Source: Streptomyces liliiviolaceus
Lineage (GTDB): Bacteria; Actinomycetota; Actinomycetes; Streptomycetales; Streptomycetaceae
Reading direction: 5' to 3'
Assembly (NCBI RefSeq): GCF_018070025.1
Contig: NZ_JAGPYQ010000001.1
Location: 8,308,001 to 8,372,000 of the forward strand
Length of the DNA: 64,000 nucleotides
A model generated the notes under the pieces. That model saw only the letters and a program-made list of their open reading frames with translations, had not been told where the DNA came from and ran no database searches. Below are positions 1 through 64,000 of the stretch, piece after piece (within the stretch, counting starts at the first letter, position 1; each line of letters starts with the position of its first letter). The position numbers and the translations under genes are program-made.

Positions 1-909
1 CGCGTCGTAGTCGTACGAGGTCACGATGGGCGCGTACGCGTGGTCGTGGTTGGCGCCGTTCGTGAAGCCGAAGTTGGTGCCGCCGTGGAACATGTAGATG
101 TTGACCGAGGCGCCCGCGGAGAGGAGCCGGTCGAGGTCGGCGGCGGCGTCGGCCGCGTCGCGCACATGGTGCGGTTCGCCCCAGTGGTCGAACCAGCCGA
201 TCCAGAACTCCGCGCACATCAGCGGCCCTTCGGGCTGATGCGCGCGCAACTGATCGAGGGACTCGGTGATCCGGCTGCCGAAGGTGCCGGTCGTGAGGAC
301 GCCGGGGAGGCTACCGGCCGCCAGGTGCTCCGGGTCGGCCTGGTCGCAGGTGAACAGCAGCTCCTCGACGCCCCGGGCACGGAAGGACGCGGCGAGGTGT
401 TCCAGATACGCGCGGTCGTCGCCGTACGCCCCGTACTCGTTCTCCACCTGGACGGCGATCACCGGGCCGCCGTTCGCGGCCAGCCGGGGCAGGAGCGGGG
501 GCAGCAGCAGGTCGAGATAGCGGTCGAGCGCGTCGGTGAAGCGAGGGTCGCTGGTACGCAGCCGGATGTCGGTGTCCGTGGTGAGCCAGGAGGGCAGGCC
601 GCCGCCGTCCCACTCGGCGCAGATGTACGGGCCCGGGCGCAGCAGGACGTGCAGGCCTTCGTCCTGGGCCAGCCGCAGATAGCGGGGCAGGTCGAGGATG
701 CCGTCGAGGACGAGGGTGCCGGGTTCGGGCTGGTGGAGGTTCCACGGGACGTACGTCTCCACCGTGTTGAGGCCCATCAGCCGGGCCTTGCGGAGCCGGT
801 CGGCCCACTGGTCGGGGTGGATGCGGAAGTAGTGCATGGCACCGGAGATGATCCGGAACGGCTCTCCATGGAGCCGGAATTCGTCGGAGGACGTACTCAG
901 AACAGTCAT
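1..909 (-). CDS. GH35 beta-galactosidase, N-terminal part (runs off the window)
   Basis: The 303 codons present read as the catalytic TIM-barrel of a glycoside hydrolase family 35 beta-galactosidase, which removes terminal beta-galactosyl residues. The family signatures are visible: SGAMHYFRIHP near residue 22, VQVENEYG with the predicted acid/base Glu158, and MCAEFWIGWFDHWG with the predicted nucleophile Glu234. The frame is open to base 1 and ends in the conserved TSYDYDA segment, so the C-terminal beta-sandwich domains lie outside the window. No signal peptide is visible, so the enzyme is probably cytoplasmic and acts on imported galactosides. It lies downstream of the MFS permease on the same strand with a gap of about 120 bp, which suggests one sugar-use operon. 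The start ATG at 909 directly precedes the conserved N-terminus. Confidence 0.93.
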   Translation of the reverse strand, partial: MTVLSTSSDEFRLHGEPFRIISGAMHYFRIHPDQWADRLRKARLMGLNTVETYVPWNLHQPEPGTLVLDGILDLPRYLRLAQDEGLHVLLRPGPYICAEWDGGGLPSWLTTDTDIRLRTSDPRFTDALDRYLDLLLPPLLPRLAANGGPVIAVQVENEYGAYGDDRAYLEHLAASFRARGVEELLFTCDQADPEHLAAGSLPGVLTTGTFGSRITESLDQLRAHQPEGPLMCAEFWIGWFDHWGEPHHVRDAADAAADLDRLLSAGASVNIYMFHGGTNFGFTNGANHDHAYAPIVTSYDYDA

Positions 910-1030
910 CAGGATGCTGCTTCCCTTCGGCTCGGACGGGGGATCGGTACGGGGACTGGGTCAGTGGTCGATGTGGCGGCTTCGGTGGCCGATGCGACGG
1001 CGGCTTCAGCGATCGATGGGGTGGAGGTCC

Positions 1031-2239
1031 TCAGCGGCCGGCCGTCGCCGGGCGCGTGGCGCGGACCAGCCAGAGCGTGGCGGCCAGGCACAGGGCCGAG
1101 ACCGCGCCCAGCAGGAGCGGGACGGCACGGACCCCGGACCACTCGATGGCCTTGCCGAGCGCGGGTCCGGCGACGACTCCGCCGGCCATGGACGCGGCGA
1201 TGACCAGCGCGCCGGCTCTGCGGGCCCGCGGGGCGGCCCGGTTGAGCCAGGGCAGGCCGGTGGGGAAGATCGGCGCGATGAACAGGCCGACTCCCGCGTA
1301 CGCATAGGGGGCGAGGCCCGGGATCGTGGCCAGCAGCAGGCAGACCGTCATGCCGGCGCACGAGACGATGACGATCGACTGGGCGGAGTGGCGCAGCGCG
1401 AGCGGTGCCGCGAGGAAGCGGCCGACGGTCATCATCAGCCAGTACACGGAGGTGGCGGTGGCCGCGGCCCCGGCGCCGTACCCGACCGCCTCCAGGTGGG
1501 TGGGCTCCCAGCCGCCGACGCCCGCCTCGATGCCCACGTGCAGCACGTACAGGGTGACGAACATGGCGAGCACCGACCCCAGACTGCGGCCGAGAACGGA
1601 CGGCCCACCGGGCGCTCGCTCCCCCTCCCCCGGCTGCGGCGCATGCTCGCGCACACCCCTGAGGCACAGCAGCAGCGGCAGATTGACGACGGCGAAGACG
1701 AGGAAGACGACCGGATAGTGCTCGGCGCCGACCGCGCCGATCACGGCCGGTCCGAGGATCGCGCCCACGCCGAAGTGCGCGTTGAGGATGTTGAGCATGG
1801 CGGTCGAACGGTGGCCGAAGCCGACGGCGAACAGCTGGTTGAGCCCGTAGTCGACACCGCCGAAACCGAGCCCCGCGAGCAGGGCCGAGGCCAGCGCGAC
1901 GGGCCAGTCCGGCGCGAGCGCGAAGCCTGCCGCGCCGAGGGCCATCAGCAGGTACGAGGCCCCGAGGATCTGCCGGTTGCCGAGCCGGCCGTACAGCCGG
2001 TCGAAGAGCAGCACTCCGGCGACGCCGCCGACGAAGTGCGCGCTCAGCGCGAGCCCGGCGGCCGAGGGCGACAGCCCGAACTCCTCGCGCAGGGCGGGGA
2101 TCGAGGGCCCGTACAGCGCCTGGAGCGCGCCGATGAGCACGAACCCGCCGCAGGAGGCGACGACGGCCGCGGCGCTGAACACGGGCACGTCGTCACGGCT
2201 TGTGTCGTCACTCACGCGGTCACTCACGTGGTCGCTCAC
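1031..2239 (-). CDS. MFS transporter, probable sugar permease
   Basis: This is a roughly 402-residue major facilitator with about 12 hydrophobic segments, starting at VFSAAAVVASCGGFVLIGAL and ending near ALCLAATLWLVRA. Its layout recalls fucose/galactoside permeases of the FHS type, but I cannot assign a substrate. I chose the GTG at 2239 because a GGAG lies 5 bp upstream. An upstream ATG at 2320 would add a repetitive, arginine-rich stretch and would place the palindrome at 2328-2339 almost on the start codon. The gene is followed on the same strand by the GH35 beta-galactosidase, so import of a galactoside followed by intracellular cleavage is the likely job. That substrate is inferred only from the neighbour. 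Confidence 0.82.
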   Translation of the reverse strand: MSDHVSDRVSDDTSRDDVPVFSAAAVVASCGGFVLIGALQALYGPSIPALREEFGLSPSAAGLALSAHFVGGVAGVLLFDRLYGRLGNRQILGASYLLMALGAAGFALAPDWPVALASALLAGLGFGGVDYGLNQLFAVGFGHRSTAMLNILNAHFGVGAILGPAVIGAVGAEHYPVVFLVFAVVNLPLLLCLRGVREHAPQPGEGERAPGGPSVLGRSLGSVLAMFVTLYVLHVGIEAGVGGWEPTHLEAVGYGAGAAATATSVYWLMMTVGRFLAAPLALRHSAQSIVIVSCAGMTVCLLLATIPGLAPYAYAGVGLFIAPIFPTGLPWLNRAAPRARRAGALVIAASMAGGVVAGPALGKAIEWSGVRAVPLLLGAVSALCLAATLWLVRATRPATAGR

Positions 2240-2327
2240 GCGGACTCCAGTCGGCGGTTGACGGCCCGCGTCCGCGCGGGCGACGAGCCGACCGGGGCGT
2301 CGGCGATGGCGCTGCGGCAACTATGAT

Positions 2328-2339
2328 GTTACCGGTAAC
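2328..2339. promoter_or_regulatory. Perfect 12-bp palindrome, LacI-type operator candidate
   Basis: GTTACCGGTAAC is a perfect inverted repeat with a central CG, which is the form LacI-family sugar repressors bind. It lies about 90 bp upstream of the chosen permease start, in the expected promoter zone of the permease/beta-galactosidase pair. No LacI-family gene is present in the window, so the regulator would be encoded elsewhere, perhaps just beyond base 1. Confidence 0.45.
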
Positions 2340-2408
2340 TCACAGCCGTCAAGATCTCCGCTCGGGATGCCGCGAGGGAGGAGACGGGCGCCGGACGCGG
2401 GCCCTCGG

Positions 2409-2786
2409 TCAGGACAGGGCTCGGCGCAGGGCGGCGTGGAGGTGGGCCGGGTCCGTCCAGTGGCGGGTCCTGGTCGGTGGCACGCGCCAGTGCAGACCGG
2501 GGGCGTACGTGCGGTGCCGGGGCGGGACGGCCACGTGGGAGCCCTGGCCGAGGATGCGGGCCGGGGGGACGTCCCAGGTGGCGGCCTCGCCCGGCGGGAC
2601 TAGCCAGTACAGGACGCCGCCGTAGCCGTCCTCGATCACCGCTCCCGTGCGTGGGCCCAGATGATCGAGGATGCGCATGCCCGTGGCCAGTGGGACCCGG
2701 ACCGCGTCCCACCACTGGCCGGCCGGGAGTGTCCGCACCTCCGGGTGCAACGGTCGCAGCCACTTCGGCGCATCACTGCTCGGCAT
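2409..2786 (-). CDS. Small conserved actinobacterial protein of unknown function
   Basis: This 125-residue soluble protein has no signal peptide and no membrane segment. It contains the dense, low-repeat core GMRILDHLGPRTGAVIEDGY followed by GGVLYWLVPPGEAATWDVP and a basic C-terminal part (VAVPPRHRTYAPG). Its balanced amino-acid use and third-position GC fit real coding sequence. I recall similar short Streptomyces proteins but know no function. It is transcribed toward the MFS gene; its stop codon is about 170 bp from the permease start, so it is probably an independent unit. Confidence 0.7.
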   Translation of the reverse strand: MPSSDAPKWLRPLHPEVRTLPAGQWWDAVRVPLATGMRILDHLGPRTGAVIEDGYGGVLYWLVPPGEAATWDVPPARILGQGSHVAVPPRHRTYAPGLHWRVPPTRTRHWTDPAHLHAALRRALS

Positions 2787-3454
2787 GGTTCGGCCGCCTC
2801 CACGTCTCGCCCGGGATCATGACAATAGAACGAACCGGCGGCCTCGCTTGCCAGTACGGCTGGGGAACTTGTCGGTGTGCGCGTGCTCGTCGACGTGGGC
2901 GGTGGCCTTGCGTAACGGGAGGGGCCCGTGCCCGGGTGGCCGCGAGGGCGGCCGGGTGTTCGTTCATACGTGCGGGTCGTACGTGGCTGGTCGCGCAGTT
3001 CCCCGCGCCCCTGGGGGGTGGGGGTGGCCCCGTGCCTGCATGTGACCGTCGGACGTGGCTGAGCGCGCAGTTCCCCGCGCCCCTAGGGGGTGGGGGTGGC
3101 CCCGTGCTTGCATGTGGCCGTCGTGCGTGGCTGAGCGCGCCGTTCCCCGCGCCCCTAGGGAGTGGGGGTGGCCCCGTGCCTGTATGTGACCGTCGTACGG
3201 GGCTCAGCACCGTTCCTCGCGGCCCTTGTATGTGACCGTTGTGCGTGGCTTGGGGTGGGCGCTGATGGGGCGTGAGGGGGTGGTTCGGGATGTGTGGGCG
3301 GCGCGGCAAGGTGCGTTCACTTGTCGGCTCGGGAGCGCCGACCACATGTCCCGGACCACCCCCGCCCCCACCCGCGGCGCCAGGCGCGTCTTTAGGGGCG
3401 CGGGGAACTGCGCGACCAGCCACGTGCGGTCCGCAGCCGAAGGGAGACGTCCGG
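2787..3454. repeat. Gene-free 668 bp holding a 72-bp tandem repeat array
   Basis: No credible gene is present. From about 2982 to 3250 a unit of 72 bp is repeated three times with a degenerate fourth copy. Each unit starts with cGTGGCT and contains GCGCAGTTCCCCGCGCCCC, a run of G, GTGGCCCCGTGC and a TGTGACCGTCG-like end. Units begin near 2982, 3054, 3126 and 3197. One inverted copy of the core lies at 3394-3414. The array separates the unknown protein from the 3' end of ku. Confidence 0.85.
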
Positions 3455-4447
3455 TCAGGCTGATGCCGTCTTTCGAGGGGAGGTCTTTTTGGGTGGGGGA
3501 GCGTCCGACGACTTCTTGCTCGCCGCGGACTTCGTGGTCGCCTTCTTCGTCGGGGTCTTCTTCTTGGTCGACGCCGGCTTCGCAGCGCTCGCGGCCGTCT
3601 TCTTCGCCGCCCTCTTGCGAAGGGGCTTCACCTGGGCCCCGTCAGAACCGGCGTCCTCGCCCCGCGCACCCCGCGCCTGCCGCACGCTGTTCTCCAGTGC
3701 GGACATCAGGTCGATGACCTTGCCGCCGGACTTCTCCGCGGAGGGCGCGGACGGCGCCGCCTCCCCGGACGCCTTCGCCGCGATCAGTTCCTCCACCGCC
3801 TCGCGGTAGTCGTCGCGCAACTCCGCGAGATCGACCTCCCCGAGCGTGTCCATCAGCGCGTCGGCCAGGTCGAGTTCCTTGTCCCGGACGGTGACACCCG
3901 CGTCCGGGGCGACGTCCTCGGGCGCGCGGATCTCGTCAGGCCACAGCAGCCCGTGCATGGCGATGACGTCGTCGACGACCCGCAGCATGCCCAGCCGCTC
4001 CCGCCCGCGCAGCGCGAACTTCGCGATGGCGACCTTCTGGCTGCGCTTCAGCGCCTCCCGCAGCAGGGTGTACGGCTTGGCCGCCGGCACCCCGTTCGCC
4101 GACAGGTAGTACGCCGTGTCCATCTGGAGCGGGTCGATCCGGTCGGCCGGCACGAAGGCCACGATCTCGATCGTCCGGGCGGTCGGGAGCGGCAGGGAGG
4201 CAAGGTCCTCGTCCGTGATGGGGATCATCGTGCCGTCCGCGTCCTCGTACGCCTTACCGATCTCGGACGACGTCACCTCGCGGTCCTCCGCCTCGCACAC
4301 CTTGCGGTAGCGGATGCGGCCGCCGTCCTCGGTGTGGATCTGGCGGAAGGAGATCGAGTGGTTCTCCGTGGCGTTCATCAGCTTGATCGGGATGCTGACC
4401 AGGCCGAAGGAGATGGCACCGTTCCATATGGATCTCACGTCCGACAC
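3455..4447 (-). CDS. ku: Ku, DNA-end-binding protein of non-homologous end joining
   Basis: This 330-residue bacterial Ku forms a homodimeric ring on double-strand ends and recruits LigD. The family start is clear (SIWNGAISFGLVSIPIKLMNAT), followed by FRQIHTEDGGRIRYRKVCE and the beta-barrel/bridge region DTAYYLSANG to RERLGMLRVV. After about residue 255 comes a long Lys/Ala-rich tail (KKKTPTKKATTKSAASKK), an extended basic C-terminus typical of actinobacterial Ku that binds DNA. The gene is divergent from the LigD polymerase gene with a 91-bp shared promoter region. An antisense open frame over the 5' end is a high-GC shadow. Confidence 0.96.
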   Translation of the reverse strand: MSDVRSIWNGAISFGLVSIPIKLMNATENHSISFRQIHTEDGGRIRYRKVCEAEDREVTSSEIGKAYEDADGTMIPITDEDLASLPLPTARTIEIVAFVPADRIDPLQMDTAYYLSANGVPAAKPYTLLREALKRSQKVAIAKFALRGRERLGMLRVVDDVIAMHGLLWPDEIRAPEDVAPDAGVTVRDKELDLADALMDTLGEVDLAELRDDYREAVEELIAAKASGEAAPSAPSAEKSGGKVIDLMSALENSVRQARGARGEDAGSDGAQVKPLRKRAAKKTAASAAKPASTKKKTPTKKATTKSAASKKSSDAPPPKKTSPRKTASA

Positions 4448-4509
4448 CCTTCAGGTCGCTGTCATCCGTACCCCGGCCCCGGCCCCGCTCCCACCCCCGC
4501 ACACCCGTT

Positions 4510-4519
4510 TTCGTACGAA
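4510..4519. promoter_or_regulatory. Palindrome TTCGTACGAA in the ku/ligD divergent promoter
   Basis: This perfect 10-bp palindrome lies centrally in the 91 bp between the two divergent end-joining genes. It could be a shared operator or part of overlapping promoters. No regulator is known to me for this sequence. Confidence 0.3.
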
Positions 4520-4538
4520 TACGTGGGATTGTCATCCT

Positions 4539-5420
4539 ATGACGCCAATCACTGAGGTGGCCGGGCGAAAGGTGACCCTGAGCAACCTGGACAAGGTGCT
4601 CCACCCGGCGACGGGCTTCACCAAGGGTGAGCTGCTGCACTACTACGCGACGGCGGCGGAGGCGTTCCTCCCCCATCTCCGCGACCGTCCGGTCTCCCTG
4701 CTGCGCTATCCGGACGGGCCGGACGGCCAGGTCTTCTTCACCAAGAACGTCCCGCCCGGTACGCCCGACTGGGTCGCCACCACGGAGGTTCCCCGTTCGG
4801 AGGGGCCGGCCCGGATGGTCCTGGTCCAGGATCTGCCGTCCCTGATGTGGGCGGCGAACCTGGTCACCGAGTTCCACACCCCGCAGTGGCGGGCGCGGAC
4901 CCCTGATGTCGCCGACCGGCTGGTCCTCGACCTGGATCCCGGCGCGCCGGCCACGATCGTGGAGTGCTGCCGGGTCGCCGTATGGCTGCGCGACCGGCTG
5001 GCGGCGGACGGTCTGACGGCGTACGCGAAGACGTCCGGCTCCAAGGGGCTGCATCTGCTGGCCGCTCTGGAGCCAGCGCCGTCCGCCGAGGTGTCCGCCT
5101 ACGCCAGGGTGCTCGCGGTGGAGGCGGAGGCCGGGCTGCCCGGTCTGGTCGTCCACCGGATGAACCGCAGTCTGCGGCCCGGCAAGGTCTTCGTCGACTT
5201 CAGTCAGAACGCTGCCCGCAAGACGACCGCCGCGCCGTACACGCTCCGGGCCCGGGCGGCGCCCGCGGTCTCCGCCCCCGTCACCTGGGGCGAGGTCGAG
5301 TCCTGCGCCGGTCCGTCCGAACTGGCCTTCGTGGCCGGGGACATCGCGGGGCGTCTCGATCGCCATGGGGATCTGTTGGCGCCGTTGCTGGACGCGGGCC
5401 GGGCGGGACCGCTCCCCTGA
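4539..5420 (+). CDS. ligD: LigD-type NHEJ polymerase (stand-alone PolDom)
   Basis: This 293-residue protein contains only the archaeo-eukaryotic-primase-like polymerase domain of LigD, which fills gaps and adds ribonucleotides at breaks held by Ku. The catalytic Asp pair is in LDLDPG (Asp131 and Asp133). The SGSKGLHLL motif follows at residues 166-174, and HRMNRSLRPGKVFVDFSQN lies near residue 205. No ligase or phosphoesterase domain is present, so the ligase must be encoded elsewhere, as in other streptomycetes. The start at 4539 is preferred because an upstream in-frame start would overlap ku. Little leader sequence is visible, so the mRNA may be nearly leaderless. Confidence 0.93.
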   Translation: MTPITEVAGRKVTLSNLDKVLHPATGFTKGELLHYYATAAEAFLPHLRDRPVSLLRYPDGPDGQVFFTKNVPPGTPDWVATTEVPRSEGPARMVLVQDLPSLMWAANLVTEFHTPQWRARTPDVADRLVLDLDPGAPATIVECCRVAVWLRDRLAADGLTAYAKTSGSKGLHLLAALEPAPSAEVSAYARVLAVEAEAGLPGLVVHRMNRSLRPGKVFVDFSQNAARKTTAAPYTLRARAAPAVSAPVTWGEVESCAGPSELAFVAGDIAGRLDRHGDLLAPLLDAGRAGPLP

Positions 5421-5656
5421 CACTCGTCCGCGGGCCGGTGGGGGTTGGCCGCGCAGTTCCCCGCGCCCCTTCGGGGCACTGTGGCGGCGCGGTCGGACCT
5501 CGGAACCCGGACCACTCCCCCCGACACTCGACCGCGGGCCGGTGGGGGTTGGCCGCGCAGTTCCCCGCGCCCCTTCGGGGCACCGACACTCGACCGCAGG
5601 CCCGTGGAGGCCGGCCGCGCCGTTCCCCTCGCCCCTTCGGGGGCTGGGGGCGGGGG
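5421..5656. repeat. Three local copies of the dispersed repeat
   Basis: The gap between ligD and the NERD gene holds copies of GCGCAGTTCCCCGCGCCCC at about 5450-5470 and 5554-5574, and a degraded one at 5616-5637. Each sits in a longer unit beginning CACTCG(A/T)CCGC and ending CCTTCGGGGC. The CCCC..TTCGGGG part can fold as a short hairpin, so the array may also end convergent transcripts. Confidence 0.75.
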
Positions 5657-6460
5657 TCAGACTCGGGTCCATGTCCCCCGGTCTCGGGCCATCGCGTGGA
5701 GGGCTTCTACGTCCGCCGGTTTGAGGATGCCTCCCGCGCGGGCCAGCGATGTCACGTCCGTGTCCAGCAGGACGCGCAGTTCGCGCAGCGGGGTCGTCAC
5801 CGAGACGTCCTTGGGGGCGAAGAGCACCAGGACGGGGCGCACCTCGGCGGTGAGGGCGTACGAGGCGCGGTCCGCGTCGGCGCGGACCGCGCGCAGCAGC
5901 GGCCGGGCCTCCCGGCGCCCCACCGTGACCATGGGATCGGCGACGAGGACGCGCAGCTTGCGCGCGTACACCGTGTGCACGGCGAACAGGCCTCCCGGGC
6001 CGATCACCAGGTGATGGACACGGTCCCCGCCGGACAGCGGCACCGAGTGCAGGGTGCGCCAGCCGGCCCCCTCCAGCCGGTCCAGCGCCTCGCCCACCGC
6101 GAGTTCCGCCGCGAGGGCGTGCCGCCTGGGATCCGTGCGCAGCCGCCGCTGCGGGCCCGGCTCGTGGTCGAGCACGGTCTGCAGGGCCTCTCCGGGCCGG
6201 TTCGGCGCGAGGTCGTCGTCCGGGTGCAGGGACAGCCTGGCGAGTTCGGCGGGGGTCGGCACCGGCGGCGGTCCGACCGTCACCGTTCCGGTCAGGAACG
6301 GGCCGAGCACATCGAGCACGTCCTCGCGCCGCTCCTCGCTGAGCAGATTGACCCGGGCGGCCTCCCTGTCGTACCAGGCGACGTTCCTGCCGTCCGTGCG
6401 GCAGACGTAGAGCCGTTCCTGACCGTGCCGCCAAGTCGGTATGACGCGCAGTGCGTTCAT
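5657..6460 (-). CDS. NERD (nuclease-related) domain protein
   Basis: This 267-residue cytoplasmic protein has a NERD domain in its C-terminal half: AVGEALDRLEGAGWRTLHSVP followed by GGDRVHHLVIGPGGLFAVHT, the form of a degenerate restriction-endonuclease-like fold. The N-terminal 90 residues (WRHGQERLYVCRTDGRNVAWYD) form a small domain I do not recognise. NERD proteins are thought to act on DNA or RNA, but the role of most is unknown. The start codon faces the phosphatase gene on the other strand. Its place next to ku and ligD is suggestive, but it is not in their transcription unit. Confidence 0.85.
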   Translation of the reverse strand: MNALRVIPTWRHGQERLYVCRTDGRNVAWYDREAARVNLLSEERREDVLDVLGPFLTGTVTVGPPPVPTPAELARLSLHPDDDLAPNRPGEALQTVLDHEPGPQRRLRTDPRRHALAAELAVGEALDRLEGAGWRTLHSVPLSGGDRVHHLVIGPGGLFAVHTVYARKLRVLVADPMVTVGRREARPLLRAVRADADRASYALTAEVRPVLVLFAPKDVSVTTPLRELRVLLDTDVTSLARAGGILKPADVEALHAMARDRGTWTRV

Positions 6461-6479
6461 GCATCATCACCCCTCGACC

Positions 6480-7058
6480 ATGGGAACAGGCGGGGTGCTC
6501 CAGGGGCAAGAAGGCGGTTACCTTTGGAAGCAGTTGGAGGGGGAGGCGCCGTTGCGGGCTCGCAGAAGGCAACCCGATGTGCCGGTCCCGGACAGTCCGT
6601 GGAGCGAGATCGTGCCCGGTCTGTGGATGGGCGGGCACCAGTACACGGGCCGGTCGGGAGAACCGGAGTTCGCCGTCGTGCACGACGAGTTCGACCTGGT
6701 ACTGACCCTGCTGCGACTACCCGGCCACGGTCCCGACCCGGGCGTCGAGCACCATGTGTGGGCCATCCCGGACGGGCCGCTGGACGGCACCCAGCTGGCC
6801 GGCGTGATACGGCTCGCCCGGACCGCCGCCGAGGCGCTGGAGGAGGGCAGACGCGTCCTGGTCCGCTGCTTCCACGGCTACAACCGCTCGGGGCTCGTCG
6901 TCGCCCACGCCCTGGTCCTCGGAGGCCGTACGTCCGACGAGGCGATCCGGCTGATCCGCGCCCGCCGCTCCCCGTGGGCCCTGCACAACGAACTCTTCGT
7001 GGACTACCTGCGGACCGGTCTGGCCACGGCCCGGCTCCTGGAGGAACTCGCCGAGTAG
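6480..7058 (+). CDS. Dual-specificity/tyrosine-phosphatase-like protein
   Basis: The protein has the cysteine-phosphatase P-loop CFHGYNRSG (C-x5-R). It is preceded by the N-terminal strand signature SEIVPGLWMGGHQY and an Asp-containing loop (WAIPDGPLDG) that may supply the general acid. About 190 residues is usual for a single phosphatase domain, and no membrane segment is seen. The start is uncertain. The ATG at 6480 lacks a good ribosome-binding site, and a GTG near 6580 preceded by AGAAGG would give a shorter protein starting just before the conserved core. It is divergent from the NERD gene. Possible substrates are phosphotyrosine, phosphoserine or phosphoinositide; none can be chosen from sequence. 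Confidence 0.82.
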   Translation: MGTGGVLQGQEGGYLWKQLEGEAPLRARRRQPDVPVPDSPWSEIVPGLWMGGHQYTGRSGEPEFAVVHDEFDLVLTLLRLPGHGPDPGVEHHVWAIPDGPLDGTQLAGVIRLARTAAEALEEGRRVLVRCFHGYNRSGLVVAHALVLGGRTSDEAIRLIRARRSPWALHNELFVDYLRTGLATARLLEELAE

Positions 7059-7250
7059 GCCGAGTAGCCGGTCGGGCGACGCCGACAGCCCCGCCCGACC
7101 CACTCGGCCCACTCGGCCCACTCGGCGAACAAAAGGGACTTCCGTACGAATAAGGTGTCCCGGACAGCAGGGTCGATCAGCCATGTCCCTGCCCCCCGAC
7201 CGGCCACCTCCGGCCCGTCCGGCCCCGTCCGGCCCCGACGCAGGAGCGCA

Positions 7251-8033
7251 GTGATCCACAACCGCCCCGCGGCCGTCGCGCCGCCCGCCGCCGTGTCGCC
7301 CGCCGCCGCGCCGCCGGTCGCGCTGCTCGTCGCGCTCGCGCTCGCCGGTGCGCTGCTGGCGGGCTGCGGGGACCCGGGCGACCTGCGCGGCGCGGGTCCG
7401 ACGTCCACCGCCGTGGGGCCGACCCGGCTGTGGCCGCAGGTCCCGCCCGCCGCCTCGCCCGCCGTCGACTACGGCGAGGCGGACACCGAGACGGTCAAGG
7501 GCGTCCCGGTACCGGGCGACGACATCCGCAAAGCCGACCCGGTCGCCGTCTTCCGCGCGGAGATCGCCGCCCACCCGGACCTCTACACCGGCAAGGGGCG
7601 GTACGCGCAGACGGCCCGGCAGGTCGCGCGGTGCGGCGGGAAGAGCGCGCGCGGCCCGGCGTGCCCGGTCCTGCGGGCGTACTACCGCGATCTCACCGGT
7701 GACGGCCGCGACGACATGGTGCTCGGGGTGCGGATGCCCGACCACCAGTTGGGCGTACGCACCTACACCGTCATCGGGCACCGGCTGACGGAGGTCATGG
7801 CGACGACCGACAGCACGCTCGGTGTCGAGATCGCGGGCCGGGACGTGATCATCCGCTCGCCGTCGAAGCTGGCGGGCTACGAGTACCGCACGGTCTGGTC
7901 GTGGGACCGGCGGCAGCGGGCGATGCTCGCGGCCAAGGACGAGATCCTGCGGGTGGGGGCCACGGTCCCGCCCTCGGGACGCACGTCCGCGCGCACCCCG
8001 GCCCCATCGGCCGCCTCGGCCGGGTCCCGGTGA
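7251..8033 (+). CDS. Lipoprotein of unknown function, partner of the following kinase
   Basis: This 260-residue exported lipoprotein has a hydrophobic signal segment ending in the lipobox LLAGC. The mature part contains AVFRAEIAAHPDLYTGKG, a Cys pair (ARCGGKSARGPACP) and the stretch YYRDLTGDGRDDMVLGVRMP, which recalls calcium-loop/FG-GAP-like segments. GTG at 7251 is chosen because AGGAG lies just upstream and the signal peptide follows at normal distance. The stop codon overlaps the GTG start of the histidine kinase (GTGA), so the two are co-translated. By analogy with the CseA/CseC arrangement, the lipoprotein may tune the kinase; this is inference. Confidence 0.82.
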   Translation: MIHNRPAAVAPPAAVSPAAAPPVALLVALALAGALLAGCGDPGDLRGAGPTSTAVGPTRLWPQVPPAASPAVDYGEADTETVKGVPVPGDDIRKADPVAVFRAEIAAHPDLYTGKGRYAQTARQVARCGGKSARGPACPVLRAYYRDLTGDGRDDMVLGVRMPDHQLGVRTYTVIGHRLTEVMATTDSTLGVEIAGRDVIIRSPSKLAGYEYRTVWSWDRRQRAMLAAKDEILRVGATVPPSGRTSARTPAPSAASAGSR

Positions 8034-9358
8034 ACCGTCCACCGCAGGGGCCGCTTCCAGGACCGGCCGCGCGGCCGGTCCCGGGTACCGGCCGCATCGG
8101 GCGGCTGCGGCGGCGGACCGCCAGTCTCACCTGGAAGGCCGCCGTCTTCATCACGGTGATGTGCTGCGGGCTCGCCGCGCTCCTCGGCGTCCTCGTGCAC
8201 GTCTCGGTGACCGACCAGACCGTCGGCGAGGCCCGCGACCACGCGCTCGACCGGCTGACGGAGACCACGGAGGCGTTCGAGGCGGGCGACCGGCTGCCGC
8301 CCGGCGCGGGCGTGGATCCTGCGGGGCTGCCCGCCGAGTTGCATAGGCTCGCCGCGGGCGGGCGGCGCGGCACGATGGTCGGGACCGGTGACCCGTACCC
8401 CACGATGTGGGCGGCCGGGCCCGTGAGCGGCGGACGGACGCTGGCCGTGCAGGTCGACTACGCGCAGGGCGTCCGCACGATCGAGGGGCTCGACCGGGCG
8501 ATCCTCGGCTCCTCGGCGCTGGCGATCGGCGTGACGCTGCTGGTGGGCGCGTTCGCGGTGACGCGCGTGACGCGGCGGCTGCACTCGACGGCCCAGGTGG
8601 CGCGGCGGATCAGCGCCGGCGATCTGGACGCGCGGGTGGGGGACCCGCGGGCCGGGGACCCGGCGAGTCCCCAGGACGAGGTGGCGGCGGTGGCGGGCGC
8701 GCTGGACACGATGGCGTCCTCTCTGCAGAACAAACTGCTGAGCGAGCAGCGCTTCACCGCGGATGTGGCGCACGAGTTGCGGACTCCGCTGACGGGGCTG
8801 CACGCGGCGGCCGAACTGCTGCCGCCCGGCCGTCCGACCGAACTCGTCCGGGACCGGGTCGCCGCGCTGCGCACGCTCACCGAGGATCTGCTGGAGATCT
8901 CCCGGCTGGACGCGCGCAGCGAGCGGGCGGAGGTGGACGCGGTGCGGCTGGGGGCCGTGGCCGAGCGGGTGGTTCGGGCCTCGGGCACAGGCGCGGGCAC
9001 CGGCCTCGACATCGGTACGGAGATCAGCATTCTGCGGGATGCCGTCGTGGAGACCGATCAGCGGCGGCTGGAGCGGGTGCTGGGAAATCTTGTGGCCAAC
9101 GCCCACCGGCATGGGCGGGGGCCCGTGACGCTGACGGTCGACGGGGGTGTCATCACCGTGCGGGACCACGGGGACGGGTATCCGGAGTATCTGCTGGGGT
9201 ACGGGCCGCAGCGGTTCCGGACGGAAGGGGGTGCGCGGGGGCACGGGTTGGGGTTGACCATCGCCGTCGGGCAGGCGGAGGTGTTGGGGGCGCGGCTGGT
9301 GTTCGCCAATGCGGTGGGGGGTGGGGCGGTCGCCACGTTGACGCTGGCCGCTGCTTAG
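8030..9358 (+). CDS. Membrane sensor histidine kinase without adjacent response regulator
   Basis: This 442-residue kinase has one membrane segment near residue 40 (AAVFITVMCCGLAALLGVLV), an extracytoplasmic loop of about 110 residues, a second membrane segment (ALAIGVTLLVGAFAVTRV), and a HAMP linker (STAQVARRISAGDLDARVG). The dimerisation box is DVAHELRTPLTGL with phospho-acceptor His248. The ATP-binding part shows the N box (VLGNLVANAHRH) and the G boxes RDHGDGYP and GHGLGLTIA. The start overlaps the lipoprotein stop by GTGA. No response regulator lies within several kilobases on either side; what follows is a repeat-filled gap. Its phosphotransfer partner must be encoded elsewhere. Confidence 0.92.
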   Translation: MNRPPQGPLPGPAARPVPGTGRIGRLRRRTASLTWKAAVFITVMCCGLAALLGVLVHVSVTDQTVGEARDHALDRLTETTEAFEAGDRLPPGAGVDPAGLPAELHRLAAGGRRGTMVGTGDPYPTMWAAGPVSGGRTLAVQVDYAQGVRTIEGLDRAILGSSALAIGVTLLVGAFAVTRVTRRLHSTAQVARRISAGDLDARVGDPRAGDPASPQDEVAAVAGALDTMASSLQNKLLSEQRFTADVAHELRTPLTGLHAAAELLPPGRPTELVRDRVAALRTLTEDLLEISRLDARSERAEVDAVRLGAVAERVVRASGTGAGTGLDIGTEISILRDAVVETDQRRLERVLGNLVANAHRHGRGPVTLTVDGGVITVRDHGDGYPEYLLGYGPQRFRTEGGARGHGLGLTIAVGQAEVLGARLVFANAVGGGAVATLTLAAA

Positions 9359-9684
9359 GCGGTGTGGTCGGGTGCGGGGTCGTCGTGGCTGGTCGCGCCG
9401 TTCCCCGCGCCCCTGAAAGACAAAAGACTGCGCCGTTCCCCGCGCCCCCAGGGGCTGCGCCCCTCAAAGCCGAAGGCCGCGGCGTTCCCCGCGCCCCCCA
9501 GGGGGCTGCGCCCCCCAAAGACAAAAGACTGCGCCGTTCCCCGCGCCCCTTGGGGGCTGCGCCCCCGGACGGTCGCGCCCCCGGACCGCTGTGCCCCGAT
9601 GGCTCAGTGTGGCGGGCGGTTGCGGGGACGGGATTCTAATGTGGCGGTTAGTCAGCCTTGGTCACCATTTCGGAGGAGCCCGCC
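9359..9684. repeat. Intergenic array of four dispersed-repeat copies
   Basis: No gene is seen. Copies of (C/G)GCGTTCCCCGCGCCCC occur at 9394-9414, 9430-9450, 9481-9500 and 9531-9550. They alternate with inverted G-rich partners (CAGGGGGCTGCGCCCCC), giving a unit of about 50 bp able to form hairpins. The last 100 bases hold the promoter and leader of the SH3b gene. Confidence 0.85.
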
Positions 9685-10059
9685 ATGTCTCTGCGTACCG
9701 CTTTCGTCCGTCGCCTCGGGATAGCCGCCGCCTGTGGCGGACTCGTCCTCGGGGGCGCCGCTCCCGCCCTCGCCGGTGACGACTGGGACGACCACCACGG
9801 CAGCCACGACAGCAGTCACCCCCGGTACTACAAGGGCCGCATCAGCGCGCCCGGCGGGCTGAACCTGCGGGACAAGCCGACCCGCAGCAGTGCCGTCATC
9901 GGCTTCGCGGAGTACGGCGAGGTCGTCTCCATCTTCTGCAAGACGCCCGGCCAGAGCGTCCAGGGCAACACCCTGTGGTACCTCCTCGCCGACGGCACCT
10001 GGGCCTGGGGAGCCGCCCGCTACATCGACAACATCGGCGCCTCCCCCCGCTGGTGCTGA
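9685..10059 (+). CDS. Exported SH3b-domain protein
   Basis: This 124-residue protein has an N-terminal basic region, a hydrophobic core (LGIAAACGGLVLGG) and a probable signal-peptidase site after APALA. The rest is one bacterial SH3 domain: SAPGGLNLRDKPTRSSAVIG, then GEVVSIFCKTPGQSVQGN and LWYLLADGTWAWGAARYID. Such domains often bind cell-wall peptidoglycan. A GGAGGAG ribosome-binding site precedes the ATG at 9685, which rules out the upstream in-frame ATG. Two cysteines in the mature part could form a disulfide. It is probably monocistronic and comes before the SEDS/PBP pair. Confidence 0.85.
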   Translation: MSLRTAFVRRLGIAAACGGLVLGGAAPALAGDDWDDHHGSHDSSHPRYYKGRISAPGGLNLRDKPTRSSAVIGFAEYGEVVSIFCKTPGQSVQGNTLWYLLADGTWAWGAARYIDNIGASPRWC

Positions 10060-10140
10060 GTGCCCCCTGAGGGACACCGGAACAGCCCCGCTGTCGCGAC
10101 ATAACAGGACATCGGGCGACCGGCTTGCTAACTTCCGGAC

Positions 10141-11514
10141 ATGCTCTCGCCCGGAACGACAGTGCAGGCGGACCCGCCGGCTCCCGTTGTACGCCTCCCC
10201 CGGCGCCGTGGCATCGAGTTCACCCTCCTCGTCGTGGCCGTCCTGCTCTCCGTGTACGGCTACTGCGACGTCGGTCTCGCACGGACCGGATCCGTCCCGC
10301 CCGGCGCCGCCGGATACGGCGCCGGGCTGGGCGTGCTCGCGCTCCTCGCACATCTCGCGGTGCGCCTGCGCGCCCCCTGCGCCGACCCGCTGCTGCTGCC
10401 GATCGCCGTGCTGCTCAACGGCCTGGGCCTGGTCCTGATCTACCGGCTCGACCTGGAGACCCCGGCCGACCGGGCGGCACCCACGCAACTCGTCTGGTCG
10501 ACACTGGGCTTCGGCCTGTTCATCGCGGTGATCGTGCTCCTGCGCGACCACCGGGTGCTCCAGCGCTACACGTACGTGTCCGTCGTCACCGCACTGGCCC
10601 TCCTCGTCCTGCCGATCTTCTTCCCCTCGGTGAACGGCGCCCGGATCTGGATCAGGATCGCCGGGTTCTCCATCCAGCCGGGCGAGTTCGCGAAGGTCAT
10701 GCTCGCGCTGTTCTTCGCGGGCTACCTCGCCGCCAACCGCAACGCCCTCGCGTACACCGGCCGGCGGATCTGGCTGCTCCAACTGCCCACCGGACGCGTA
10801 CTCGGCCCGATCCTCGCGGTCTGGCTGCTGAGCGTGGGCGTCCTGGTCCTCGAACGCGACCTCGGCACCTCGCTGCTCTTCTTCGGCCTGTTCGTGATCC
10901 TGCTGTACGTGGCCACCGGCCGCACCGGCTGGATCGCGGTGGGACTGCTGCTCGCGGCGTGCGGGGCGTTCGCCGTCGGCTGGCTGGAGCCGCACGTGCA
11001 CAGCAGGGTCGAGGACTGGCTGCACCCCTTCGCGTCCATCGAGGCGGGCCGGGGCCCGAACCAACTCGCCCAGTCCCTCTTTGCGTTCGCCGCCGGCGGG
11101 TTCCTCGGCACGGGCCTCGGCTCCGGCCACTCGATCCTCATCGGCTTCGCCGTCAAGTCGGACTTCATCCTGGCCACGGCGGGCGAGGAACTGGGCCTGG
11201 CCGGCCTCTGCGCGATCTTCATCCTGTACGGGCTGCTGGTCGAGCGCGGTATCCGGGCGGGCCTCGCCCTGCGCGACCCCTTCGGCCGGCTGCTCGCGGT
11301 CGGCCTCGCCTCGATCGTGGCGCTGCAGGTCTTCGTGATCGCGGGCGGAGTGACGGGGCTGATCCCGCTGACCGGGATGGCGATGCCGTTCCTCGCGCAG
11401 GGCGGTTCGTCGGTCGTCACCAACTGGATCATCGTGGCCCTGCTGATGCGCCTCAGCGACTCGGCACGCGGCCGCTCCGAGGAACAGCAGCGGACGGAGG
11501 AGGTCGCCCCGTGA
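10141..11514 (+). CDS. SEDS-family peptidoglycan glycosyltransferase (FtsW/RodA/SpoVE)
   Basis: This 457-residue membrane protein has about ten membrane segments. The family signatures are NGARIWIRIAGFSIQPGEFAK, ERDLGTSLLFFGLF, and the C-terminal GVTGLIPLTGMAMPFLAQGG. SEDS proteins polymerise lipid II and work with a class B penicillin-binding protein. The partner is encoded next: the stop codon here overlaps the GTG start of the PBP gene (GTGA). Streptomycetes carry several FtsW/RodA homologues, and this looks like an accessory pair outside the dcw and mre clusters, perhaps for sporulation or hyphal wall synthesis. A TGTCGCGACA palindrome lies upstream at 10092-10101. Confidence 0.93.
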   Translation: MLSPGTTVQADPPAPVVRLPRRRGIEFTLLVVAVLLSVYGYCDVGLARTGSVPPGAAGYGAGLGVLALLAHLAVRLRAPCADPLLLPIAVLLNGLGLVLIYRLDLETPADRAAPTQLVWSTLGFGLFIAVIVLLRDHRVLQRYTYVSVVTALALLVLPIFFPSVNGARIWIRIAGFSIQPGEFAKVMLALFFAGYLAANRNALAYTGRRIWLLQLPTGRVLGPILAVWLLSVGVLVLERDLGTSLLFFGLFVILLYVATGRTGWIAVGLLLAACGAFAVGWLEPHVHSRVEDWLHPFASIEAGRGPNQLAQSLFAFAAGGFLGTGLGSGHSILIGFAVKSDFILATAGEELGLAGLCAIFILYGLLVERGIRAGLALRDPFGRLLAVGLASIVALQVFVIAGGVTGLIPLTGMAMPFLAQGGSSVVTNWIIVALLMRLSDSARGRSEEQQRTEEVAP

Positions 11515-12989
11515 CGGGCAACGGCCGGCCCATGACCCGGTACATCCGGCACGCCGCCGCGTTCTGCGCGCTCCTGCTGCTCGCCCTCCTCGTCAACGCC
11601 GCCCGGGTGCAGATCGTCCAGGCCCGCGCGTACGACGAGAATCCGGCCAACCGCCGCCACACGATCGCCCGTTACGGCCAGCCGCGCGGCGACATCCTCG
11701 TCGGCGGCCGGGCGGTCACCGGGTCCAGGGACTCCGGCGAGCAGTTCCGCTACGAACGGACCTACAAGAACGGCCCGTTGTACGCCCCGGTCACCGGCTT
11801 CGCCTCCCAGGTGTACGGGACGTCGCTGCTGGAGGGTGCCGCGGACGGCGTCCTGGCGGGCACCGACCCGGCGCTCTCGCTGCTCCCGCTGTGGAACGAC
11901 CTCGCACGGACCCGTGACCCCGGCGGCCGGGTGGTCACGACCCTCGACGCGGCGGCGCAGCAGGCGGCGTACGCCGGGCTCGGTGCGCGGCGGGGCGCGG
12001 TGGCCGCGCTCGAACCGTCCACGGGCCGCGTCCTGGCCCTGGTCTCCACCCCCTCCTACGACCCGGGGGAGCTCTCCGGCACGGACTCCGCCGTGGCCAG
12101 GGCGTGGGCGCGGCTGAACGGCGCGGCGGACAGGCCGATGCTCAACCGGGCGGTCCGGCAGACGTATCCGCCGGGCTCGACCTTCAAGGTGGTCACCGCG
12201 GCGGCGGCGCTGGACTCGGGCGTGGTGCGTGACCTGGACGCGCCCACCGACTCCCCGGACCCGTACCGGCTGCCGGGCAGTACGGCCCGGCTGACGAACG
12301 AGGTCGAGGGGTGCGCGGACGCGTCGCTGCGGTACGCCTTCCAGTGGTCGTGCAACACGGTCTTCGCCGGCCTCGGGGTGAAGGTGGGCCGGCACGCGAT
12401 GGGCTCGACGGCGGCCGGCTTCGGCTTCAACGACCGCAGGCTCGGCATTCCCTTCCGGGTCTCCCCCAGCACCTTCGACACCCGGGTGGACAAGGCGCAG
12501 CTCGCGCTCTCCTCCATCGGCCAGTACAACACCCGTGCCACACCGCTGCAGATGGCGATGGTGGCCGCGGCCGTCGCCAACTACGGCTCGGTGCGCACCC
12601 CGTACCTGGTGGAGCGGACGACGACGGCCGACGGGGACACGGTGTCCGCCACCGGGCAGCACACCCTGCGCCGGGCGATGAACCCCGCCACGGCCGTACG
12701 GCTGCGCGAGCTGATGACGGACGTGGTGGAGAAGGGCACCGGCACGAACGCGGCGATCCCCGGCGCCACGGTCGGCGGCAAGTCCGGCACGGCCCAGCAC
12801 GGCATCCACAACTCCGGTACGCCGTACGCCTGGTTCATCTCCTGGGCGCAGGCCGAGGACACCATGGAACCGGCGGTGGCCGTCGCGGTCGTCGTCGAGG
12901 ACGCGGCGGCCGACCGGGGCGACATCAGCGGCGGCGGGGACGCGGCGCCGATCGCCCGGGCGGTGATGGAGGCGGTGCTCGACCGGTGA
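11511..12989 (+). CDS. Class B penicillin-binding protein (transpeptidase)
   Basis: This 492-residue protein has a single N-terminal membrane anchor (AAAFCALLLLALLVNAARVQ), a short dimerisation domain and a transpeptidase domain. The three penicillin-binding motifs are present: S-x-x-K in PPGSTFK with Ser223 as predicted nucleophile, SxN in WSCNTVF, and KSG in VGGKSGTAQ. It cross-links the glycan made by the upstream SEDS protein. A much longer open frame extends upstream in the same phase, but the GTG at 11511, overlapping the SEDS stop, gives a protein of normal class B size and the correct anchor. Confidence 0.94.
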   Translation: MTGNGRPMTRYIRHAAAFCALLLLALLVNAARVQIVQARAYDENPANRRHTIARYGQPRGDILVGGRAVTGSRDSGEQFRYERTYKNGPLYAPVTGFASQVYGTSLLEGAADGVLAGTDPALSLLPLWNDLARTRDPGGRVVTTLDAAAQQAAYAGLGARRGAVAALEPSTGRVLALVSTPSYDPGELSGTDSAVARAWARLNGAADRPMLNRAVRQTYPPGSTFKVVTAAAALDSGVVRDLDAPTDSPDPYRLPGSTARLTNEVEGCADASLRYAFQWSCNTVFAGLGVKVGRHAMGSTAAGFGFNDRRLGIPFRVSPSTFDTRVDKAQLALSSIGQYNTRATPLQMAMVAAAVANYGSVRTPYLVERTTTADGDTVSATGQHTLRRAMNPATAVRLRELMTDVVEKGTGTNAAIPGATVGGKSGTAQHGIHNSGTPYAWFISWAQAEDTMEPAVAVAVVVEDAAADRGDISGGGDAAPIARAVMEAVLDR

Positions 12990-13033
12990 GACGGGGGTGG
13001 TGGCACGGCCGCGGCCCGACCTAACGTTCGGTC

Positions 13034-13522
13034 ATGACTCAGTCCGCAGCCGCGTACGAACTCGCCCAGGTGAACATCTCCCGCCTCCAAGCTCCGCTGG
13101 ACTCACCGCAGTTGAAGGACTTCGTCGACGCCCTGGACCCGGTGAACGCGGTCGCCGACGCCGCCGACGGTTTCGTCTGGCGGCTGCAGACCGACGAGGG
13201 CGACGCGACGGACGTGTCCGTCTTCGGCGACGACTGGCTGATCATCAATCTGACCGTGTGGCGGGACACCGATGCCCTCACCGCCTTCATGTACCAGGGG
13301 CGGCACCGCGAGCTCCTCGCCCGGCGCAACGAATGGTTCGAGCGGATCCGGGAGGCGATGACGGCCCTGTGGTGGGTGCCGGCCGGGCATCGGCCGACGG
13401 TGGCCGAGGCGGAGGAGCGCCTGCTGCATCTGCGGGCGCACGGGGCCACGGCGTACGCGTTCACCCTGCGGACGTCGTTCCCGCCCGGGGAGCTCCAGGC
13501 GGCGCTGGGGGCTAGGGGCTAG
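13034..13522 (+). CDS. DUF3291 family protein
   Basis: This 162-residue soluble protein matches the DUF3291 pattern: YELAQVNISRLQAPLDSP, then VDALDPVNAVADAADGFVWR and the aromatic WWVPAGHRPTVAEAEERL. The fold is expected to be a dimeric alpha/beta barrel, as in antibiotic biosynthesis monooxygenases, but no catalytic function is established for the family. It starts 44 bp after the PBP stop and may share its transcript. The last bases run into a short direct repeat of GCTAGGG around the stop. Confidence 0.88.
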   Translation: MTQSAAAYELAQVNISRLQAPLDSPQLKDFVDALDPVNAVADAADGFVWRLQTDEGDATDVSVFGDDWLIINLTVWRDTDALTAFMYQGRHRELLARRNEWFERIREAMTALWWVPAGHRPTVAEAEERLLHLRAHGATAYAFTLRTSFPPGELQAALGARG

Positions 13523-13525
13523 GGA

Positions 13526-14635
13526 CTAGGGCGCCTCCTCCCCCGCCCGGATCGCGGCGCCCACCTCCGTCACGCGCGCCTGCTCCTCCGCGGCGAAGCG
13601 GTCCGCGTCCAGCTTCTCCGCCAGTTCCTCGTCCTGGGACATCAGGAGGTCGAGGTTGGAGTCGCCCATGTCGAAGACGCCCATGTCGACGTAGGCCTGC
13701 TGGAGGCGTTTGCCCCACAGGCCGATGTCGCGGACGCAGGGCACGATGCGGGAGAACAGCAGTTGCCGGAAGAGCGCCAGGAACTCCGACCGCTCGGTGT
13801 ACTCCTCGGCCTCCGCCCTGGGCACGCCGAAGTTCTCCAGGACCTCCGTACCGCGCAGGCGGTCGCGCATCAGGTAGCAGCCCTCGATGACGAACTCCTC
13901 GCGTTCGCGCAGTTCGGCGTCGGAGAGCTGCTTGTAGTAGTCGCGCAGCGCCATCCGGCCGAAGGCCACGTGACGGGCCTCGTCCTGCATGACGTACGCG
14001 AGGATCTGCTTGGGCAGCGGCTTCTCGGTGGTGTCCCTGATCAGACCGAACGCGGCGAGAGCGAGTCCTTCGATGAGGACCTGCATCCCGAGGTAGGGCA
14101 TGTCCCAGCGGGAGTCGCGCAGGGTGTCGTCGAGCAGCGACCGGAGGTTGTCGTCGACCGGGTAGAGCATCCCGATCTTCTCGTGGAGGAAGCGGCCGTA
14201 GATCTCCGCGTGCCGTGCCTCGTCCATCGTCTGGGTGGCCGAGTAGAACTTGGCGTCCAGGTCGGGCACGGACTCGACGATGCGGGCCGCGCAGACCATG
14301 GCACCCTGCTCGCCGTGCAGGAACTGGCTGAACTGCCAGGAGGCGACGTGCTTGCGCAGTTCACCCCGGTCGCGGTCGTTCATCTTCTCCCAGTACGGCG
14401 TGCCGTAGATGGAGATCGACTCGTCGGGGGTGCCGATGGGGTCGTGCGGGTCGACCTCCAGGTCCCAGTCGATCCGTTTCTGCCCGTCCCACTGTTTGTC
14501 CTTGCCCTTCTGGTAGAGGGCCAGCAGTCGGTCGCGCCCTTCGTCGTACTCCCAGCTGAACCGTGCCGCGCCGGTCGCGGGCACCTGCCAGAGGGGAGCT
14601 CCGGGGTCCTTGGCGTACAGGTCGTAGGTCGGCAT
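13526..14635 (-). CDS. Ferritin-like di-iron protein, possible oxidase
   Basis: The protein is a four-helix carboxylate di-iron type of about 369 residues. The expected ligands appear as HGEQGAM, TMDEARHAEIYG, VLIEGLAL and VMQDEARHVAFG, that is, two E/DEARH helices of the R2/ferritin-like fold. No radical-type tyrosine can be assigned. Substrate and reaction are unknown; fatty-acid or amine oxidation would be possible for the fold. The ATG at 14635 (MPTYDLYAKD) is preferred over an upstream start at 14770 that overlaps the divergent promoter. It faces the AurF-like gene, and the two share roughly 170 bp of control region. Confidence 0.82.
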   Translation of the reverse strand: MPTYDLYAKDPGAPLWQVPATGAARFSWEYDEGRDRLLALYQKGKDKQWDGQKRIDWDLEVDPHDPIGTPDESISIYGTPYWEKMNDRDRGELRKHVASWQFSQFLHGEQGAMVCAARIVESVPDLDAKFYSATQTMDEARHAEIYGRFLHEKIGMLYPVDDNLRSLLDDTLRDSRWDMPYLGMQVLIEGLALAAFGLIRDTTEKPLPKQILAYVMQDEARHVAFGRMALRDYYKQLSDAELREREEFVIEGCYLMRDRLRGTEVLENFGVPRAEAEEYTERSEFLALFRQLLFSRIVPCVRDIGLWGKRLQQAYVDMGVFDMGDSNLDLLMSQDEELAEKLDADRFAAEEQARVTEVGAAIRAGEEAP

Positions 14636-14808
14636 GTCTCGCAGGCTCACACGTGGTAGACGGCGGGTCAACAAGTTGCGCAGGGGGGATTGACGGGCTT
14701 GCTGACGAGCAGTCTCATAAGACGTGACCGGCGGTAACCCGGAGGTCTTCGGGCGCGCCGGCGCACGCACGACGAGACATGACGACGTACGGCGAGGTGG
14801 GCACAGCC

Positions 14809-15759
14809 ATGACGACCGTGACGACGGAGGACCCCGAGGAGACCGGGCTCGCGGGTCTGCGCGACGCGCTCGGCCGGCTCAAGGACCGCGAACAGGTGGC
14901 CGAGCGGCTGCTCGAAGCCTCCGCGAAGCACTCCTTCGACCCGGACGAGGAACTGGACTGGGACGCGCCCTTCGAGGACGGCAAGTGGTTCTGGCCGCCG
15001 GAGCTGGTGTCGCTCTACGGCACCCCGATGTGGAAACGGATGAGCGAGGAGCAGCGCATCCTGCTCTCCCGGCACGAGGCCGCGGCACTGGCCTCGCTGG
15101 GGATCTGGTTCGAGATCATCCTCATGCAGCTGCTGGTGCGGCACATCTACGACAAGGCGGCGACGAGCGCGCACGTGCGGTACGCGCTGACCGAGATCGA
15201 GGACGAGTGCCGCCACTCGAAGATGTTCGCGCGGCTGATCACCCGGGGCGGGACACCGCACTACCCGGTGAGCCGGGCGCACCAGAACCTGGGCCGGCTC
15301 TTCAAGACGGTGTCCACGACCCCCGGTTCGTTCACGGCCACGCTGCTGGGCGAGGAGGTGCTCGACTGGATGCAGCGGCTGACGTTCCCGGACGAGCGGG
15401 TGCAGCCGCTGGTGCGCGGGGTGACGCGGATCCACGTGGTGGAGGAGTCGCGCCACGTCCGGTACGCGCGTGAGGAACTGCGCCGCCAGATGATGACCGC
15501 GCCGCGCTGGTCGCAGGAGTTCACCCGGATCACGTCGGGCGAGTTCGCCCGTGTCTTCTCGGTCGCCTTCGTCAACCCGGAGGTCTACACGAACGTCGGC
15601 CTCGACCGGCGGGCGGCGCTGGCCCAGGTGAAGGCGAGCGCCCACCGCCGCGACATCATGCAGACGGGCAGCAAACGCCTCACGGACTTCCTCGACGACA
15701 TAGGAGTCCTACGAGGCGCGGGCCGCCGCCTGTGGAAATCGTCGGGCCTGCTGGCCTGA
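14809..15759 (+). CDS. AurF-like di-iron oxygenase
   Basis: The 316-residue protein resembles the AurF (p-aminobenzoate N-oxygenase) family, a non-haem di-iron oxygenase. Visible ligand motifs are SRHEAAALASLG, ALTEIEDECRHSKMF, LLGEEVLDWMQ and HVVEESRHVRYARE. The chosen ATG has GAGGTGG about 8 bp upstream; an ATG 30 bp earlier is possible. No nitro-aromatic pathway surrounds it. Instead a TetR gene follows on the same strand and a second di-iron protein is divergent. The pairing suggests a small oxidation module under TetR control; the substrate is unknown. Confidence 0.87.
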   Translation: MTTVTTEDPEETGLAGLRDALGRLKDREQVAERLLEASAKHSFDPDEELDWDAPFEDGKWFWPPELVSLYGTPMWKRMSEEQRILLSRHEAAALASLGIWFEIILMQLLVRHIYDKAATSAHVRYALTEIEDECRHSKMFARLITRGGTPHYPVSRAHQNLGRLFKTVSTTPGSFTATLLGEEVLDWMQRLTFPDERVQPLVRGVTRIHVVEESRHVRYAREELRRQMMTAPRWSQEFTRITSGEFARVFSVAFVNPEVYTNVGLDRRAALAQVKASAHRRDIMQTGSKRLTDFLDDIGVLRGAGRRLWKSSGLLA

Positions 15760-15805
15760 ACGGCGCGGGCTCTCCGGCGGGGGCAGGGGCGCAGCCCCGC
15801 TTTTC

Positions 15806-15826
15806 AGGGGCGCGGGGAACTGCGCG
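15806..15826 (-). repeat. Single dispersed-repeat copy after the AurF-like gene
   Basis: GGGGCGCGGGGAACTGCGCG is preceded by GGGGCGCAGCCCC. Together they can fold into a GC hairpin 40-60 bp after the stop codon, which may serve as a terminator before the TetR gene. Confidence 0.7.
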
Positions 15827-15905
15827 ACAAGCCCCCACCGGACCCGCACCCACCCACCGACCCACCCCACGCCCACCCCACCCCGCACCCCCGGGAACGG
15901 GCTAC

Positions 15906-15928
15906 CCTGCGAGACATGACCTCGCAGG
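15906..15928. promoter_or_regulatory. Inverted repeat spanning the TetR start codon
   Basis: CCTGCGAG (15906-15913) and CTCGCAGG (15921-15928) are perfect 8-bp arms around a 7-base spacer that contains the ATG at 15916. It may be an autoregulatory operator, or an mRNA hairpin that hides the start codon. Confidence 0.4.
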
Positions 15929-16641
15929 CCCCCACCCGCGCATACCGACGCCTCAGCGTCGAGGAACGCCGCAGTCAGCTCCTCGACGCCGCGCTGTCCC
16001 TGTTCGCGGTACGGGCCCCGGAGGACATCTCCCTGGACGACGTGGCGGAGGCGGCGGGCGTCTCACGCCCGCTGGTCTACCGCTACTTCCCCGGCGGCAA
16101 GCAGCAGTTGTACGAGGCCGCCCTCCGCTCCGCAGCCGAGGAGCTGGAGCACTGCTTCGCCGAACCGCCGGACGGCCCCCTCACCCGCCGCCTGGCCAAC
16201 GCCCTGGACCGCTACCTCGCCTTCGTGGACCAGCACGACGCCGGTTTCAGCGCCCTGCTGCAGGGCGGCAGCGTGGTCGAGACGTCGCGGACGACGGCCA
16301 TCGTGGACGGCGTACGACGGGCCGCCGCCGAGCACATCCTCAGCCATCTGGCCGTCGAGGAGCCGGGCAACCGGCTGCGGATGACCGTCCGGATGTGGAT
16401 CACGGCCGTCGAGGCGGCCTCGCTGATCTGGCTGGACGAGGAGAAGGAACCCCCGCTGGACGAGCTGCGCGACTGGCTCGTCGAGCAGTTCGTGGCCTGC
16501 CTGGTGGCGACGGCCGCCCGCGACGAGCAGACCGCCGCGGTGGTACGGGCCGCGCTGACGCTGGAGTCCGCGGACGGACCGATGGGCTCGCTGGCCCGCC
16601 GGGTGCTGCCCGTGGTGGGCGACGCGGCGCACCTGCTGTGA
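15916..16641 (+). CDS. TetR-family transcriptional regulator
   Basis: The 241-residue protein has an N-terminal helix-turn-helix: RRSQLLDAALSLFAVRAPED followed by ISLDDVAEAAGVSRPLVYRY and the FPGGKQQLYEAAL helix typical of TetR proteins. The C-terminal ligand-binding domain is all alpha (HCFAEPPDGPLTRRLANALD onward). It lies downstream of the AurF-like oxygenase and is the likely controller of that gene and the divergent ferritin-like gene. The start codon sits inside an inverted repeat, which suggests self-repression. Eleven bases separate its stop from the next small gene. Confidence 0.92.
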   Translation: MTSQAPTRAYRRLSVEERRSQLLDAALSLFAVRAPEDISLDDVAEAAGVSRPLVYRYFPGGKQQLYEAALRSAAEELEHCFAEPPDGPLTRRLANALDRYLAFVDQHDAGFSALLQGGSVVETSRTTAIVDGVRRAAAEHILSHLAVEEPGNRLRMTVRMWITAVEAASLIWLDEEKEPPLDELRDWLVEQFVACLVATAARDEQTAAVVRAALTLESADGPMGSLARRVLPVVGDAAHLL

Positions 16642-16651
16642 CACTGGCCGG

Positions 16652-16987
16652 GTGAAGAGCGAAGACACCCCCTTCGAGGGCGGCCCCCTGGACGGCCGCG
16701 TGCTGCCGGTCCTGCTCGGCCCGACCGGCCACCCGCCGAAGGTGTACCGCGTCCCGGTGCCGTCGAACGACGGCGGCGCGCCCACCCTCCTGGTCTACCG
16801 CCGCGTCCAGGCGGCCACGAGCAGCCGCCTCGGCCTGCACCAGGGCTGGAAGTACGAGTACGACCCCACGGGCCGCGCCGGAAAACTCAAGTGGCCGTGG
16901 TCGAAGCCGGACCCCGCCCCCGGTCCGGTGCCGGACTCCACGCCAGACGCCACGCCGGACGGCAAGCCGGAGGACACCCACGGGTGA
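16652..16987 (+). CDS. Small conserved protein of unknown function
   Basis: The 111-residue protein has a globular N-terminal 80 residues (FEGGPLDGRVLPVLLGPTG, then VYRRVQAATSSRLGLHQGWK and YEYDP) and a Pro/Asp-rich tail. No signal peptide is seen. It starts with GTG 11 bp after the TetR stop and is probably cotranscribed. I recall similar short actinobacterial proteins without known function. Confidence 0.65.
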   Translation: MKSEDTPFEGGPLDGRVLPVLLGPTGHPPKVYRVPVPSNDGGAPTLLVYRRVQAATSSRLGLHQGWKYEYDPTGRAGKLKWPWSKPDPAPGPVPDSTPDATPDGKPEDTHG

Positions 16988-17093
16988 CCTCGTTGGGCCG
17001 GTCCGCCCACGGTCGGCGCGCGCGGCTCGCGCGGGCGACTGATGCTCACGGTGCGGAGGAGCGGAGACACCGCCCCGCACCGGAGGTGACGAC

Positions 17094-18257
17094 GTGTCAG
17101 GAAGACTTCTGCGACTGGTCTGCACGGCGGCGATCGCGGCCGGCGCGGTGCTGGTGCCCGCACCCGGCCCCGTACAGGCTTCGGCGGCACCCGATCCGCG
17201 GGACGGCACCGCCCCCGCGGCCGAACGCCCCGCGGCTGAGCGCCCGGTGGCCGAGCTGCTGACGGACCTTCAGCGGCTGTACCGGGAGGCCGAGAAGGCC
17301 ACCGAGACGTACAACGCGACCGAGGAGCGGCTGAAGCGGCAGCGGGCCGAGGTCGCGAAGCTCACCGGCCGGCTCACCGCGGCCCGCCTCGCGCTCCACG
17401 GCAGCCGCGGCGCGGCGGGACGGCTCGCCCGGCAGCAGTACCAGGGCAGGAGCGAGATCTCCTCGTACGTACAGCTGCTGCTCGCCCGTGACCCGCAGCA
17501 CGCGCTCGACCAGGGTCACGTGATCCGGCAGGTCTCGCAGGAGAGGGCCGGGACGATGGAGCGGCTGGCGGGGGACGAGCGGCGGACCGACGACCTGGCA
17601 CGCCGGGCCCGTACCGCGCTCGACGGCCGGCTCGCCCTCGCCGAGAAGCAGAAGAAGGACCGCGACCTCGTACGGGAGCGGCTGAAGGACGTCGAGGAGC
17701 TGCTGGCCTCGCTCACCGCGGAGCAGCTCGCGCGGGTGGCCGAGCTGGAGAGGTCCGGGGTGGCGAAGGCCCAGGACGAACTGGTGGCGTCGGGCGCGCT
17801 CGGCAGCACCCGCCGGCCCACCTCCGAGGGGGGCGCGGCGCTGCGCTACGCCGTGGCCCAGATCGGCAAGCCGTACGAGTGGGGCGCGGAGGGCCCGGAC
17901 GCGTACGACTGCTCGGGCCTCACCTCACAGGCCTGGACCGACGCGGGCCGCCCCATCCCCCGCACCAGCCAGGAACAGTGGGCCGAACTGCCCCGCGTCC
18001 CCCTGCCCGAGCTGCGCCCCGGCGACCTGGTGGTCTACTTCCCCGAGGCCACCCACGTGGCGATGTACCTGGGCGACGGCCTGGTGATCCAGGCCCCGCG
18101 ACCGGGAGCGAGGATCAAGGTGTCCCCGCTCGCGGCCAACCCGATCCTGGGCGCGGTCCGCCCGGACCCGTCGGGAGAGCCCCTGCGGCAGTACACCCCG
18201 CCGAAGCTCCCCGACAACGCGACGGACGGCTCGGACGAGGGCTACGACACGTACTAG
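17094..18257 (+). CDS. Exported NlpC/P60 peptidoglycan endopeptidase with coiled coil
   Basis: The protein (387 residues) has a signal peptide (LVCTAAIAAGAVLVPAPG, cleavage near VQASA). A long coiled coil of about 180 residues follows (TYNATEERLKRQRAEVAKL to RVAELERSG), then a C-terminal NlpC/P60 domain. The catalytic Cys is in YDCSGLTSQA and the His in EATHVAMYLGDG. It is expected to cut D-Glu to diamino-acid bonds in the cell wall, like RipA-type enzymes. The GTG start at 17094 has GGAGGTGACGAC upstream. The region before it was checked for a c-di-AMP riboswitch, which often precedes such genes; none was recognised. Confidence 0.92.
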   Translation: MSGRLLRLVCTAAIAAGAVLVPAPGPVQASAAPDPRDGTAPAAERPAAERPVAELLTDLQRLYREAEKATETYNATEERLKRQRAEVAKLTGRLTAARLALHGSRGAAGRLARQQYQGRSEISSYVQLLLARDPQHALDQGHVIRQVSQERAGTMERLAGDERRTDDLARRARTALDGRLALAEKQKKDRDLVRERLKDVEELLASLTAEQLARVAELERSGVAKAQDELVASGALGSTRRPTSEGGAALRYAVAQIGKPYEWGAEGPDAYDCSGLTSQAWTDAGRPIPRTSQEQWAELPRVPLPELRPGDLVVYFPEATHVAMYLGDGLVIQAPRPGARIKVSPLAANPILGAVRPDPSGEPLRQYTPPKLPDNATDGSDEGYDTY

Positions 18258-18267
18258 GGCGCCCCCG

Positions 18268-18290
18268 AAGGGGCGCGGGGAACCGCGCGA
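18268..18290 (-). repeat. Dispersed-repeat copy between convergent genes
   Basis: AGGGGCGCGGGGAACCGCGCGA follows the NlpC/P60 stop by 11 bp and precedes the 3' end of the convergent monooxygenase gene. With the preceding GCGCCCCCG it can form a hairpin and may end both transcripts. Confidence 0.7.
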
Positions 18291-18324
18291 CCGGCCGGGA
18301 CGGCGCGGCAGGGACGAGCGGCCC

Positions 18325-19578
18325 TCAGCCGGCCGTCACAGAGGCCAGATACGCCCCCGTCTTCTCCGGCTCGTAGAAGAAGTTCTCGAAGTCCGACGGG
18401 TCGTTGAAGCCGTTGGCGAAGCGGTCGGCGACGGGCGGCAGCTGGCCCGCCGCGCCGATCAGGTTCAGGACGTGCTCCGGGGGCGGGCCGAGCATCGCGT
18501 TCGTCCACTTCGTGGCGTGCTGGGCCGTGTCCCAGTAGCGCTCGAACGTGGCGCGCATCCACTCCTCGTCGAACTCCTGGTCCCCGTGGCCGAGGATCGA
18601 GCCGAGGTACGAGGCGGCGCACTTGGAGGCCGAGTTGGAGCCCTGGCCGGTGATCGGGTCGTTCGCCACGACCACGTCGGCGACGCCGAGGACCAGGCCG
18701 CCGCCGGGCAGCCGGCCGACGGGGTTGCGGACGGTCGGCGCGTAGCGGCCGGCCAGCGTGCCGCCCGCGTCGGTGAGTTCGACCTTGGTGGCCCTGGCGT
18801 ACTCCCACGGCGTGAACCGCTCCATGAGTTCCAGGGTCAGGGAGAGGTGTTCGGCCGGGTCCTTCACACCCTGGAAGGCGTCCAGCGGGCCGCCGGGTAT
18901 GCCCTCCCAGAAGAGGATGTCCGCCCGGCCGGAGGTGGTGAACGTCGGCATGACGAACAGCTCGCCGACACCGGGCACGAGGTTGCAGCGGACCGCGTCG
19001 AACTCGGGGTGCTCGGGGCGCGGGCCGAGCCCGTGCACGTACGCGACGGCCAGCGCGCGCTGCGGCTGCGCGTACGGGGAGCGGGAGGCGTCGCGGCCGA
19101 ACATCGACACCAGCTCGCCCTTGCCGGCCGAGACGAGGACCAGGTCGTACGTACGGGCGAAGTAGTCGAGGTCGGAGACGGCGGCGCCGTGGATGACGAG
19201 CTGGCCGCCGCGCTGCGCGAACGTCTCCATCCAGCCGGCCATCTTCACGCGCTGGTCGACCGACTGCGCGTACCCGTCGAGCCTGCCCACCCAGTCGATG
19301 GCGCGCTGCGAGGGGCCCGGGTCGAAGGAGCCGGGGGCCGCGACGGAGACGCCGAGTCCTTCGATCTTCGGGGCCTGGGACTCCCAGAAGTTCAGCTGGA
19401 GATCGCGCTCGTTCTCCAGTGCCGTGTGGAACATGCACTGGGTCGACATGACGCGCCCGGTACGGATCTCGTCCGCCGTCCGGTTGGACATCAGGGTGAC
19501 CTCGTACCCGTTCGACTGGAGTCCGAGGGCGAGCTGGAGTCCGGACTGGCCGGCTCCGACGACGAGTATCTTCCGCAT
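18325..19578 (-). CDS. FAD monooxygenase, styrene/indole monooxygenase (StyA) type
   Basis: The 417-residue flavoprotein has an N-terminal FAD Rossmann motif (KILVVGAGQSGLQLALGL), STQCMFHTALENERDLQLNFWE and the second FAD-binding segment NDPITGQGSNSASKCA. This is the pattern of the two-component styrene/indole monooxygenases, whose reduced FAD is supplied by a separate reductase. No reductase is present here. The ATG at 19578 has GAGG 6 bp upstream and directly precedes the Rossmann strand. It lies 114 bp downstream of cvnD on the same strand and may be part of the conservon transcript, much as P450 genes follow other conservons. Confidence 0.87.
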   Translation of the reverse strand: MRKILVVGAGQSGLQLALGLQSNGYEVTLMSNRTADEIRTGRVMSTQCMFHTALENERDLQLNFWESQAPKIEGLGVSVAAPGSFDPGPSQRAIDWVGRLDGYAQSVDQRVKMAGWMETFAQRGGQLVIHGAAVSDLDYFARTYDLVLVSAGKGELVSMFGRDASRSPYAQPQRALAVAYVHGLGPRPEHPEFDAVRCNLVPGVGELFVMPTFTTSGRADILFWEGIPGGPLDAFQGVKDPAEHLSLTLELMERFTPWEYARATKVELTDAGGTLAGRYAPTVRNPVGRLPGGGLVLGVADVVVANDPITGQGSNSASKCAASYLGSILGHGDQEFDEEWMRATFERYWDTAQHATKWTNAMLGPPPEHVLNLIGAAGQLPPVADRFANGFNDPSDFENFFYEPEKTGAYLASVTAG

Positions 19579-19692
19579 GCGGGTCCTCACTGTGCACTGT
19601 GCGTACGCGTACGCCTTGTTACGCCTTGTTCGGGGCCGACGTCCTGCGAACTGTCCGGTGCGAACTGTTCGGTGCGAACTATTCGGTGCGAA

Positions 19693-20355
19693 CTATTCGG
19701 GGCTGACGTCGAGCGCGTGGCCCACCAGTGCCAGCAGGCTCTCGATGACGGAGATCCTGCGGCGCGCGTCCATGATCATGACAGGTATGTGCCGGGGGAT
19801 CGTGAGCGCCTCCCGCACGTCGTCGGCATCGAACCGCTCACTGCCGTCGAAGTGGTTGACGGCGACGACGTACGGCAGCCCGCAGGACTCGAAGTAGTCC
19901 AGCGCCGGCCAGCAGTCCTTGAGACGGCGGGTGTCGGCGAGGACCACGGCGCCTATCGCCCCGCGCACCAGGTCGTCCCACATGAACCAGAACCGCTGCT
20001 GCCCGGGCGTACCGAACAGGTACAGCACCAGGTCGTCGTCGAGCGTGATGCGGCCGAAGTCCATGGCCACGGTCGTGGTGGTCTTCTCCGGGGTCGAGCT
20101 GAGGTCGTCGGTGCCCTCGCTCGCCTTCGTCATCAGCGCCTCCGTCTGGAGAGGCGTGATCTCGGAGACGGCGGTGACGAGGGTGGTCTTGCCCACCCCG
20201 AAGCCACCCGCCACCACGATCTTCGTGGCGATCGGCGCGCGGGTCCGATCCTTCTGCCAGGCCCTCAACTCCTCGTCGGGCTCCACGACTTCGGGGAGGC
20301 CGGACGATCGGGAGACATCCGAGACGCGGGAGACGTCAGAGACGACGGAGTCCAC
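19693..20355 (-). CDS. cvnD: Conservon GTPase, CvnD
   Basis: This is a 220-residue Ras-like small GTPase of the MglA/CvnD type. Visible motifs are the P-loop GGFGVGKTTLV, the switch region SSTPEKTTTTVAMDFG, G3 as LFGTPGQQRFWFMWD, and G4 as AVNHFDG. In conservons it associates with CvnA at the membrane and is thought to transmit signals that affect development or secondary metabolism. Its start overlaps the 3' end of cvnC by 20 bp. The N-terminal 30 residues contain VSDVSR repeats and are probably flexible. Confidence 0.95.
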   Translation of the reverse strand: MDSVVSDVSRVSDVSRSSGLPEVVEPDEELRAWQKDRTRAPIATKIVVAGGFGVGKTTLVTAVSEITPLQTEALMTKASEGTDDLSSTPEKTTTTVAMDFGRITLDDDLVLYLFGTPGQQRFWFMWDDLVRGAIGAVVLADTRRLKDCWPALDYFESCGLPYVVAVNHFDGSERFDADDVREALTIPRHIPVMIMDARRRISVIESLLALVGHALDVSPE

Positions 20356-20764
20356 TCAGCACCCTTTCCAGCAGAGCACGGTCCGGCTGTCCCGGGCCGT
20401 GACCTGTTCCGTACACACGGATCTTGCCCTGGTCCGCCAGGTCGCTGAGGAGCACCCGGACCACACCGAGCGGCATCTTCAGAAGGGCCGCGACCTCGGC
20501 CACCGTACGCATCCGGCGGCAGAGTTCGACGATGGCCCTCATCTCCGGCATCACCCGGGTGGAGAGTGAACCATTCTCCAGTTCACGCCGTTCATCCGGG
20601 GCCTCAAGTGCGGCCACGAACGTCTCGACGAGCAGCACGTGCCCGAAGCGCGTACGGCCGCCGGTGAGCGAATAGGGGCGTACGCGGGCGGGTTTGCGGT
20701 CGCCGCCGCGGACCGGCAGTTTGCGCGTGCCGGACGCGCCGGTCGCGCCGTTCTGGTCGCTCAC
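20336..20764 (-). CDS. cvnC: Conservon DUF742 protein, CvnC
   Basis: This 142-residue DUF742 protein has the core RPYSLTGGRTRFGHVLLVET and a C-terminal winged-helix-like region, VAEVAALLKMPLGVVRVLLS. CvnC proteins bind within the CvnA-D complex and may link it to DNA or other partners. The GTG start overlaps the cvnB stop (GTGA), showing translational coupling. The N-terminal 25 residues are basic and disordered. Confidence 0.94.
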   Translation of the reverse strand: MSDQNGATGASGTRKLPVRGGDRKPARVRPYSLTGGRTRFGHVLLVETFVAALEAPDERRELENGSLSTRVMPEMRAIVELCRRMRTVAEVAALLKMPLGVVRVLLSDLADQGKIRVYGTGHGPGQPDRALLERVLSGLRRL

Positions 20765-21258
20765 TTGGCCGTCTCCGTCGTCGTGGCCTCAAGCGACTGG
20801 CGCAGCTCGCTGCGGAGTTCGGGAGTCAGGACGTGTCCGGCGCGGCCCACGAAGAGCGCCATGTGGTACGCGACGACGCTCATGTCGCAGTCGGGGGCGC
20901 CGTGCACGCCGAGCAGCGAACCGTCGCTGATCGACATGACGAAGAGCCCGCCCTCCTCCATCGCGACCATCGTCTGCTTGACGGTGCCGCTGTCCATCAG
21001 CTTGGCGGCGCCGATGGCGAGGCTGCCGATGCCGGAGACGATGGTGGCCAGGTCCGCCGCGGACCCGCGGGGACCCGACGGTCTCCCCTCCTGCCGCGCC
21101 TGCGCGTTCCTCCCGGGGTCGGAGGACAGGAGCAGCAGGCCGTCGGAGGAGACCACCGCGACCGACAGGAGGCCCGGCACCTCCTCGACGAGGTTCGTCA
21201 GCAGCCAGTGCAGGTTACGGGCTTCATGGCTCAGTCCGAAGGTACTGGGCGCAGTCAA
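20761..21258 (-). CDS. cvnB: Conservon roadblock/LC7 protein, CvnB
   Basis: This roadblock/LC7-domain protein of 165 residues is the MglB-like partner and probable regulator of the CvnD GTPase. Its features are LLTNLVEEVPGLLSVAVVSS, DGLLLLSSDP and the C-terminal EEGGLFVMSISDGSLLGVHG. The start codon is TTG, overlapping the cvnA stop (TTGA). A rare start with direct overlap implies translation by re-initiation after cvnA and fixed stoichiometry. A GRNAQARQEGRPSGPRG loop is longer than in many homologues. Confidence 0.94.
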   Translation of the reverse strand: MTAPSTFGLSHEARNLHWLLTNLVEEVPGLLSVAVVSSDGLLLLSSDPGRNAQARQEGRPSGPRGSAADLATIVSGIGSLAIGAAKLMDSGTVKQTMVAMEEGGLFVMSISDGSLLGVHGAPDCDMSVVAYHMALFVGRAGHVLTPELRSELRQSLEATTTETAK

Positions 21259-24254
21259 CTGCTTGCCTCCTCGACGGTGTCCCCCTTGGTTTCTACGGCA
21301 TGTGCGGCGGACGTCTCCAGCTCCGACGTCTGTTCGGCGATCTCCGCTTCGACATCGCGGCGGCCCTCGCTGGCACCCCGGTGGAACCCACCGAGGCGGC
21401 GGCGCAGTGCCTCGGCGTCGACGGGCGTCTGCCGCGGTCCGGCGGCCGGCGCGGGCGCGGCGATCCTCGGGGTCCGCTTGGGCAGCCCCTTGTCGGTGAT
21501 CCGCTCCACCGGCTCCGCCGACTCCACCGACTCCACCGACGTCTGTACGTCGTCCGGGGCGCGCTCGTGGCTGTCGGGGCCGATGGCGTACGGGTCGGGG
21601 GCGCGGTGCGTCTCGGCGCGGTGGTCCTTGGTGGCCTGGGCCGGGAGCCGGACCGCCGGGGCGTCCGAGGGGGACGCGGCGCCGGGTTCGGTGGGCTCAG
21701 CGGCCTCGGCGGCCTCGACGGGCTCGTCCGACGGAGACACGGGAGGCACCGGGGCCATGAGGACCATGGTGGTCTCGGGGCCGGTGGGCTGCTCCGGCTC
21801 CGGGTCGGCGGCCTCGGACGGCTCGGGGTCGTCGAGGTCGGCGGTTCCGGCGGGGGCCGTGGCGGTGGCGGCCGGCTCGGGCGTGGCAGCCGACTCGGGA
21901 TCGGCGGTCGGCTCGGGATCGGCGGTCGGCTCGGGCGGGGCGAGAGCCGTCCCCGCCCCGTCCGTCTCGCGCAGGGTGTCCTCCGCCGCCGCGATCAGCG
22001 GGTCGCGGCCCTGACGGCCGTACAGGACATTGGAGTTGACCTCGGCGTCCGCTCCCGGCAGGGACATCGCGGCGGCGCCCCCGGGCGTGCGGGCGGTGGT
22101 CGCCTGCGGGACCGCCACGGTCGGCGCGGCGGCGAGCAGTGCCTTGGGCAGGACCACGACGGCCGTGATGCCGCCCTGTTTCTGCTCGCGCAACTGCACG
22201 CGCACACCGTGCCGGTGGGCGAGCCGGGCCACCACGTACAGGCCGAGCCCGAGGCCCTCGCCGCTCTCCTCGTCGTACGGGTCCTCGGGGTCGAAGGCCG
22301 CGAGGCGGGTGTTGAGCCGCTCCAGCCGCTCACCGGTCATGCCGATGCCCTCGTCCTGGACGGAGAGCATGACCTCGCCGCTCTCCAGGAGCCAGCCGGA
22401 GACCTCGACGGGGATGTCGGGCGGCGAGAACGAGGAGGCGTTCTCCAGGAGTTCGGCCACCAGGTGGCTGATGTCGTCCGCCGCGAACCCGGCGAGGTGC
22501 GCGTGCGGCGGCAGCGCGGAGATCCGGACGCGCTCGTAGCGTTCGACCTCGCTGACGGCCGCGCGGACCACGTCGACCAGCGGGACGGGCCCGGGGTGCT
22601 GGTGGCCGTGCTCGGCGCCCGCGAGGACCAGCAGGTTCTCGCTGTGACGGCGCATGACGGTGGCGAAGTGGTCGAGCTTGAAGAGGGTGCCGAGGCGCTC
22701 GGGGTCCTGCTCGCGCTCTTCGAGGCCCTCGATGACACCGAGCTGCCGTTCGACCAGGCCCAGGGTGCGCAGGGCCAGGCTGACATAGGTGCCGTGGATG
22801 TTCTGCCGGACCTGCTCCAGATGGGCGGTGGCCTCGGCGAGTTCGGTACGGAACCGATCGCGTTCGTCGGCCATCTTCTGGCGCTGGCCGATGAGGTGCT
22901 TGCGGTCGCCCTCCAGCGTGCCGAGGCGCTCCTGGAGCGCGAGGGCGTGCGTGTGGAGCGTGTTGACGGAGCGCACGACCTGCGCGAACTCGTCGTTGCG
23001 GCCGGTGAACTTGACCGGGTCGCCGGTGCCGGGCTCGGCGGCCAGGCGTGCCGAACCGCGGCGCAGGACGGACAGCGGGCGCGTGAGCGACCGGGCCATC
23101 CCGGTGGAGACGCCGACGGCGAGCAGCATCAGCGCACCGAGGATCGCGACGCGGATCTCCAGCGCGGTGACGTCGTCGTCGCGCAGTTGGGCGAGTTCCT
23201 CGGCGCGCTGGGTGTTGAGGGACGCCTCGACCCCGCGCATCAGCTCGACACGGGAGGAGAGCGCCGCGTCCAGCTTCTTGGTGCTGGTGGCCAGTTCGTC
23301 CTCGGAGAGGGTGGGCTGGTCCGCCAGGCTCGCCAGGTACTTCTCGGCGGACACGACATCCGGTCCGTTGACGGTGGAGTCGTACGAGGTCCGGTCCGCC
23401 TTGGGTGCCGTGCCGGCGAAGTCGGCCAGGGCCGCCTGCTCACGGACGTACGCCTGCTGGGCCGCGGCGGTGAGCGCGTCGCGCTGCTTGGTCGCGGCGG
23501 CCGACGACGTGGTGGTCGTGGTGGGCAGGCCCGTGATCGGGTCGGTGGTGGTCTGCGTGCTGGTGGGCACGCTCAGCGCGGCGAGCAGCAGACCACGGGT
23601 CGAGGCGGCCTGCTGGACGGCGGTGTCGAGGTCGGCGAGAGCGTGCGCGCCGGAGCCCGCGCGGGGCGGGATGTCCTCGGCCAGGTCCTCGGCGAGGGAG
23701 TGGAGTTCGGTGAGGGCCGTCGAGTACGCCCGGTGTGCTTCGAGGGCGCTGCTCTCCCCGGTGAGCGCCGACCTGCGGACGGCGGCGATCGCGTCGAGCG
23801 TCTTGAGGAAGGACGCGGGGGCGTCCGCCTCGACGGCGGCGACGCGCAGTTCGTCGACCTGGCGGTCCACGCGGGCGCTGCGGCGCTCCGAGGGGGCGTC
23901 GCCCTTCGGCCGGCCGGCCGCGAGGTACGCGGTGACCTCGTCGCGTTCGTCGGCCAGTGAGTGGGCGAGGGCCAGGGCGTCCTGGGTCCGCTCGGCCGAC
24001 GTCACCAGGTTCTGGGAATCGTTCAGCTGTCCGGAGGCGGCGATCACGGACGGAGCGCCCGCTCCGGCGATCGCGGCGGCCACGACGGCGACGGCGACGA
24101 TCAGCCGACTGCGTACGTGAGCGGGTCGACCTCGTCCCGCGGGGTCCGGAGTGTCCTGCGGTGCCGGTGAGTTCGGGGTGTGCCCGGAGGCTCCACCCGA
24201 GGCCGGCTGCCTGCCTTTGCGCCGAGGCCGCATTTTCTGCACCGGTGCTCGCAT
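21255..24254 (-). CDS. cvnA: Conservon membrane histidine-kinase-like sensor, CvnA
   Basis: This large sensor of about 999 residues has a membrane segment near residue 70 (LIVAVAVVAAAIAGAGAPSV) and a long nitrate/nitrite-sensing-like extracytoplasmic helical domain. A second membrane segment (VAILGALMLLAVGVSTG), a HAMP-like linker, a coiled coil and an HATPase domain follow (DDISHLVAELLENASSFSPP and GLGLGLYVVARLAHRHG). The last 250 residues are low-complexity, acidic and Pro/Ala-rich with repeats of DPEPTA. A phospho-acceptor His of standard HisKA form is not evident; LDHFATVMRRHSENLL occupies that place. The start is uncertain: ATG at 24254 is chosen because the sequence upstream is not protein-like. 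It heads the cvnABCD operon. Confidence 0.92.
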   Translation of the reverse strand: MRAPVQKMRPRRKGRQPASGGASGHTPNSPAPQDTPDPAGRGRPAHVRSRLIVAVAVVAAAIAGAGAPSVIAASGQLNDSQNLVTSAERTQDALALAHSLADERDEVTAYLAAGRPKGDAPSERRSARVDRQVDELRVAAVEADAPASFLKTLDAIAAVRRSALTGESSALEAHRAYSTALTELHSLAEDLAEDIPPRAGSGAHALADLDTAVQQAASTRGLLLAALSVPTSTQTTTDPITGLPTTTTTSSAAATKQRDALTAAAQQAYVREQAALADFAGTAPKADRTSYDSTVNGPDVVSAEKYLASLADQPTLSEDELATSTKKLDAALSSRVELMRGVEASLNTQRAEELAQLRDDDVTALEIRVAILGALMLLAVGVSTGMARSLTRPLSVLRRGSARLAAEPGTGDPVKFTGRNDEFAQVVRSVNTLHTHALALQERLGTLEGDRKHLIGQRQKMADERDRFRTELAEATAHLEQVRQNIHGTYVSLALRTLGLVERQLGVIEGLEEREQDPERLGTLFKLDHFATVMRRHSENLLVLAGAEHGHQHPGPVPLVDVVRAAVSEVERYERVRISALPPHAHLAGFAADDISHLVAELLENASSFSPPDIPVEVSGWLLESGEVMLSVQDEGIGMTGERLERLNTRLAAFDPEDPYDEESGEGLGLGLYVVARLAHRHGVRVQLREQKQGGITAVVVLPKALLAAAPTVAVPQATTARTPGGAAAMSLPGADAEVNSNVLYGRQGRDPLIAAAEDTLRETDGAGTALAPPEPTADPEPTADPESAATPEPAATATAPAGTADLDDPEPSEAADPEPEQPTGPETTMVLMAPVPPVSPSDEPVEAAEAAEPTEPGAASPSDAPAVRLPAQATKDHRAETHRAPDPYAIGPDSHERAPDDVQTSVESVESAEPVERITDKGLPKRTPRIAAPAPAAGPRQTPVDAEALRRRLGGFHRGASEGRRDVEAEIAEQTSELETSAAHAVETKGDTVEEASS

Positions 24255-24610
24255 TCTTGACTCGTGTCCCCATGGGCCCGGGTGACGATCCGTCAACTCG
24301 CGTGTCGTCCCGGTTCGGCTCCCGACCTTCCCAGTGCCGGTGGGCAGTGGTCGCGCATCGCCTGACCCGCCACACGAAGGAGTGAACATCGCCGGAGAGC
24401 GGCCCGGCAAGTTCCCCTGGCGCGTGCGACACCCCTGCGCGACAGGCCGGTTGGACGTCCACGGCAACCGATGGCAGGATGCGCGGCCACTCTTCGCCCG
24501 ACTCGGTGAATCCGTCGCAAAACAGGCGCCTGACCTGCCTGTCCGGACCATTTGACCGACGGTTGCCAGCCTTTGGTGAAGCTCGTGAAGGGCTCGTGCA
24601 GACTGGCCGG
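24255..24610. other. Divergent control region between cvnA and the PP2C-like gene
   Basis: These 356 bp hold no gene that I can support. They must contain the promoters of the cvn operon and of the phosphatase gene. A TTGACC at about 24553 could be a -35 element for the phosphatase, but no convincing -10 follows. I see no strong inverted repeat. Confidence 0.4.
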
Positions 24611-25396
24611 ATGCGCTCGGAACTGATCTCGGTACCCGGTGACCCCACTCGCCCCGACGAGGACTACGCATCGGTCGGACTTCCCGCCTCCGGACAAGGC
24701 GGTTCGATCGTCGTCCTGGACGGTGTGACACCTCCCGCGACCGATCAAGGCTGTCTTCATTCCGTCCCCTGGTTCACCGCCCGGCTCGGTGGCGCGTTGC
24801 ACGAACTGTCCGTTTCACGACGAGATCTGACGCTCACTGAGGTCTTGGGACACGCCATCGCGCGTACCGCCGACGCACATCGGGCAACCTGTGACCTTTC
24901 TCACCCACGCACCCCGCAGGCGACGGTGGTGCTGGCGCGCTGGTCAGAGGCGTTGGTCGAGTACCTGGTGCTCTCCGACTCGGCGCTGCTCATCGAGTCC
25001 CCGGCGGGCGCGGTCATCCCCGTGCTGGACGACCGTCTCTCGCGGGTCCCGCACGCCACGCTGAGGTCGGCCGCGGCGACGGACGCGATCCTGCGCAACA
25101 AGGAGGGCGGCTTCTTCACGGCCGCGGCGGACCCGTCGGTGGCGGTTCGCGCCGTCACGGGCGCGCTCCACCGTTCCGAGGTCCGCGCCCTCACGGCTCT
25201 CACGGACGGTGCGACGCGCTGGGTGGAGAAGTTCGGTGAGGGCGACTGGACGGACCTGTTCACCCTGATCCGCAAGGAGGGCGGCCGTTCCCTGATCGAC
25301 AGGGTCCGCACCCTGGAGCGCTCGGACACGGCGGGCACGTACCTGGGCCGCTCCAAGACGCACGACGACGCGACGGTGGTGCACGTGGAGCTGTGA
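24611..25396 (+). CDS. PP2C-like protein phosphatase family protein
   Basis: The 261-residue protein shows the PP2C (PPM) pattern of metal-binding acidic motifs: RPDEDYASVG near the N-terminus, IVVLDGVTPP, the strand EYLVLSDSALLIES, ALTALTDGATRW, and the terminal HDDATVVHVEL. PP2C enzymes remove phosphate from Ser/Thr using two Mn/Mg ions. The protein is short and the first motif is less canonical than usual, so activity is likely but not certain. It is divergent from the conservon operon. A phosphatase acting on a membrane signalling complex would fit the neighbourhood, but that is inference. Confidence 0.75.
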   Translation: MRSELISVPGDPTRPDEDYASVGLPASGQGGSIVVLDGVTPPATDQGCLHSVPWFTARLGGALHELSVSRRDLTLTEVLGHAIARTADAHRATCDLSHPRTPQATVVLARWSEALVEYLVLSDSALLIESPAGAVIPVLDDRLSRVPHATLRSAAATDAILRNKEGGFFTAAADPSVAVRAVTGALHRSEVRALTALTDGATRWVEKFGEGDWTDLFTLIRKEGGRSLIDRVRTLERSDTAGTYLGRSKTHDDATVVHVEL

Positions 25397-25455
25397 CCCC
25401 CACCGCCGGGGAGTGGCTCGGAGCCGTGGTCGGGCCCGGGTCCACCGTGGCTGAC

Positions 25456-25602
25456 CGCGCAGTTCCCCGCGCCCCTCGGGGAGGGGCTACGCCCCGTCCC
25501 ACTCAGGCCTTCAGGGGCGCGGGGAACGGCGCAGTCTTGTGTCTTTAGGGGCGCGGGGAACTGCGCAGTCGTTTGCCTTTAAGGGGCGCGGGGAACTGCG
25601 CG
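25456..25602. repeat. Cluster of four dispersed-repeat copies
   Basis: One plus-oriented copy lies at 25456-25476, and three inverted copies at 25513-25533, 25547-25566 and 25582-25602, separated by linkers ending in CTTTA or CTTCA. The opposed copies can pair into large GC hairpins between the convergent PP2C-like and MarR genes, so they may end both transcripts. Confidence 0.8.
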
Positions 25603-25655
25603 ACCAGCCACGACGGAGCGTCAGGCAGAAGGCGACGACCCGCGGCCGGGGCCGC

Positions 25656-26228
25656 TCAGCCCCGCTCGACCCCCCGGTTCAGCCGGTGCAACAACCGCGC
25701 CAGTTCAGCCACTTCCCCCCGATCCCAACTCGCCAGTTCGCGAACATACCGAGCCCGCCGAGCATCCCGCACGGTCCCGAACCGCTCCCGCCCCACGTCA
25801 GTGAGATGCACGAGCCAGGCCCGCCCATCCGCAGGATCGGGCTCCCGGGCGACGAGCCCCAGCTCCTCCAGCGCCCGCAACTGCCGGGACATCGTCGCCT
25901 TGCCGACCCCGATGTACGCGGCGAGCTCCGTCGCCCGCTGCCGCCCCCGCTCCTCCAGCCGTACGAGCAGCCCGTACGCGGAGGACTCCAGATCGGGATG
26001 CACCTCGCGCACCATCTCCCCGGAGGACGCCCGCGCCCGCCGCAGCAGAACGGTCAGCTCACGTTCCAGAGCCAGGAACTCCTGATCCACGGATCCGCGA
26101 TCCACGGGCCCGCGATCCACGGAATCGCCGCCCCCGCCCCCGCCGTCCTGGTCCACACCACTCCCCGGAACGCCGGATCCCGCCCGATGCCCCTCGCCCA
26201 TACCGCCCTCGTGCACGTCAGCACCCAT
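25656..26228 (-). CDS. MarR-family transcriptional regulator
   Basis: This 190-residue regulator has a winged helix with the recognition part RATELAAYIGVGKATMSRQL, followed by the wing EREPDPADGRAWLVHLTDVG-like segment (REPDPADGRAWLVHL in this protein). The N-terminal 45 residues are low-complexity and contain imperfect repeats (DRGPVDRGSVDQ), encoded by a short repeat of GATCCACGG on the DNA. A start further in is therefore possible, near residue 47. It is divergent from the GH25 lysozyme gene across 215 bp. Confidence 0.88.
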   Translation of the reverse strand: MGADVHEGGMGEGHRAGSGVPGSGVDQDGGGGGGDSVDRGPVDRGSVDQEFLALERELTVLLRRARASSGEMVREVHPDLESSAYGLLVRLEERGRQRATELAAYIGVGKATMSRQLRALEELGLVAREPDPADGRAWLVHLTDVGRERFGTVRDARRARYVRELASWDRGEVAELARLLHRLNRGVERG

Positions 26229-26443
26229 GACCCGGTTTCCCGATCCTGAAAGTTTCCGCCAAAGACCGCCATTGCCGCAGCTCGGCCAGTATTTCGCAGG
26301 AATAGACCAACGGCAGCCGCCGAGCCCTCTTTCCGCCGGTCGCCGTCGTGCGTAGCTTCTTCACCACATACCCGCATGGCATGCCCACGCCATTTTATGG
26401 ACCACCATCACCCGGGCACCACCGAGCCTTCGGAGGCACGAAC

Positions 26444-27298
26444 ATGTCCGTGCACACATCCGGGACGGCCCACCGCTCGCACCCGCGCGACCACCTCAGA
26501 ACGCGCCACGGCGCGATGGGCATCCTGCTCCTGTCCCTCTCCCTGTCCCTCTCCCTCCTCATCGCCCACCCCGCCCACGCGGCCGACGTCCCGGCCCGCG
26601 GCTCCGCGTACATGGGCATGGGCGTCATCCCGCACGACGGCCAGGACGGCCTGCCGACCCCGGGCGACGCCACCCAGACGGAGGGCGTGGACGTCAGCAG
26701 CCACCAGGGCAACGTCGCCTGGTCGACCCTGTGGAGCAGCGGGGTCAAATGGGCCTATGTGAAGGCCACCGAGGGGACGTACTACACGAACCCCTATTTC
26801 GCCCAGCAGTACAACGGCTCGTACAACGTCGGCATGATCCGGGGCGCGTACCACTTCGCGACCCCCGACACGACGGGCGGCGCCGCGCAGGCCAACTACT
26901 TCGTGAACAACGGCGGCGGCTGGTCGAAGGACGGCAAGACGCTCCCGGGCGCGCTCGACATCGAGTGGAACCCGTACGGGGCGGCCTGCTACGGCAAGAC
27001 GCAGAGCGCGATGGTCACCTGGATCCGCGACTTCCTGAACCAGTACAAGGCCCGCACCGGCCGTGACGCCGTCATCTACTCGGCCACCAGCTGGTGGACC
27101 CAGTGCACCGGGAACTACTCCGGTTTCGCCTCCGCCAACCCGCTCTGGATCGCCCGTTACGCCACGGCGGTGGGCACGCTCCCCGCGGGCTGGGACTACT
27201 ACACAATGTGGCAGTACACGTCCTCGGGCCCCACGGTCGGCGACCACGACAAGTTCAACGGCGCCCTCGACCGCGTGGTGGCCCTCGCCAACGGCTGA
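26444..27298 (+). CDS. Secreted GH25 lysozyme (N,O-muramidase type)
   Basis: The protein has 284 residues. A signal peptide with an unusual SLSLSLSLL core is cleaved near AHPAHAA, and a complete glycoside hydrolase family 25 domain follows. Conserved acidic residues are in EGVDVSSHQGN and PGALDIEWNPYG; the other core segments are WAYVKATEGTYYTNPYFA, IRGAYHFATPDT and YTMWQYTSSG. It is similar to cellosyl/ACM muramidases, which cut the MurNAc-GlcNAc bond in bacterial walls. GGAGG lies upstream of the ATG at 26444. The Ser-Leu repeat in the signal peptide comes from a TCCCTG/TCCCTC hexamer repeat at about 26530-26560. A strong terminator follows. Confidence 0.95.
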   Translation: MSVHTSGTAHRSHPRDHLRTRHGAMGILLLSLSLSLSLLIAHPAHAADVPARGSAYMGMGVIPHDGQDGLPTPGDATQTEGVDVSSHQGNVAWSTLWSSGVKWAYVKATEGTYYTNPYFAQQYNGSYNVGMIRGAYHFATPDTTGGAAQANYFVNNGGGWSKDGKTLPGALDIEWNPYGAACYGKTQSAMVTWIRDFLNQYKARTGRDAVIYSATSWWTQCTGNYSGFASANPLWIARYATAVGTLPAGWDYYTMWQYTSSGPTVGDHDKFNGALDRVVALANG

Positions 27299-27323
27299 TC
27301 CACCTCCCCGTACGTACGCGGAA

Positions 27324-27356
27324 GGCCCGGCCCCCTCAGAAAGAGGGGGCCGGGCC
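27324..27356. terminator. Bidirectional hairpin terminator between lysozyme and lon
   Basis: A perfect 14-bp stem (27324-27337 with 27343-27356) closes the 5-base loop AGAAA. It lies 26 bp after the lysozyme stop and between convergent genes, so it can end both transcripts. No long T tract is present, which is usual for Streptomyces. Confidence 0.85.
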
Positions 27357-27448
27357 CTACCCGACCGATGGCGTCCGTCACTGCGCCACCGGAGTCCGTG
27401 CCACGCGGCTCACACGAGTCGTCACACGAATCGGACGACTCACGCGAC

Positions 27449-29866
27449 TCACGCGGCCACCGGAACCTCCGTCGCCGCGCCGTTCGTCGCCGGAGCCAGC
27501 GCCAGTTCCAGGACCTGGCGGACGTCCGTCACCGCGTGGACGTCGAGCTTCTCCAGGACCTCGGCCGGTACGTCGTCCAGGTCGGCCTCGTTGCGCTTCG
27601 GGATGATCACCGTGGTGACCCCGGCCCGGTGCGCGGCGAGCAGCTTCTGCTTGACGCCGCCGATCGGCAGCACCCGCCCGGTGAGCGAGACCTCACCGGT
27701 CATGGCCACGTCGGTGCGGACCAGCCGGCCCGACAGGAGCGAGGCCAGTGCCGTCGTCATCGTGACACCCGCGCTCGGGCCGTCCTTCGGCACCGCGCCC
27801 GCCGGGAAGTGGATGTGCACACCCCGGTCCTTGAGGTCGGCGACGGGCAGTTCCAGCTCGGCGCCGTGCGAGCGGAGGAAGGAGAGCGCGATCTGCGCCG
27901 ACTCCTTCATCACGTCGCCCAGCTGACCGGTGAGGGTCAGCCCCGCCGCGCCCGTCTCCGGGTCGGCGAGCGACGCCTCGACGAAGAGGACGTCACCACC
28001 GGCGCCGGTGACCGCGAGACCGGTCGCCACCCCGGGCACCGCGGTGCGGCGCTCGGCCGGGTCCTGGGCGGACTCGGGCACGTGGTGCGGCCTGCCGATC
28101 AGCGCGCGCAGATCGTCCGCGCCGACCGTGAACGGCAGCTTCCGCTCGCCGAGTTCGTGCTGCGCCGCGATCTTGCGGAGCAGCCGTGCGACGGACCGCT
28201 CCAGGTTCCGTACGCCCGCCTCGCGGGTGTACTCGCCGGCCAGCCTGCGCAGCGCGCTCTCGTCGAGGGTGACCTCGGCGCTCTCCAGACCGGCCCGCTC
28301 CAGCTGGCGCGGGAGCAGGTGGTCGCGGGCGATGACGACCTTCTCGTCCTCGGTGTACCCGTCGAGCCGCACCAGTTCCATGCGGTCGAGCAGCGCCTCC
28401 GGGATGGCCTCCAGCACGTTGGCCGTGGCCAGGAAGACGACGTCGCTCAGGTCGAGCTCGACCTCAAGGTAGTGGTCCCGGAAGGTGTGGTTCTGGGCCG
28501 GGTCGAGGACTTCGAGGAGGGCCGCCGCCGGGTCGCCCCGGAAGTCGGAGCCGACCTTGTCGATCTCGTCGAGCAGGACCACCGGGTTCATGGACCCGGC
28601 CTCCTTGATCGCCCGTACGATCCGGCCGGGCAGCGCGCCGACGTACGTACGCCGGTGGCCGCGGATCTCCGCCTCGTCCCGTACGCCGCCGAGGGCGACC
28701 CGGACGAACTTGCGGCCCATGGCGTGCGCGACGGACTCGCCGAGCGAGGTCTTGCCGACGCCGGGCGGGCCGACGAGCGCGAGCACCGCGCCGCCGCGCC
28801 GGCCGCCCACGACACCGAGACCCCGGTCGTTGCGCCGCTTGCGGACCGCCAGGTACTCGGTGATCCGCTCCTTCACGTCGTCCAGGCCCGCGTGCTCGGC
28901 GTCCAGGACCGTCTTGGCGCCCTGGATGTCGTACTCGTCCTGCGTTCGCTCGTTCCACGGGAGTTCGAGCACGGTGTCGAGCCAGGTGCGGATCCAGGAG
29001 CCCTCGGGCGACTGGTCGCTGGAGCGCTCCAGCTTCTCGACCTCCTTGAGCGCGGCCTCACGGACCTTCTCGGGGAGATCGGCGGCCTCGACGCGGGCCC
29101 GGTAGTCGTCGGACTCCTCGCCCTCGGCCTCGCCGTTCAGCTCGCGCAGCTCCTTGCGCACGGCCTCCAGCTGCCGCCGCAGCAGGAACTCCCGCTGCTG
29201 CTTGTCCACACCTTCCTGTACGTCCTTGGCGATGGACTCGGCGACATCCTGCTCGGCGAGGTGCTCGCGCAGCTGCTCGGTGGCGAGCTTCAGCCGGGTC
29301 ACCGGGTCGGAGGTCTCCAGGAGCTCGACCTTCTGCGCGGTCGTCAGGAACGGCGAGTAGCCGGAGTTGTCGGCCAGGGCGGACACGTCGTCGATCTGCT
29401 GGACGCGGTCCACGACCTGCCAGGCGGCCCGCTTCTTCAGCCAGTTCGTGGCCAGCGCCTTGTACTCCTTGACCAGCTCGGTCACGGAGCCGGGCAGCGG
29501 GTCCGGCACGGTCTCCTCGACCTGTGTGCCCTCCACCCACAGGGCCGCTCCCGGCCCGGTCGTACCGGCGCCCACGCGCACCCGTCCGCGACCGCGGATC
29601 AGGGCACCGGGGTCACCGTCGGCGAGGCGTCCCACCTGCTCGACCGTGCCGAGCACCCCCGTGTTCGCGTACGTGCCGTCGATGCGCGGAACAAGAAGCA
29701 CCCTCGGCTTGCTGGCACCGGTGGAACGGGCGGCAGCCTGCGCGGCCTCCACCGCGGCGCGTACATCGGCGTCGTTCAGGTCCAGGGGCACCACCATGCC
29801 GGGCAGCACGACCTCGTCGTCGAGCGGCAGCACGGGCAGAGTGAGCGGTTCGGACGTCAAAGTCAT
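27449..29866 (-). CDS. lon: ATP-dependent protease Lon
   Basis: A full-length Lon of 805 residues, with an N-terminal substrate-binding domain (LTLPVLPLDDEVVLPGMVVP), a coiled region, an AAA+ module and a C-terminal Ser/Lys protease. The Walker A motif is GPPGVGKT with Lys372 and Walker B is PVVLLDEIDK. The catalytic dyad is Ser698 in KDGPSAGV and Lys741 in GGVKQKLLAAHRAG, 43 residues apart as in other Lon proteins. It degrades damaged and short-lived regulatory proteins. The ATG at 29866 follows AAGGGGAG; an upstream ATG would overlap the operator at 29889-29907. That operator implies heat-shock control by HspR. Confidence 0.97.
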   Translation of the reverse strand: MTLTSEPLTLPVLPLDDEVVLPGMVVPLDLNDADVRAAVEAAQAAARSTGASKPRVLLVPRIDGTYANTGVLGTVEQVGRLADGDPGALIRGRGRVRVGAGTTGPGAALWVEGTQVEETVPDPLPGSVTELVKEYKALATNWLKKRAAWQVVDRVQQIDDVSALADNSGYSPFLTTAQKVELLETSDPVTRLKLATEQLREHLAEQDVAESIAKDVQEGVDKQQREFLLRRQLEAVRKELRELNGEAEGEESDDYRARVEAADLPEKVREAALKEVEKLERSSDQSPEGSWIRTWLDTVLELPWNERTQDEYDIQGAKTVLDAEHAGLDDVKERITEYLAVRKRRNDRGLGVVGGRRGGAVLALVGPPGVGKTSLGESVAHAMGRKFVRVALGGVRDEAEIRGHRRTYVGALPGRIVRAIKEAGSMNPVVLLDEIDKVGSDFRGDPAAALLEVLDPAQNHTFRDHYLEVELDLSDVVFLATANVLEAIPEALLDRMELVRLDGYTEDEKVVIARDHLLPRQLERAGLESAEVTLDESALRRLAGEYTREAGVRNLERSVARLLRKIAAQHELGERKLPFTVGADDLRALIGRPHHVPESAQDPAERRTAVPGVATGLAVTGAGGDVLFVEASLADPETGAAGLTLTGQLGDVMKESAQIALSFLRSHGAELELPVADLKDRGVHIHFPAGAVPKDGPSAGVTMTTALASLLSGRLVRTDVAMTGEVSLTGRVLPIGGVKQKLLAAHRAGVTTVIIPKRNEADLDDVPAEVLEKLDVHAVTDVRQVLELALAPATNGAATEVPVAA

Positions 29867-29888
29867 GATCTCCCCTTCGGCATTCAAG

Positions 29889-29907
29889 TTGAGCTATGCC
29901 GACTCAA
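29889..29907 (-). promoter_or_regulatory. HAIR-type HspR operator upstream of lon
   Basis: TTGAGC, 7 bases, then ACTCAA matches the HAIR consensus CTTGAGT-N7-ACTCAAG in 11 of the 12 core positions. It lies 22 bp upstream of the lon start. Actinomycete lon genes are known members of the HAIR/HspR regulon, so position and sequence agree. Confidence 0.8.
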
Positions 29908-30108
29908 TGCACGTGAGCCCCTGAATGTTCCCCTCCCGCTGTTCGCTGTGAGCGATCACCCCCGGGACCGGCTCGTTTCCGGCCCCCCGGCCGAACGCCG
30001 GAGCGGGTTCCCGCGTCACAGGAACGTCGTCGACAGCCGGGCGGTACCTCATGGGTACCGCACAGGTACCTCGCCGACTTCCCATCGGCCGTCCGTCCTG
30101 GGGGCGTC

Positions 30109-31011
30109 ATGCGGATCACCTCGTTGTTGCGGCTGCTCGTCATGGGGAGCCTGTTCGCCGGAGCCGCCGCGTGCGGCCAGGGAAGCGCCGGGGACGGCGG
30201 TGGCGGCTCGGCCCACGGCCCGGAAGGGAGCACGCAACGCGCCCGTGACGTCTCCGAGGCCTGGGCGGGCTCGAAGGCCGCGCGGATCTGGCACGAGCGG
30301 TACTTCCCGATGGACGCCGCCGTCCAGCTTCCCGAGGGCGCCTTCCGCAGCGGGGCCGACGAGCGCGCGTACGCCACCCAGAACTTCGAACTGGGCGGAG
30401 TACTCCCCTCCGGTACGCCCGAGGAGGGGGAGGTACGCTGGCACGGCGGCGGCACGCTCGCCCTTCCCGTCTCCTCCGCGCGGGACGCCTACGCGAAGTT
30501 CGCCCGGGGCAGGAACTCCGGCCCCTCCCTCGTCGTGACCGGTGCGCGGCTCGGGACGATGACCCTGTCCACCAGCCGGGGCCCGGCGACCGTGCCCGCG
30601 TGGCTCTTCACGGTCAAGGGGTACGACACCCCGCTCAGGCGCGTCGCTGTCGCCCCCTCGAAGCTCCCCCGGCCGCCGGTCGGCCCCCTCCCGCAGACCT
30701 CGGACTTCCTGCTTCCGCTCTCCGGGGTCGTGTCGGTGTCGCCGGACGAGCGCACCGTCACCCTGCGGGCCCTGCACGGCTCCTGCGACCGGGGTCCGGC
30801 GGTGGCCGTCCTGGAGACCGCGGACAACGTGGTGTTCTCCGCCGGGGTCCGCGACCGGTCGGACGGCCCGTGCACGTCCGAGACGCGGTCCGGGAAGGTG
30901 CGGGTGGAGCTCGACCGCCCGGTCGGCGACCGCATGCTCCTCGACGCGTCCACCGGCAGGCCCGTGCCCTACGCCGCTCCGGTGGGATCTCCGGCGCCGT
31001 CCTGGAGCTGA
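30109..31011 (+). CDS. Putative lipoprotein of unknown function
   Basis: The protein (300 residues) has a short signal peptide (LLRLLVMGSLFAGAAAC) whose last Cys can act as a lipobox cysteine. A Gly/Ser linker and a globular exported domain follow: ARIWHERYFPMDAAVQLPEG, GARLGTMTLSTSRGPATVPAW and LRALHGSCDRGPAVAVLE. Two Cys in the mature part (HGSCDRG and DGPCTSE) may form a disulfide. I do not recognise a named family. It is divergent from lon and convergent with the rhomboid-like gene, with which its 3' end overlaps by about 43 bp on opposite strands. Confidence 0.75.
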   Translation: MRITSLLRLLVMGSLFAGAAACGQGSAGDGGGGSAHGPEGSTQRARDVSEAWAGSKAARIWHERYFPMDAAVQLPEGAFRSGADERAYATQNFELGGVLPSGTPEEGEVRWHGGGTLALPVSSARDAYAKFARGRNSGPSLVVTGARLGTMTLSTSRGPATVPAWLFTVKGYDTPLRRVAVAPSKLPRPPVGPLPQTSDFLLPLSGVVSVSPDERTVTLRALHGSCDRGPAVAVLETADNVVFSAGVRDRSDGPCTSETRSGKVRVELDRPVGDRMLLDASTGRPVPYAAPVGSPAPSWS

Positions 31012-31844
31012 GCTTCGGGGGTCGCCACCTGGTCCCGGGTCCGGCGTACCCAGGGCCAGGTGGCGACCCCGACGGCCAGGGCCAGCAGGTGGCCCCAGTT
31101 CGTCAGGGGGTCGGTGAAGGCCACGAGGCCCTCGCCGACCAGCCAGGCGGACACCGCCAGGAGGAGCAGGCGGGGCCAGAGCGTCAGGAGCCCGGCCAGT
31201 GCGCCGGCGCTCGCCGCGACACCGAAGCTGATGCCGTAGTCGTAGCGGTGCAGGGAACTGTCGGGGAGGTGCCCGGCGAGGACCGAGAGGCCGACGGGTA
31301 TCTCGGTGGCCAGCGTCGCCACGACGTGCCCCAGCAGGAAGACACCCGCCGTGCGCAGGCCGCCGATGCGCCGCTCCAGCGCGGTGAGCACCAGGAGAAA
31401 GGCGATCGCGAACACGGAGGAGATGCCGCCGGCGATCCACAGGGCGCTGGCGATCAGCACGGGTACCGGCGCCTGCGCCAGGTGCACCACGTCCGTGCTG
31501 GAGCCCTGGAGCACGCGGCTCACCAGGTGCGGGTCGGCGTACTCGGTGAAGAGCGAGGTCAGGAGGAGGACCACGGCGTACCCGAAGGTGAAAGGGGTGC
31601 CGGTGGGGGTGGGCAGCGGCCACCCCCACCGGCGGGAACCCGGCGCCCGCGCCGACGGCGGGTTCGGATTCGGGTGCGGGTGCGGGTCCGGTGGGGGCTT
31701 GTCGCGCCGTTCCCCGCGCCCCTTGCGGGGGCCGGAAGGCGCGGGCGGTCCGGTGGGGCCGCCGGACGGTGAGGGCTGGGCGTGCCGTTCCTCGCGCCCC
31801 TTGCGGGGGCCGGAGAACTCGGCCCTCTCCCTTCGCTCCGCCAT
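30969..31844 (-). CDS. Rhomboid-like multi-pass membrane protein
   Basis: This protein of 291 residues has about six membrane segments in the rhomboid-like order: FTFGYAVVLLLTSLFTEY, VPVLIASALWIAGGISSVFA, LERRIGGLRTAGVFLLGHVV, then the core DYGISFGVAASAGALAGLL, and NWGHLLALAVGVATW at the end. A classical GxSG/His dyad is not clear, so it may be a non-catalytic relative. The first 70 residues are Pro/Arg-rich and contain two near-identical segments (SGPRKGREER and SGPRKGRGER) encoded by two copies of the dispersed repeat. The ATG at 31844 has AGGAA upstream. No ATG, GTG or TTG codon lies between the start and the first membrane segment, so the repeat-encoded part should be translated. Confidence 0.78.
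   Translation of the reverse strand: MAERRERAEFSGPRKGREERHAQPSPSGGPTGPPAPSGPRKGRGERRDKPPPDPHPHPNPNPPSARAPGSRRWGWPLPTPTGTPFTFGYAVVLLLTSLFTEYADPHLVSRVLQGSSTDVVHLAQAPVPVLIASALWIAGGISSVFAIAFLLVLTALERRIGGLRTAGVFLLGHVVATLATEIPVGLSVLAGHLPDSSLHRYDYGISFGVAASAGALAGLLTLWPRLLLLAVSAWLVGEGLVAFTDPLTNWGHLLALAVGVATWPWVRRTRDQVATPEAQLQDGAGDPTGAA
31703..31801 (+). repeat. Two dispersed-repeat copies inside a coding region
   Basis: Copies at 31703-31723 and (variant CTCGCGCCCC) 31781-31801 lie within the 5' part of the rhomboid-like gene on the opposite strand. Both continue into TTGCGGGGGCCGGA. They add two near-identical peptide segments to that protein. Confidence 0.8.
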
Positions 31845-31972
31845 CCGGGGTTCCTTCCGTCCTGCGGGTCCCAGCGTCCTCCAGGGTGCCTGGCTCCGCC
31901 ACCGCGGGCCGGAGTCGGCCGGCGCGGCGAAAAACGGCTGCCCGGCCGGGGGCGGCTTGCCAGGATGGGGGC

Positions 31973-32659
31973 ATGACCGCGTACGACGCCCCGCACGGCA
32001 GCCCCCAAGTCATCGACCGCCGCGACGGACCGTACGGCGAGGTGGTGCTGCGCCGCCACGGCGAGCTGCTGCAGATCATCGCCAACGGCTGCTTCCTCAT
32101 GGACACCTCCGACGGCCGCTCGGAGAGACTGCTGGTCGACGCCGCGCTCGGCGCGCTGGACGGGCGCCCCGCGCCCAAGGTCCTGATCGGCGGCCTCGGC
32201 GTCGGCTTCTCCCTCGCACACGCGGCGGCCGACCCCCGCTGGGGCCGTATCACCGTCGCCGAACGGGAGCGGGCCATCATCGACTGGCACCGCGCCGGGC
32301 CGCTCGCGGAGCTGTCGGCCCGCGCGCTCGCCGATCCGCGCACCGAGATCATCGAGGTCGACCTCGTCGCCCACGTCAATGAGACATCCGACACGTACGA
32401 CGTACTGTGCCTCGACATCGACAACGGACCCGAGTGGACCGTCACGGAGGGCAACGAGAGCCTGTACTCACGGGCCGGACTCGCCGCGTGCGCAAGGGTG
32501 TTGAGGAAAGACGGGGTACTCGCTGTTTGGTCGGCCAAACCTTCGCCTGATTTCGCAAGAACCTTGCGGAATGCCGGGTTCCGACACGTGCGTACCGAAG
32601 AGATCCCCGTTGCCCGGGGCGTTCCGGACGTGGTGCATCTCGCGGTAAGACCTGGATAG
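31973..32659 (+). CDS. Spermidine-synthase-like (SpeE-like) methyltransferase-fold protein
   Basis: The 228-residue protein has the Rossmann-type core of spermidine synthases: YGEVVLRRHGELLQIIANG, the nucleotide-site loop KVLIGGLGVGFSLAHAA, ITVAEREREAI-like acidic strand (VAERERAIIDW in this protein), and the active-site-like LCLDIDNGPEW. It is shorter than full SpeE and lacks the N-terminal tetramer domain, so the true substrate is unknown. The ATG at 31973 is preceded by ATGGGGGC. The upstream in-frame extension overlaps the divergent rhomboid-like gene and is not credible. Confidence 0.82.
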   Translation: MTAYDAPHGSPQVIDRRDGPYGEVVLRRHGELLQIIANGCFLMDTSDGRSERLLVDAALGALDGRPAPKVLIGGLGVGFSLAHAAADPRWGRITVAERERAIIDWHRAGPLAELSARALADPRTEIIEVDLVAHVNETSDTYDVLCLDIDNGPEWTVTEGNESLYSRAGLAACARVLRKDGVLAVWSAKPSPDFARTLRNAGFRHVRTEEIPVARGVPDVVHLAVRPG

Positions 32660-32663
32660 CCGA

Positions 32664-32677
32664 GCAGTGTTCACTGC
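32664..32677. promoter_or_regulatory. Near-palindrome GCAGTGTTCACTGC before the response-regulator gene
   Basis: Six-base arms flank TT, and TACCCT (a possible -10) follows 3 bp later at about 32681. The site is 95 bp upstream of the response-regulator start and could be an operator or part of a promoter. It also lies just after the SpeE-like stop. Confidence 0.3.
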
Positions 32678-32771
32678 CCGTACCCTGCTGCTCTGACGCC
32701 GATCATTCAAGCGTCAAGCGCAGTCATGGAATCACCCCACTGGTTCCGGAAAGCACACTCAGGGGCGGGCG

Positions 32772-33509
32772 ATGGAGCAGACACACACCTCGCACAACGG
32801 CACGGCGGCCACGCCGGGCGCTCAGCGCCGGGTGCTGGTGGTCGAGGACGATCCGACGATCGTCGACGCCATCGCCGCCCGGCTTCGCGCCGAGGGATTC
32901 CTCGTGCAAACAGCGGGTGACGGACCGGCCGCCGTCGACACGGCCGAGGCATGGCAGCCCGACCTGCTGATCCTCGACATCATGCTGCCGGGCTTCGACG
33001 GCCTGGAGGTCTGCCGCCGGGTCCAGGCGGCCCGTCCGGTACCGGTGATGATGCTCACCGCCCGCGACGACGAGACGGACATGCTGGTCGGCCTCGGCGT
33101 GGGCGCCGACGACTACATGACGAAGCCGTTCTCGATGCGCGAGCTGGCCGCGCGCGTGCACGTACTGTTGCGCCGCGTGGAGCGTGCCGCCCTGGCCGCG
33201 TCCACCCCGCGCTCCGGCATCCTGCGCCTCGGCGAGCTGGAGATCGACCACGCCCAGCGCCGGGTCCGGGTGCGCGCCGACGACGTGCACCTCACGCCCA
33301 CCGAGTTCGACCTGCTGGTCTGCCTGGCGAACACACCCCGCGCGGTCCTCTCGCGCGAGCAGCTGCTGGCCGAGGTCTGGGACTGGGCGGACGCCTCCGG
33401 TACCCGGACCGTGGACAGCCACATCAAGGCGCTGCGCCGGAAGATCGGCGCGGAGCGGATCCGTACGGTGCACGGCGTGGGCTACGCGCTGGAGACCCCG
33501 ACACCCTAG
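32772..33509 (+). CDS. OmpR-family response regulator
   Basis: The protein (245 residues) has a receiver domain followed by a winged-helix DNA-binding domain. The phospho-acceptor is Asp69 in LLILDIMLPGFDG, with the acidic pair in VVEDDPT and Lys118 in DDYMTKPFS. The effector part shows VHLTPTEFDLLVCLANTP and RTVDSHIKALRRKIGAERI, then the wing VHGVGYALE. The histidine kinase gene starts 32 bp after its stop, so they form a two-component pair. The pair precedes kgd; from memory the same order exists in Streptomyces coelicolor. Confidence 0.96.
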   Translation: MEQTHTSHNGTAATPGAQRRVLVVEDDPTIVDAIAARLRAEGFLVQTAGDGPAAVDTAEAWQPDLLILDIMLPGFDGLEVCRRVQAARPVPVMMLTARDDETDMLVGLGVGADDYMTKPFSMRELAARVHVLLRRVERAALAASTPRSGILRLGELEIDHAQRRVRVRADDVHLTPTEFDLLVCLANTPRAVLSREQLLAEVWDWADASGTRTVDSHIKALRRKIGAERIRTVHGVGYALETPTP

Positions 33510-33541
33510 AGTCGGGCACCCTGACCGAGGGGGCGTATGTG

Positions 33542-34996
33542 ATGAGGGGTCTCGGCGTACTGCGCAAGCGCGCCAAGGCGGGCGCGCGGCCGGTCTCCGG
33601 CACGGGTGCGCATACCGATGCTGCTTCCGGCGCCACTTCCGGTGCCGCTTCGAGTCCGGGTGGCTTCCCGGCGTCGGGCCCGACGCCGGGTGCCGCGCCG
33701 ATCTCGGCTCCGGCTTCGCTCCCGGCTTCTCCCCCAGGGCCACCCCCGGGCGCCGGCAGAACGTTCGGCACGACGTCCGGCACCACGTCCGGCACTGCGC
33801 CGGGCACGAGCGCGGGCGCGGGCCCGAATTCCGGCTCGGCCACCGGTTCCGGCTCCGGTCCTGGCTCCGGTTCCGGTCTCGGCTCCGGTTCCGGTTCCGG
33901 TTCCGGTTCCGGTTCGGGATCCTGGGGTGACGTGCGCCCCTTCTCGATCAAGACCAAGCTCGGCACGCTGGTCGTCGTCGCCGTCTTCATCACCACCGGT
34001 CTGCTGATGATCGCGGTGCGCACCGAGACGGAACTGCGCTTCATCACGGTCTTCTCGATGATCGCGACCCTGCTGATCACCCAGTTCGTGGCGCACTCGA
34101 TCACCGCTCCGCTGGACGAGATGAACACCGTCGCGCGGGGCATCTCGCACGGCGACTACACCCGCCGGGTCAGAGGCGCCGACCGCCGCGACGAGCTGGG
34201 CGACCTGGCCCAGACGATCAACCGCATGGCCGACGACCTGGAGGCCCAGGAGCGGCAGCGCAAGGAGCTCGTGGCGAACGTCTCGCACGAGCTGCGCACC
34301 CCCATCGCGGGGCTGCGGGCGGTCCTGGAGAACGTGGTGGACGGTGTCTCCGCCGCCGACCCCGAGACGATGCGCACCGCGCTGAAGCAGACGGAGCGCC
34401 TCGGCCGGCTGGTGGAGACCCTGCTCGACCTCTCCCGCCTGGACAACGGCGTCGTACCGCTGCGCAAGCGCCGCTTCGAGGTGTGGCCGTACCTGTCGGG
34501 CGTACTGAAGGAGGCCAACATGGTGGCCTCCGCGCGCGCGGGCATCGCCTCCGGCTCCGGCAGTCACACGCGTACGGACGTCCATCTGCACCTGGACGTG
34601 TCGCCGCCCGAGCTGACCGCGCACGCGGACCCGGAGCGGATCCACCAGGTCGTCGCCAACCTCATCGACAACGCGGTCAAGCACAGCCCGCCGCACGGCC
34701 GCGTCACGGTGAAGGCCCGGCGCGGCGACGGCCCCGAGTCCCTGGACCTCGAAGTCCTGGACGAGGGCCCCGGCATCCCGCGCTCGGAGTGGCACCGTGT
34801 CTTCGAGCGGTTCAACCGCGGCGGGGTCGTCGCGCCGCACGGCCCGGGCAGCGACGGCGGTACGGGTCTGGGCCTTGCGATCGCCCGCTGGGCGGTCGAT
34901 CTGCACGGTGGCCGGATCGGCGTGGCCGAATCCGAGCGCGGTTGCCGGATCCAGGTCACTCTTCCGGGAGTGCCCTCGCCGGACAGGTTGACGTAG
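33542..34996 (+). CDS. Sensor histidine kinase with long Gly/Ser repeat N-terminus
   Basis: The 484-residue kinase has a low-complexity N-terminal tail of about 130 residues, rich in Gly, Ser, Ala and Pro, ending in an uninterrupted (GS)n run. Two close membrane segments follow (LGTLVVVAVFITTGLLMIAV and FITVFSMIATLLITQFVA) with almost no loop, then a HAMP region. The dimerisation box is NVSHELRTPIAGL with His249, and the ATPase boxes are NLIDNAVKHS, DEGPGIPRSEW and GTGLGLAIARW. The lack of an extracytoplasmic domain suggests sensing in the membrane or cytoplasm. The GS run is encoded by a GGTTCC hexamer repeat (about 33840-33922) that could vary in length. Confidence 0.93.
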   Translation: MRGLGVLRKRAKAGARPVSGTGAHTDAASGATSGAASSPGGFPASGPTPGAAPISAPASLPASPPGPPPGAGRTFGTTSGTTSGTAPGTSAGAGPNSGSATGSGSGPGSGSGLGSGSGSGSGSGSGSWGDVRPFSIKTKLGTLVVVAVFITTGLLMIAVRTETELRFITVFSMIATLLITQFVAHSITAPLDEMNTVARGISHGDYTRRVRGADRRDELGDLAQTINRMADDLEAQERQRKELVANVSHELRTPIAGLRAVLENVVDGVSAADPETMRTALKQTERLGRLVETLLDLSRLDNGVVPLRKRRFEVWPYLSGVLKEANMVASARAGIASGSGSHTRTDVHLHLDVSPPELTAHADPERIHQVVANLIDNAVKHSPPHGRVTVKARRGDGPESLDLEVLDEGPGIPRSEWHRVFERFNRGGVVAPHGPGSDGGTGLGLAIARWAVDLHGGRIGVAESERGCRIQVTLPGVPSPDRLT

Positions 34997-35281
34997 GGTT
35001 CGAAGCGAGAGCCCAAGATCCACGTGATGGGGCAGCAGGACACGTGTCATCGTGCGTTCCTGGCACGGGGGTTCGGCCTTCCGAGGTCGCAGCCCTGAGC
35101 AGGCGCGTCCATTTCACATCGGAACCTCGCTTGTTTCCCGCCATTTCGAACGCCGAAACACGCTTTTCGATGTGACTTACGCGACGATGACCAGGCCCGG
35201 ACTGACCTAGCCGGTCCGGGGGGCGTAGCCTTTATTCCCGCTGTCCATCACCTTGTGAAGCGGAAGAGGGCGGTTGCCGCC
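34997..35281. promoter_or_regulatory. Control region of kgd
   Basis: The 285 bp hold no supported gene. A CCGGACTGACCTAGCCGGTCCGG stretch shortly before the gene contains short inverted arms (CCGG..CCGG), and TAGCCTTTAT at about 35226 could be a -10 region. The leader is short. Confidence 0.35.
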
Positions 35282-38200
35282 GTGTCGCCACAGTCCCCCA
35301 GTAACTCATCGAGCGTCTCGACCGAGGACCAAGCCGGGAAGAACCCTGCTGCCGCCTTCGGCCCGAACGAGTGGCTCGTCGACGAGATCTATCAGCAGTA
35401 CCTCCAGGACCCGAATTCGGTAGACCGAGCCTGGTGGGACTTCTTCGCCGACTACAAGCCCGGCGGCGTGACCGCCGCGGCTCCGGCGGGTACCGCGGCC
35501 GCGGGGGCCGCGGGAACCACCGCCCCACCGGCGGCTGCGAAGGCGGCTCCGGCCGCACCCGCCGCGCCGCCCGCCCAGGCCCAGGCTCCGGCCGCTCCTG
35601 CCAGGGCAGCGGCTCCCGCCCAGGCCGCACCGGCCGCCGCGAAGCCCGCGGCCGCCGCTCCCGCCCAGGCAGCGGCTCCGGCCGCCGCCCCGGCGAAGCC
35701 CGCCGCGGCCAAGCCGGCCGCCGCGAAGGCCGCGCCCGCCGCGGAGGCCACCGCGTCTTCGGCGGGGCCGGAGTACGTGACGCTGCGCGGCCCGAGCGCC
35801 GCGGTCGCGAAGAACATGAACGCCTCCGTCGAGGTCCCCACGGCGACGTCCGTGCGCGCGGTCCCGGTGAAGCTGCTCTTCGACAACCGCATCGTCATCA
35901 ACAACCACCTGAAGCGTGCCCGGGGCGGGAAGATCTCCTTCACCCACCTCATCGGCTACGCGATGGTGCAGGCCATCAAGGCCATGCCGTCGATGAACTA
36001 CTCCTTCACGGAGAAGGACGGCAAGCCGACCCTGGTCAAGCCGGAGCACGTGAACTTCGGCCTCGCCATCGACCTGGTGAAGCCCAACGGCGACCGCCAG
36101 CTGGTCGTCGCGGGCATCAAGAAGGCCGAGACGCTGAACTTCTTCGAGTTCTGGCAGGCCTACGAGGACATCGTCCGCCGGGCGCGTGACGGCAAGCTGA
36201 CGATGGACGACTTCTCCGGTGTCACGGTCTCGCTGACCAACCCCGGCGGCCTCGGCACCGTCCACTCGGTCCCGCGTCTGATGCCCGGACAGTCGGTCAT
36301 CATGGGCGTCGGCTCGATGGACTACCCGGCGGAGTTCCAGGGCACCTCCCAGGACACCCTGAACAAGCTCGGCATCGCCAAGGTCATGACGCTCACGTCG
36401 ACCTACGACCACCGGGTCATCCAGGGCGCCGCCTCCGGCGAGTTCCTGCGCGTCGTCGCGAACTACCTGCTCGGCGAGCAGGGCTTCTACGACGAGATCT
36501 TCGAGGCCCTGCGCATTCCGTACGAGCCGGTCCGCTGGCTCAAGGACATCGACGCCTCGCACGACGACGACGTCACGAAGGCCGCCCGCGTCTTCGAGCT
36601 GATCCACTCCTACCGGGTCCGCGGCCACGTCATGGCCGACACCGACCCGCTGGAGTACCGCCAGCGCAAGCACCCCGACCTGGACATCACCGAGCACGGG
36701 CTCACCCTGTGGGACCTGGAGCGCGAGTTCGCGGTCGGCGGTTTCGCGGGCAAGTCCCTGATGAAGCTGCGCGACATCCTCGGTGTGCTGCGCGACTCGT
36801 ACTGCCGCACCACCGGCGTCGAGTTCATGCACATCCAGGACCCGAAGCAGCGCCGGTGGATCCAGGACCGTATCGAGCGCCCGCACTCCAAGCCGGAGCG
36901 CGAGGAGCAGCTGCGCATCCTGCGCCGGCTGAACGCCGCGGAAGCCTTCGAGACCTTCCTGCAGACGAAGTACGTCGGCCAGAAGCGCTTCTCCCTGGAG
37001 GGCGGCGAGTCCGTCATCCCGCTGCTCGACGCGGTGCTCGACTCCGCCGCCGAGTCGCGTCTCGACGAGGTCGTCATCGGCATGGCCCACCGCGGCCGCC
37101 TGAACGTCCTCGCGAACATCGTCGGCAAGTCGTACGCGCAGATCTTCCGGGAGTTCGAGGGCAACCTCGACCCGAAGTCGATGCACGGCTCCGGCGACGT
37201 CAAGTACCACCTGGGCGCCGAAGGTGTCTTCACGGGCCTGGACGGCGAGCAGATCAGGGTCTCGCTGGCCGCCAACCCCTCGCACCTGGAGGCGGTCGAC
37301 CCGATCCTGGAGGGCATCGCCCGCGCCAAGCAGGACATCATCAACAAGGGCGGCACGGACTTCACGGTCCTGCCGGTCGCCCTGCACGGTGACGCGGCCT
37401 TCGCGGGCCAGGGTGTCGTGGCCGAGACCCTGAACATGTCGCAGCTGCGCGGCTACCGCACCGGCGGCACGGTCCACGTGGTCATCAACAACCAGGTCGG
37501 CTTCACCGCCGCCCCGGAGTCCTCGCGCTCCTCGATGTACGCCACCGACGTGGCCCGCATGATCGAGGCGCCGATCTTCCACGTGAACGGCGACGACCCC
37601 GAGGCCGTCGTCCGCGTCGCGCGGCTGGCCTTCGAGTTCCGGCAGGCGTTCAACAAGGACGTCGTCATCGACCTCATCTGCTACCGCCGCCGCGGTCACA
37701 ACGAGTCGGACAACCCGGCGTTCACCCAGCCGCTGATGTACGACCTGATCGACAAGAAGCGCTCGGTGCGCAAGCTCTACACCGAGTCCCTCATCGGTCG
37801 CGGCGACATCACGCTGGAAGAGGCCGAGCAGGCGCTGCAGGACTACCAGGGCCAGCTGGAGAAGGTCTTCACGGAGGTCCGTGAGGCCGCGTCCGCGCCC
37901 GGCGAGGCGCACGCCCCCGACGTGAAGCCCGAATTCCCGGTGGCGGTCACCACGGCGATCTCCCAGGAGGTCGTCAAGCGGATCGCCGAGTCCCAGGTCA
38001 ACATCCCCGAGCGCGTCACCGTCCACCCGCGTCTGCTGCCGCAGCTGCAGCGCCGCGCGGCGATGGTCGAGGACGGCACGATCGACTGGGGCATGGGCGA
38101 GACGCTCGCGATCGGCTCCCTGCTCCTGGAGGGCACCCCGGTGCGCCTCTCGGGCCAGGACTCCCGCCGCGGCACGTTCGGCCAGCGCCACGCGGTCCTG

Positions 38201-39130
38201 ATCGACCGGGAGACGGCGGAGGACTTCACCCCTCTCCAGTACCTCTCCGAGGACCAGGCCCGCTACAACTGCTACGACTCGCTGCTCAGCGAGTACGCGG
38301 CGATGGGCTTCGAGTACGGCTACTCGCTGGCGCGTCCCGAGTCCCTCGTGATGTGGGAGGCGCAGTTCGGCGACTTCGTCAACGGCGCCCAGACGGTCGT
38401 GGACGAGTTCATCTCGTCGGCGGAGCAGAAGTGGGGCCAGACCTCTGGCGTCACCCTCCTCCTCCCGCACGGTTACGAGGGCCAGGGCCCGGACCACTCG
38501 TCCGCGCGCCCGGAGCGCTTCCTCCAGATGTGCGCGCAGAACAACATGACGGTCGCCATGCCGACGCTCCCGTCGAACTACTTCCACCTCCTGCGGTGGC
38601 AGGTGCACAACCCGCACCACAAGCCGCTGGTGGTCTTCACCCCGAAGTCGATGCTGCGCCTCAAGGCCGCCGCGTCGAAGGCGGAGGAGTTCACGACGGG
38701 CGGCTTCCGCCCCGTCATCGGCGACGCCGCGGTGGACCCGGCCGCGGTCAAGAAGGTCGTCTTCACGGCCGGCAAGGTCTACTACGACCTCGACGCCGAG
38801 CGTCAGAAGCGCGGCATCACGGACACGGCCGTCATCCGCATCGAGCGCCTGTACCCCCTCCCGGGTGCCGAGCTCCAGGCGGAGATCGCCAAGTACCCGA
38901 ACGCCGAGAAGTACCTGTGGGCCCAGGAGGAGCCGGCGAACCAGGGCGCGTGGCCGTTCATCGCCCTGAACCTCATCGACCACCTGGACCTGGCGGTCGG
39001 CGCGGACATCCCCCACGGGGAGCGCCTGCGCCGCATCTCCCGCCCGGCGGGCTCGTCCCCGGCGGTCGGCTCGGCCAAGCGCCACCAGGCGGAGCAGGAG
39101 CAGCTGGTGCGCGAGGTGTTCGACGCCTGA
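35282..39130 (+). CDS. kgd: Multifunctional 2-oxoglutarate dehydrogenase E1/E2 (Kgd, SucA type)
   Basis: The 1282-residue actinobacterial Kgd joins an E1 thiamine-diphosphate dehydrogenase to an E2-like acyltransferase in one chain. Residues 15-60 hold the N-terminal segment ([20 protein letters not shown]) and 60-160 an Ala/Pro/Lys-rich linker. An acyltransferase domain begins at [17 protein letters not shown] (residue 164) with catalytic His377 in YDHRVIQGA. The E1 part follows, with [33 protein letters not shown] and the transketolase-like C-terminus ([18 protein letters not shown]). It oxidises 2-oxoglutarate in the TCA cycle, with E3 supplied elsewhere. In relatives, activity is inhibited by the FHA protein GarA/OdhI. 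The GTG at 35282 gives the usual N-terminus; a GTG at 35255 is possible. Confidence 0.97.
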
Positions 39131-39162
39131 CCGGTCACGGCACGCACTGACCGTACGAACGG

Positions 39163-39200
39163 AGGACCCGGTCCTGAGCTTCGGCTCGGGGGCGGGTCCT
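39163..39200. terminator. Hairpin terminator between kgd and the accessory block
   Basis: AGGACCCG (39163-39170) pairs with CGGGTCCT (39193-39200), and an inner stem CCTGAGC / GCTCGGG closes a TTCG loop. It lies 33 bp after the kgd stop and 32 bp from the convergent TPR gene, so it can serve both. Confidence 0.85.
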
Positions 39201-39231
39201 TCGTCGTGGTGGGCCGGGGCGGACGTTCCTG

Positions 39232-42200
39232 TCAGGTCGTCTGGGGCTCGAAGTTCCAGTACAGGCGTGACCGCTCCTCTGGCGCGGGCACCTGCTCGCC
39301 CCGCAGCGCCTGCCGGTCGGCGTCGAGGGCACGGCGGGCGCCCCGGGTCAGCGGATGTTCCTTCCCCAGGACCCGGCCGGCCCGCTCCCCCGTGTCCCGG
39401 CTCAGCGCGACGGCCGCTTCGACGCGGCCCGTGACATGGCGTATCGCGGCGGCGTTGACGGCGCAGCCGAGAGTCCAGGGGTGGTCGGGGCCGACGGCGC
39501 TCGTCATGTCGGTCAGGGCCCGCTCGGCCAGGGTGTGGGCCTGGTTCCGTTCGCCGACGGCCCGGAGGATGAGCGCCTGGTTGCTCCGCGCGCCCGCGAC
39601 GAACGGATGGTCCGCTCCGAGCAGCCGCAGGTACCTGGCGACCAGTCGCTCACTGAGCCCGCGGGCCCGGTCGATGTCTCCGTGCTCGCGCAGGAAACAA
39701 CTGTGGGCGGCCGCGAACATCAGGGTGGAGGAGTATCCCTTGCCGCGGACCTGTTCGCTCTTGGCGAGCACGGACCCGAAGAGTTCCCCCGCCGCCTCGT
39801 GGTCGTCCAGGCGGTACAGGCACTGGGCCAGGTTGTAGGAGGCCTGCAGGGTCTGGGGGTGGTCCTTGCCCAGGAGCCGCAGATGCTGCGCCGTGTTGGC
39901 CCGTTGAAGGTCCAGGGCTCGCTCGTAGCGGCCCAGGAGCCGCAGATCGGTCGACCGGGAGAGGTCGGAGATGAGCGTCCAGATGTGCTCAGCGCCAAGC
40001 ACTTCCTCGCGGATGCCGAGTACCCACCGGTCGATCTCCAGGGCTTCCTCGTACCGGCCGAGAAGCCTCAGCGAGGATGCCTTGTTGTTCTGCGCCGCGA
40101 GGGTCAGCGGAGCACGTTCGCCGCCGAGTTCCGTGTAGCCCGCGCAGACTTCCTCCGACAGGTGCAACGACTCCTCGTACCGGCCGAGAGCGCGCAGGTC
40201 CGCGGCGAGACTGCCGACCGCGCGCAGATACCGCTCGTCCCGTGCCCCGCCCTTCGCGCGGTGCTCCTCGACCGCCGCCCGGCTCACGGCCTCGCTGTCC
40301 TTGAACGCACCCATGATCCGGAGCAGGTTGGCGTAGTGGTGGCGGAGGTCCCACAACCGTTCGGAGTGCTCGTCCTCGTGGCCCTGCCAGGCCGCCAGAG
40401 CCTGTTCGGCGAACCGCACCCCCGTCGCGTGCTCACCCGAGAGGTAGAGGTAGCGAAGGCAGTTCAGGACGAGGCCCTGGACGGACGGGTCGGTGTGCGA
40501 CAGCAGTTCCGCGTGCTCCAGATGCGGTACGAGTTCGGCGTAGCGCTGCCACAGAGACGTCTTGCTGGGGTCGCCCGGATCGAAGGCGATCAGTACACGC
40601 CGGGCCGTTTCGGCGCACTCCTCGTGCTCCTCCGGTGACATGTCCAGCTGGACGGTCCGATGGACCATCCGGTGCAGGGAGAGGAACTCGTTCCGCGGGT
40701 CCTGTCGCGGATGCTCCACGTGGACCACCGAGTACTTCCGCAACCGCTCGACGGCGCGGTCCCAGCGGACGTCGTCCATGAGCAGCCCCGCCATGGCGGG
40801 CGGGAGTTCGCCGGCCGGTGCTCCTCGCAGCAGTCGCACGGACACCGCGTCGGGTGCGAAGAACGTGCACAGCCGAAGCAGTTGGACGGATTCCGGGGAG
40901 GTGGCGCGGAACTTGTCGAGCAGGACCGTCCAGGCGGTGCGGAAGGTCATCGGGAAGTCGGCCGACACCTGGACCGGGGTGCTCCGGTCCGCGTCGTCCG
41001 TCAGCAGTTCCCGGAGGTACTCCGACACGGGCATGCCGGACTCCTCCAGCCAGCCCGCGGTCTGGTCGAGAAGCAGCGGCAGGTCCCCCAGCGCCTCAGC
41101 CAGCTGGTGGGAGTCCTCCAGGGTCAGCCGGGGCGCGCGGCGCCGGATGAAGGCCACCGACTCCTCCCGGTCGTAGCCGGGAACCTCCACCAGGGTGCCG
41201 GGAGAGATGTCCCAGTCCAGGCTGCACGAGGTGACGAGCACATGACCGGTTCCGGTCGGCAGGAGGTCCCTGATCTCGTCCGGTTCGTCGGCGCCGTCCA
41301 GGATGAGCAGCCAGCGAGTGAAGGGCCGACCGCGCCTCAGTGCGTCCCAGACCGCGCGCAGCCGCTCGCCGTACTCCGCACCGGTCGCCAGTCCCAGCGC
41401 CGGGGCGAGTTCCGCCAGTCCCTGCCGGAACGCGGCTCGGTTACCGGAATGCACCCACCACACCACGTGATACCCGGAGGCGAAACGGTAGGCGTACTCG
41501 GCGGCCAACTGGGACTTGCCCACGCCCGACAGGCCGTAAAGGGTGACCCGGCTCTCGCGCTGGAGGACCTCGTACACCGTGTTCAGCAGTGGTACGCGCC
41601 CGGTGAAACGGTCGTTGCGTTCGGGCACCCGGCCCCACACGCGCAGGGTGTGCACCGGGAAGGGCGGTCCGGAACGGGTGTCCCGCGACGACTCGGGAGA
41701 GCTGAAGGGCAGATCGAGCCGGGCCAGAAGGCGCCGCTCCGCCTCCTCGGCGCCCACGTCGTGGAGGGTGACCGCGTCGAGCGAGGCGGCCGCCGCAGGC
41801 GGTAGGACGGAGGGGGCCACCGTCACCGCCGCGATGCGTCGCGCGTTCGGCGCCACGACCTCGCGCAGGGCGTCGTCCCACTCCTGGGACGTATGGGTGT
41901 CCAGTTTGAAGTACTGGTCGCTCAGGAGCAGCAGGACGGGCCCCGGAGCCAACAGGAGGTCACGGAGCGACTCCTCGATGGACGCGTCGGGCAGCGGATC
42001 CCACCGCTGGGGCACGACGCGGTGGCCGTGCAGCTCCAGACAGTGCGCGATCCAGGTGGCCCAGGGCCTGTGGACACCGGCGAAACTGAGGGTCACGGTC
42101 TGCCGTCCGGTGCGCAGCCGCCACGGCGGTCCGTTCGGCGGAACGAGTTCCGGCAGGTCGCCCGGTACGGCCCGGTGACCGGTCGTACGGTCGTCGTGCG

Positions 42201-42711
42201 CCGCGCGGCTCCCGGCCGCCGGCAGGTCGACGGACTGTTCCGACGTCCGGGGGGCGGGCAGGCTCTCGGTCGTGGAGGCCGGTTCCCGCAAGATGTCCGT
42301 CGATCGTGCGGCAGGTGCGCGGCCGGGCACGCGTTCCCTGATCTCTGACAGCAGCTCCGCCTTGCGGACCGGCACGCCCCACTGGTTGTTGACGGTCAGC
42401 CACAGCGACGCGTGGCCGGTCGCGCGCCCGGTCGAGACCCTGAAGTGGGCCGGTCCGTACGTACCGCCGAACCGGTGCAGGACGACGCTCGGTTCGTCGA
42501 GAGCGGTGCACACGAAATAGGGCGAGCCGTCCAGGGTGACGGTGAAGGTGAACTCCTCGTCCGGATAGGGCCAGTGACGGGCCGCTTCCTCGCCCTCCGG
42601 AAGAGGGCCGCGCAGGTCGACGGTGACCAGGTATTCGCACTCCGTCTCGGCGATCCGTGGCCAGGCCACAACGGGTTCGATCAGGAGGGTGTGCTCGTCG
42701 AGGTTCGTCAC
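39232..42711 (-). CDS. TIR-like / NB-ARC / TPR protein with extra N-terminal domain (paralogue 1)
   Basis: This is a STAND-type signalling protein of 1159 residues. Residues 1-205 form an extra domain I do not recognise (VVAWPRIAETECEYLVTVDL). Residues 210-330 are TIR-like: VTLSFAGVHRPWATWIAHCL, LLLLSDQYFKLD, then QEWDDALREVV, whose Glu may be the NADase residue. The NB-ARC follows: RFTGRVPLLN, the P-loop GLSGVGKSQL with Lys399, WLLILDGADEP, and LPLLLDQTAGWL. About ten tetratricopeptide repeats of roughly 42 residues fill the C-terminus (LLGRYEEALEIDRWVLG). The chain ends WNFEPQTT. The ATG overlaps the CHAT gene stop (ATGA), making this the last gene of a five-gene operon. Such proteins sense a ligand through TPRs and switch on an effector. 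Confidence 0.88.
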   Translation of the reverse strand: MTNLDEHTLLIEPVVAWPRIAETECEYLVTVDLRGPLPEGEEAARHWPYPDEEFTFTVTLDGSPYFVCTALDEPSVVLHRFGGTYGPAHFRVSTGRATGHASLWLTVNNQWGVPVRKAELLSEIRERVPGRAPAARSTDILREPASTTESLPAPRTSEQSVDLPAAGSRAAHDDRTTGHRAVPGDLPELVPPNGPPWRLRTGRQTVTLSFAGVHRPWATWIAHCLELHGHRVVPQRWDPLPDASIEESLRDLLLAPGPVLLLLSDQYFKLDTHTSQEWDDALREVVAPNARRIAAVTVAPSVLPPAAAASLDAVTLHDVGAEEAERRLLARLDLPFSSPESSRDTRSGPPFPVHTLRVWGRVPERNDRFTGRVPLLNTVYEVLQRESRVTLYGLSGVGKSQLAAEYAYRFASGYHVVWWVHSGNRAAFRQGLAELAPALGLATGAEYGERLRAVWDALRRGRPFTRWLLILDGADEPDEIRDLLPTGTGHVLVTSCSLDWDISPGTLVEVPGYDREESVAFIRRRAPRLTLEDSHQLAEALGDLPLLLDQTAGWLEESGMPVSEYLRELLTDDADRSTPVQVSADFPMTFRTAWTVLLDKFRATSPESVQLLRLCTFFAPDAVSVRLLRGAPAGELPPAMAGLLMDDVRWDRAVERLRKYSVVHVEHPRQDPRNEFLSLHRMVHRTVQLDMSPEEHEECAETARRVLIAFDPGDPSKTSLWQRYAELVPHLEHAELLSHTDPSVQGLVLNCLRYLYLSGEHATGVRFAEQALAAWQGHEDEHSERLWDLRHHYANLLRIMGAFKDSEAVSRAAVEEHRAKGGARDERYLRAVGSLAADLRALGRYEESLHLSEEVCAGYTELGGERAPLTLAAQNNKASSLRLLGRYEEALEIDRWVLGIREEVLGAEHIWTLISDLSRSTDLRLLGRYERALDLQRANTAQHLRLLGKDHPQTLQASYNLAQCLYRLDDHEAAGELFGSVLAKSEQVRGKGYSSTLMFAAAHSCFLREHGDIDRARGLSERLVARYLRLLGADHPFVAGARSNQALILRAVGERNQAHTLAERALTDMTSAVGPDHPWTLGCAVNAAAIRHVTGRVEAAVALSRDTGERAGRVLGKEHPLTRGARRALDADRQALRGEQVPAPEERSRLYWNFEPQTT

Positions 42712-44027
42712 GGACTCCCTCCCCAGGCGCTGTGCCCTTTCTCGGTGATGAGTCGCAGTGTGGTGAGCGGATGTCCGTAATACTGGAAGGCGAAGGCGTA
42801 CAGCAATCGCATGACCCGCTTTTGACCGACCTTGTCCACCTGACCGTCATCGTTGCGCGTTGTCGGGATCGCCGCCAGGGTGCCGAAGTCCTGGAGCGCG
42901 CCCTCCCGGAAGGCACGCAGCGTCTCCGGGACCGGTCTGTCGGGGCGGCCGGTCACCTCGCGCACCAGGCGCCGGATCAGTACGCGTGCTTCCTGGTTGC
43001 CGACCTCGCCCGCGGTGACGATGCATCCGCTCGCTCCTTTGCGCAGGAAGAGCTCGGCAAATCCTCTCAGCGCGTTCTCGCCCTGGCCCCGGTTGTCCAC
43101 GAAGCGTCCCGAGTGGCAGGCGTTGAGACACACCAGAGAGCGGTCCCTGTCCAGGACCCGCATGGCCTGGCTGTTGTACTCCGCCCAGGTGCGCTCCGCG
43201 AGCGTGAGGCGCATGACGGTGTCGCCGTAGGTGCCGTGGCAGCCCAGGTAGACCAGGCCGGTGGGATCCTCCTGCTCCGGGGCTTCGAGCGCCCGCAGGA
43301 AGGACGTCATCTCGGGGTGCGTCCGGTGGATGTACGGCGTGAAGACGTGGGAGTCGTCGGCCATGTCCCGGTGGAGATAGGCGAGGACGCTGCCGTGGCA
43401 TTCGCCCGTTGCGCGTGGCAGGCCCTGGCTTCCGTCGTGCACGGTGGTCCAGCGGGTCAGGACGAGCAGGGCGCCCAACAGGCCTCCCGGCAGCCCGTTT
43501 CCCCGGTCCGCGGGCACCCAGAACGCCTCCCAGGGCAGCTCGTAGCCCGTGTCGTCCCACACGATGAGGCGCAGCGCGGCGCCGTGCCGGGCGCGCGCCC
43601 GGTTGATCCAGTCCGCCAGTTCGGACTGGTTCCCGGACCAGTGCTGGATTCCCCGCAGGATCTCGGAGGGGTACTCCCCGCGCTGCGTCAGGTTGCCGAG
43701 GCCAACGGCCGGGGCGGTGAGCCGGGTCGGTCCGGCCGCGCAGGCGACCGTGAGGTCGCCGCACCAGCCCTGGAAGCGGTAGCCGTCCTGGCCTCCGATG
43801 CCGACGGCCCGGATCACCCGGAGAAGGGCGTATCCCTCGTCCAGACGTTCGTTCAGCCTGACGTCGGCGCCGCCGGTTCCGGTCGGGGCCTCCTGCGGGC
43901 GGAGCAGGTGAAGCATCGACGGGTGGTCGGGACGGATCGCGGTCTTGGGGCGGGGCAACGGCGCCCGGCGGATCACGTTGCCCGCTCCCGTCAGCCAGCG
44001 GGGGCCGCGCTGCGGCTCACCACTCAC
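42708..44027 (-). CDS. CHAT-domain caspase-like protease
   Basis: The 439-residue protein ends in a CHAT domain with the caspase-type dyad His264 in LVYLGCHGTYGD and Cys304 in LVCLNACHSGRF. Further core parts are GASGCIVTAGEVGNQEARVL and the terminal helix VMRLLYAFAFQYYGHP. The N-terminal 180 residues include RLIVWDDTGYELPWEAFW, a segment often seen before CHAT cores. CHAT proteases are known effectors of bacterial immune and death systems, for example in the CRISPR type III-E Craspase and gasdermin loci. Here it lies between a VWA protein and a TIR/NB-ARC/TPR protein, with ATGA overlap to the latter. The natural target is unknown. Confidence 0.88.
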   Translation of the reverse strand: MSGEPQRGPRWLTGAGNVIRRAPLPRPKTAIRPDHPSMLHLLRPQEAPTGTGGADVRLNERLDEGYALLRVIRAVGIGGQDGYRFQGWCGDLTVACAAGPTRLTAPAVGLGNLTQRGEYPSEILRGIQHWSGNQSELADWINRARARHGAALRLIVWDDTGYELPWEAFWVPADRGNGLPGGLLGALLVLTRWTTVHDGSQGLPRATGECHGSVLAYLHRDMADDSHVFTPYIHRTHPEMTSFLRALEAPEQEDPTGLVYLGCHGTYGDTVMRLTLAERTWAEYNSQAMRVLDRDRSLVCLNACHSGRFVDNRGQGENALRGFAELFLRKGASGCIVTAGEVGNQEARVLIRRLVREVTGRPDRPVPETLRAFREGALQDFGTLAAIPTTRNDDGQVDKVGQKRVMRLLYAFAFQYYGHPLTTLRLITEKGHSAWGGSP

Positions 44028-46026
44028 CGGCGTTTCCCCTCCCGTCCGCGTCCGGGCCCCTGCCGCCCTGCCCGTCGATCACGATGCCGCCCAGGGTGTC
44101 CGCCAGGGTGAACGGCAGGCTCCCGTACGGTTCGCGTCCCGCGTCGACCACGACGACCCGCAACCGCGTCCGGTCCATGGCCCTGATGTCCGCCGCGGCA
44201 CGCAACGCGTCCTCGACCCCCTCCGCTCCCACCGGACCGCTCAGCCTCCCGGTGTGGCTGGCCCGCAGCGGTATGTTGCCGCGGCCGTCCGTGACCACGA
44301 CCAGCCACGCCTCGGCGAGGCCGCTGCCGTGTTGCCGGAAGGCTCGGCGCAGGGCTCGCGCCGCCTGCTCGATGCCGTGGGCGAGCGGACTGGCACGGCC
44401 CAGGGGCCGGTACAGGGCCGCGAGCAGCCGTGGATCACGGACACTGCGCAGCGCGAAGGACTCCGCCCGCAGTTCGTCGGCCGCCTCGGCGCCGCCGATC
44501 TCCACGACGTGCACGGCGGCCCGCACGGTGTACGCCCATTGCAGGTAGGGGGCGAGGACGTCCTGCCAGTCCCAGTCGCCCCGGCACGTGTGGTCGAGGA
44601 CGAGTACGAGCATGCGCTCCGGTGCTCCGGCGCGGACATGACAGTGCAGGTCGGCGGCCGAGACCGTGAAGTGTTCAGCCCGACGCACGCGTTGGTGCAG
44701 GGCGGCTTCTCGCACGGTGCGCACGTAGGCGAGGTCGTTAAGGTCCCTGGCCCGTCGCGAGCCGATGACCACACCGCGCCGGGTGTCCGTTCCCGCCGTC
44801 CGCTGCCAGGGGCTGCGCAACGGGGCGAAGTCGCGCAGTACGCCGGCGCTGTCCTCGGGATAGGGGGTGGTGAGGGCGGTGGGAGTGCCGCCCGGTGCGC
44901 TACCGATGCCCTCGGCGGGTTCGGTTTCCAGCAGTGCCTGTCCGGCTTCGGCCCGGCGGCGCTCGGTCTGCTCGCCCTGCCCGTGTTTCCCGGTGTCACC
45001 CCGCGGTCGTGGGATCAGGCGCGGCGGGGGCGGTACGGCAGCCGCCGCGCCCGCCGCCGGCTCTGGCGCCCGGGGCGTGTCGGCCACGGCGAGACCCATC
45101 AGCCGCGCCGCGGCGTCGCAGTGTTCGACGCGCGCCGTCCCCTCTCCCTCCAATGCGGCGAGCGCACGGGCGAGCCGGGCCAGGGCGAGCTGCCTGCGCA
45201 CCCCCGTGTCCGGGCCGAGGAGACGGGCGACGCGCACGACGGTGTCGTCGGCGACAGCGACGGGCGGGGCACCGGTGTCGTCGACGGCACGGGCCGAGGC
45301 GGCGAGCCAGGTCGGCGGGAGGGCGCCGAGCAGCTGTTCGACGTCGAGGGTCGTGAGGCCCGCGACGGGCAGCCGGATGGCGAAACGGTCGAGCAGATGG
45401 TTGCTGATCCGGCCCGCGTCGGCCGAGCTGCAGGCGGCCAGCCAGCGGGCCCGGGGCCGGGCCTCGTGCCGCAGTCCCGCCTGTTCCACCACGGCCACGT
45501 CGGCGCCCAGCAGTTGGACCGCCCCGCGCATCCCGGCGACGCTGAGCCGGCACAGATCCGGTACGAGGACCACGGGCGGCGGAGCTCCCGTCCTGTCGTC
45601 CGCCTGGATGAGCGGACCCGGTTCGAGGCGGAAGGCGATGCCGTCCGCCTCCTGACGCAGCACGGGCCTGGTCCACAGATCCTCGTCGCGGCTGGTGGCA
45701 CCCAGGACGACCAGCGGGGCCCCCGGCTGCCGGGCACCGGCCAGAAGCCTGCCGAAGAGGCGGGCCACTCCATCGAGGAGCTGCGGCTCAAGGTCGAACA
45801 GCAGCACGCTGGAGAGCGCCGGGTCCACCGCGGCGCAGACGAGCGCTTGACACAGGCGCAGGGCAAGATCGTCCGGCTGCCCTCCCCGGCCATGTGGCCC
45901 GTGCGGCCCCCCGCTCGGCTCCGGTACCGCGCCGGAACGGGAACCAGGGCCGGTGTCGGCGCCGATACCGATGTCGAAGGCAGAACCGGTGTCCGGGGTG
46001 TCGCCGCTCGGCGGTTCCGTGGCCAT
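44017..46026 (-). CDS. BchD-like protein: degenerate AAA part plus VWA-like domain
   Basis: The chain of 669 residues has an N-terminal region like the Mg-chelatase D subunit without a Walker A motif (ALVCAAVDPALSSVLLFDLE, later NHLLDRFAIRLPVAGL and AALEGEGTARVEHCDAAARL). A Pro/Ala-rich linker and a C-terminal von Willebrand A-like domain follow (ERMLVLVLDHTCRGDWDW, AWLVVVTDGRGNIPLRAS, LRVVVVDAGREPYGSLPF). The MIDAS site DxSxS is replaced by DHTCR, so metal binding may be altered. It is encoded directly after the BchI-like AAA gene and overlaps the CHAT gene by 11 bp. The AAA/VWA pair probably forms a chelatase-like or MoxR-like remodelling machine; porphyrin chemistry is unlikely in this context. 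Confidence 0.8.
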   Translation of the reverse strand: MATEPPSGDTPDTGSAFDIGIGADTGPGSRSGAVPEPSGGPHGPHGRGGQPDDLALRLCQALVCAAVDPALSSVLLFDLEPQLLDGVARLFGRLLAGARQPGAPLVVLGATSRDEDLWTRPVLRQEADGIAFRLEPGPLIQADDRTGAPPPVVLVPDLCRLSVAGMRGAVQLLGADVAVVEQAGLRHEARPRARWLAACSSADAGRISNHLLDRFAIRLPVAGLTTLDVEQLLGALPPTWLAASARAVDDTGAPPVAVADDTVVRVARLLGPDTGVRRQLALARLARALAALEGEGTARVEHCDAAARLMGLAVADTPRAPEPAAGAAAAVPPPPRLIPRPRGDTGKHGQGEQTERRRAEAGQALLETEPAEGIGSAPGGTPTALTTPYPEDSAGVLRDFAPLRSPWQRTAGTDTRRGVVIGSRRARDLNDLAYVRTVREAALHQRVRRAEHFTVSAADLHCHVRAGAPERMLVLVLDHTCRGDWDWQDVLAPYLQWAYTVRAAVHVVEIGGAEAADELRAESFALRSVRDPRLLAALYRPLGRASPLAHGIEQAARALRRAFRQHGSGLAEAWLVVVTDGRGNIPLRASHTGRLSGPVGAEGVEDALRAAADIRAMDRTRLRVVVVDAGREPYGSLPFTLADTLGGIVIDGQGGRGPDADGRGNAGEW

Positions 46027-46035
46027 CCCTGTGCC

Positions 46036-46980
46036 TCAGCCGGTTTCGAAGAGGTCCCTGACACGGGCCTCGTCGTCCGTGGTCCAGTCGAACGTGCCGC
46101 CGTGGGCGGTCTCCGGCCTGCGGTGGCGGAACGCCATCGGCAGGACTCGCAGCAGATGACCGGGCTCCACGGTGTCCGCTCCCTCCAGGGCGGCCAGCGC
46201 GCGGGCCGCCAGCGTCGCGACGATCTCCCCGCGCTGCCCGACGGCCTCGACCCGCTGAGCCACCTGTGCGCACAGCTGGACCATCTCGTCCGGAACCTTC
46301 ATCGTCGCCACCCGGCTCCTGGCACTTTCCAGCAGGTCCCGCGTCGCGGTGTTGTCCTGCTCGGCCTCCTGGAGCCAGGGCGACTCCTCCTTCTGGTACT
46401 CCTCCTCGAAGGCCAGCACGGTCTTGATCGTCCGGTGCCGGGTCTCCGTGTCCTGCTGCTGGGCGGCGACCATGAGTCCGAACCGGTCGAGCAACTGCGG
46501 TCGCAGCCAGCCCTCTTCGGGGTTCATCGTGCCCACCAGACCGAAGGAGACATGTTTGGCGTCGGCCAGCCCCTCCCGCTGCACGGACAGGACACCCGTG
46601 GAGACGACATCGAGGATCACGTTGACGAGATGGTCGTCGAGCAGGTTGACCTCGTCGATGTACAGGAGCCCTTTTCCGGCCGCCTCTTCGAGGAGTCCCG
46701 GCTGCGGGCGGGCCTCGCCCCGCATCAGCGCCTCCAGCTCCCAGCCGCCGACCACCCGGTCGTCGGTGGCGTTGATGGGGAGGGTGACGGGCAGTTCCGC
46801 GTGCACCATCAGCGCGAAGGCCCGCACGATCGTGGACTTGGCGGTGCCCCGCGCGCCGGCCATCAGGACACCGCCGATGCGTGGCGCCACGTAGTTCAGT
46901 TCGAGCGCCAGCTTGAGGTCGTTCTGCCCCACCACACGGCTGTAGGGAAGGATGCGTATGGCTCCGGTCGTACGGCTCAC
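46036..46980 (-). CDS. BchI/MoxR-like AAA+ ATPase
   Basis: This 314-residue AAA+ protein is close in form to the Mg-chelatase I subunit. It has Walker A AGARGTAKST (Lys48), the insert ELEALMRGEARPQPGLLEEA, Walker B GLLYIDEVNLLDDHLVNVIL, sensor 1 FGLVGTMNPEEG, the arginine finger region RPQLLDRFGLMV, and a C-terminal lid helix ARALAALEGADTVEPGHLL. It should form a hexamer that acts with the VWA protein encoded next, 9 bp downstream. The GTG start overlaps the stop of the preceding small gene (GTGA). No chlorophyll or cobalamin genes are near, so a signalling or conflict role is more likely. Confidence 0.88.
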   Translation of the reverse strand: MSRTTGAIRILPYSRVVGQNDLKLALELNYVAPRIGGVLMAGARGTAKSTIVRAFALMVHAELPVTLPINATDDRVVGGWELEALMRGEARPQPGLLEEAAGKGLLYIDEVNLLDDHLVNVILDVVSTGVLSVQREGLADAKHVSFGLVGTMNPEEGWLRPQLLDRFGLMVAAQQQDTETRHRTIKTVLAFEEEYQKEESPWLQEAEQDNTATRDLLESARSRVATMKVPDEMVQLCAQVAQRVEAVGQRGEIVATLAARALAALEGADTVEPGHLLRVLPMAFRHRRPETAHGGTFDWTTDDEARVRDLFETG

Positions 46981-47384
46981 GAGTCGGTTCCCCCTCCGCT
47001 GCCCGGTAACGCCTCGACCGGGGCGGCGGTCCGCCACCGGAACGTGACCTGCAGCTGCGCTTCTGCCTTGCTGGTGACCAAGGCCGCCATGCCCGCGTCG
47101 ACCTTGATGGACAACTGCATCTCGATCTCGTCCGGTCGCAGATCGTCCGTCAGTTCGGCGAACCGGCCGACGGCCTGTGCGGCGCACCGCCGGGCCAGCT
47201 CCAGCCCGTCCGTGTACGCGTCACGGGCCACCTCCACGACACGCTGCGCGACCCGCCCTCTGACCTCCTCGTCGCCGTAGACGGCCGCGAGACCGCCATC
47301 GGCGTCCGGATCGAGGTCGACCTCAATCTGGACGGGGATGGGCCCGTCCGCGCCATCCGGTACGGGGCCCACTAGGATCACCAC
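46977..47384 (-). CDS. Trypsin-co-occurring-domain-like (Trypco1 / CU044_2847-type) small protein
   Basis: The 135-residue protein starts with a beta-rich part (IPVQIEVDLDPDADGGLAAV), continues with a long helix (AQRVVEVARDAYTDGLELAR), and ends in the strand pattern RPDEIEMQLSIKVDAGMAAL and AQLQVTFRWR. This resembles the small Trypco1 domain found beside trypsin-like, STAND and AAA/VWA conflict genes; the assignment is from recollected pattern. It is the first gene of the five-gene overlapping set. Its GTG start is followed by a second GTG. The function is unknown; an adaptor or sensor is plausible. Confidence 0.65.
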   Translation of the reverse strand: MVILVGPVPDGADGPIPVQIEVDLDPDADGGLAAVYGDEEVRGRVAQRVVEVARDAYTDGLELARRCAAQAVGRFAELTDDLRPDEIEMQLSIKVDAGMAALVTSKAEAQLQVTFRWRTAAPVEALPGSGGGTDS

Positions 47385-47489
47385 ACGTCCCCCCGGTGCA
47401 ACTGTCCTGTGCAGTACGGCTGTTGGGCGGGAACTGGCTTCATTCCCCGGCGTACATGGCGGTATGCGTCGAGGAGCCGACTTCCCGGC

Positions 47490-50400
47490 TCAGGTTTCCT
47501 GTGGTTCGAAGTCCCACAACAGACGCTCCCTACGGCGCGCCTGGACCGTGTAGGAGTGCTGGGCGCCGAACGCCGAGGTCAGATCGGACAGCGCCTCCTG
47601 CTCGACCTTCTCGGCCTGTTGGCCGCTCCTCAGCCCGCGCATGTCGTCGGCCAGGCCGATGCGGGCGAAGACCGTCAGCGGATGGGTCCGCCCCAGCGTT
47701 TCGGTGGCTTTGGTGACGGTGTCCTTGCTGAGTTCGGCGGCCGCGTCGAATTCGTCCACCAGTTTGCGCATCGCGGAGGCGTTCAGAGCACAGCCCAACG
47801 TCCATGGATGGTCCTGTCCCACCGCCGCCGTCATGTCGAGCAGAGCTTGCTCGACCATCGCGTGGGCCTGCTCGCGCTCACCCACGTCGGAGAGGATCAA
47901 CGCGTAATTGGCACGAGACCCCGCGATGTAGGGGTGTCCAGCGGGAAGCATCACCTCGTAACGGGCGATGACGGATTCGCTCACGGTGCGGGCCTCGTCG
48001 ACATTGCCGTGCCGGCGGGCGAAACAGCTGTATCCGGAGGTGACGATCAGCGTGGTCGGACTGGTTTCACCCAGCACGCGTTCGCTGCGTTCCCTCAAAT
48101 CAGCCAGAGCGGCGAGGAGTTGGTCCGTGTGCTCACGATCCCTTCCGCCGCTGCCATACGCGCAGAGAGCGTAGTTGTACTCCGCCAGCACAGTCACATA
48201 ATTGCCCGGCCCCACAGCCCTGCGCAGCTCGCGGACATTTTCTCTTTGAATCGATCCGGCTACTTTGTACTGACCCAGAAGACGGAGGTCCAGCGCGTGG
48301 TGGAATTCCGAGGACAGCGTTGACGGGTTCCGTGTGCTGAGGATCCGCCGCCGCTCCTCAAGCGTACGCCGGTCACATTCACGCGCCTGTTCATAGCGTC
48401 CCAGGAGCCTCAGAGTGACCGCCAGGTTGTTCTCGACGCGCAAGGTCGTCACGGAATCCGGACTCAAGGCGGCACGGCACGTCGGAACGAGCCACTCGCA
48501 GAGTTCCAGCGATTCCTCGTACCGGGCGAGTGCCCGCAGGTCCGCCGCCAGACCGCTGACCGCACGGATGTGCGCCAGGGACTCGGCGCCCTGGGCGTCC
48601 CTCAGGTACTCGATGGCCGACCGGGTGATGGCTTCCGAACGTTGGTACTCACCCACTCCGCGCAGCAGGTTGGCGTAGTGGTGTGCCACCTCCCAGACCT
48701 TCGGGTGGTTCTCACCGAGCAGTGAGCGCCAGGTGTCCATGGCGCGTTCACCGAGTTTGATACCTGCCACGTAGTCGCCGGACTGGTACATGTAGCGGAG
48801 GCTGTCGAGGACCAGGCGCTGTACGCCCCGGTCCTCGCTCATCAGCACATCCGCATGCTTGAGGTGCGGCACCAACTGGGCGTACTTCTCCCAGGAACGA
48901 ACGTCGTCCGGACTCCCGGGGTTTGCTGCTACGAGCGCTTGCCGCACCACGTCGATGAATTCCTGACGGTCTTGGTCCGGCATATTCTGGCGGACGATCT
49001 GATGAACCATTCGATGCAAGTAGAAAAGCCCTCCCGAGGTGCTGGCCTCATCGGAGTCCGCCGTCTGAAACTCCTCAGGGATGACGGAATAACGCCGCAG
49101 CTGTTTGACCGCCTTCTGCCACGCATCCGTGTCGTCCAGCAGTTCAGCGATCCGGTCGGGCACATGAACGGTCGGCATCTGCCGCAGTAGATCCACAGGG
49201 ATAAGACCCGGCGCGAAGAACGTACACAGCTGCAGGAGGTCGACGGATTCGGGCGCGGTCTCCCGGAGTTTGCCGAGAAGTATCGACCAGGACTGCTGGA
49301 ATGACATCCGGAAATCAGGCGATACCCTTACCGCACTCTGATCGACACTGCTCTCCAGCAGATCGATGTACTGCGTCACCGACATGTCCGAGTCGTTGAG
49401 CCAGCCGGCGGTCTGGTCCAGCGCCAGCGGCAGGTCTTCGAGCGCTTCGGCCAGTTGTTCCGCCTCGGACCAGGTCAGCCTCGGGGCACGACGGCGGATG
49501 AAGGCCACCGACTCGGTGCGGTCGTAGACCGGCACCTCCAGCAACTGGCTGTTGTGGTCACGCCATTGCGGGTTGCGGGACGTGATCAGTACATGGCCGG
49601 TGCCGGTCGGCACGAGGTCCGAGATCTCCTCCGGCTCATCGGCGCCGTCCAGGACCAGCAGCCAGTTGGCGTAGGGGTCGCCCCGACGCAGCGAGGTGCG
49701 CACCGCTCGCAGCCGCTCTCCGTAGTCGGCCCCCGTGGTGAGCCCGAGCTTCGGGGCGAGCTCCGCGAGGGCCCGCCGGTAGCCGGAGCGCTTTTCGGCG
49801 CGCACCCACCACACCACGTCGTACTCCAGCCGGAACCGGTATACGAACTCGGCGACCAACTGGGTCTTGCCCACCCCCGGCATGCCGTGGAAGGTCACGA
49901 CGCCCGCGCCCGGTTGCGCGTCCTGCAGCGACCGGTACGCGTCGTTCAGAAGTTTCTCCCGTCCGGTGAAACGGGTGTTGCGGCGTGGCACCGTCGGATC
50001 CCAGACCTCCGGACTGGCAGTCGGGAATCGCGGTGCCCGTCGTGCACTGTCGGTGGATTCCACCGGGGATCGGCCGAGCAAGTCCAGCCGGTCGAGAACG
50101 CGCCGCTCGGCCTCCTCGGCGCCCACGAACGTCAGATCGGTCGCGGCAAGCACCGTGGTGGCTGTCGGTACCGGCTGGTTGGTGACCAGGACGCCTGCGA
50201 ACCGCTCGGCCTCCGGCGCCACCACCTCACGAAGGGCCGTGTTCCATTCCTCGTACGTCCTCGGTCCGAGCTGGAAGTACCACTCGCTGACGACGATGAG
50301 GATCCGCCCCGGCGCGAGTCTCAGGTCCCGCAGTTGCTCCGCGAGCGGGACTTCGGAAGGCCCTTCCCAGCGCTGGTACACGACACGTTGCCCGTGACGT

Positions 50401-50519
50401 TCGAGCACGTAGCCGATCCAGGCCGCCCAAGCCCGGTTGTACCCGGCGAAACTTATGGTGACTGCCTGATTTTGGGCATGCCTGTCGGCCGGTCCGACCG
50501 GCGCACGGCTTTCAGACAT
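47490..50519 (-). CDS. TIR / NB-ARC / TPR protein, FxsT-like (paralogue 2)
   Basis: The 1009-residue STAND protein begins directly with a TIR-like domain (residues 18-140: AVTISFAGYNRAWAAWIGYV, ILIVVSEWYFQL, YEEWNTALREVV with Glu91 as possible catalytic residue). The NB-ARC follows (P-loop GMPGVGKTQL with Lys218, WLLVLDGADEP, LPLALDQTAGWL), then about ten TPRs and the C-terminus WDFEPQET. It matches the tetratricopeptide protein associated with FxSxx-COOH peptide systems. It is paralogous to the protein at 39232-42711 but lacks that N-terminal domain. A GGGGGAGG site precedes the ATG. It has its own candidate promoter, and more AT-rich codons (AAT, TAT) than its neighbours, hinting at transfer. 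Confidence 0.88.
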   Translation of the reverse strand: MSESRAPVGPADRHAQNQAVTISFAGYNRAWAAWIGYVLERHGQRVVYQRWEGPSEVPLAEQLRDLRLAPGRILIVVSEWYFQLGPRTYEEWNTALREVVAPEAERFAGVLVTNQPVPTATTVLAATDLTFVGAEEAERRVLDRLDLLGRSPVESTDSARRAPRFPTASPEVWDPTVPRRNTRFTGREKLLNDAYRSLQDAQPGAGVVTFHGMPGVGKTQLVAEFVYRFRLEYDVVWWVRAEKRSGYRRALAELAPKLGLTTGADYGERLRAVRTSLRRGDPYANWLLVLDGADEPEEISDLVPTGTGHVLITSRNPQWRDHNSQLLEVPVYDRTESVAFIRRRAPRLTWSEAEQLAEALEDLPLALDQTAGWLNDSDMSVTQYIDLLESSVDQSAVRVSPDFRMSFQQSWSILLGKLRETAPESVDLLQLCTFFAPGLIPVDLLRQMPTVHVPDRIAELLDDTDAWQKAVKQLRRYSVIPEEFQTADSDEASTSGGLFYLHRMVHQIVRQNMPDQDRQEFIDVVRQALVAANPGSPDDVRSWEKYAQLVPHLKHADVLMSEDRGVQRLVLDSLRYMYQSGDYVAGIKLGERAMDTWRSLLGENHPKVWEVAHHYANLLRGVGEYQRSEAITRSAIEYLRDAQGAESLAHIRAVSGLAADLRALARYEESLELCEWLVPTCRAALSPDSVTTLRVENNLAVTLRLLGRYEQARECDRRTLEERRRILSTRNPSTLSSEFHHALDLRLLGQYKVAGSIQRENVRELRRAVGPGNYVTVLAEYNYALCAYGSGGRDREHTDQLLAALADLRERSERVLGETSPTTLIVTSGYSCFARRHGNVDEARTVSESVIARYEVMLPAGHPYIAGSRANYALILSDVGEREQAHAMVEQALLDMTAAVGQDHPWTLGCALNASAMRKLVDEFDAAAELSKDTVTKATETLGRTHPLTVFARIGLADDMRGLRSGQQAEKVEQEALSDLTSAFGAQHSYTVQARRRERLLWDFEPQET

Positions 50520-50550
50520 GCAGCAGCCTCCCCCGCGTACATCGCGCGTG

Positions 50551-50578
50551 AGTCTATGACGCATGCAGGGATTGCCAA
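50551..50578 (-). promoter_or_regulatory. Candidate promoter of the FxsT-like gene
   Basis: On the minus strand TTGGCA and TAGACT are separated by 16 bp, a plausible vegetative promoter about 32 bp upstream of the ATG. The 210-bp gap to the HEXXH gene supports a separate transcript start. Confidence 0.4.
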
Positions 50579-50729
50579 CAGGGCTCATTAGGACGCGAGT
50601 TGGCGTGCCCGGGTATGCTGGGCGCACCCGCGAGCAATTCGCCCTATATGCACCATTCAATGGGTATTCGGACTGCGATCTTCACCCCTCCAAGAGACTG
50701 CGCGGCCTTGGGACACACCCGTGTTCCAC

Positions 50730-52238
50730 TCATTCGGCGGGCGTACGGCAGCGCACCCACCGCGCGTGGGCTGCACTCACGCGCTCCTCGGCACGGATCT
50801 GCATGCCCCGGGGAGGCGGTTCCTCTCCCATCCGCTCGCACGCCTCGGTCAGCCGATCGACCAGCAGACGTCCCTGCGCCGTGAGGGCGGTCGAGGCCGC
50901 GAGCACCGGCAGCGTCACCCTGACCTGCGCCCGATAGCGTGCGTGCTCGCCCCATGCGATGCTCCGTTGCTCAGGTCTCGGGGTGGCCGCCAACGCGCAC
51001 CGCTGGAAGAAATCCGCGAGCGCCACATGACTGTAGGCGCCCTGCAACAACCCGTCATAGGGCCTGGAATCCGGCCGCCACGGTGCGAAATATCGTTTTT
51101 GTGGCCCCTCCCGATGCAGCACGACCATGTCACTGAGAGCTGCCAGTTTGGCGTGCTGCACCTCGTGCACGAGAGTCGCTGCGAAGGTGGCGGAAGTGGG
51201 CGGCGTACTGCTGAGCACGGCCCCGAAAGCCTCCCTCCGGGTTCCGCTGCAGCTTCCCGTTCCCCCGTCGGGCGCCCCGTGGCCCGCAGGTGGGGCCAGA
51301 GGGACGAGACAGCGCAGTAGCGCGGCGACCTCCGCGACCCGGTGCTCACCGCCGAGTTGCAGGATCGAACGCACTCCCGCCCAGGAAGTCAGCCAACGCT
51401 CCCGTTCCGCCCTGTCGAGGGTGGCCGGACCACTCAACGCCTGGTGGCGGGAACCACCGTCCACCGTGCGATGCGGATCGAGATCGTCGAGAGGGACGGG
51501 AGCGGACTCGGGCAGCAGCCCGGGAAGAAGGTGAACCGGTCTCCAGGCGGTCGCGGCGGACCGGGTCGCGAATCCGGTCACAGGCGCGAGCCCGAGGCCG
51601 ACGCCGAAAGCCGTCAGGTCGTCCCGCTCCATCACGTCCACCACCACGTCGGCCTCACCGCGCCGGCGAAGTGTCATACGACCGTCCCGGGCCACCACCT
51701 CGACGTCTCCGCCGCCGATCGCGCCCAGCGCCCCCAGGGAGGGCAGCGCCAGCACTCCGTCATACGCGGACAGCCGCGCCGAGAACGGCACCCCGGCCCG
51801 TACCGCGGCCGCCGCGGCGAGCGCGCTGAAATAGCCGAGTTCGCGGCGCAGGGAGCGGGCCCGTCGCTGCCGCGCCGTGCGGGGAATCGTTTTCGTACTC
51901 AGGGCGCGCAGGCAGCCGCGGGCCCACGGGCCGACGAGCGGGTACAGGATCTGGGTACGGGCGGGAGAGTGCCTGACACTCTTTCCCTCACCCGGCGGCT
52001 CCTCCGCCTCACCCGCCCGGTCGGCCTCCTCCAAAAGCGCCCAGTCCGTTCGGAACCTCTGACGCAGCGCAGGCGGGCAGATCTCGGCATCGGCTTCCTC
52101 CACGACGTCCAGGACCGCACGGAGCAGAAGCAGGCGCCGCACCTGCTGATCCCTCACGAGGAGGGCCAGAGTGTCCGGGCCGCCTTCGGTGCGGCCCAGT
52201 TCGCTCAACGCCTGCTCCGGCAGTGGCGACGGGATCAA
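50730..52238 (-). CDS. HEXXH-motif putative peptide-modification protein
   Basis: The chain has 502 residues and carries the zinc-protease-like motif HEVQH (His358, Glu359, His362) in TLVHEVQHAKLAALSDMVVL. The rest is mostly helical with no membrane segment. This is the form of the HEXXH domain that accompanies or is fused to FxsB-type radical SAM enzymes in FxSxx-COOH peptide loci; its chemistry is not known. The TTG at 52238 is chosen: AGGAG lies 7 bp upstream, and earlier in-frame starts overlap the radical SAM coding region. The start lies in the second half of a 20-bp tandem duplication, 16 bp after the radical SAM stop. Confidence 0.83.
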   Translation of the reverse strand: MIPSPLPEQALSELGRTEGGPDTLALLVRDQQVRRLLLLRAVLDVVEEADAEICPPALRQRFRTDWALLEEADRAGEAEEPPGEGKSVRHSPARTQILYPLVGPWARGCLRALSTKTIPRTARQRRARSLRRELGYFSALAAAAAVRAGVPFSARLSAYDGVLALPSLGALGAIGGGDVEVVARDGRMTLRRRGEADVVVDVMERDDLTAFGVGLGLAPVTGFATRSAATAWRPVHLLPGLLPESAPVPLDDLDPHRTVDGGSRHQALSGPATLDRAERERWLTSWAGVRSILQLGGEHRVAEVAALLRCLVPLAPPAGHGAPDGGTGSCSGTRREAFGAVLSSTPPTSATFAATLVHEVQHAKLAALSDMVVLHREGPQKRYFAPWRPDSRPYDGLLQGAYSHVALADFFQRCALAATPRPEQRSIAWGEHARYRAQVRVTLPVLAASTALTAQGRLLVDRLTEACERMGEEPPPRGMQIRAEERVSAAHARWVRCRTPAE

Positions 52239-52271
52239 GAGGTGTCTCCTGGGATCAAGGGGTGTCTCCTC
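52232..52271 (-). repeat. 20-bp tandem duplication carrying ribosome-binding site and TTG start
   Basis: Two copies of AGGAGACACC(C/T)CTTGATCCC lie in tandem, differing at one base. Each has an AGGAG and a TTGA where a TTG start overlaps a TGA stop. The upstream copy ends the radical SAM gene; the downstream copy starts the HEXXH gene. A start at the first TTG gives only a seven-codon peptide. Confidence 0.85.
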
Positions 52272-53658
52272 CGGAGACGGTGCGCCCGGCGGGCGGACGT
52301 CCCGGCGCCGCCGCGGCGAGCCGGAGGGACACATGCCGGATGAATCGCTGCAGGTCGACGCAGTAGACGGAAGGGTGGGAGAAACCCTGCCCGGCGCGGT
52401 AGCGGTGCGCGTAGTTGCCGCCGCCGCAGACGGTGAGCAGGGGGCAGGCCCGGCAGCGGGTCGCCAGTGCGGCGGCCCCCGCCTGTCGTGCCATGACGCC
52501 GGGATGGCGCAGCGCCTCGTCGAAGCTGTTCCGGTGCACGTCGAGGCCGGTCCACGCCGCTCCGTCGTACGCCGACTTGAGGGAGTCCACCTGCTCGATG
52601 GAGCCGTCGGTCTCCACGACGACGGCGTCGAACGGAGCGAGCCCCAGCGCCTCCGTCACCGCGGGGAGCCCCATGAGCAGAGCCATGCACTCTTCGAAGA
52701 GGCGCACCCGGGTCTCCCTTCGCGGTCCCCGCCACCAGCGGTCGAACACGGCACAGAGCCAGTCTCCGTACGGTGTCGGTGCGTCGCGAGGGGTGTCGGC
52801 CTCCTCCGGTCCCAGTCTGAGGTACGGCGGCGGCGCCGACCAGTTCCCGTGCGGAAGCAGGAGGTCGAGGACCGGCGGGCGCAGGGCAAGCAAGGACTCG
52901 TAGACCTCGACAGGGGGTGTGGCAGGGTCCACGACGGTGAGAATCCCGGCGTACGAGTCCGGAAAGTGGTCGGCGAGCAGTCGGGCGCCGCGGACCGCGG
53001 CGGGCCAGGAGGGGCCGCCCCCGCGCGCCACCCGGAGCGCGTTGTGCGAGGGCAGGCCGCCGTCGAGGCTGATCCCGACGCGGATGTCCTGTCGGGCGAG
53101 CACGGTGAGCCGGTGCGCGTTCAGAAGGGTGGCGTTGGTCTGTACGACGGCATGCACCGTGCAGGAGCGCGGAACCCGGTCGCGCACGCTCTCGGTGAAA
53201 CGGGCAAGCGTGTCGGCTCCCGCCAGAAGGGGCTCTCCACCGTGCAGCACCAAGGACAGCGCGCCGAGCCCATGCGTCCTCGCATGTTCGGCGATACGGT
53301 CCGCCGTGCGTTCCAGCACCTCGGAGGACGCGCCGGCGGGGCGGTCGAGCCAGGAACGGTCCGGGCCCTCGTAGAGATAGCAGTACCGGCACGCGAGGTT
53401 GCATCTGCCATGCGCCTTGACGATGAACTGGCGAAAAGGTGCAGACGTGACCGGCGTCGATGCCGACACGGATCCCTGCAGGCCGTCCACCCGGCACCCC
53501 CAGCCGTCGAGTTCTTCCTCCGGTACCGCAGGCTCCCGCGGCTCCGTGCGCTCACCCGCGCCTCGTCGTCGGCGCAGCACGAGGTCAAGCCGCACCTCGA
53601 CCCCGCATTGACCGTCCGCAGCGCCATTACCAGCGCTTTCCCGGTCGCAAACGCTCAC
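52255..53658 (-). CDS. fxsB: FxsB-type radical SAM/SPASM peptide maturase
   Basis: The chain of 467 residues has the radical SAM cluster motif CNLACRYC (Cys86, Cys90, Cys93), preceded by FRQFIVKAHGR and followed by LSLVLHGGEPLLAG and VGISLDGGLPSHNALRVARG. It ends with a SPASM-like Cys cluster, CRACPLLTVCGGGNYAHRY. This is the FxsB pattern. FxsB, GrrM and XncB enzymes are known to make three-residue cyclophanes in short precursor peptides. The precursor gene lies 56 bp upstream. The start is uncertain: GTG at 53658 has no good ribosome-binding site, and GTG at 53469, preceded by AGGG, would remove 63 residues that homologues appear to lack. No RiPP recognition element was recognised. Confidence 0.9.
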   Translation of the reverse strand: MSVCDRESAGNGAADGQCGVEVRLDLVLRRRRGAGERTEPREPAVPEEELDGWGCRVDGLQGSVSASTPVTSAPFRQFIVKAHGRCNLACRYCYLYEGPDRSWLDRPAGASSEVLERTADRIAEHARTHGLGALSLVLHGGEPLLAGADTLARFTESVRDRVPRSCTVHAVVQTNATLLNAHRLTVLARQDIRVGISLDGGLPSHNALRVARGGGPSWPAAVRGARLLADHFPDSYAGILTVVDPATPPVEVYESLLALRPPVLDLLLPHGNWSAPPPYLRLGPEEADTPRDAPTPYGDWLCAVFDRWWRGPRRETRVRLFEECMALLMGLPAVTEALGLAPFDAVVVETDGSIEQVDSLKSAYDGAAWTGLDVHRNSFDEALRHPGVMARQAGAAALATRCRACPLLTVCGGGNYAHRYRAGQGFSHPSVYCVDLQRFIRHVSLRLAAAAPGRPPAGRTVSGGDTP

Positions 53659-53714
53659 CGGCCGAAGCTGTCCGATTCAACCGGCGGACCGGCCGGAACC
53701 GGCATCCCGTGCGG

Positions 53715-53891
53715 CTAGAACGCGTTGTTGAACCCCCACAGCATCTCGCTCGGCTGCTCCGCCCTCTCCCTGAGTTCGGCCAGAACCTCGGCCAGCACCG
53801 GGTGCTCGATCGTCCTCAACTCCGCGAGCCCCAGTGCGAGAAGATCCGGCAGCGGCTCCGCGGCCGTCTGCTCATCGTCCTCTGCGCCCAT
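53715..53891 (-). CDS. fxsA: FxsA-like RiPP precursor peptide with FxNxx C-terminus
   Basis: The 58-residue peptide has an acidic N-terminus, the leader-like segment LPDLLALGLAELRTIEHPVL and the C-terminal end SEMLWGFNNAF. FxsA peptides normally end Phe-x-Ser-x-x; here the last five residues are Phe54-Asn-Asn56-Ala-Phe58, so Asn stands in the Ser position. FxsB-type enzymes join the aromatic residue to the beta-carbon of the residue two positions on, so a Phe54-Asn56 cyclophane is the predicted product. The ATG has a G-rich GGAGGGAGGGAG run upstream. It is the first gene of the fxs cassette and is followed by fxsB on the same strand. Confidence 0.85.
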   Translation of the reverse strand: MGAEDDEQTAAEPLPDLLALGLAELRTIEHPVLAEVLAELRERAEQPSEMLWGFNNAF

Positions 53892-54147
53892 CCTTCGACT
53901 CCCTCCCTCCGCCCGACCCCACATGCGCCCCGCCGGTTCCGGCACTTCCACCGGTCGGCGGGTTGCCATTACGGGCCCACCGTCCCGTAGGACATACCCC
54001 GCCAGTGACGTGCCTGCGCACCCGGGAGCGTGGCGGACCTCGCACAGGTACATCGAGCGGGCACGCGGCACGGGCCGGTCCAGGCGCCCTATCCTGCTGT
54101 ACAGCCTTTCAGCACAGCTTTTCAGCGAAAACGACGGAGCACTACGC
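53892..54147. promoter_or_regulatory. Divergent control region between fxsA and the DUF6104 gene
   Basis: These 256 bp must contain both promoters. TATCCT at about 54090 could be a -10 for the DUF6104 gene. A short CTTTTCAGC/CTTTCAGC direct repeat lies just before that gene (54107-54126). I see no clear operator. Confidence 0.35.
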
Positions 54148-54330
54148 ATGTACTTCACCGACCGCGGTATCGAAGAGCTGGAGAAGCGGCGCGGCGAGGA
54201 AGAGGTCACCTTCGAGTGGCTCGCCGAACAGCTGCGCACCTTCGTCGACCTGAACCCGGACTTCGAGGTCCCAGTCGAACGCCTGGCAACCTGGCTGGCC
54301 CGCCTGGACGACGACGAGGACGAGGAGTAA
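54148..54330 (+). CDS. DUF6104 small acidic protein
   Basis: This 60-residue cytoplasmic protein (MYFTDRGIEELEKRRGEEEV, then FEWLAEQLRTFVDLNPDFEV and an acidic DDDEDEE tail) matches a short family conserved across streptomycetes with no known function. It is helical and strongly acidic at the end. The ATG at 54148 follows ACGGAGC. It marks the point where conserved gene order resumes after the accessory block. Confidence 0.85.
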   Translation: MYFTDRGIEELEKRRGEEEVTFEWLAEQLRTFVDLNPDFEVPVERLATWLARLDDDEDEE

Positions 54331-54691
54331 CCACCCCCTCCCCCTCTGGAACCACCATGGGCCCCCTCAGCCCGTCCGGCGTTTGAGGACGAGCGCGTAG
54401 CGCGATTGCGGGGGCGAGGGGGCGCAGCCCCCATGCAGGGACGGGAACGGGAAGGGGCGGCGGGGGCGAAAACACCCGGTCGCGATATGGCGGGACGCCC
54501 TCGCCGCGGAGCGGCAGCCACCGCCCCCCGACGGGCATCGCGAGGTCGAATTATCCACATTTAGCACCATTGAGGCACCACGGTTCACCAGAACGAATGC
54601 CTTGACTTCCCGCATCCGCGATATATCGTGTCTATCAGGAGACGCGATATGGCGCGTCACCGCGTCCGCCCCTGCCGAGGAGGTCAGCACC
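54331..54691. other. Intergenic 361 bp with a second type of dispersed repeat
   Basis: No gene is supported. At 54368-54393 the stretch CCCGTCCGGCGTTTGAGGAC plus flanks matches a different short repeat that I know to recur in Streptomyces intergenic DNA. GGGCGCAGCCCCC follows. The last 80 bp hold the operator-like CGCGATAT repeats described separately. Confidence 0.6.
54617..54650. promoter_or_regulatory. Two CGCGATAT repeats and palindrome CGATATATCG before DUF4097/padR
   Basis: CGCGATAT occurs at 54617-54624 (inside the palindrome CGATATATCG, 54619-54628) and again at 54643-54650, 26 bp apart. A third copy is at 54481-54488. They lie 40-75 bp before the DUF4097 start and may be the operator of the PadR protein encoded by the second gene. 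Confidence 0.45.
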
Positions 54692-55729
54692 ATGTCCGAG
54701 TGGTCCGTCGCAGAGCCAAGGAAGCTCACGTTCGACGAACCGGTGACGGCTCTCCACGTACGCATCGCCAGCGGCACGGTGAACGTGGTGGGGATCGACG
54801 AGGGCCCCGCCCACCTCGAAGTCTCCTCGATAGAGGGACCGCCCCTGATAGTCACGCAGGAGAACGGCACCCTGACGGTCGCGTACGAGGACCTGCCCTG
54901 GAAGGGCTTCCTCAAGTGGCTCGACCGCAAGGGCTGGCACCGCAGCGCGGTGGTCTCCCTGGCCGTACCCGCCCGCACCCGCGTCGAGGTGGGCGTGGTC
55001 GGCGCCACCGCCATGGTCTCCGGCATCGACGGCCGGACCGTGGTGAAGGGCATCTCCGGCGACACCACCCTCGTGGGCCTCTCGGGCCCGGTCCGCGCGG
55101 ACACGGTCTCGGGGAACGTGGAGGTCCAGGCCCTCACCGGCGACCTCCGGCTCAACTCCATCTCCGGCGACCTGACCGTCATCGAGGGCTCCAGCCCCTC
55201 CGTGCGGGTCGACTCGGTCAGCGGCTCCGTGATCGTCGACCTGGATCCGGCCGGCCGGTCCAGCGACATCCGGCTGACCAGCATCTCGGGGGAGATCGCC
55301 GTCCGCCTGCCGCATCCGGCCGACGCGGAGGTCGAGGTGGACTCGGCGAGCGGCACGGTCTCCAGCGCCTTCGAGGACCTGCGGATCGACGGCCGGTGGG
55401 GCGCCAAGAAGATCACCGGCAGGCTCGGCGCGGGGAACGGCCGCCTGAAGGCGACCACCGTCTCCGGTTCGATCGCACTGTTGCGCAGGCCCCCGGCGGA
55501 GGACGAGCCATGGGACGAGGAAGTGGATTTCGAGAAGAAGGCGGACGTCGGGGAGGATGACCCACGGGACACGGCTCCTGCCTCACCCGGGACCACCGGA
55601 CCCGCTTCCGAGACGCCCGCGTCAGCCACCCTCTCCACCCCCGCGCAACATCCAGCCGCCGACGCCGCCACCGCCACTGACGCCACCGACGGATCACCCG
55701 ACGGCCCGACCCACCAGAAGGGGCTCTGA
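54692..55729 (+). CDS. DUF4097-family beta-repeat protein
   Basis: The 345-residue protein is built of short beta repeats with the period IxGDxxV: VVKGISGDTTLVGLSGPV, VSGNVEVQALTGDLRLNSIS, VDSVSGSVIVDLD and TTVSGSIALLRR. A Pro/Ala/Thr-rich tail of about 75 residues follows. No signal peptide or membrane segment is visible. DUF4097 proteins form beta-helix-like folds of unknown role and are often encoded with PadR regulators, as here: the padR ATG lies 1 bp after this stop. The ATG has GAGGAGGTCAG upstream. Confidence 0.88.
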   Translation: MSEWSVAEPRKLTFDEPVTALHVRIASGTVNVVGIDEGPAHLEVSSIEGPPLIVTQENGTLTVAYEDLPWKGFLKWLDRKGWHRSAVVSLAVPARTRVEVGVVGATAMVSGIDGRTVVKGISGDTTLVGLSGPVRADTVSGNVEVQALTGDLRLNSISGDLTVIEGSSPSVRVDSVSGSVIVDLDPAGRSSDIRLTSISGEIAVRLPHPADAEVEVDSASGTVSSAFEDLRIDGRWGAKKITGRLGAGNGRLKATTVSGSIALLRRPPAEDEPWDEEVDFEKKADVGEDDPRDTAPASPGTTGPASETPASATLSTPAQHPAADAATATDATDGSPDGPTHQKGL

Positions 55730-55730
55730 C

Positions 55731-56813
55731 ATGGCTCCCGTCTTTGCCCATGGCCGCCTGCGGCTCTACCTCCTGAAACTGCTCGACGAGGCACCACGCC
55801 ACGGTTACGAGGTGATCCGCCTCCTGGAGGAGCGCTTCCAGGGGCTGTACGCGCCGTCGGCAGGCACCGTCTACCCCCGGCTGGCCAAGCTGGAGGCCGA
55901 GGGCCTGGTCACCCACACCACCGAGGGCGGCCGGAAGGTGTACGCGATCACGGACGCCGGCCGTGCCGAGCTGGCCGACCGCAGCGGCGAACTGGCCGAC
56001 CTGGAGCTGGAGATCCGCGAATCGGTCGCCGAGCTGGCCGCGGAGATCCGGGCCGACGTGCGTGGCGCCGCGGGGGATCTGCGCCGCGAGATGCGGGCCG
56101 CGGCGAGCGAGGCCCGGCGGGGTTCCACGGGAGCCGGTGCCAAGGCGCACGGCGAACGCGAGGGCGCCCACGGCGACTTCACGGACCTCGGGGACAAGGA
56201 GGCCTGGCGCGCCGCCAAGGAGGAGATGCGTCGCGTCAAGCAGGAGTGGAAGGAGCAGGCCCGGCGCGCCAAGGACGAGAGCCGGCGGGCCCGCGAGGAG
56301 GCCACGCGGGCCCGGCACCAGGCCAAGGAGGCCCAGGAGCGGGCCCGGACGCAGGCGCAGGAGGAGCTCCAGCGCATCGCCAAGCACGTCCAGGACCAGG
56401 TGCAGGACCACTTCACCCGGGGCGACTGGCCGACGGGGGTCCGGGAGGGCCTCACCGAGCTCGCCAAGGAGTTCGGCGATTTCGGGAAGGACTTCGGCAA
56501 GGAGTTCGGTAAGGACTTCGGCTTCGGCCGGTCGGGGGCGGGAGCCGGGACGGAGACGAGGAAGCCCGGTCGTCCCGACTACACGGACACCCCTGAGGAC
56601 TTCCCCGCCGGTTACGAACCCTCCTGGGCCCACGAGGACTCGACGGGCGATCCCAGCCGGGACCTGGACCGGCTGCTGGACCGCTTCCGCGACGACATCC
56701 GCGACGCGGCCCGCGATCACGGGGTGACGGAGCAACAACTGCGCGATGCCCGCCGGCATCTGTCGTCGGCCGCGGCGCACATAGGTGCGGTACTGCGGAT
56801 GCCCAAGGGCTGA
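55731..56813 (+). CDS. PadR-family regulator with long coiled-coil C-terminus
   Basis: The N-terminal 90 residues are a PadR winged helix (LRLYLLKLLDEAPRHGYEVI, APSAGTVYPRLAKLEAEGLV, RKVYAITDAG). The remaining 270 residues are unusual: a long charged coiled coil (EMRRVKQEWKEQARRAKDES), an FGKDF/FGKEF repeat near residue 245, and a helical C-terminus (TEQQLRDARRHLSSAAAHIG). Typical PadR proteins have 110-180 residues, so this is at least twice the usual length. It is translated right after the DUF4097 gene. It probably represses its own operon through the CGCGATAT sites. Confidence 0.9.
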   Translation: MAPVFAHGRLRLYLLKLLDEAPRHGYEVIRLLEERFQGLYAPSAGTVYPRLAKLEAEGLVTHTTEGGRKVYAITDAGRAELADRSGELADLELEIRESVAELAAEIRADVRGAAGDLRREMRAAASEARRGSTGAGAKAHGEREGAHGDFTDLGDKEAWRAAKEEMRRVKQEWKEQARRAKDESRRAREEATRARHQAKEAQERARTQAQEELQRIAKHVQDQVQDHFTRGDWPTGVREGLTELAKEFGDFGKDFGKEFGKDFGFGRSGAGAGTETRKPGRPDYTDTPEDFPAGYEPSWAHEDSTGDPSRDLDRLLDRFRDDIRDAARDHGVTEQQLRDARRHLSSAAAHIGAVLRMPKG

Positions 56814-56894
56814 CCGGCGGGCCGACCGGCGGGCTGACCGGTGGGCGAGGCTGCGAGGCGGTTCAGGAGCGGACCGCCTCGCCTCTCCTCCCCC

Positions 56895-57506
56895 TCAGCT
56901 CGCCTTCGCCTCTCCCCCGCCGTACAGCACGCGCCGCAGGGACACGTAGGTCACGCCGTGGTCGGCCAGCACCTCCGACGGGACTCCGGGGCGGGCGGCC
57001 AGCGCGAGGAGAAGATGCTCGTCGCCGATGTGCCGGTCCTGCTGGGCGAGGGCCATGCGCAGGGACTCGGTGAGGACGTCCTTGGCACCGCGCGCGAAGG
57101 GACGCCGCTGACCGACGAAGCCGGCCCACCAGCCCTTGCCGCCACGCCCACTGTCGTTACCGGCGCCCTTCGCGTTCCCGTGAGAGCCCTCCAAGGCGCC
57201 CTCGCCATGGGCCTCCTCGACGCGGGAGACGATCGCCGAGACGTCGATGCCCAGCCCCGAGAGGGCGTCGGTGTCGGCGCGGGAGAGGCCGCCGCGGCGG
57301 CGCGCCTCGGCCAGCGCCCGCTGGACGGACTCCCTGCGCCCGCCGAGCCCCAGGGACGTCAGGGCGAACGACGCACGGCTCGCCTCGCGGTCGAGGAGTG
57401 CCAGCAGCAGGTGCTGTTCCTCGACCGTCTCCGCGTCCAGGCGTTCGGCGTGGCCGACCGCGCCGAGGACCACCGCGCGGGCGTCCTTGGTGAACCGTTC
57501 GAACAT
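56895..57506 (-). CDS. Clp N-terminal (ClpC-N-like) repeat protein
   Basis: The 203-residue protein contains two Clp N-terminal repeats (MFERFTKDARAVVLGAVGHA with EEQHLLLALLDREASRASFA, and LTESLRMALAQQDRHIGDEH with LLLALAARPGVPSEVL), joined by a Gly-rich linker. No AAA module is present, so it cannot unfold proteins itself. It may bind substrates or compete with ClpC for adaptors. The ATG overlaps the stop of the upstream HTH gene by one base (TGATG), so the two are coupled. Confidence 0.9.
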   Translation of the reverse strand: MFERFTKDARAVVLGAVGHAERLDAETVEEQHLLLALLDREASRASFALTSLGLGGRRESVQRALAEARRRGGLSRADTDALSGLGIDVSAIVSRVEEAHGEGALEGSHGNAKGAGNDSGRGGKGWWAGFVGQRRPFARGAKDVLTESLRMALAQQDRHIGDEHLLLALAARPGVPSEVLADHGVTYVSLRRVLYGGGEAKAS

Positions 57507-57715
57507 CACTGCCTCCCGTACTTCTTGTGCACGGCCTGCCTGCTGACACCCAGTTCCGCGGCGATCTCCTGCCACGACCAACCCTGATTGCGCGCGCTGC
57601 GCACCTGTACCGCTTCGAGCTGCTCCAGGAGCCGCCGCAACGCGGTGACGGCCCGCAGCCCGATCCGCGGATCGCGGTCGCCCGCGCGCTCGGCGAGATC
57701 CGTTGCTTCGGTCAT
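57506..57715 (-). CDS. Small helix-turn-helix protein
   Basis: This 69-residue protein ends in an HTH, NQGWSWQEIAAELGVSRQAVHKKYG, preceded by one helix (AVTALRRLLEQLEAVQVRSA). Such short HTH proteins encoded just before a Clp-N protein recur in actinobacteria. The pair is probably autoregulated: an inverted repeat overlaps the -35 region 30-50 bp upstream. Confidence 0.88.
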   Translation of the reverse strand: MTEATDLAERAGDRDPRIGLRAVTALRRLLEQLEAVQVRSARNQGWSWQEIAAELGVSRQAVHKKYGRQ

Positions 57716-57718
57716 GAT

Positions 57719-57764
57719 GTCAACTTAGATTGACACACCAGGGATTGTCAACGCCGGTTGACAA
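57719..57764 (-). promoter_or_regulatory. Promoter with two inverted repeats before the HTH/Clp-N pair
   Basis: TTGTCAAC-GCCG-GTTGACAA (57745-57764) is a perfect 8-bp inverted repeat containing TTGACA on the minus strand. TAAGTT follows after 18 bp as a -10 candidate. A second repeat, GTCAA-N6-TTGAC, lies at 57719-57734, covering the -10 and start region. Both share the GTCAA/TTGAC half-site, a good sign of one dimeric repressor, probably the small HTH protein. Confidence 0.6.
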
Positions 57765-57808
57765 CTCGGAAGGAGTCGATGCCAGGGGGCGGTGCCAGAA
57801 GGCGGCGG

Positions 57809-58777
57809 TCAGGAGGCGGCGGTCAGTACGACCTTGCCGAAGAGTTCGCCGGACTCCATCCGCTCGAAGCCCTCGCGGGCGCGGTCCAGCGGGAGGATCT
57901 CGTCGATGACGGGGCGTACGTCGGTGGCGGCGCAGAAGGACAGGAGGTCCTCCAGTTCGTCCTTGGTGCCCATCGTGGAGCCGACGACCTTGAGTTCGAG
58001 GAAGAAGATGCGGGTCAGTTCGGCGTGCGAGGGCCGGTCACCGCTCGTGGCGCCCGAGATGACCAGGGTGCCGCCCGGCTTCAGGGACTTGACCGAGTGG
58101 GACCATGTGGCGGCGCCGACGGTTTCGATGACGGCGTCCACGCGATGCGGGAGCCGGGCGCCCGACTCGACGGCTTCGACGGCACCGAGTTCCAGGGCGC
58201 GCTTGCGCTTCGCCTCGTCCCGGCTGGTGGCGAAGACGCGAAGCCCCGCGGCCTTGCCGAGCGCGATCGCGGCCGTGGCGACACCGCCGCCGGCTCCCTG
58301 AACGAGAACCGAGTCACCGGGTCGTACACCGGCGTTGGTGAAGAGCATGCGGTACGCCGTCAGCCAGGCGGTGGGCAGGCAGGCGGCCTCTTCGAAGGAG
58401 AGCTCGGCGGGCTTGGGCAGGACGTTCCAGGTGGGGACCGAGACCTGCTCGGCGAAGGTTCCCTGGTAGCGCTCGGTGAGGATGGAGCGGGGTTCCTTCG
58501 GGCCGACCCCGTGGCCCGTCTGCCCGATGACGGAGTGCAGGACGACTTCGTTGCCGTCCTCGTCGATCCCCGCGGCATCGCATCCGAGGATCATCGGCAG
58601 CTTGTCCTCGGCGAGGCCGACTCCGCGCAGCGACCAGAGGTCGTGATGGTTCAGGGAGGCGGCCTTGACGTTCACGGTCGTCCAGCCGGGGCGGGGCTCG
58701 GGGGCTGGGCGGTCACCCAGCTCCAGGCCGTTCAGGGGGTGGTCGCGGTCGATACGGGCGGCGTAGGCAGCGAACAT
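57809..58777 (-). CDS. Zinc-free MDR oxidoreductase, quinone-oxidoreductase-like
   Basis: The 322-residue medium-chain dehydrogenase/reductase has an N-terminal GroES-like domain (VNVKAASLNHHDLWSLRGVG, LGCDAAGIDEDGNEV), a Rossmann domain with the nucleotide motif VLVQGAGGGVATAAIALGKA, and the C-terminal SLKPGGTLVISGATSG. The structural zinc cysteines are absent. The Ser/Arg after the second strand (ATSRDEAKR) suggests NADPH. The substrate is unknown; quinones or enones are likely. It stands alone, with repeat DNA upstream and the HTH promoter downstream. Confidence 0.9.
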   Translation of the reverse strand: MFAAYAARIDRDHPLNGLELGDRPAPEPRPGWTTVNVKAASLNHHDLWSLRGVGLAEDKLPMILGCDAAGIDEDGNEVVLHSVIGQTGHGVGPKEPRSILTERYQGTFAEQVSVPTWNVLPKPAELSFEEAACLPTAWLTAYRMLFTNAGVRPGDSVLVQGAGGGVATAAIALGKAAGLRVFATSRDEAKRKRALELGAVEAVESGARLPHRVDAVIETVGAATWSHSVKSLKPGGTLVISGATSGDRPSHAELTRIFFLELKVVGSTMGTKDELEDLLSFCAATDVRPVIDEILPLDRAREGFERMESGELFGKVVLTAAS

Positions 58778-59170
58778 GTGCCGACCCTAGGTGGCGGGTG
58801 CGTCCGACGGAACGGCTCTCCTCTGTGACACGCGTCCCCCACCACCCCTGAAAGATTGCGCCGTTCCCCGCGCCCCTGGGCAGTGTCGTCGACTTTCCCG
58901 CCGTCGTGGCTGGTCGCGCAGTTCCCCGCGCCCCCAAGAAGGCAAGCCGGGGCGCAGCCCCGCTTGCTCAGGGGCGCGGGGAACTGCGCGAGCAACCCCC
59001 ACCGACCCGCACCCACCACACCACCCCCACCACCCCCCACCCAAGGGGCGCGGGGAACTGCGCGGCCAGCCCCCACCGGCCCGCACCCACCCACCCACCG
59101 GACGCCCCACCCCCGGGCCCCGGGCCACCCACCCACCCAGCCGAACCCCCGGAAAGAATTTTCCGGCAAA
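58778..59170. repeat. Intergenic array of dispersed repeats
   Basis: Repeat cores occur at 58857-58877 and 58915-58935 (plus orientation) and at 58970-58990 and 59044-59064 (inverted). They are separated by C-rich CCACCC tracts, which give the low-complexity stretch 59000-59150. No gene is supported. Confidence 0.8.
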
Positions 59171-59210
59171 CGGCTTCGGGCCCCGCCCACCTGGACGGGA
59201 CCCGAAGCCG
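59171..59210 (-). terminator. Terminator of the malic enzyme gene
   Basis: CGGCTTCGGG (59171-59180) pairs with CCCGAAGCCG (59201-59210), with a further inner CCCG/CGGG pairing. It lies 21 bp after the malic enzyme stop codon. Confidence 0.85.
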
Positions 59211-59230
59211 ACAGGAGAGAATCCGCGCGG

Positions 59231-60454
<1,224 letters not shown>

Positions 60455-61113
60455 TTTGTTTTACCCCTTAAGTCTTCTTGGTTGAGGGTTGCCGCTCCTG
60501 GTGAGGAACGGGCGGGCACCGCGCATATCCCTGATGACTGTTAAGTACGGAACATGCGCGACGGGCGCGCCGCACACGCGCCCTGAGCCCCGGATGAGGG
60601 GTGTAAGGAACCTTCTTACCGGACGGACCGCACCGCGGACGAGTCGATAGCGCGAAGCTCACACGTGGACGGCCGAAGCCCGCGCACCGGAGCGCCTGGA
60701 CCCCCGCATCACGGAGGCCGGGCTCGTATACCGGAGCGCGAAGGTCACATACCGGTGACATGACTCATGGCCGAATACGCCGAACAAGACCACTTCACGA
60801 ACAATCCGCCGATAGGCGCCATGGTGTCGTAAGTGCGCAGAAGCGGCCGCACTCATCGCGGGATCCACAGAAGATCCTCCGGCCCTCGCGGAGGTTTTCC
60901 GCACAAGATCCGGTCGAGCCGGACCGCTTCGGTCCGGTTAGGGGGTCACCCGTTATCCGATTTTGACATGGCGGGCACCCTGAAGGGACGAGTCCGAATG
61001 GCAAGATGCCCTAATCACACGAGGTCGCGACACCCGAAGGTGTGTGTTCTCGTCGACCCATCGGCTACTGCCGACCCATCGGCAACTCCACCCACCCGCC
61101 GGAGGAACCCACC
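60455..61113. promoter_or_regulatory. Long divergent control region of malic enzyme and ABC operon
   Basis: The 659 bp hold no credible gene. Visible elements are GTCAC-ATACCG-GTGAC (60744-60759), a hairpin CCGGACCG-CTT-CGGTCCGG (60919-60937), a TTGACA at about 60964 that could be a -35, and a direct repeat of CGACCCATCGGC (61054-61065 and 61072-61083) in the leader. The GGAGGA at 61101 is the ribosome-binding site. Confidence 0.45.
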
Positions 61114-62076
61114 ATGACCGCACGCTCCACCCGTCGTACGACCGCCGCGCAGTCCCGGATAGCCGCGGTCGGTGCGATCGCGGTCGCAGGCGCCCTGCTG
61201 CTCACCGGCTGCGGTGACCAGACCAAGGACAAGGACAGCGGCAGCTCGGACACCGCCGACTCCAGCGCGGCCCCGCTGGCCGACAAGCTGCCCGCGGCCG
61301 TCCGCGACAAGGGCGTCATCAAGGTCGGCTCGGACATCGCGTACGCGCCCGTCGAGTTCAAGGACGACTCCGGCAAGACGGTGGGCATCGACCCCGACCT
61401 CGCCGACGCCATGGGCAAGCAGCTCGGCGTGAAGTTCGAGTTCGAGAACGGCACGTTCGACACGCTGCTCACCGGTCTGCGCTCCAAGCGGTACGACATC
61501 GCGATGTCGGCGATGACGGACACCAAGGACCGCCAGGAGGGCGTCGACGCCGAGACCGGCAAGAAGGTCGGCGAGGGCGTCGACTTCATCGACTACTTCA
61601 CCGCGGGCGTCTCGATCTACACCAAGCAGGGCGCGGACCAGGGCATCAAAACCTGGGACGACCTGTGCGGCAAGAAGGTCGTGGTGCAGCGCAACACCGT
61701 CTCGAACGACCTCGCCAAGGCCCAGGCGAAGAAGTGTCCGGCCGGCAAGAAGCTCTCCATCGAGGCCTTCGACAACGACCAGCAGGCCCAGACCCGGCTG
61801 CGCGCCGGTGGCGCCGACGCCGGTTCCTCGGACTTCCCCGTGGCGGCGTACGCGGCGAAGACCTCGGGCGGCGGCAAGGACTTCGAGGTCGTCGGGGAGC
61901 AGGTCGAGGCCGCCCCGTACGGCATCGCGGTCGCCAAGTCGAACACCGAGCTGCGCGACGCCCTGCAGGCGGCGCTCGACGCGGTCATCAAGAACGGCGA
62001 GTACGACAAGATCATCGCGAAGTGGGGCGTCGAGGCGGGCGCCGTGAAGGAAGCCACCCTCAACGGCGGCAAGTGA
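61114..62076 (+). CDS. Polar amino-acid (glutamate-type) ABC transporter, substrate-binding lipoprotein
   Basis: The 320-residue lipoprotein has a signal peptide ending in LLLTGC. Its family 3 solute-binding domain shows KGVIKVGSDIAYAPVEFKDD, VGIDPDLADAMGKQLGVKFE, LRSKRYDIAMSAMTDTKDRQ and PYGIAVAKSNTELRDALQ. It captures an amino acid outside the cell; glutamate or a related polar amino acid is likely but not provable. A region around VDAETGKKVGEGVD is slightly longer than usual. The permease starts 33 bp downstream and the ATPase follows. Confidence 0.93.
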   Translation: MTARSTRRTTAAQSRIAAVGAIAVAGALLLTGCGDQTKDKDSGSSDTADSSAAPLADKLPAAVRDKGVIKVGSDIAYAPVEFKDDSGKTVGIDPDLADAMGKQLGVKFEFENGTFDTLLTGLRSKRYDIAMSAMTDTKDRQEGVDAETGKKVGEGVDFIDYFTAGVSIYTKQGADQGIKTWDDLCGKKVVVQRNTVSNDLAKAQAKKCPAGKKLSIEAFDNDQQAQTRLRAGGADAGSSDFPVAAYAAKTSGGGKDFEVVGEQVEAAPYGIAVAKSNTELRDALQAALDAVIKNGEYDKIIAKWGVEAGAVKEATLNGGK

Positions 62077-62109
62077 CCGCGTAGCCGGCGGCACTGAAAG
62101 GCAACATCC

Positions 62110-63054
62110 GTGACTGTTGACATCGACAAGACGCCCGGACCCCAGGACACTCCCCCGGGCGGCCCGGAGGCCATCAAGGCCATCCCGGTCCGGCACTACG
62201 GGCGGTACGTCTCGGCCGTCGTCGCGATCGCGATCTTCGTCTCGATCATCTACGCGTTCGCCCAGGGCAAGATCAACTGGGGTGCCGTACCGGACTACTT
62301 CTTCGACGACCGCATCCTCAAGGGCGTCGGCCAGACGATGCTGCTCACCGTGCTGTCGATGGTGATCGGTATCGCGGGCGGCATCCTCCTCGCGGTGATG
62401 CGCCTGTCGAAGAACCCGGTGACGTCGTCGATCGCGTGGTTCTACATCTGGTTCTTCCGGGGCACCCCGGTCCTGGTGCAGCTCGTGGTCTGGTTCAACC
62501 TGGGCCTGGTCTTCCAGTACATCAACCTCGGTCCGATCTACAAGGACTACTGGTCGAGCTTCATGACGCCGCTGCTGACGGCGCTCCTCGGGCTCGGTCT
62601 GAACGAGGCCGCGTACATGGCGGAGATCTGTCGCGCGGGTCTGCTCTCGGTCGACGAGGGCCAGACCGAGGCCTCGCACGCCCTGGGCATGAGCCACGGC
62701 AAGACCCTGCGGCGGATCGTGATCCCGCAGGCGATGCGCGTGATCGTGCCCCCCACGGGCAACGAGGTCATCAACATGCTCAAGACGACCTCGCTGGTGT
62801 CGGTGGTGCAGTTCGCCGAACTGTTCCGGTACGCGCAGGACATCGGCCAGTCGTCGGGCGCACCCGTGGAGATGTACTTCCTGGCCGCCGCCTGGTACCT
62901 GGTCCTGACCTCGGTGCTCAGCGTCGGGCAGTACTACATCGAGCGGTACTACGCCCGCGGTTCGAGCCGTGCGCTGCCGGCCACCCCGTTCCAGAAGATC
63001 AAGGCGAACATGCTGTCCCTGTCCAACCGCTCGGGCGGAGGAGCCAAGGCATGA
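62110..63054 (+). CDS. Polar amino-acid ABC transporter permease
   Basis: The chain has 314 residues with about five to six membrane segments ([20 protein letters not shown] first). The inner-membrane signature [20 protein letters not shown] contacts the ATPase, and the HisM-type parts [16 protein letters not shown] and [20 protein letters not shown] are clear. The GTG start follows GAAAGG. Only one permease gene is present, so the channel is probably a homodimer. Its stop overlaps the ATPase start by ATGA. Confidence 0.94.
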
Positions 63055-63860
63055 GCGCCGACGCGAACGTGACGAAGAACGTGCCCGTGGCGGACTCCGG
63101 CACGGCGATGGTGAAGGCCGAGGGCGTCCACAAGTCCTTCGGCCCGGTCGAGGTCCTCAAGGGCATCGACCTCGAAGTGAAGCCCAGCGAGGTCTTCTGC
63201 CTGATCGGTCCGTCCGGCTCGGGCAAGTCGACGTTCCTGCGGTGCATCAACCATCTGGAGAAGGTGAACGCCGGGCGGCTGTACGTCGACGGGGAGCTGG
63301 TCGGCTACCGCCAGAAGGGCGACAAGCTGTACGAGCTCAAGGACAGCGAGGTCGCGCTGAAGCGGCGGGACATCGGCATGGTGTTCCAGCGCTTCAACCT
63401 GTTCCCGCACATGACGGCGCTGGAGAACGTCATGGAGGCGCCGGTCCAGGTCAAGGGCGTGAGCAAGGCGCAGGCGCGTGAGCGTGCGGGGCAGCTCCTG
63501 GAGCGGGTCGGTCTGGCCGACAAGGCGGGGAACTACCCCTCGCAGCTCTCCGGTGGGCAGCAGCAGCGGGTCGCGATCGCGCGGGCGCTCGCGATGGAGC
63601 CGAAGCTGATGCTGTTCGACGAGCCGACGTCCGCGCTCGACCCTGAGCTGGTCGGTGACGTCCTCGACGTCATGCGCGACCTCGCGGAGTCGGGCATGAC
63701 GATGGTGGTCGTGACCCATGAGATGGGCTTCGCCCGGGAGGTCGGCGATTCGCTGGTCTTCATGGACGAGGGCGTGGTCGTCGAGTCCGGCCACCCTCGG
63801 GAGGTCCTGACGAACCCGCAGCATGAACGGACGCAGTCGTTCCTGTCGAAGGTGCTTTAG
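63051..63860 (+). CDS. Polar amino-acid ABC transporter ATP-binding protein
   Basis: The 269-residue ATPase has Walker [11 protein letters not shown], the Q-loop [13 protein letters not shown], signature [19 protein letters not shown], Walker [14 protein letters not shown], and the His switch [13 protein letters not shown] 20-residue N-terminal extension precedes the core, and an insert ([20 protein letters not shown]) lies between Walker A and the Q-loop, as in some GluA-like proteins. It overlaps the permease by ATGA and is followed by a strong terminator, so the operon has three genes. Confidence 0.96.
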
Positions 63861-63880
63861 CCGTCCGGCGGTCGGGCGGA

Positions 63881-63926
63881 TACGCGGAGGGGCGGTACGG
63901 GTTTTCCCGTACCGCCCCTCCGCGTA
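63881..63926 (+). terminator. Strong terminator of the ABC operon
   Basis: A perfect 21-bp stem (63881-63901 with 63906-63926) closes a TTTT loop. It lies 20 bp after the ATPase stop. Confidence 0.93.
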
Positions 63927-63975
63927 GCGGCCACCACCGGCTTGACGGTCACCTGCGGGCCCGGTGGGGGCGGGC

Positions 63976-63996
63976 CGCGCAGTTCCCCGCGCCCCT
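63976..63996 (+). repeat. Dispersed-repeat copy at the window end
   Basis: GCGCAGTTCCCCGCGCCCC occurs once more, 50 bp after the terminator. Confidence 0.8.
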
Positions 63997-64000
63997 GAAA

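Follow-up and report, generated by a model that had tools for sequence, protein, structure and literature searches.

The closest described systems are those of Kaur et al. 2020 (eLife, PMC7159879), in whose main text FxSxx cassettes and TIR-AP-ATPase-TPR genes are coupled to AAA/vWA ternary systems. An FxSxx-like precursor, a radical SAM-SPASM maturase, an HExxH zincin-type protein, a downstream TIR-AP-ATPase-TPR gene and an AAA/vWA pair, with Trypco1 among the domains described there, are all shared by a minus-strand run of nine genes in Streptomyces liliiviolaceus, situated at 39232-53891 of the window (the whole 64-kb stretch of DNA analysed, to which all positions refer). The FxSxx peptide-processing gene set given in that text (precursor, HExxH, radical SAM-SPASM and TIR-AP-ATPase-TPR downstream) is thus complete in the block. 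The second relative, the canonical FxSxx-COOH system of NCBIfam (FxsBH, FxsC and KGGVGR-AAA-FxsT), is located on contig C3 of the same genome and shares the FxsB and FxsT families; its FxsA, FxsB and FxSxx_TPR models all score above cut-off in the block. The favoured reading, with a probability of roughly 0.55, is an immune-like operon (for conflict or cell death) made of two parts, in which the protein FxsT2 joins a peptide/FxsT part to an AAA/vWA/CHAT part.

A preliminary description had proposed nine same-strand genes with these domains, and TIGRFAM/NCBIfam/Pfam matches agree with it, except that the vWA protein has no Pfam match and is only BchD-like at a score below cut-off. Its overlaps of 1-11 bp correspond to 4 bp at Trypco1/AAA, 11 bp at vWA/CHAT and 4 bp at CHAT/FxsT2, and a 9 bp gap separates the AAA and vWA genes. 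The peptide cassette begins with fxsA (53715..53891), a RiPP precursor gene of 58 codons from the ATG at 53891 (TIGR04268, 37 bits; cut-off 28), whose product ends in ...EMLWGFNNAF-COOH, an FxNxx form of FxSxx. The adjacent fxsB (52255..53490; start uncertain, with the ORF opening at 53658) encodes a radical SAM/SPASM cyclophane maturase (TIGR04269, 409.5; cut-off 370), and its closest solved structure is the radical SAM protein ChlB (9gm3, E 1.1e-68). The next gene (50730..52334, start uncertain) belongs to the aKG-HExxH-type peptide beta-hydroxylases by its model score (TIGR04267, 157.9 bits; cut-off 40) and its HEVQH motif, with structure matches to 22nu (E 1.4e-24) and ChlH 8s5f (E 5.1e-6), and is predicted to hydroxylate a peptide. 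In the CHAT-bearing loci whose hits were sufficiently long, counting duplicate genomes, the HExxH motif is present in 38/38 and the radical SAM CxxxCxxC in 41/41. The cassette closes with fxsT (47490..50519; start uncertain, with the ORF opening at 50660), encoding a TIR-STAND(NB-ARC)-TPR protein.

The five-gene half follows in the order Trypco1-AAA-vWA-CHAT-FxsT2. The small Trypco1/CU044_2847 family protein (46977..47384; PF19493, 52.1 against a cut-off of 24.6) precedes an AAA+ ATPase of the magnesium-chelatase BchI/ChlI type (46036..46980; AAA_5, 48.2 against 22), which matches the BchI structure 1g8p at E 2e-57 and carries the Walker A motif GARGTAKS, a motif found in 42/42 CHAT-bearing loci with hits of sufficient length (counting duplicate genomes). 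Its partner (44017..46026), a vWA protein resembling BchD/ChlD, has an N-terminal AAA part that is degenerate. It carries the motifs LDHTCR and TDGRGN, its metal-site motif (DHTCR) is atypical, and about 85 residues come after TDGRGN. The CHAT protein (42708..44027; PF12770, 29.3 against 24) resembles in its model the TPR-CHAT of Craspase and separase. His264 and Cys304 are invariant in a 14-sequence alignment; the Cys occurs in 50/50 CHAT-bearing loci, duplicates included (49 by pattern, and L082 as LNVC), and the His is present as well in the nine loci not caught by the pattern used for it. The CHAT protein, with this pair as its catalytic His and Cys, is a predicted protease.

The last gene, fxsT2 (39232..42711), encodes an Ig-like N-terminal domain (ND), a Pro/Ala-rich linker, and TIR, STAND and TPR regions. 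FxsT and FxsT2 both match FxSxx_TPR (NF040586, 783 and 757; cut-off 300) and TIR_2 (61.4 and 51.0 bits). Once eight loci that were duplicates or short had been removed, as also for the FxsT/FxsT2 tree, a Glu before Trp, the putative catalytic Glu, was found in 37/37 FxsT, 35/40 FxsT2 and 12/16 cassette-labelled hit segments; the putative TIR glutamate is thus missing from 5/40 FxsT2 segments. The ND (residues 1-130; 42322..42711) is a beta-sandwich with no Pfam match, and directly follows the CHAT gene. We find this domain the most telling part of the block. It had not been singled out in the preliminary description. In Actinoplanes, where it lies beside a canonical FxsB, the ND is joined to a TIR of the FxsC type, and this TIR has 70% identity with a second one in the locus. 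Other ND fusions were to trypsin+EAD2, caspase and VMAP-C, all parts of known conflict systems; the first database search, with the L038 protein as query, covers only partner proteins with a total length of about 270-860 residues. The ND marks a wider set of conflict-type proteins with trypsin, caspase, VMAP-C and TIR fusions. The idea that CHAT cuts at a conserved site between ND and TIR was considered and rejected, as the listed linkers, judged by eye, vary in length and sequence.

The chromosomal setting bears on what the block is for. The gene kgd (35255..39130, plus strand), encoding multifunctional 2-oxoglutarate dehydrogenase, lies outside the system, convergent with it, and marks the site; on the opposite flank are DUF4097, PadR, Clp_N and malic enzyme genes, and these neighbors look like ordinary chromosomal genes. 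kgd adjoins 36/37 complete loci, and its site is shared by 15/20 sampled cassette loci. With this recurrent site and no tRNA gene in the 64-kb window, a mobile island was rejected. Compared with locus L026, PadR (96%) and kgd (99%) are more conserved than the block genes (65-89%), whereas DUF4097 (86%) falls inside the block's own range, so that flank conservation is not uniform. Compared with S. dioscori, identity is 99% over the C-terminal half of kgd and 73-91% for the block genes, except FxsA at 99%.

Such a chromosomal site beside kgd, the concentration in named Streptomyces (34/38 loci, where 38 is a lower bound because the loci were gathered with two peptide patterns) and the near-constant peptide would suit Streptomyces developmental or cell-cell signalling, in which a hormone-like FxsA peptide is read by FxsT, and AAA/vWA/CHAT form a regulated proteolysis switch with no phage role. 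The core WGF[NDT]N[AS][FL] ends 30 of the 31 nine-gene rows caught by a leader pattern that missed some loci, four of these rows being duplicate genomes. As a hallmark of the nine-gene form the core was rejected: it also occurs in one of eight cassette-only rows (L046), with L043 close, which indicates that it partly follows ancestry. A conflict system, however, is better suited by the patchy presence of the block (11 complete blocks in 199 genomes of the genus, own included), by the fast divergence of most of its genes, by the tracts shared between FxsT and FxsT2, and by ND fusions with parts of the trypsin, caspase and VMAP-C kinds. The signalling explanation is unlikely, at around one chance in five.

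Concerning the unity of the block, all nine genes occur in order in 27/31 named loci with enough flank. The proposed unit is thus a real one, and rare adjacency of the two halves elsewhere, set beforehand as the outcome that would speak against it, is not what was observed. This repetition across other genomes is judged to be beyond chance. Six genomes entered the collection twice (L064/L027, L065/L028, L079/L035, L080/L034, L086/L030 and L088/L031). The relation of the halves is one-way: the five-gene half adjoins an Fxs peptide cassette in 30/31 informative named loci, whereas AAA, vWA, CHAT and FxsT2 are absent from 20/20 sampled unfused-FxsB loci outside CHAT blocks, where the cassette half must therefore work alone. 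On the gene trees, from quick searches with no mixture model, the presence of the five-gene half comes and goes, changing 8 times for FxsB and 8 times for kgd.

Slightly less probable than the signalling explanation is that the block holds two independent systems, one for Fxs peptides and the other a conflict system of the chelatase/CHAT kind, which merely share a favoured spot beside kgd. The common cassettes without the five-gene half agree with this, as does Actinomadura L085, where the five-gene half is present with no Fxs hit in a 20 kb contig. Partial correlations of identity distances, with kgd as the sole ancestry control, point the same way for FxsB-CHAT (0.08; 64/300 permutations as high) and FxsT-CHAT (0.09; 61/300), for which 36 loci were reduced to 31; covariation beyond the species signal is hardly any for these pairs, and tight FxsB-CHAT coevolution was rejected. 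Against this explanation, the adjacency in 30 of the 31 loci extends to three (L093, L094 and L097) with no kgd hit within about 20 kb. Other pairs also covary across the halves, with Trypco1-FxsB at 0.53 and HExxH-CHAT at 0.43 in the 32 loci that were complete for all the families and for kgd (of 35, L037, L084 and L094 were lost), although kgd evolves slowly and residual shared ancestry can inflate such values.

FxsT2 itself, an ND head on an FxsT-type body, further argues against two separate systems. In the same 32 loci, the ND correlates with CHAT (0.71) and vWA (0.67) and not with the FxsT NTPase (-0.03), whereas the FxsT2 NTPase correlates with the FxsT NTPase (0.54) more than with CHAT (0.16); the FxsT2 TPR correlates with vWA at 0.64. 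On these sequence comparisons, FxsT2 is a chimera, its ND covarying with CHAT and vWA and its NTPase with FxsT, and we read it as the bridge between the two halves. Its bodies do not form one clade (AU p 1.8e-5, in quick tree searches with no mixture model and with eight long cassette rows left out). Exact DNA tracts longer than 100 bp are shared by FxsT and FxsT2 in 5/42 loci with a repeat hit, by within-locus comparison with no cross-locus control, pointing to probable gene conversion in some relatives; the window's own pair has no long tract (20 bp). Speaking against the two-part operon, when identity to the own FxsT is compared with that to the nearest relative's FxsT, the mean gain is small, at 0.011 for the FxsT2 NTPase (23 up and 11 down of 35) and 0.002 for the TPR (13 up and 15 down). 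The closest FxsT to an FxsT2 is its own in only 15/35 loci, with rank 32 in the window.

A secreted RiPP antibiotic cluster carrying self-immunity parts is highly improbable: a modified peptide would be expected from its radical SAM maturase and tailoring oxygenase, and darobactin is an antibiotic RiPP made by a radical SAM enzyme (PMC9055067), but the nine genes include no transporter, the peptide core is almost invariant, and several STAND/TIR/protease genes have no predicted export role.

For the two-part operon, a working can be proposed from gene content and order, the predicted catalytic motifs, the ND after CHAT and the FxsT2 covariation, all read from sequence. In the first part, FxsA would be cross-linked by FxsB and oxidised by the aKG-HExxH enzyme to a small cyclophane peptide, probably hydroxylated, which could act as signal, inhibitor or effector. 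FxsT, a TIR-STAND-TPR receptor, would most likely bind and read this peptide or a state that the peptide reports. In the second part, the chelatase-type AAA/vWA remodelling pair would work with Trypco1 and the CHAT protease. FxsT2 would join the two parts: the CHAT/AAA/vWA machine may be the partner of its ND, and FxsT that of its STAND NTPase, in a hetero-oligomer. Upon a trigger, the STAND proteins would oligomerise, the TIR domains would act by NAD+ cleavage or signal production, and the AAA/vWA pair would switch on or release the CHAT protease to cut a presumed target, leading to growth arrest or death. We infer immunity or cell death as the function.

In plant NLR pairs, an integrated domain is carried by one partner. 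By analogy, and more tentatively than the two-part operon itself, the ND might be the socket of a new class of ternary conflict machine (chelatase-type AAA/vWA and CHAT), so that whatever is fused to it gets wired to the protease. At Fxs loci a duplicate of the local peptide effector would occupy the socket: FxsT in Streptomyces and, in Actinoplanes, a TIR of the FxsC type. The outcome would be paired receptors with the modified peptide as a guarded or licensing ligand. A sensor/helper relation between FxsT and FxsT2, if real, would amount to a bacterial paired-NLR design, with the shared NTPase partly kept alike by gene conversion. The conserved unit ties together a genome-encoded, probably modified peptide, a caspase-like protease, a chelatase-type ATPase and a pair of receptors resembling NLRs. 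The purpose of the widespread FxSxx peptides would become testable, because the fusion protein points to the machine with which they may act.

Compared with the canonical FxSxx-COOH system, FxsB and the HExxH protein are unfused, FxsC (NF040588, TIGR04276) has no match among the nine proteins at E<=0.001, FxsT begins with TIR in place of KGGVGR-AAA, and the five-gene half is extra. Compared with the main text of Kaur et al. (PMC7159879), membership of the VMAP ternary systems was rejected on four points. VMAP-C (PF20028) was not found in a Pfam scan of the nine proteins, four of which, or their parts, were also scanned at E<=10, and the same library does detect it in L085 and P0011. The order is Trypco1-AAA-vWA-CHAT-FxsT2 and not the strict VMAP-MoxR-vWA. 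The MoxR N-terminal motifs WxhapG and PsWRxa are absent, as simplified patterns, from residues 1-80 of the block's AAA protein, the AAA/vWA pair being of chelatase type. C-terminal to the vWA there is no Pfam match to an effector domain or to the TPRs of FxSxx-type VMAP systems. The HExxH family, a peptidase there, is now named as an oxygenase. Two further differences are the CHAT protein, a word absent from that main text, and the second TIR-STAND-TPR with its Ig-like head.

PADLOC-DB 2023 gave no full match and only weak, partial RtcR-type (24.9 bits) and pVip (32.6 and 18.9 bits) ones. With the TPR-CHAT (Csx29) of Craspase and with separase, the CHAT protein shares the modelled fold and the His/Cys pair at 11-14% identity in the top fold matches; in contrast to Craspase, no Cas-type gene is among the nine, and the partners are a chelatase-type ATPase and an ND protein. 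With magnesium chelatase BchI/BchD, the block shares the type of AAA/vWA pair; a true magnesium or cobalt chelatase was rejected, as the ChlI and ChlD equivalog scores are far under cut-off (231.5 of 466.95 and 64.4 of 499.55), and no BchH-type match occurs among the nine proteins. The proposal of an undescribed variant is narrowed by the coupling of FxSxx, TIR, AAA and vWA genes already set out in the main text of Kaur et al. 2020 (PMC7159879). It stands for what is new here, namely a block in which VMAP was not found, the magnesium-chelatase-type AAA/vWA pair and the chimeric FxsT2, and the block seems to be a new form within the predicted bacterial systems for self-defence or cell death.

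Gene calls bear out the block of nine minus-strand genes described at 39232–53891 in the preliminary description. The transcription order is fxsA, fxsB, aKG-HExxH, fxsT (TIR-STAND-TPR), Trypco1, AAA ATPase, vWA, CHAT and FxsT2, the name given here to the second TIR-STAND-TPR protein. The first four genes form the Fxs cassette, and the last five, the second half, are closely spaced: Trypco1 overlaps AAA by 4 bp, AAA and vWA are 9 bp apart, vWA overlaps CHAT by 11 bp, and CHAT overlaps FxsT2 by 4 bp. Eight of the nine proteins exceed the curated cut-off of an NCBIfam or Pfam model; the sole matches of the vWA protein are chelatase models, far under their cut-offs. The window corresponds to G000:C1:8308001-8372000 of the 11.1 Mb genome, and the nearest named relative is S. 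dioscori (locus L060), with an identity of 98% over the full length of the flanking 2-oxoglutarate dehydrogenase gene (kgd) and 99% over its C-terminal half.

The nine-gene block is rare but stable. A vWA-protein profile run against the GTDB species set gathered 38 loci, 34 from named Streptomyces and one each from 'Actinobacteria bacterium OK074', Actinacidiphila, Actinomadura, and Actinoplanes. Among the 31 informative loci, those with sufficient contig on either side, 27 contain the nine genes complete, on one strand and in identical order. The exceptions are two Streptomyces loci (L094 and L097), in which the Fxs cassette has a second FxsB and no HExxH match, the Actinoplanes locus (L093), where the second half adjoins a canonical Fxs system, and the Actinomadura locus (L085), with no Fxs match within its 20 kb contig. 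A CHAT homologue occurs in 14 of 199 genus genomes, own included: the full block is present in the own genome and ten others, L031 is truncated at a contig end, L037 represents the two-FxsB variant, and L038 is of another kind. The CHAT protein and ND, the Ig-like N-domain (residues 1–130) of FxsT2, are found in the same three of 394 class genomes, own included, and ND in the own genome only among 100 sampled phylum genomes.

Several loci display further peculiarities. The second FxsB-like gene of L037, L094, and L097 is situated between fxsT and Trypco1, and these variants contain neither a kgd nor an HExxH match; several matches in L097 are split across frames. In L084 (Streptomyces niger), a third FxsT-like match (16547–19168) follows FxsT2. 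Genome G049 carries CHAT and ND genes with equal scores near both chromosome ends (G049:C1:1888-2847 and G049:C1:10674291-10675250), as if placed in the terminal repeats of a linear-looking chromosome.

FxsB exceeds its cut-off in 123 of 199 genus genomes. In 20 sampled unfused-FxsB loci outside the CHAT blocks, AAA, vWA, CHAT, and FxsT2 were found in none, and 15 share the site of the block, in convergent orientation with the 2-oxoglutarate dehydrogenase gene. States with and without the second half are interspersed on the trees, requiring 8 changes on FxsB (64 rows; shuffled mean 17.9) and 8 on kgd (57 rows; about 13.3). The second half thus appears and disappears, mostly at one site, yet an Fxs partner accompanies it almost wherever it occurs (30/31 informative loci). 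The cassette-only locus L043 contains a lone Trypco1-like stretch (L043:11163-11453) between fxsT and kgd, in a frame unlike a Trypco1 gene, which hints at loss of the second half. The Fxs cassette, with one enzyme of the 2-oxoglutarate-dependent family, often adjoins the 2-oxoglutarate dehydrogenase gene in the genus (35255–39130 in the window), possibly by coincidence.

Covariation was expressed as kgd-controlled partial correlations of identity distances, with 32 loci for ND, FxsT2, Trypco1–FxsB, and HExxH–CHAT. ND covaries with CHAT (0.71) and vWA (0.67), with 0.16 for FxsB and no covariation with FxsT (NTPase −0.03, TPR 0.04). The FxsT2 NTPase correlates with the FxsT NTPase (0.54) and FxsB (0.36), and is low with CHAT (0.16) and ND (0.05), while its TPR part correlates with vWA (0.64), CHAT (0.51), FxsT TPR (0.41), and FxsB (0.33). 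Within the halves, values reach 0.77 (FxsB–FxsT), 0.54 (AAA–vWA), and 0.53 (CHAT–vWA). Across them, FxsB–vWA (0.23; 2/300 permutations), Trypco1–FxsB (0.53), and HExxH–CHAT (0.43) favour linkage, whereas FxsB–CHAT (0.08) and FxsT–CHAT (0.09) speak against tight linkage.

The FxsT2 bodies do not form one clade: 8 changes are required, and forcing them together worsens the tree by 1027 log units (AU p 1.8e-5). In L082, L084, and L067, the body is sister to the FxsT of its own locus. Own FxsT–FxsT2 identity averages 0.715 against 0.642 across loci for the NTPase (top of 2000 permuted means 0.669) and 0.543 against 0.504 for the TPR part (highest permuted mean 0.521). The own FxsT is the best match of FxsT2 in 16/35 loci by NTPase and 7/35 by TPR part, and the gain over the nearest relative's FxsT is small (0.011 and 0.002, respectively). 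Long exact FxsT/FxsT2 DNA tracts in L032 (170 bp), L066 (129 bp), L067 (212 bp), L081 (107 bp), and L095 (152 bp) point to recent gene conversion; the remaining loci with a repeat match have shorter exact runs (20 bp in the window's pair).

In Actinoplanes, the ND head is joined to an FxsC-type TIR (NF040588, 142.7 bits; cut-off 130). This TIR shares 70% identity across 210 residues with a second one encoded at the locus, which scores 126.3 bits and so falls just short of the cut-off. The neighbourhood also encodes a further FxsC-type protein (144.2 bits) and a protein in which FxsB and HExxH are fused (TIGR04269, 522.5), and it contains a short frame with the FxSxx end ...SAFQSAI. Hence, counting the Streptomyces FxsT2, ND is fused in two settings to a duplicate of the Fxs effector of its locus. 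An ND-like stretch is also found at the start of P0041, which Pfam labels a lipoxygenase (E 1.8e-7, 32% identity); this match would extend ND well past the Streptomyces CHAT loci.

The AAA protein is a BchI/ChlI relative (E 2e-57). The vWA protein is BchD/ChlD-like, with a degenerate AAA part weakly matching BchI (4.5e-4) and a conserved signature DHTC...TDGRGN (each motif in 47/49 loci by pattern). His264 and Cys304 of CHAT are invariant in the alignment, and its model (pLDDT 76.9) best matches the TPR-CHAT chains of Craspase (best E 2.3e-12), with separase ranking next. A putative TIR glutamate is retained by 37/37 FxsT, 35/40 FxsT2, and 12/16 cassette-labelled hit segments, counts in which a few loci appear twice and the 16 include the contig-cut L069. 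Among solved structures, FxsB comes nearest to the radical SAM domain of ChlB (E 1.1e-68), and the HExxH protein to the chain 22nu, annotated as radical SAM core protein (1.4e-24), and to ChlH (5.1e-6), the reported hydroxylase of a cyclophane peptide (PMC12636437). The FxsA core is near-constant, with the end WGF[NDT]N[AS][FL] in 30/31 nine-gene rows (FNSAF in L084) and in 1/8 cassette-only rows. The genome also encodes a canonical FxSxx system (fused FxsBH, FxsC, and FxsT with KGGVGR-AAA) on its 92.9 kb contig C3 (G000:C3:8000-27999; L039), where a frame resembling AAC(3) acetyltransferases separates FxsBH from FxsC (119 bits; cut-off 270).

Beyond gene content, we infer that the system probably works as follows. 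The peptide would be produced and then matured, and FxsT may sense it or its disturbance. FxsT and FxsT2 would assemble via their NTPases, ND would connect this complex with the CHAT protease and with the chelatase-type AAA/vWA pair, and the TIR and CHAT activities may cause growth stop or killing. Identities to L060 are 99% for FxsA, 89% for FxsB, 73% for HExxH, 78% for FxsT, 89% for Trypco1, 91% for AAA, 80% for vWA, 82% for CHAT, and 74% for FxsT2, compared with 99% for the C-terminal half of kgd. Such sequence divergence fits a conflict role without proving it, because the flanking DUF4097 gene diverges too (86% vs locus L026).

The literature search found no closer precedent than the VMAP ternary systems, most subscription journals being outside its reach. 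According to Kaur et al. 2020 (PMC7159879), roughly 20% of the VMAP ternary systems in actinobacteria include a peptide-processing system, the FxSxx type of which comprises a radical SAM gene plus a stand-alone gene for TIR-AP-ATPase-TPR; the authors propose a peptide toxin or signal and include chelatases in the wider MoxR clade. The word CHAT is absent from the main text, and the Ig-like head was not found in the portion consulted. Membership of the block among these systems was rejected on their definition: the block lacks VMAP-C, the MoxR N-terminal motifs, and effectors on vWA, and its gene order differs. Compared with the VMAP ternary systems, CHAT and ND are additions of this block.
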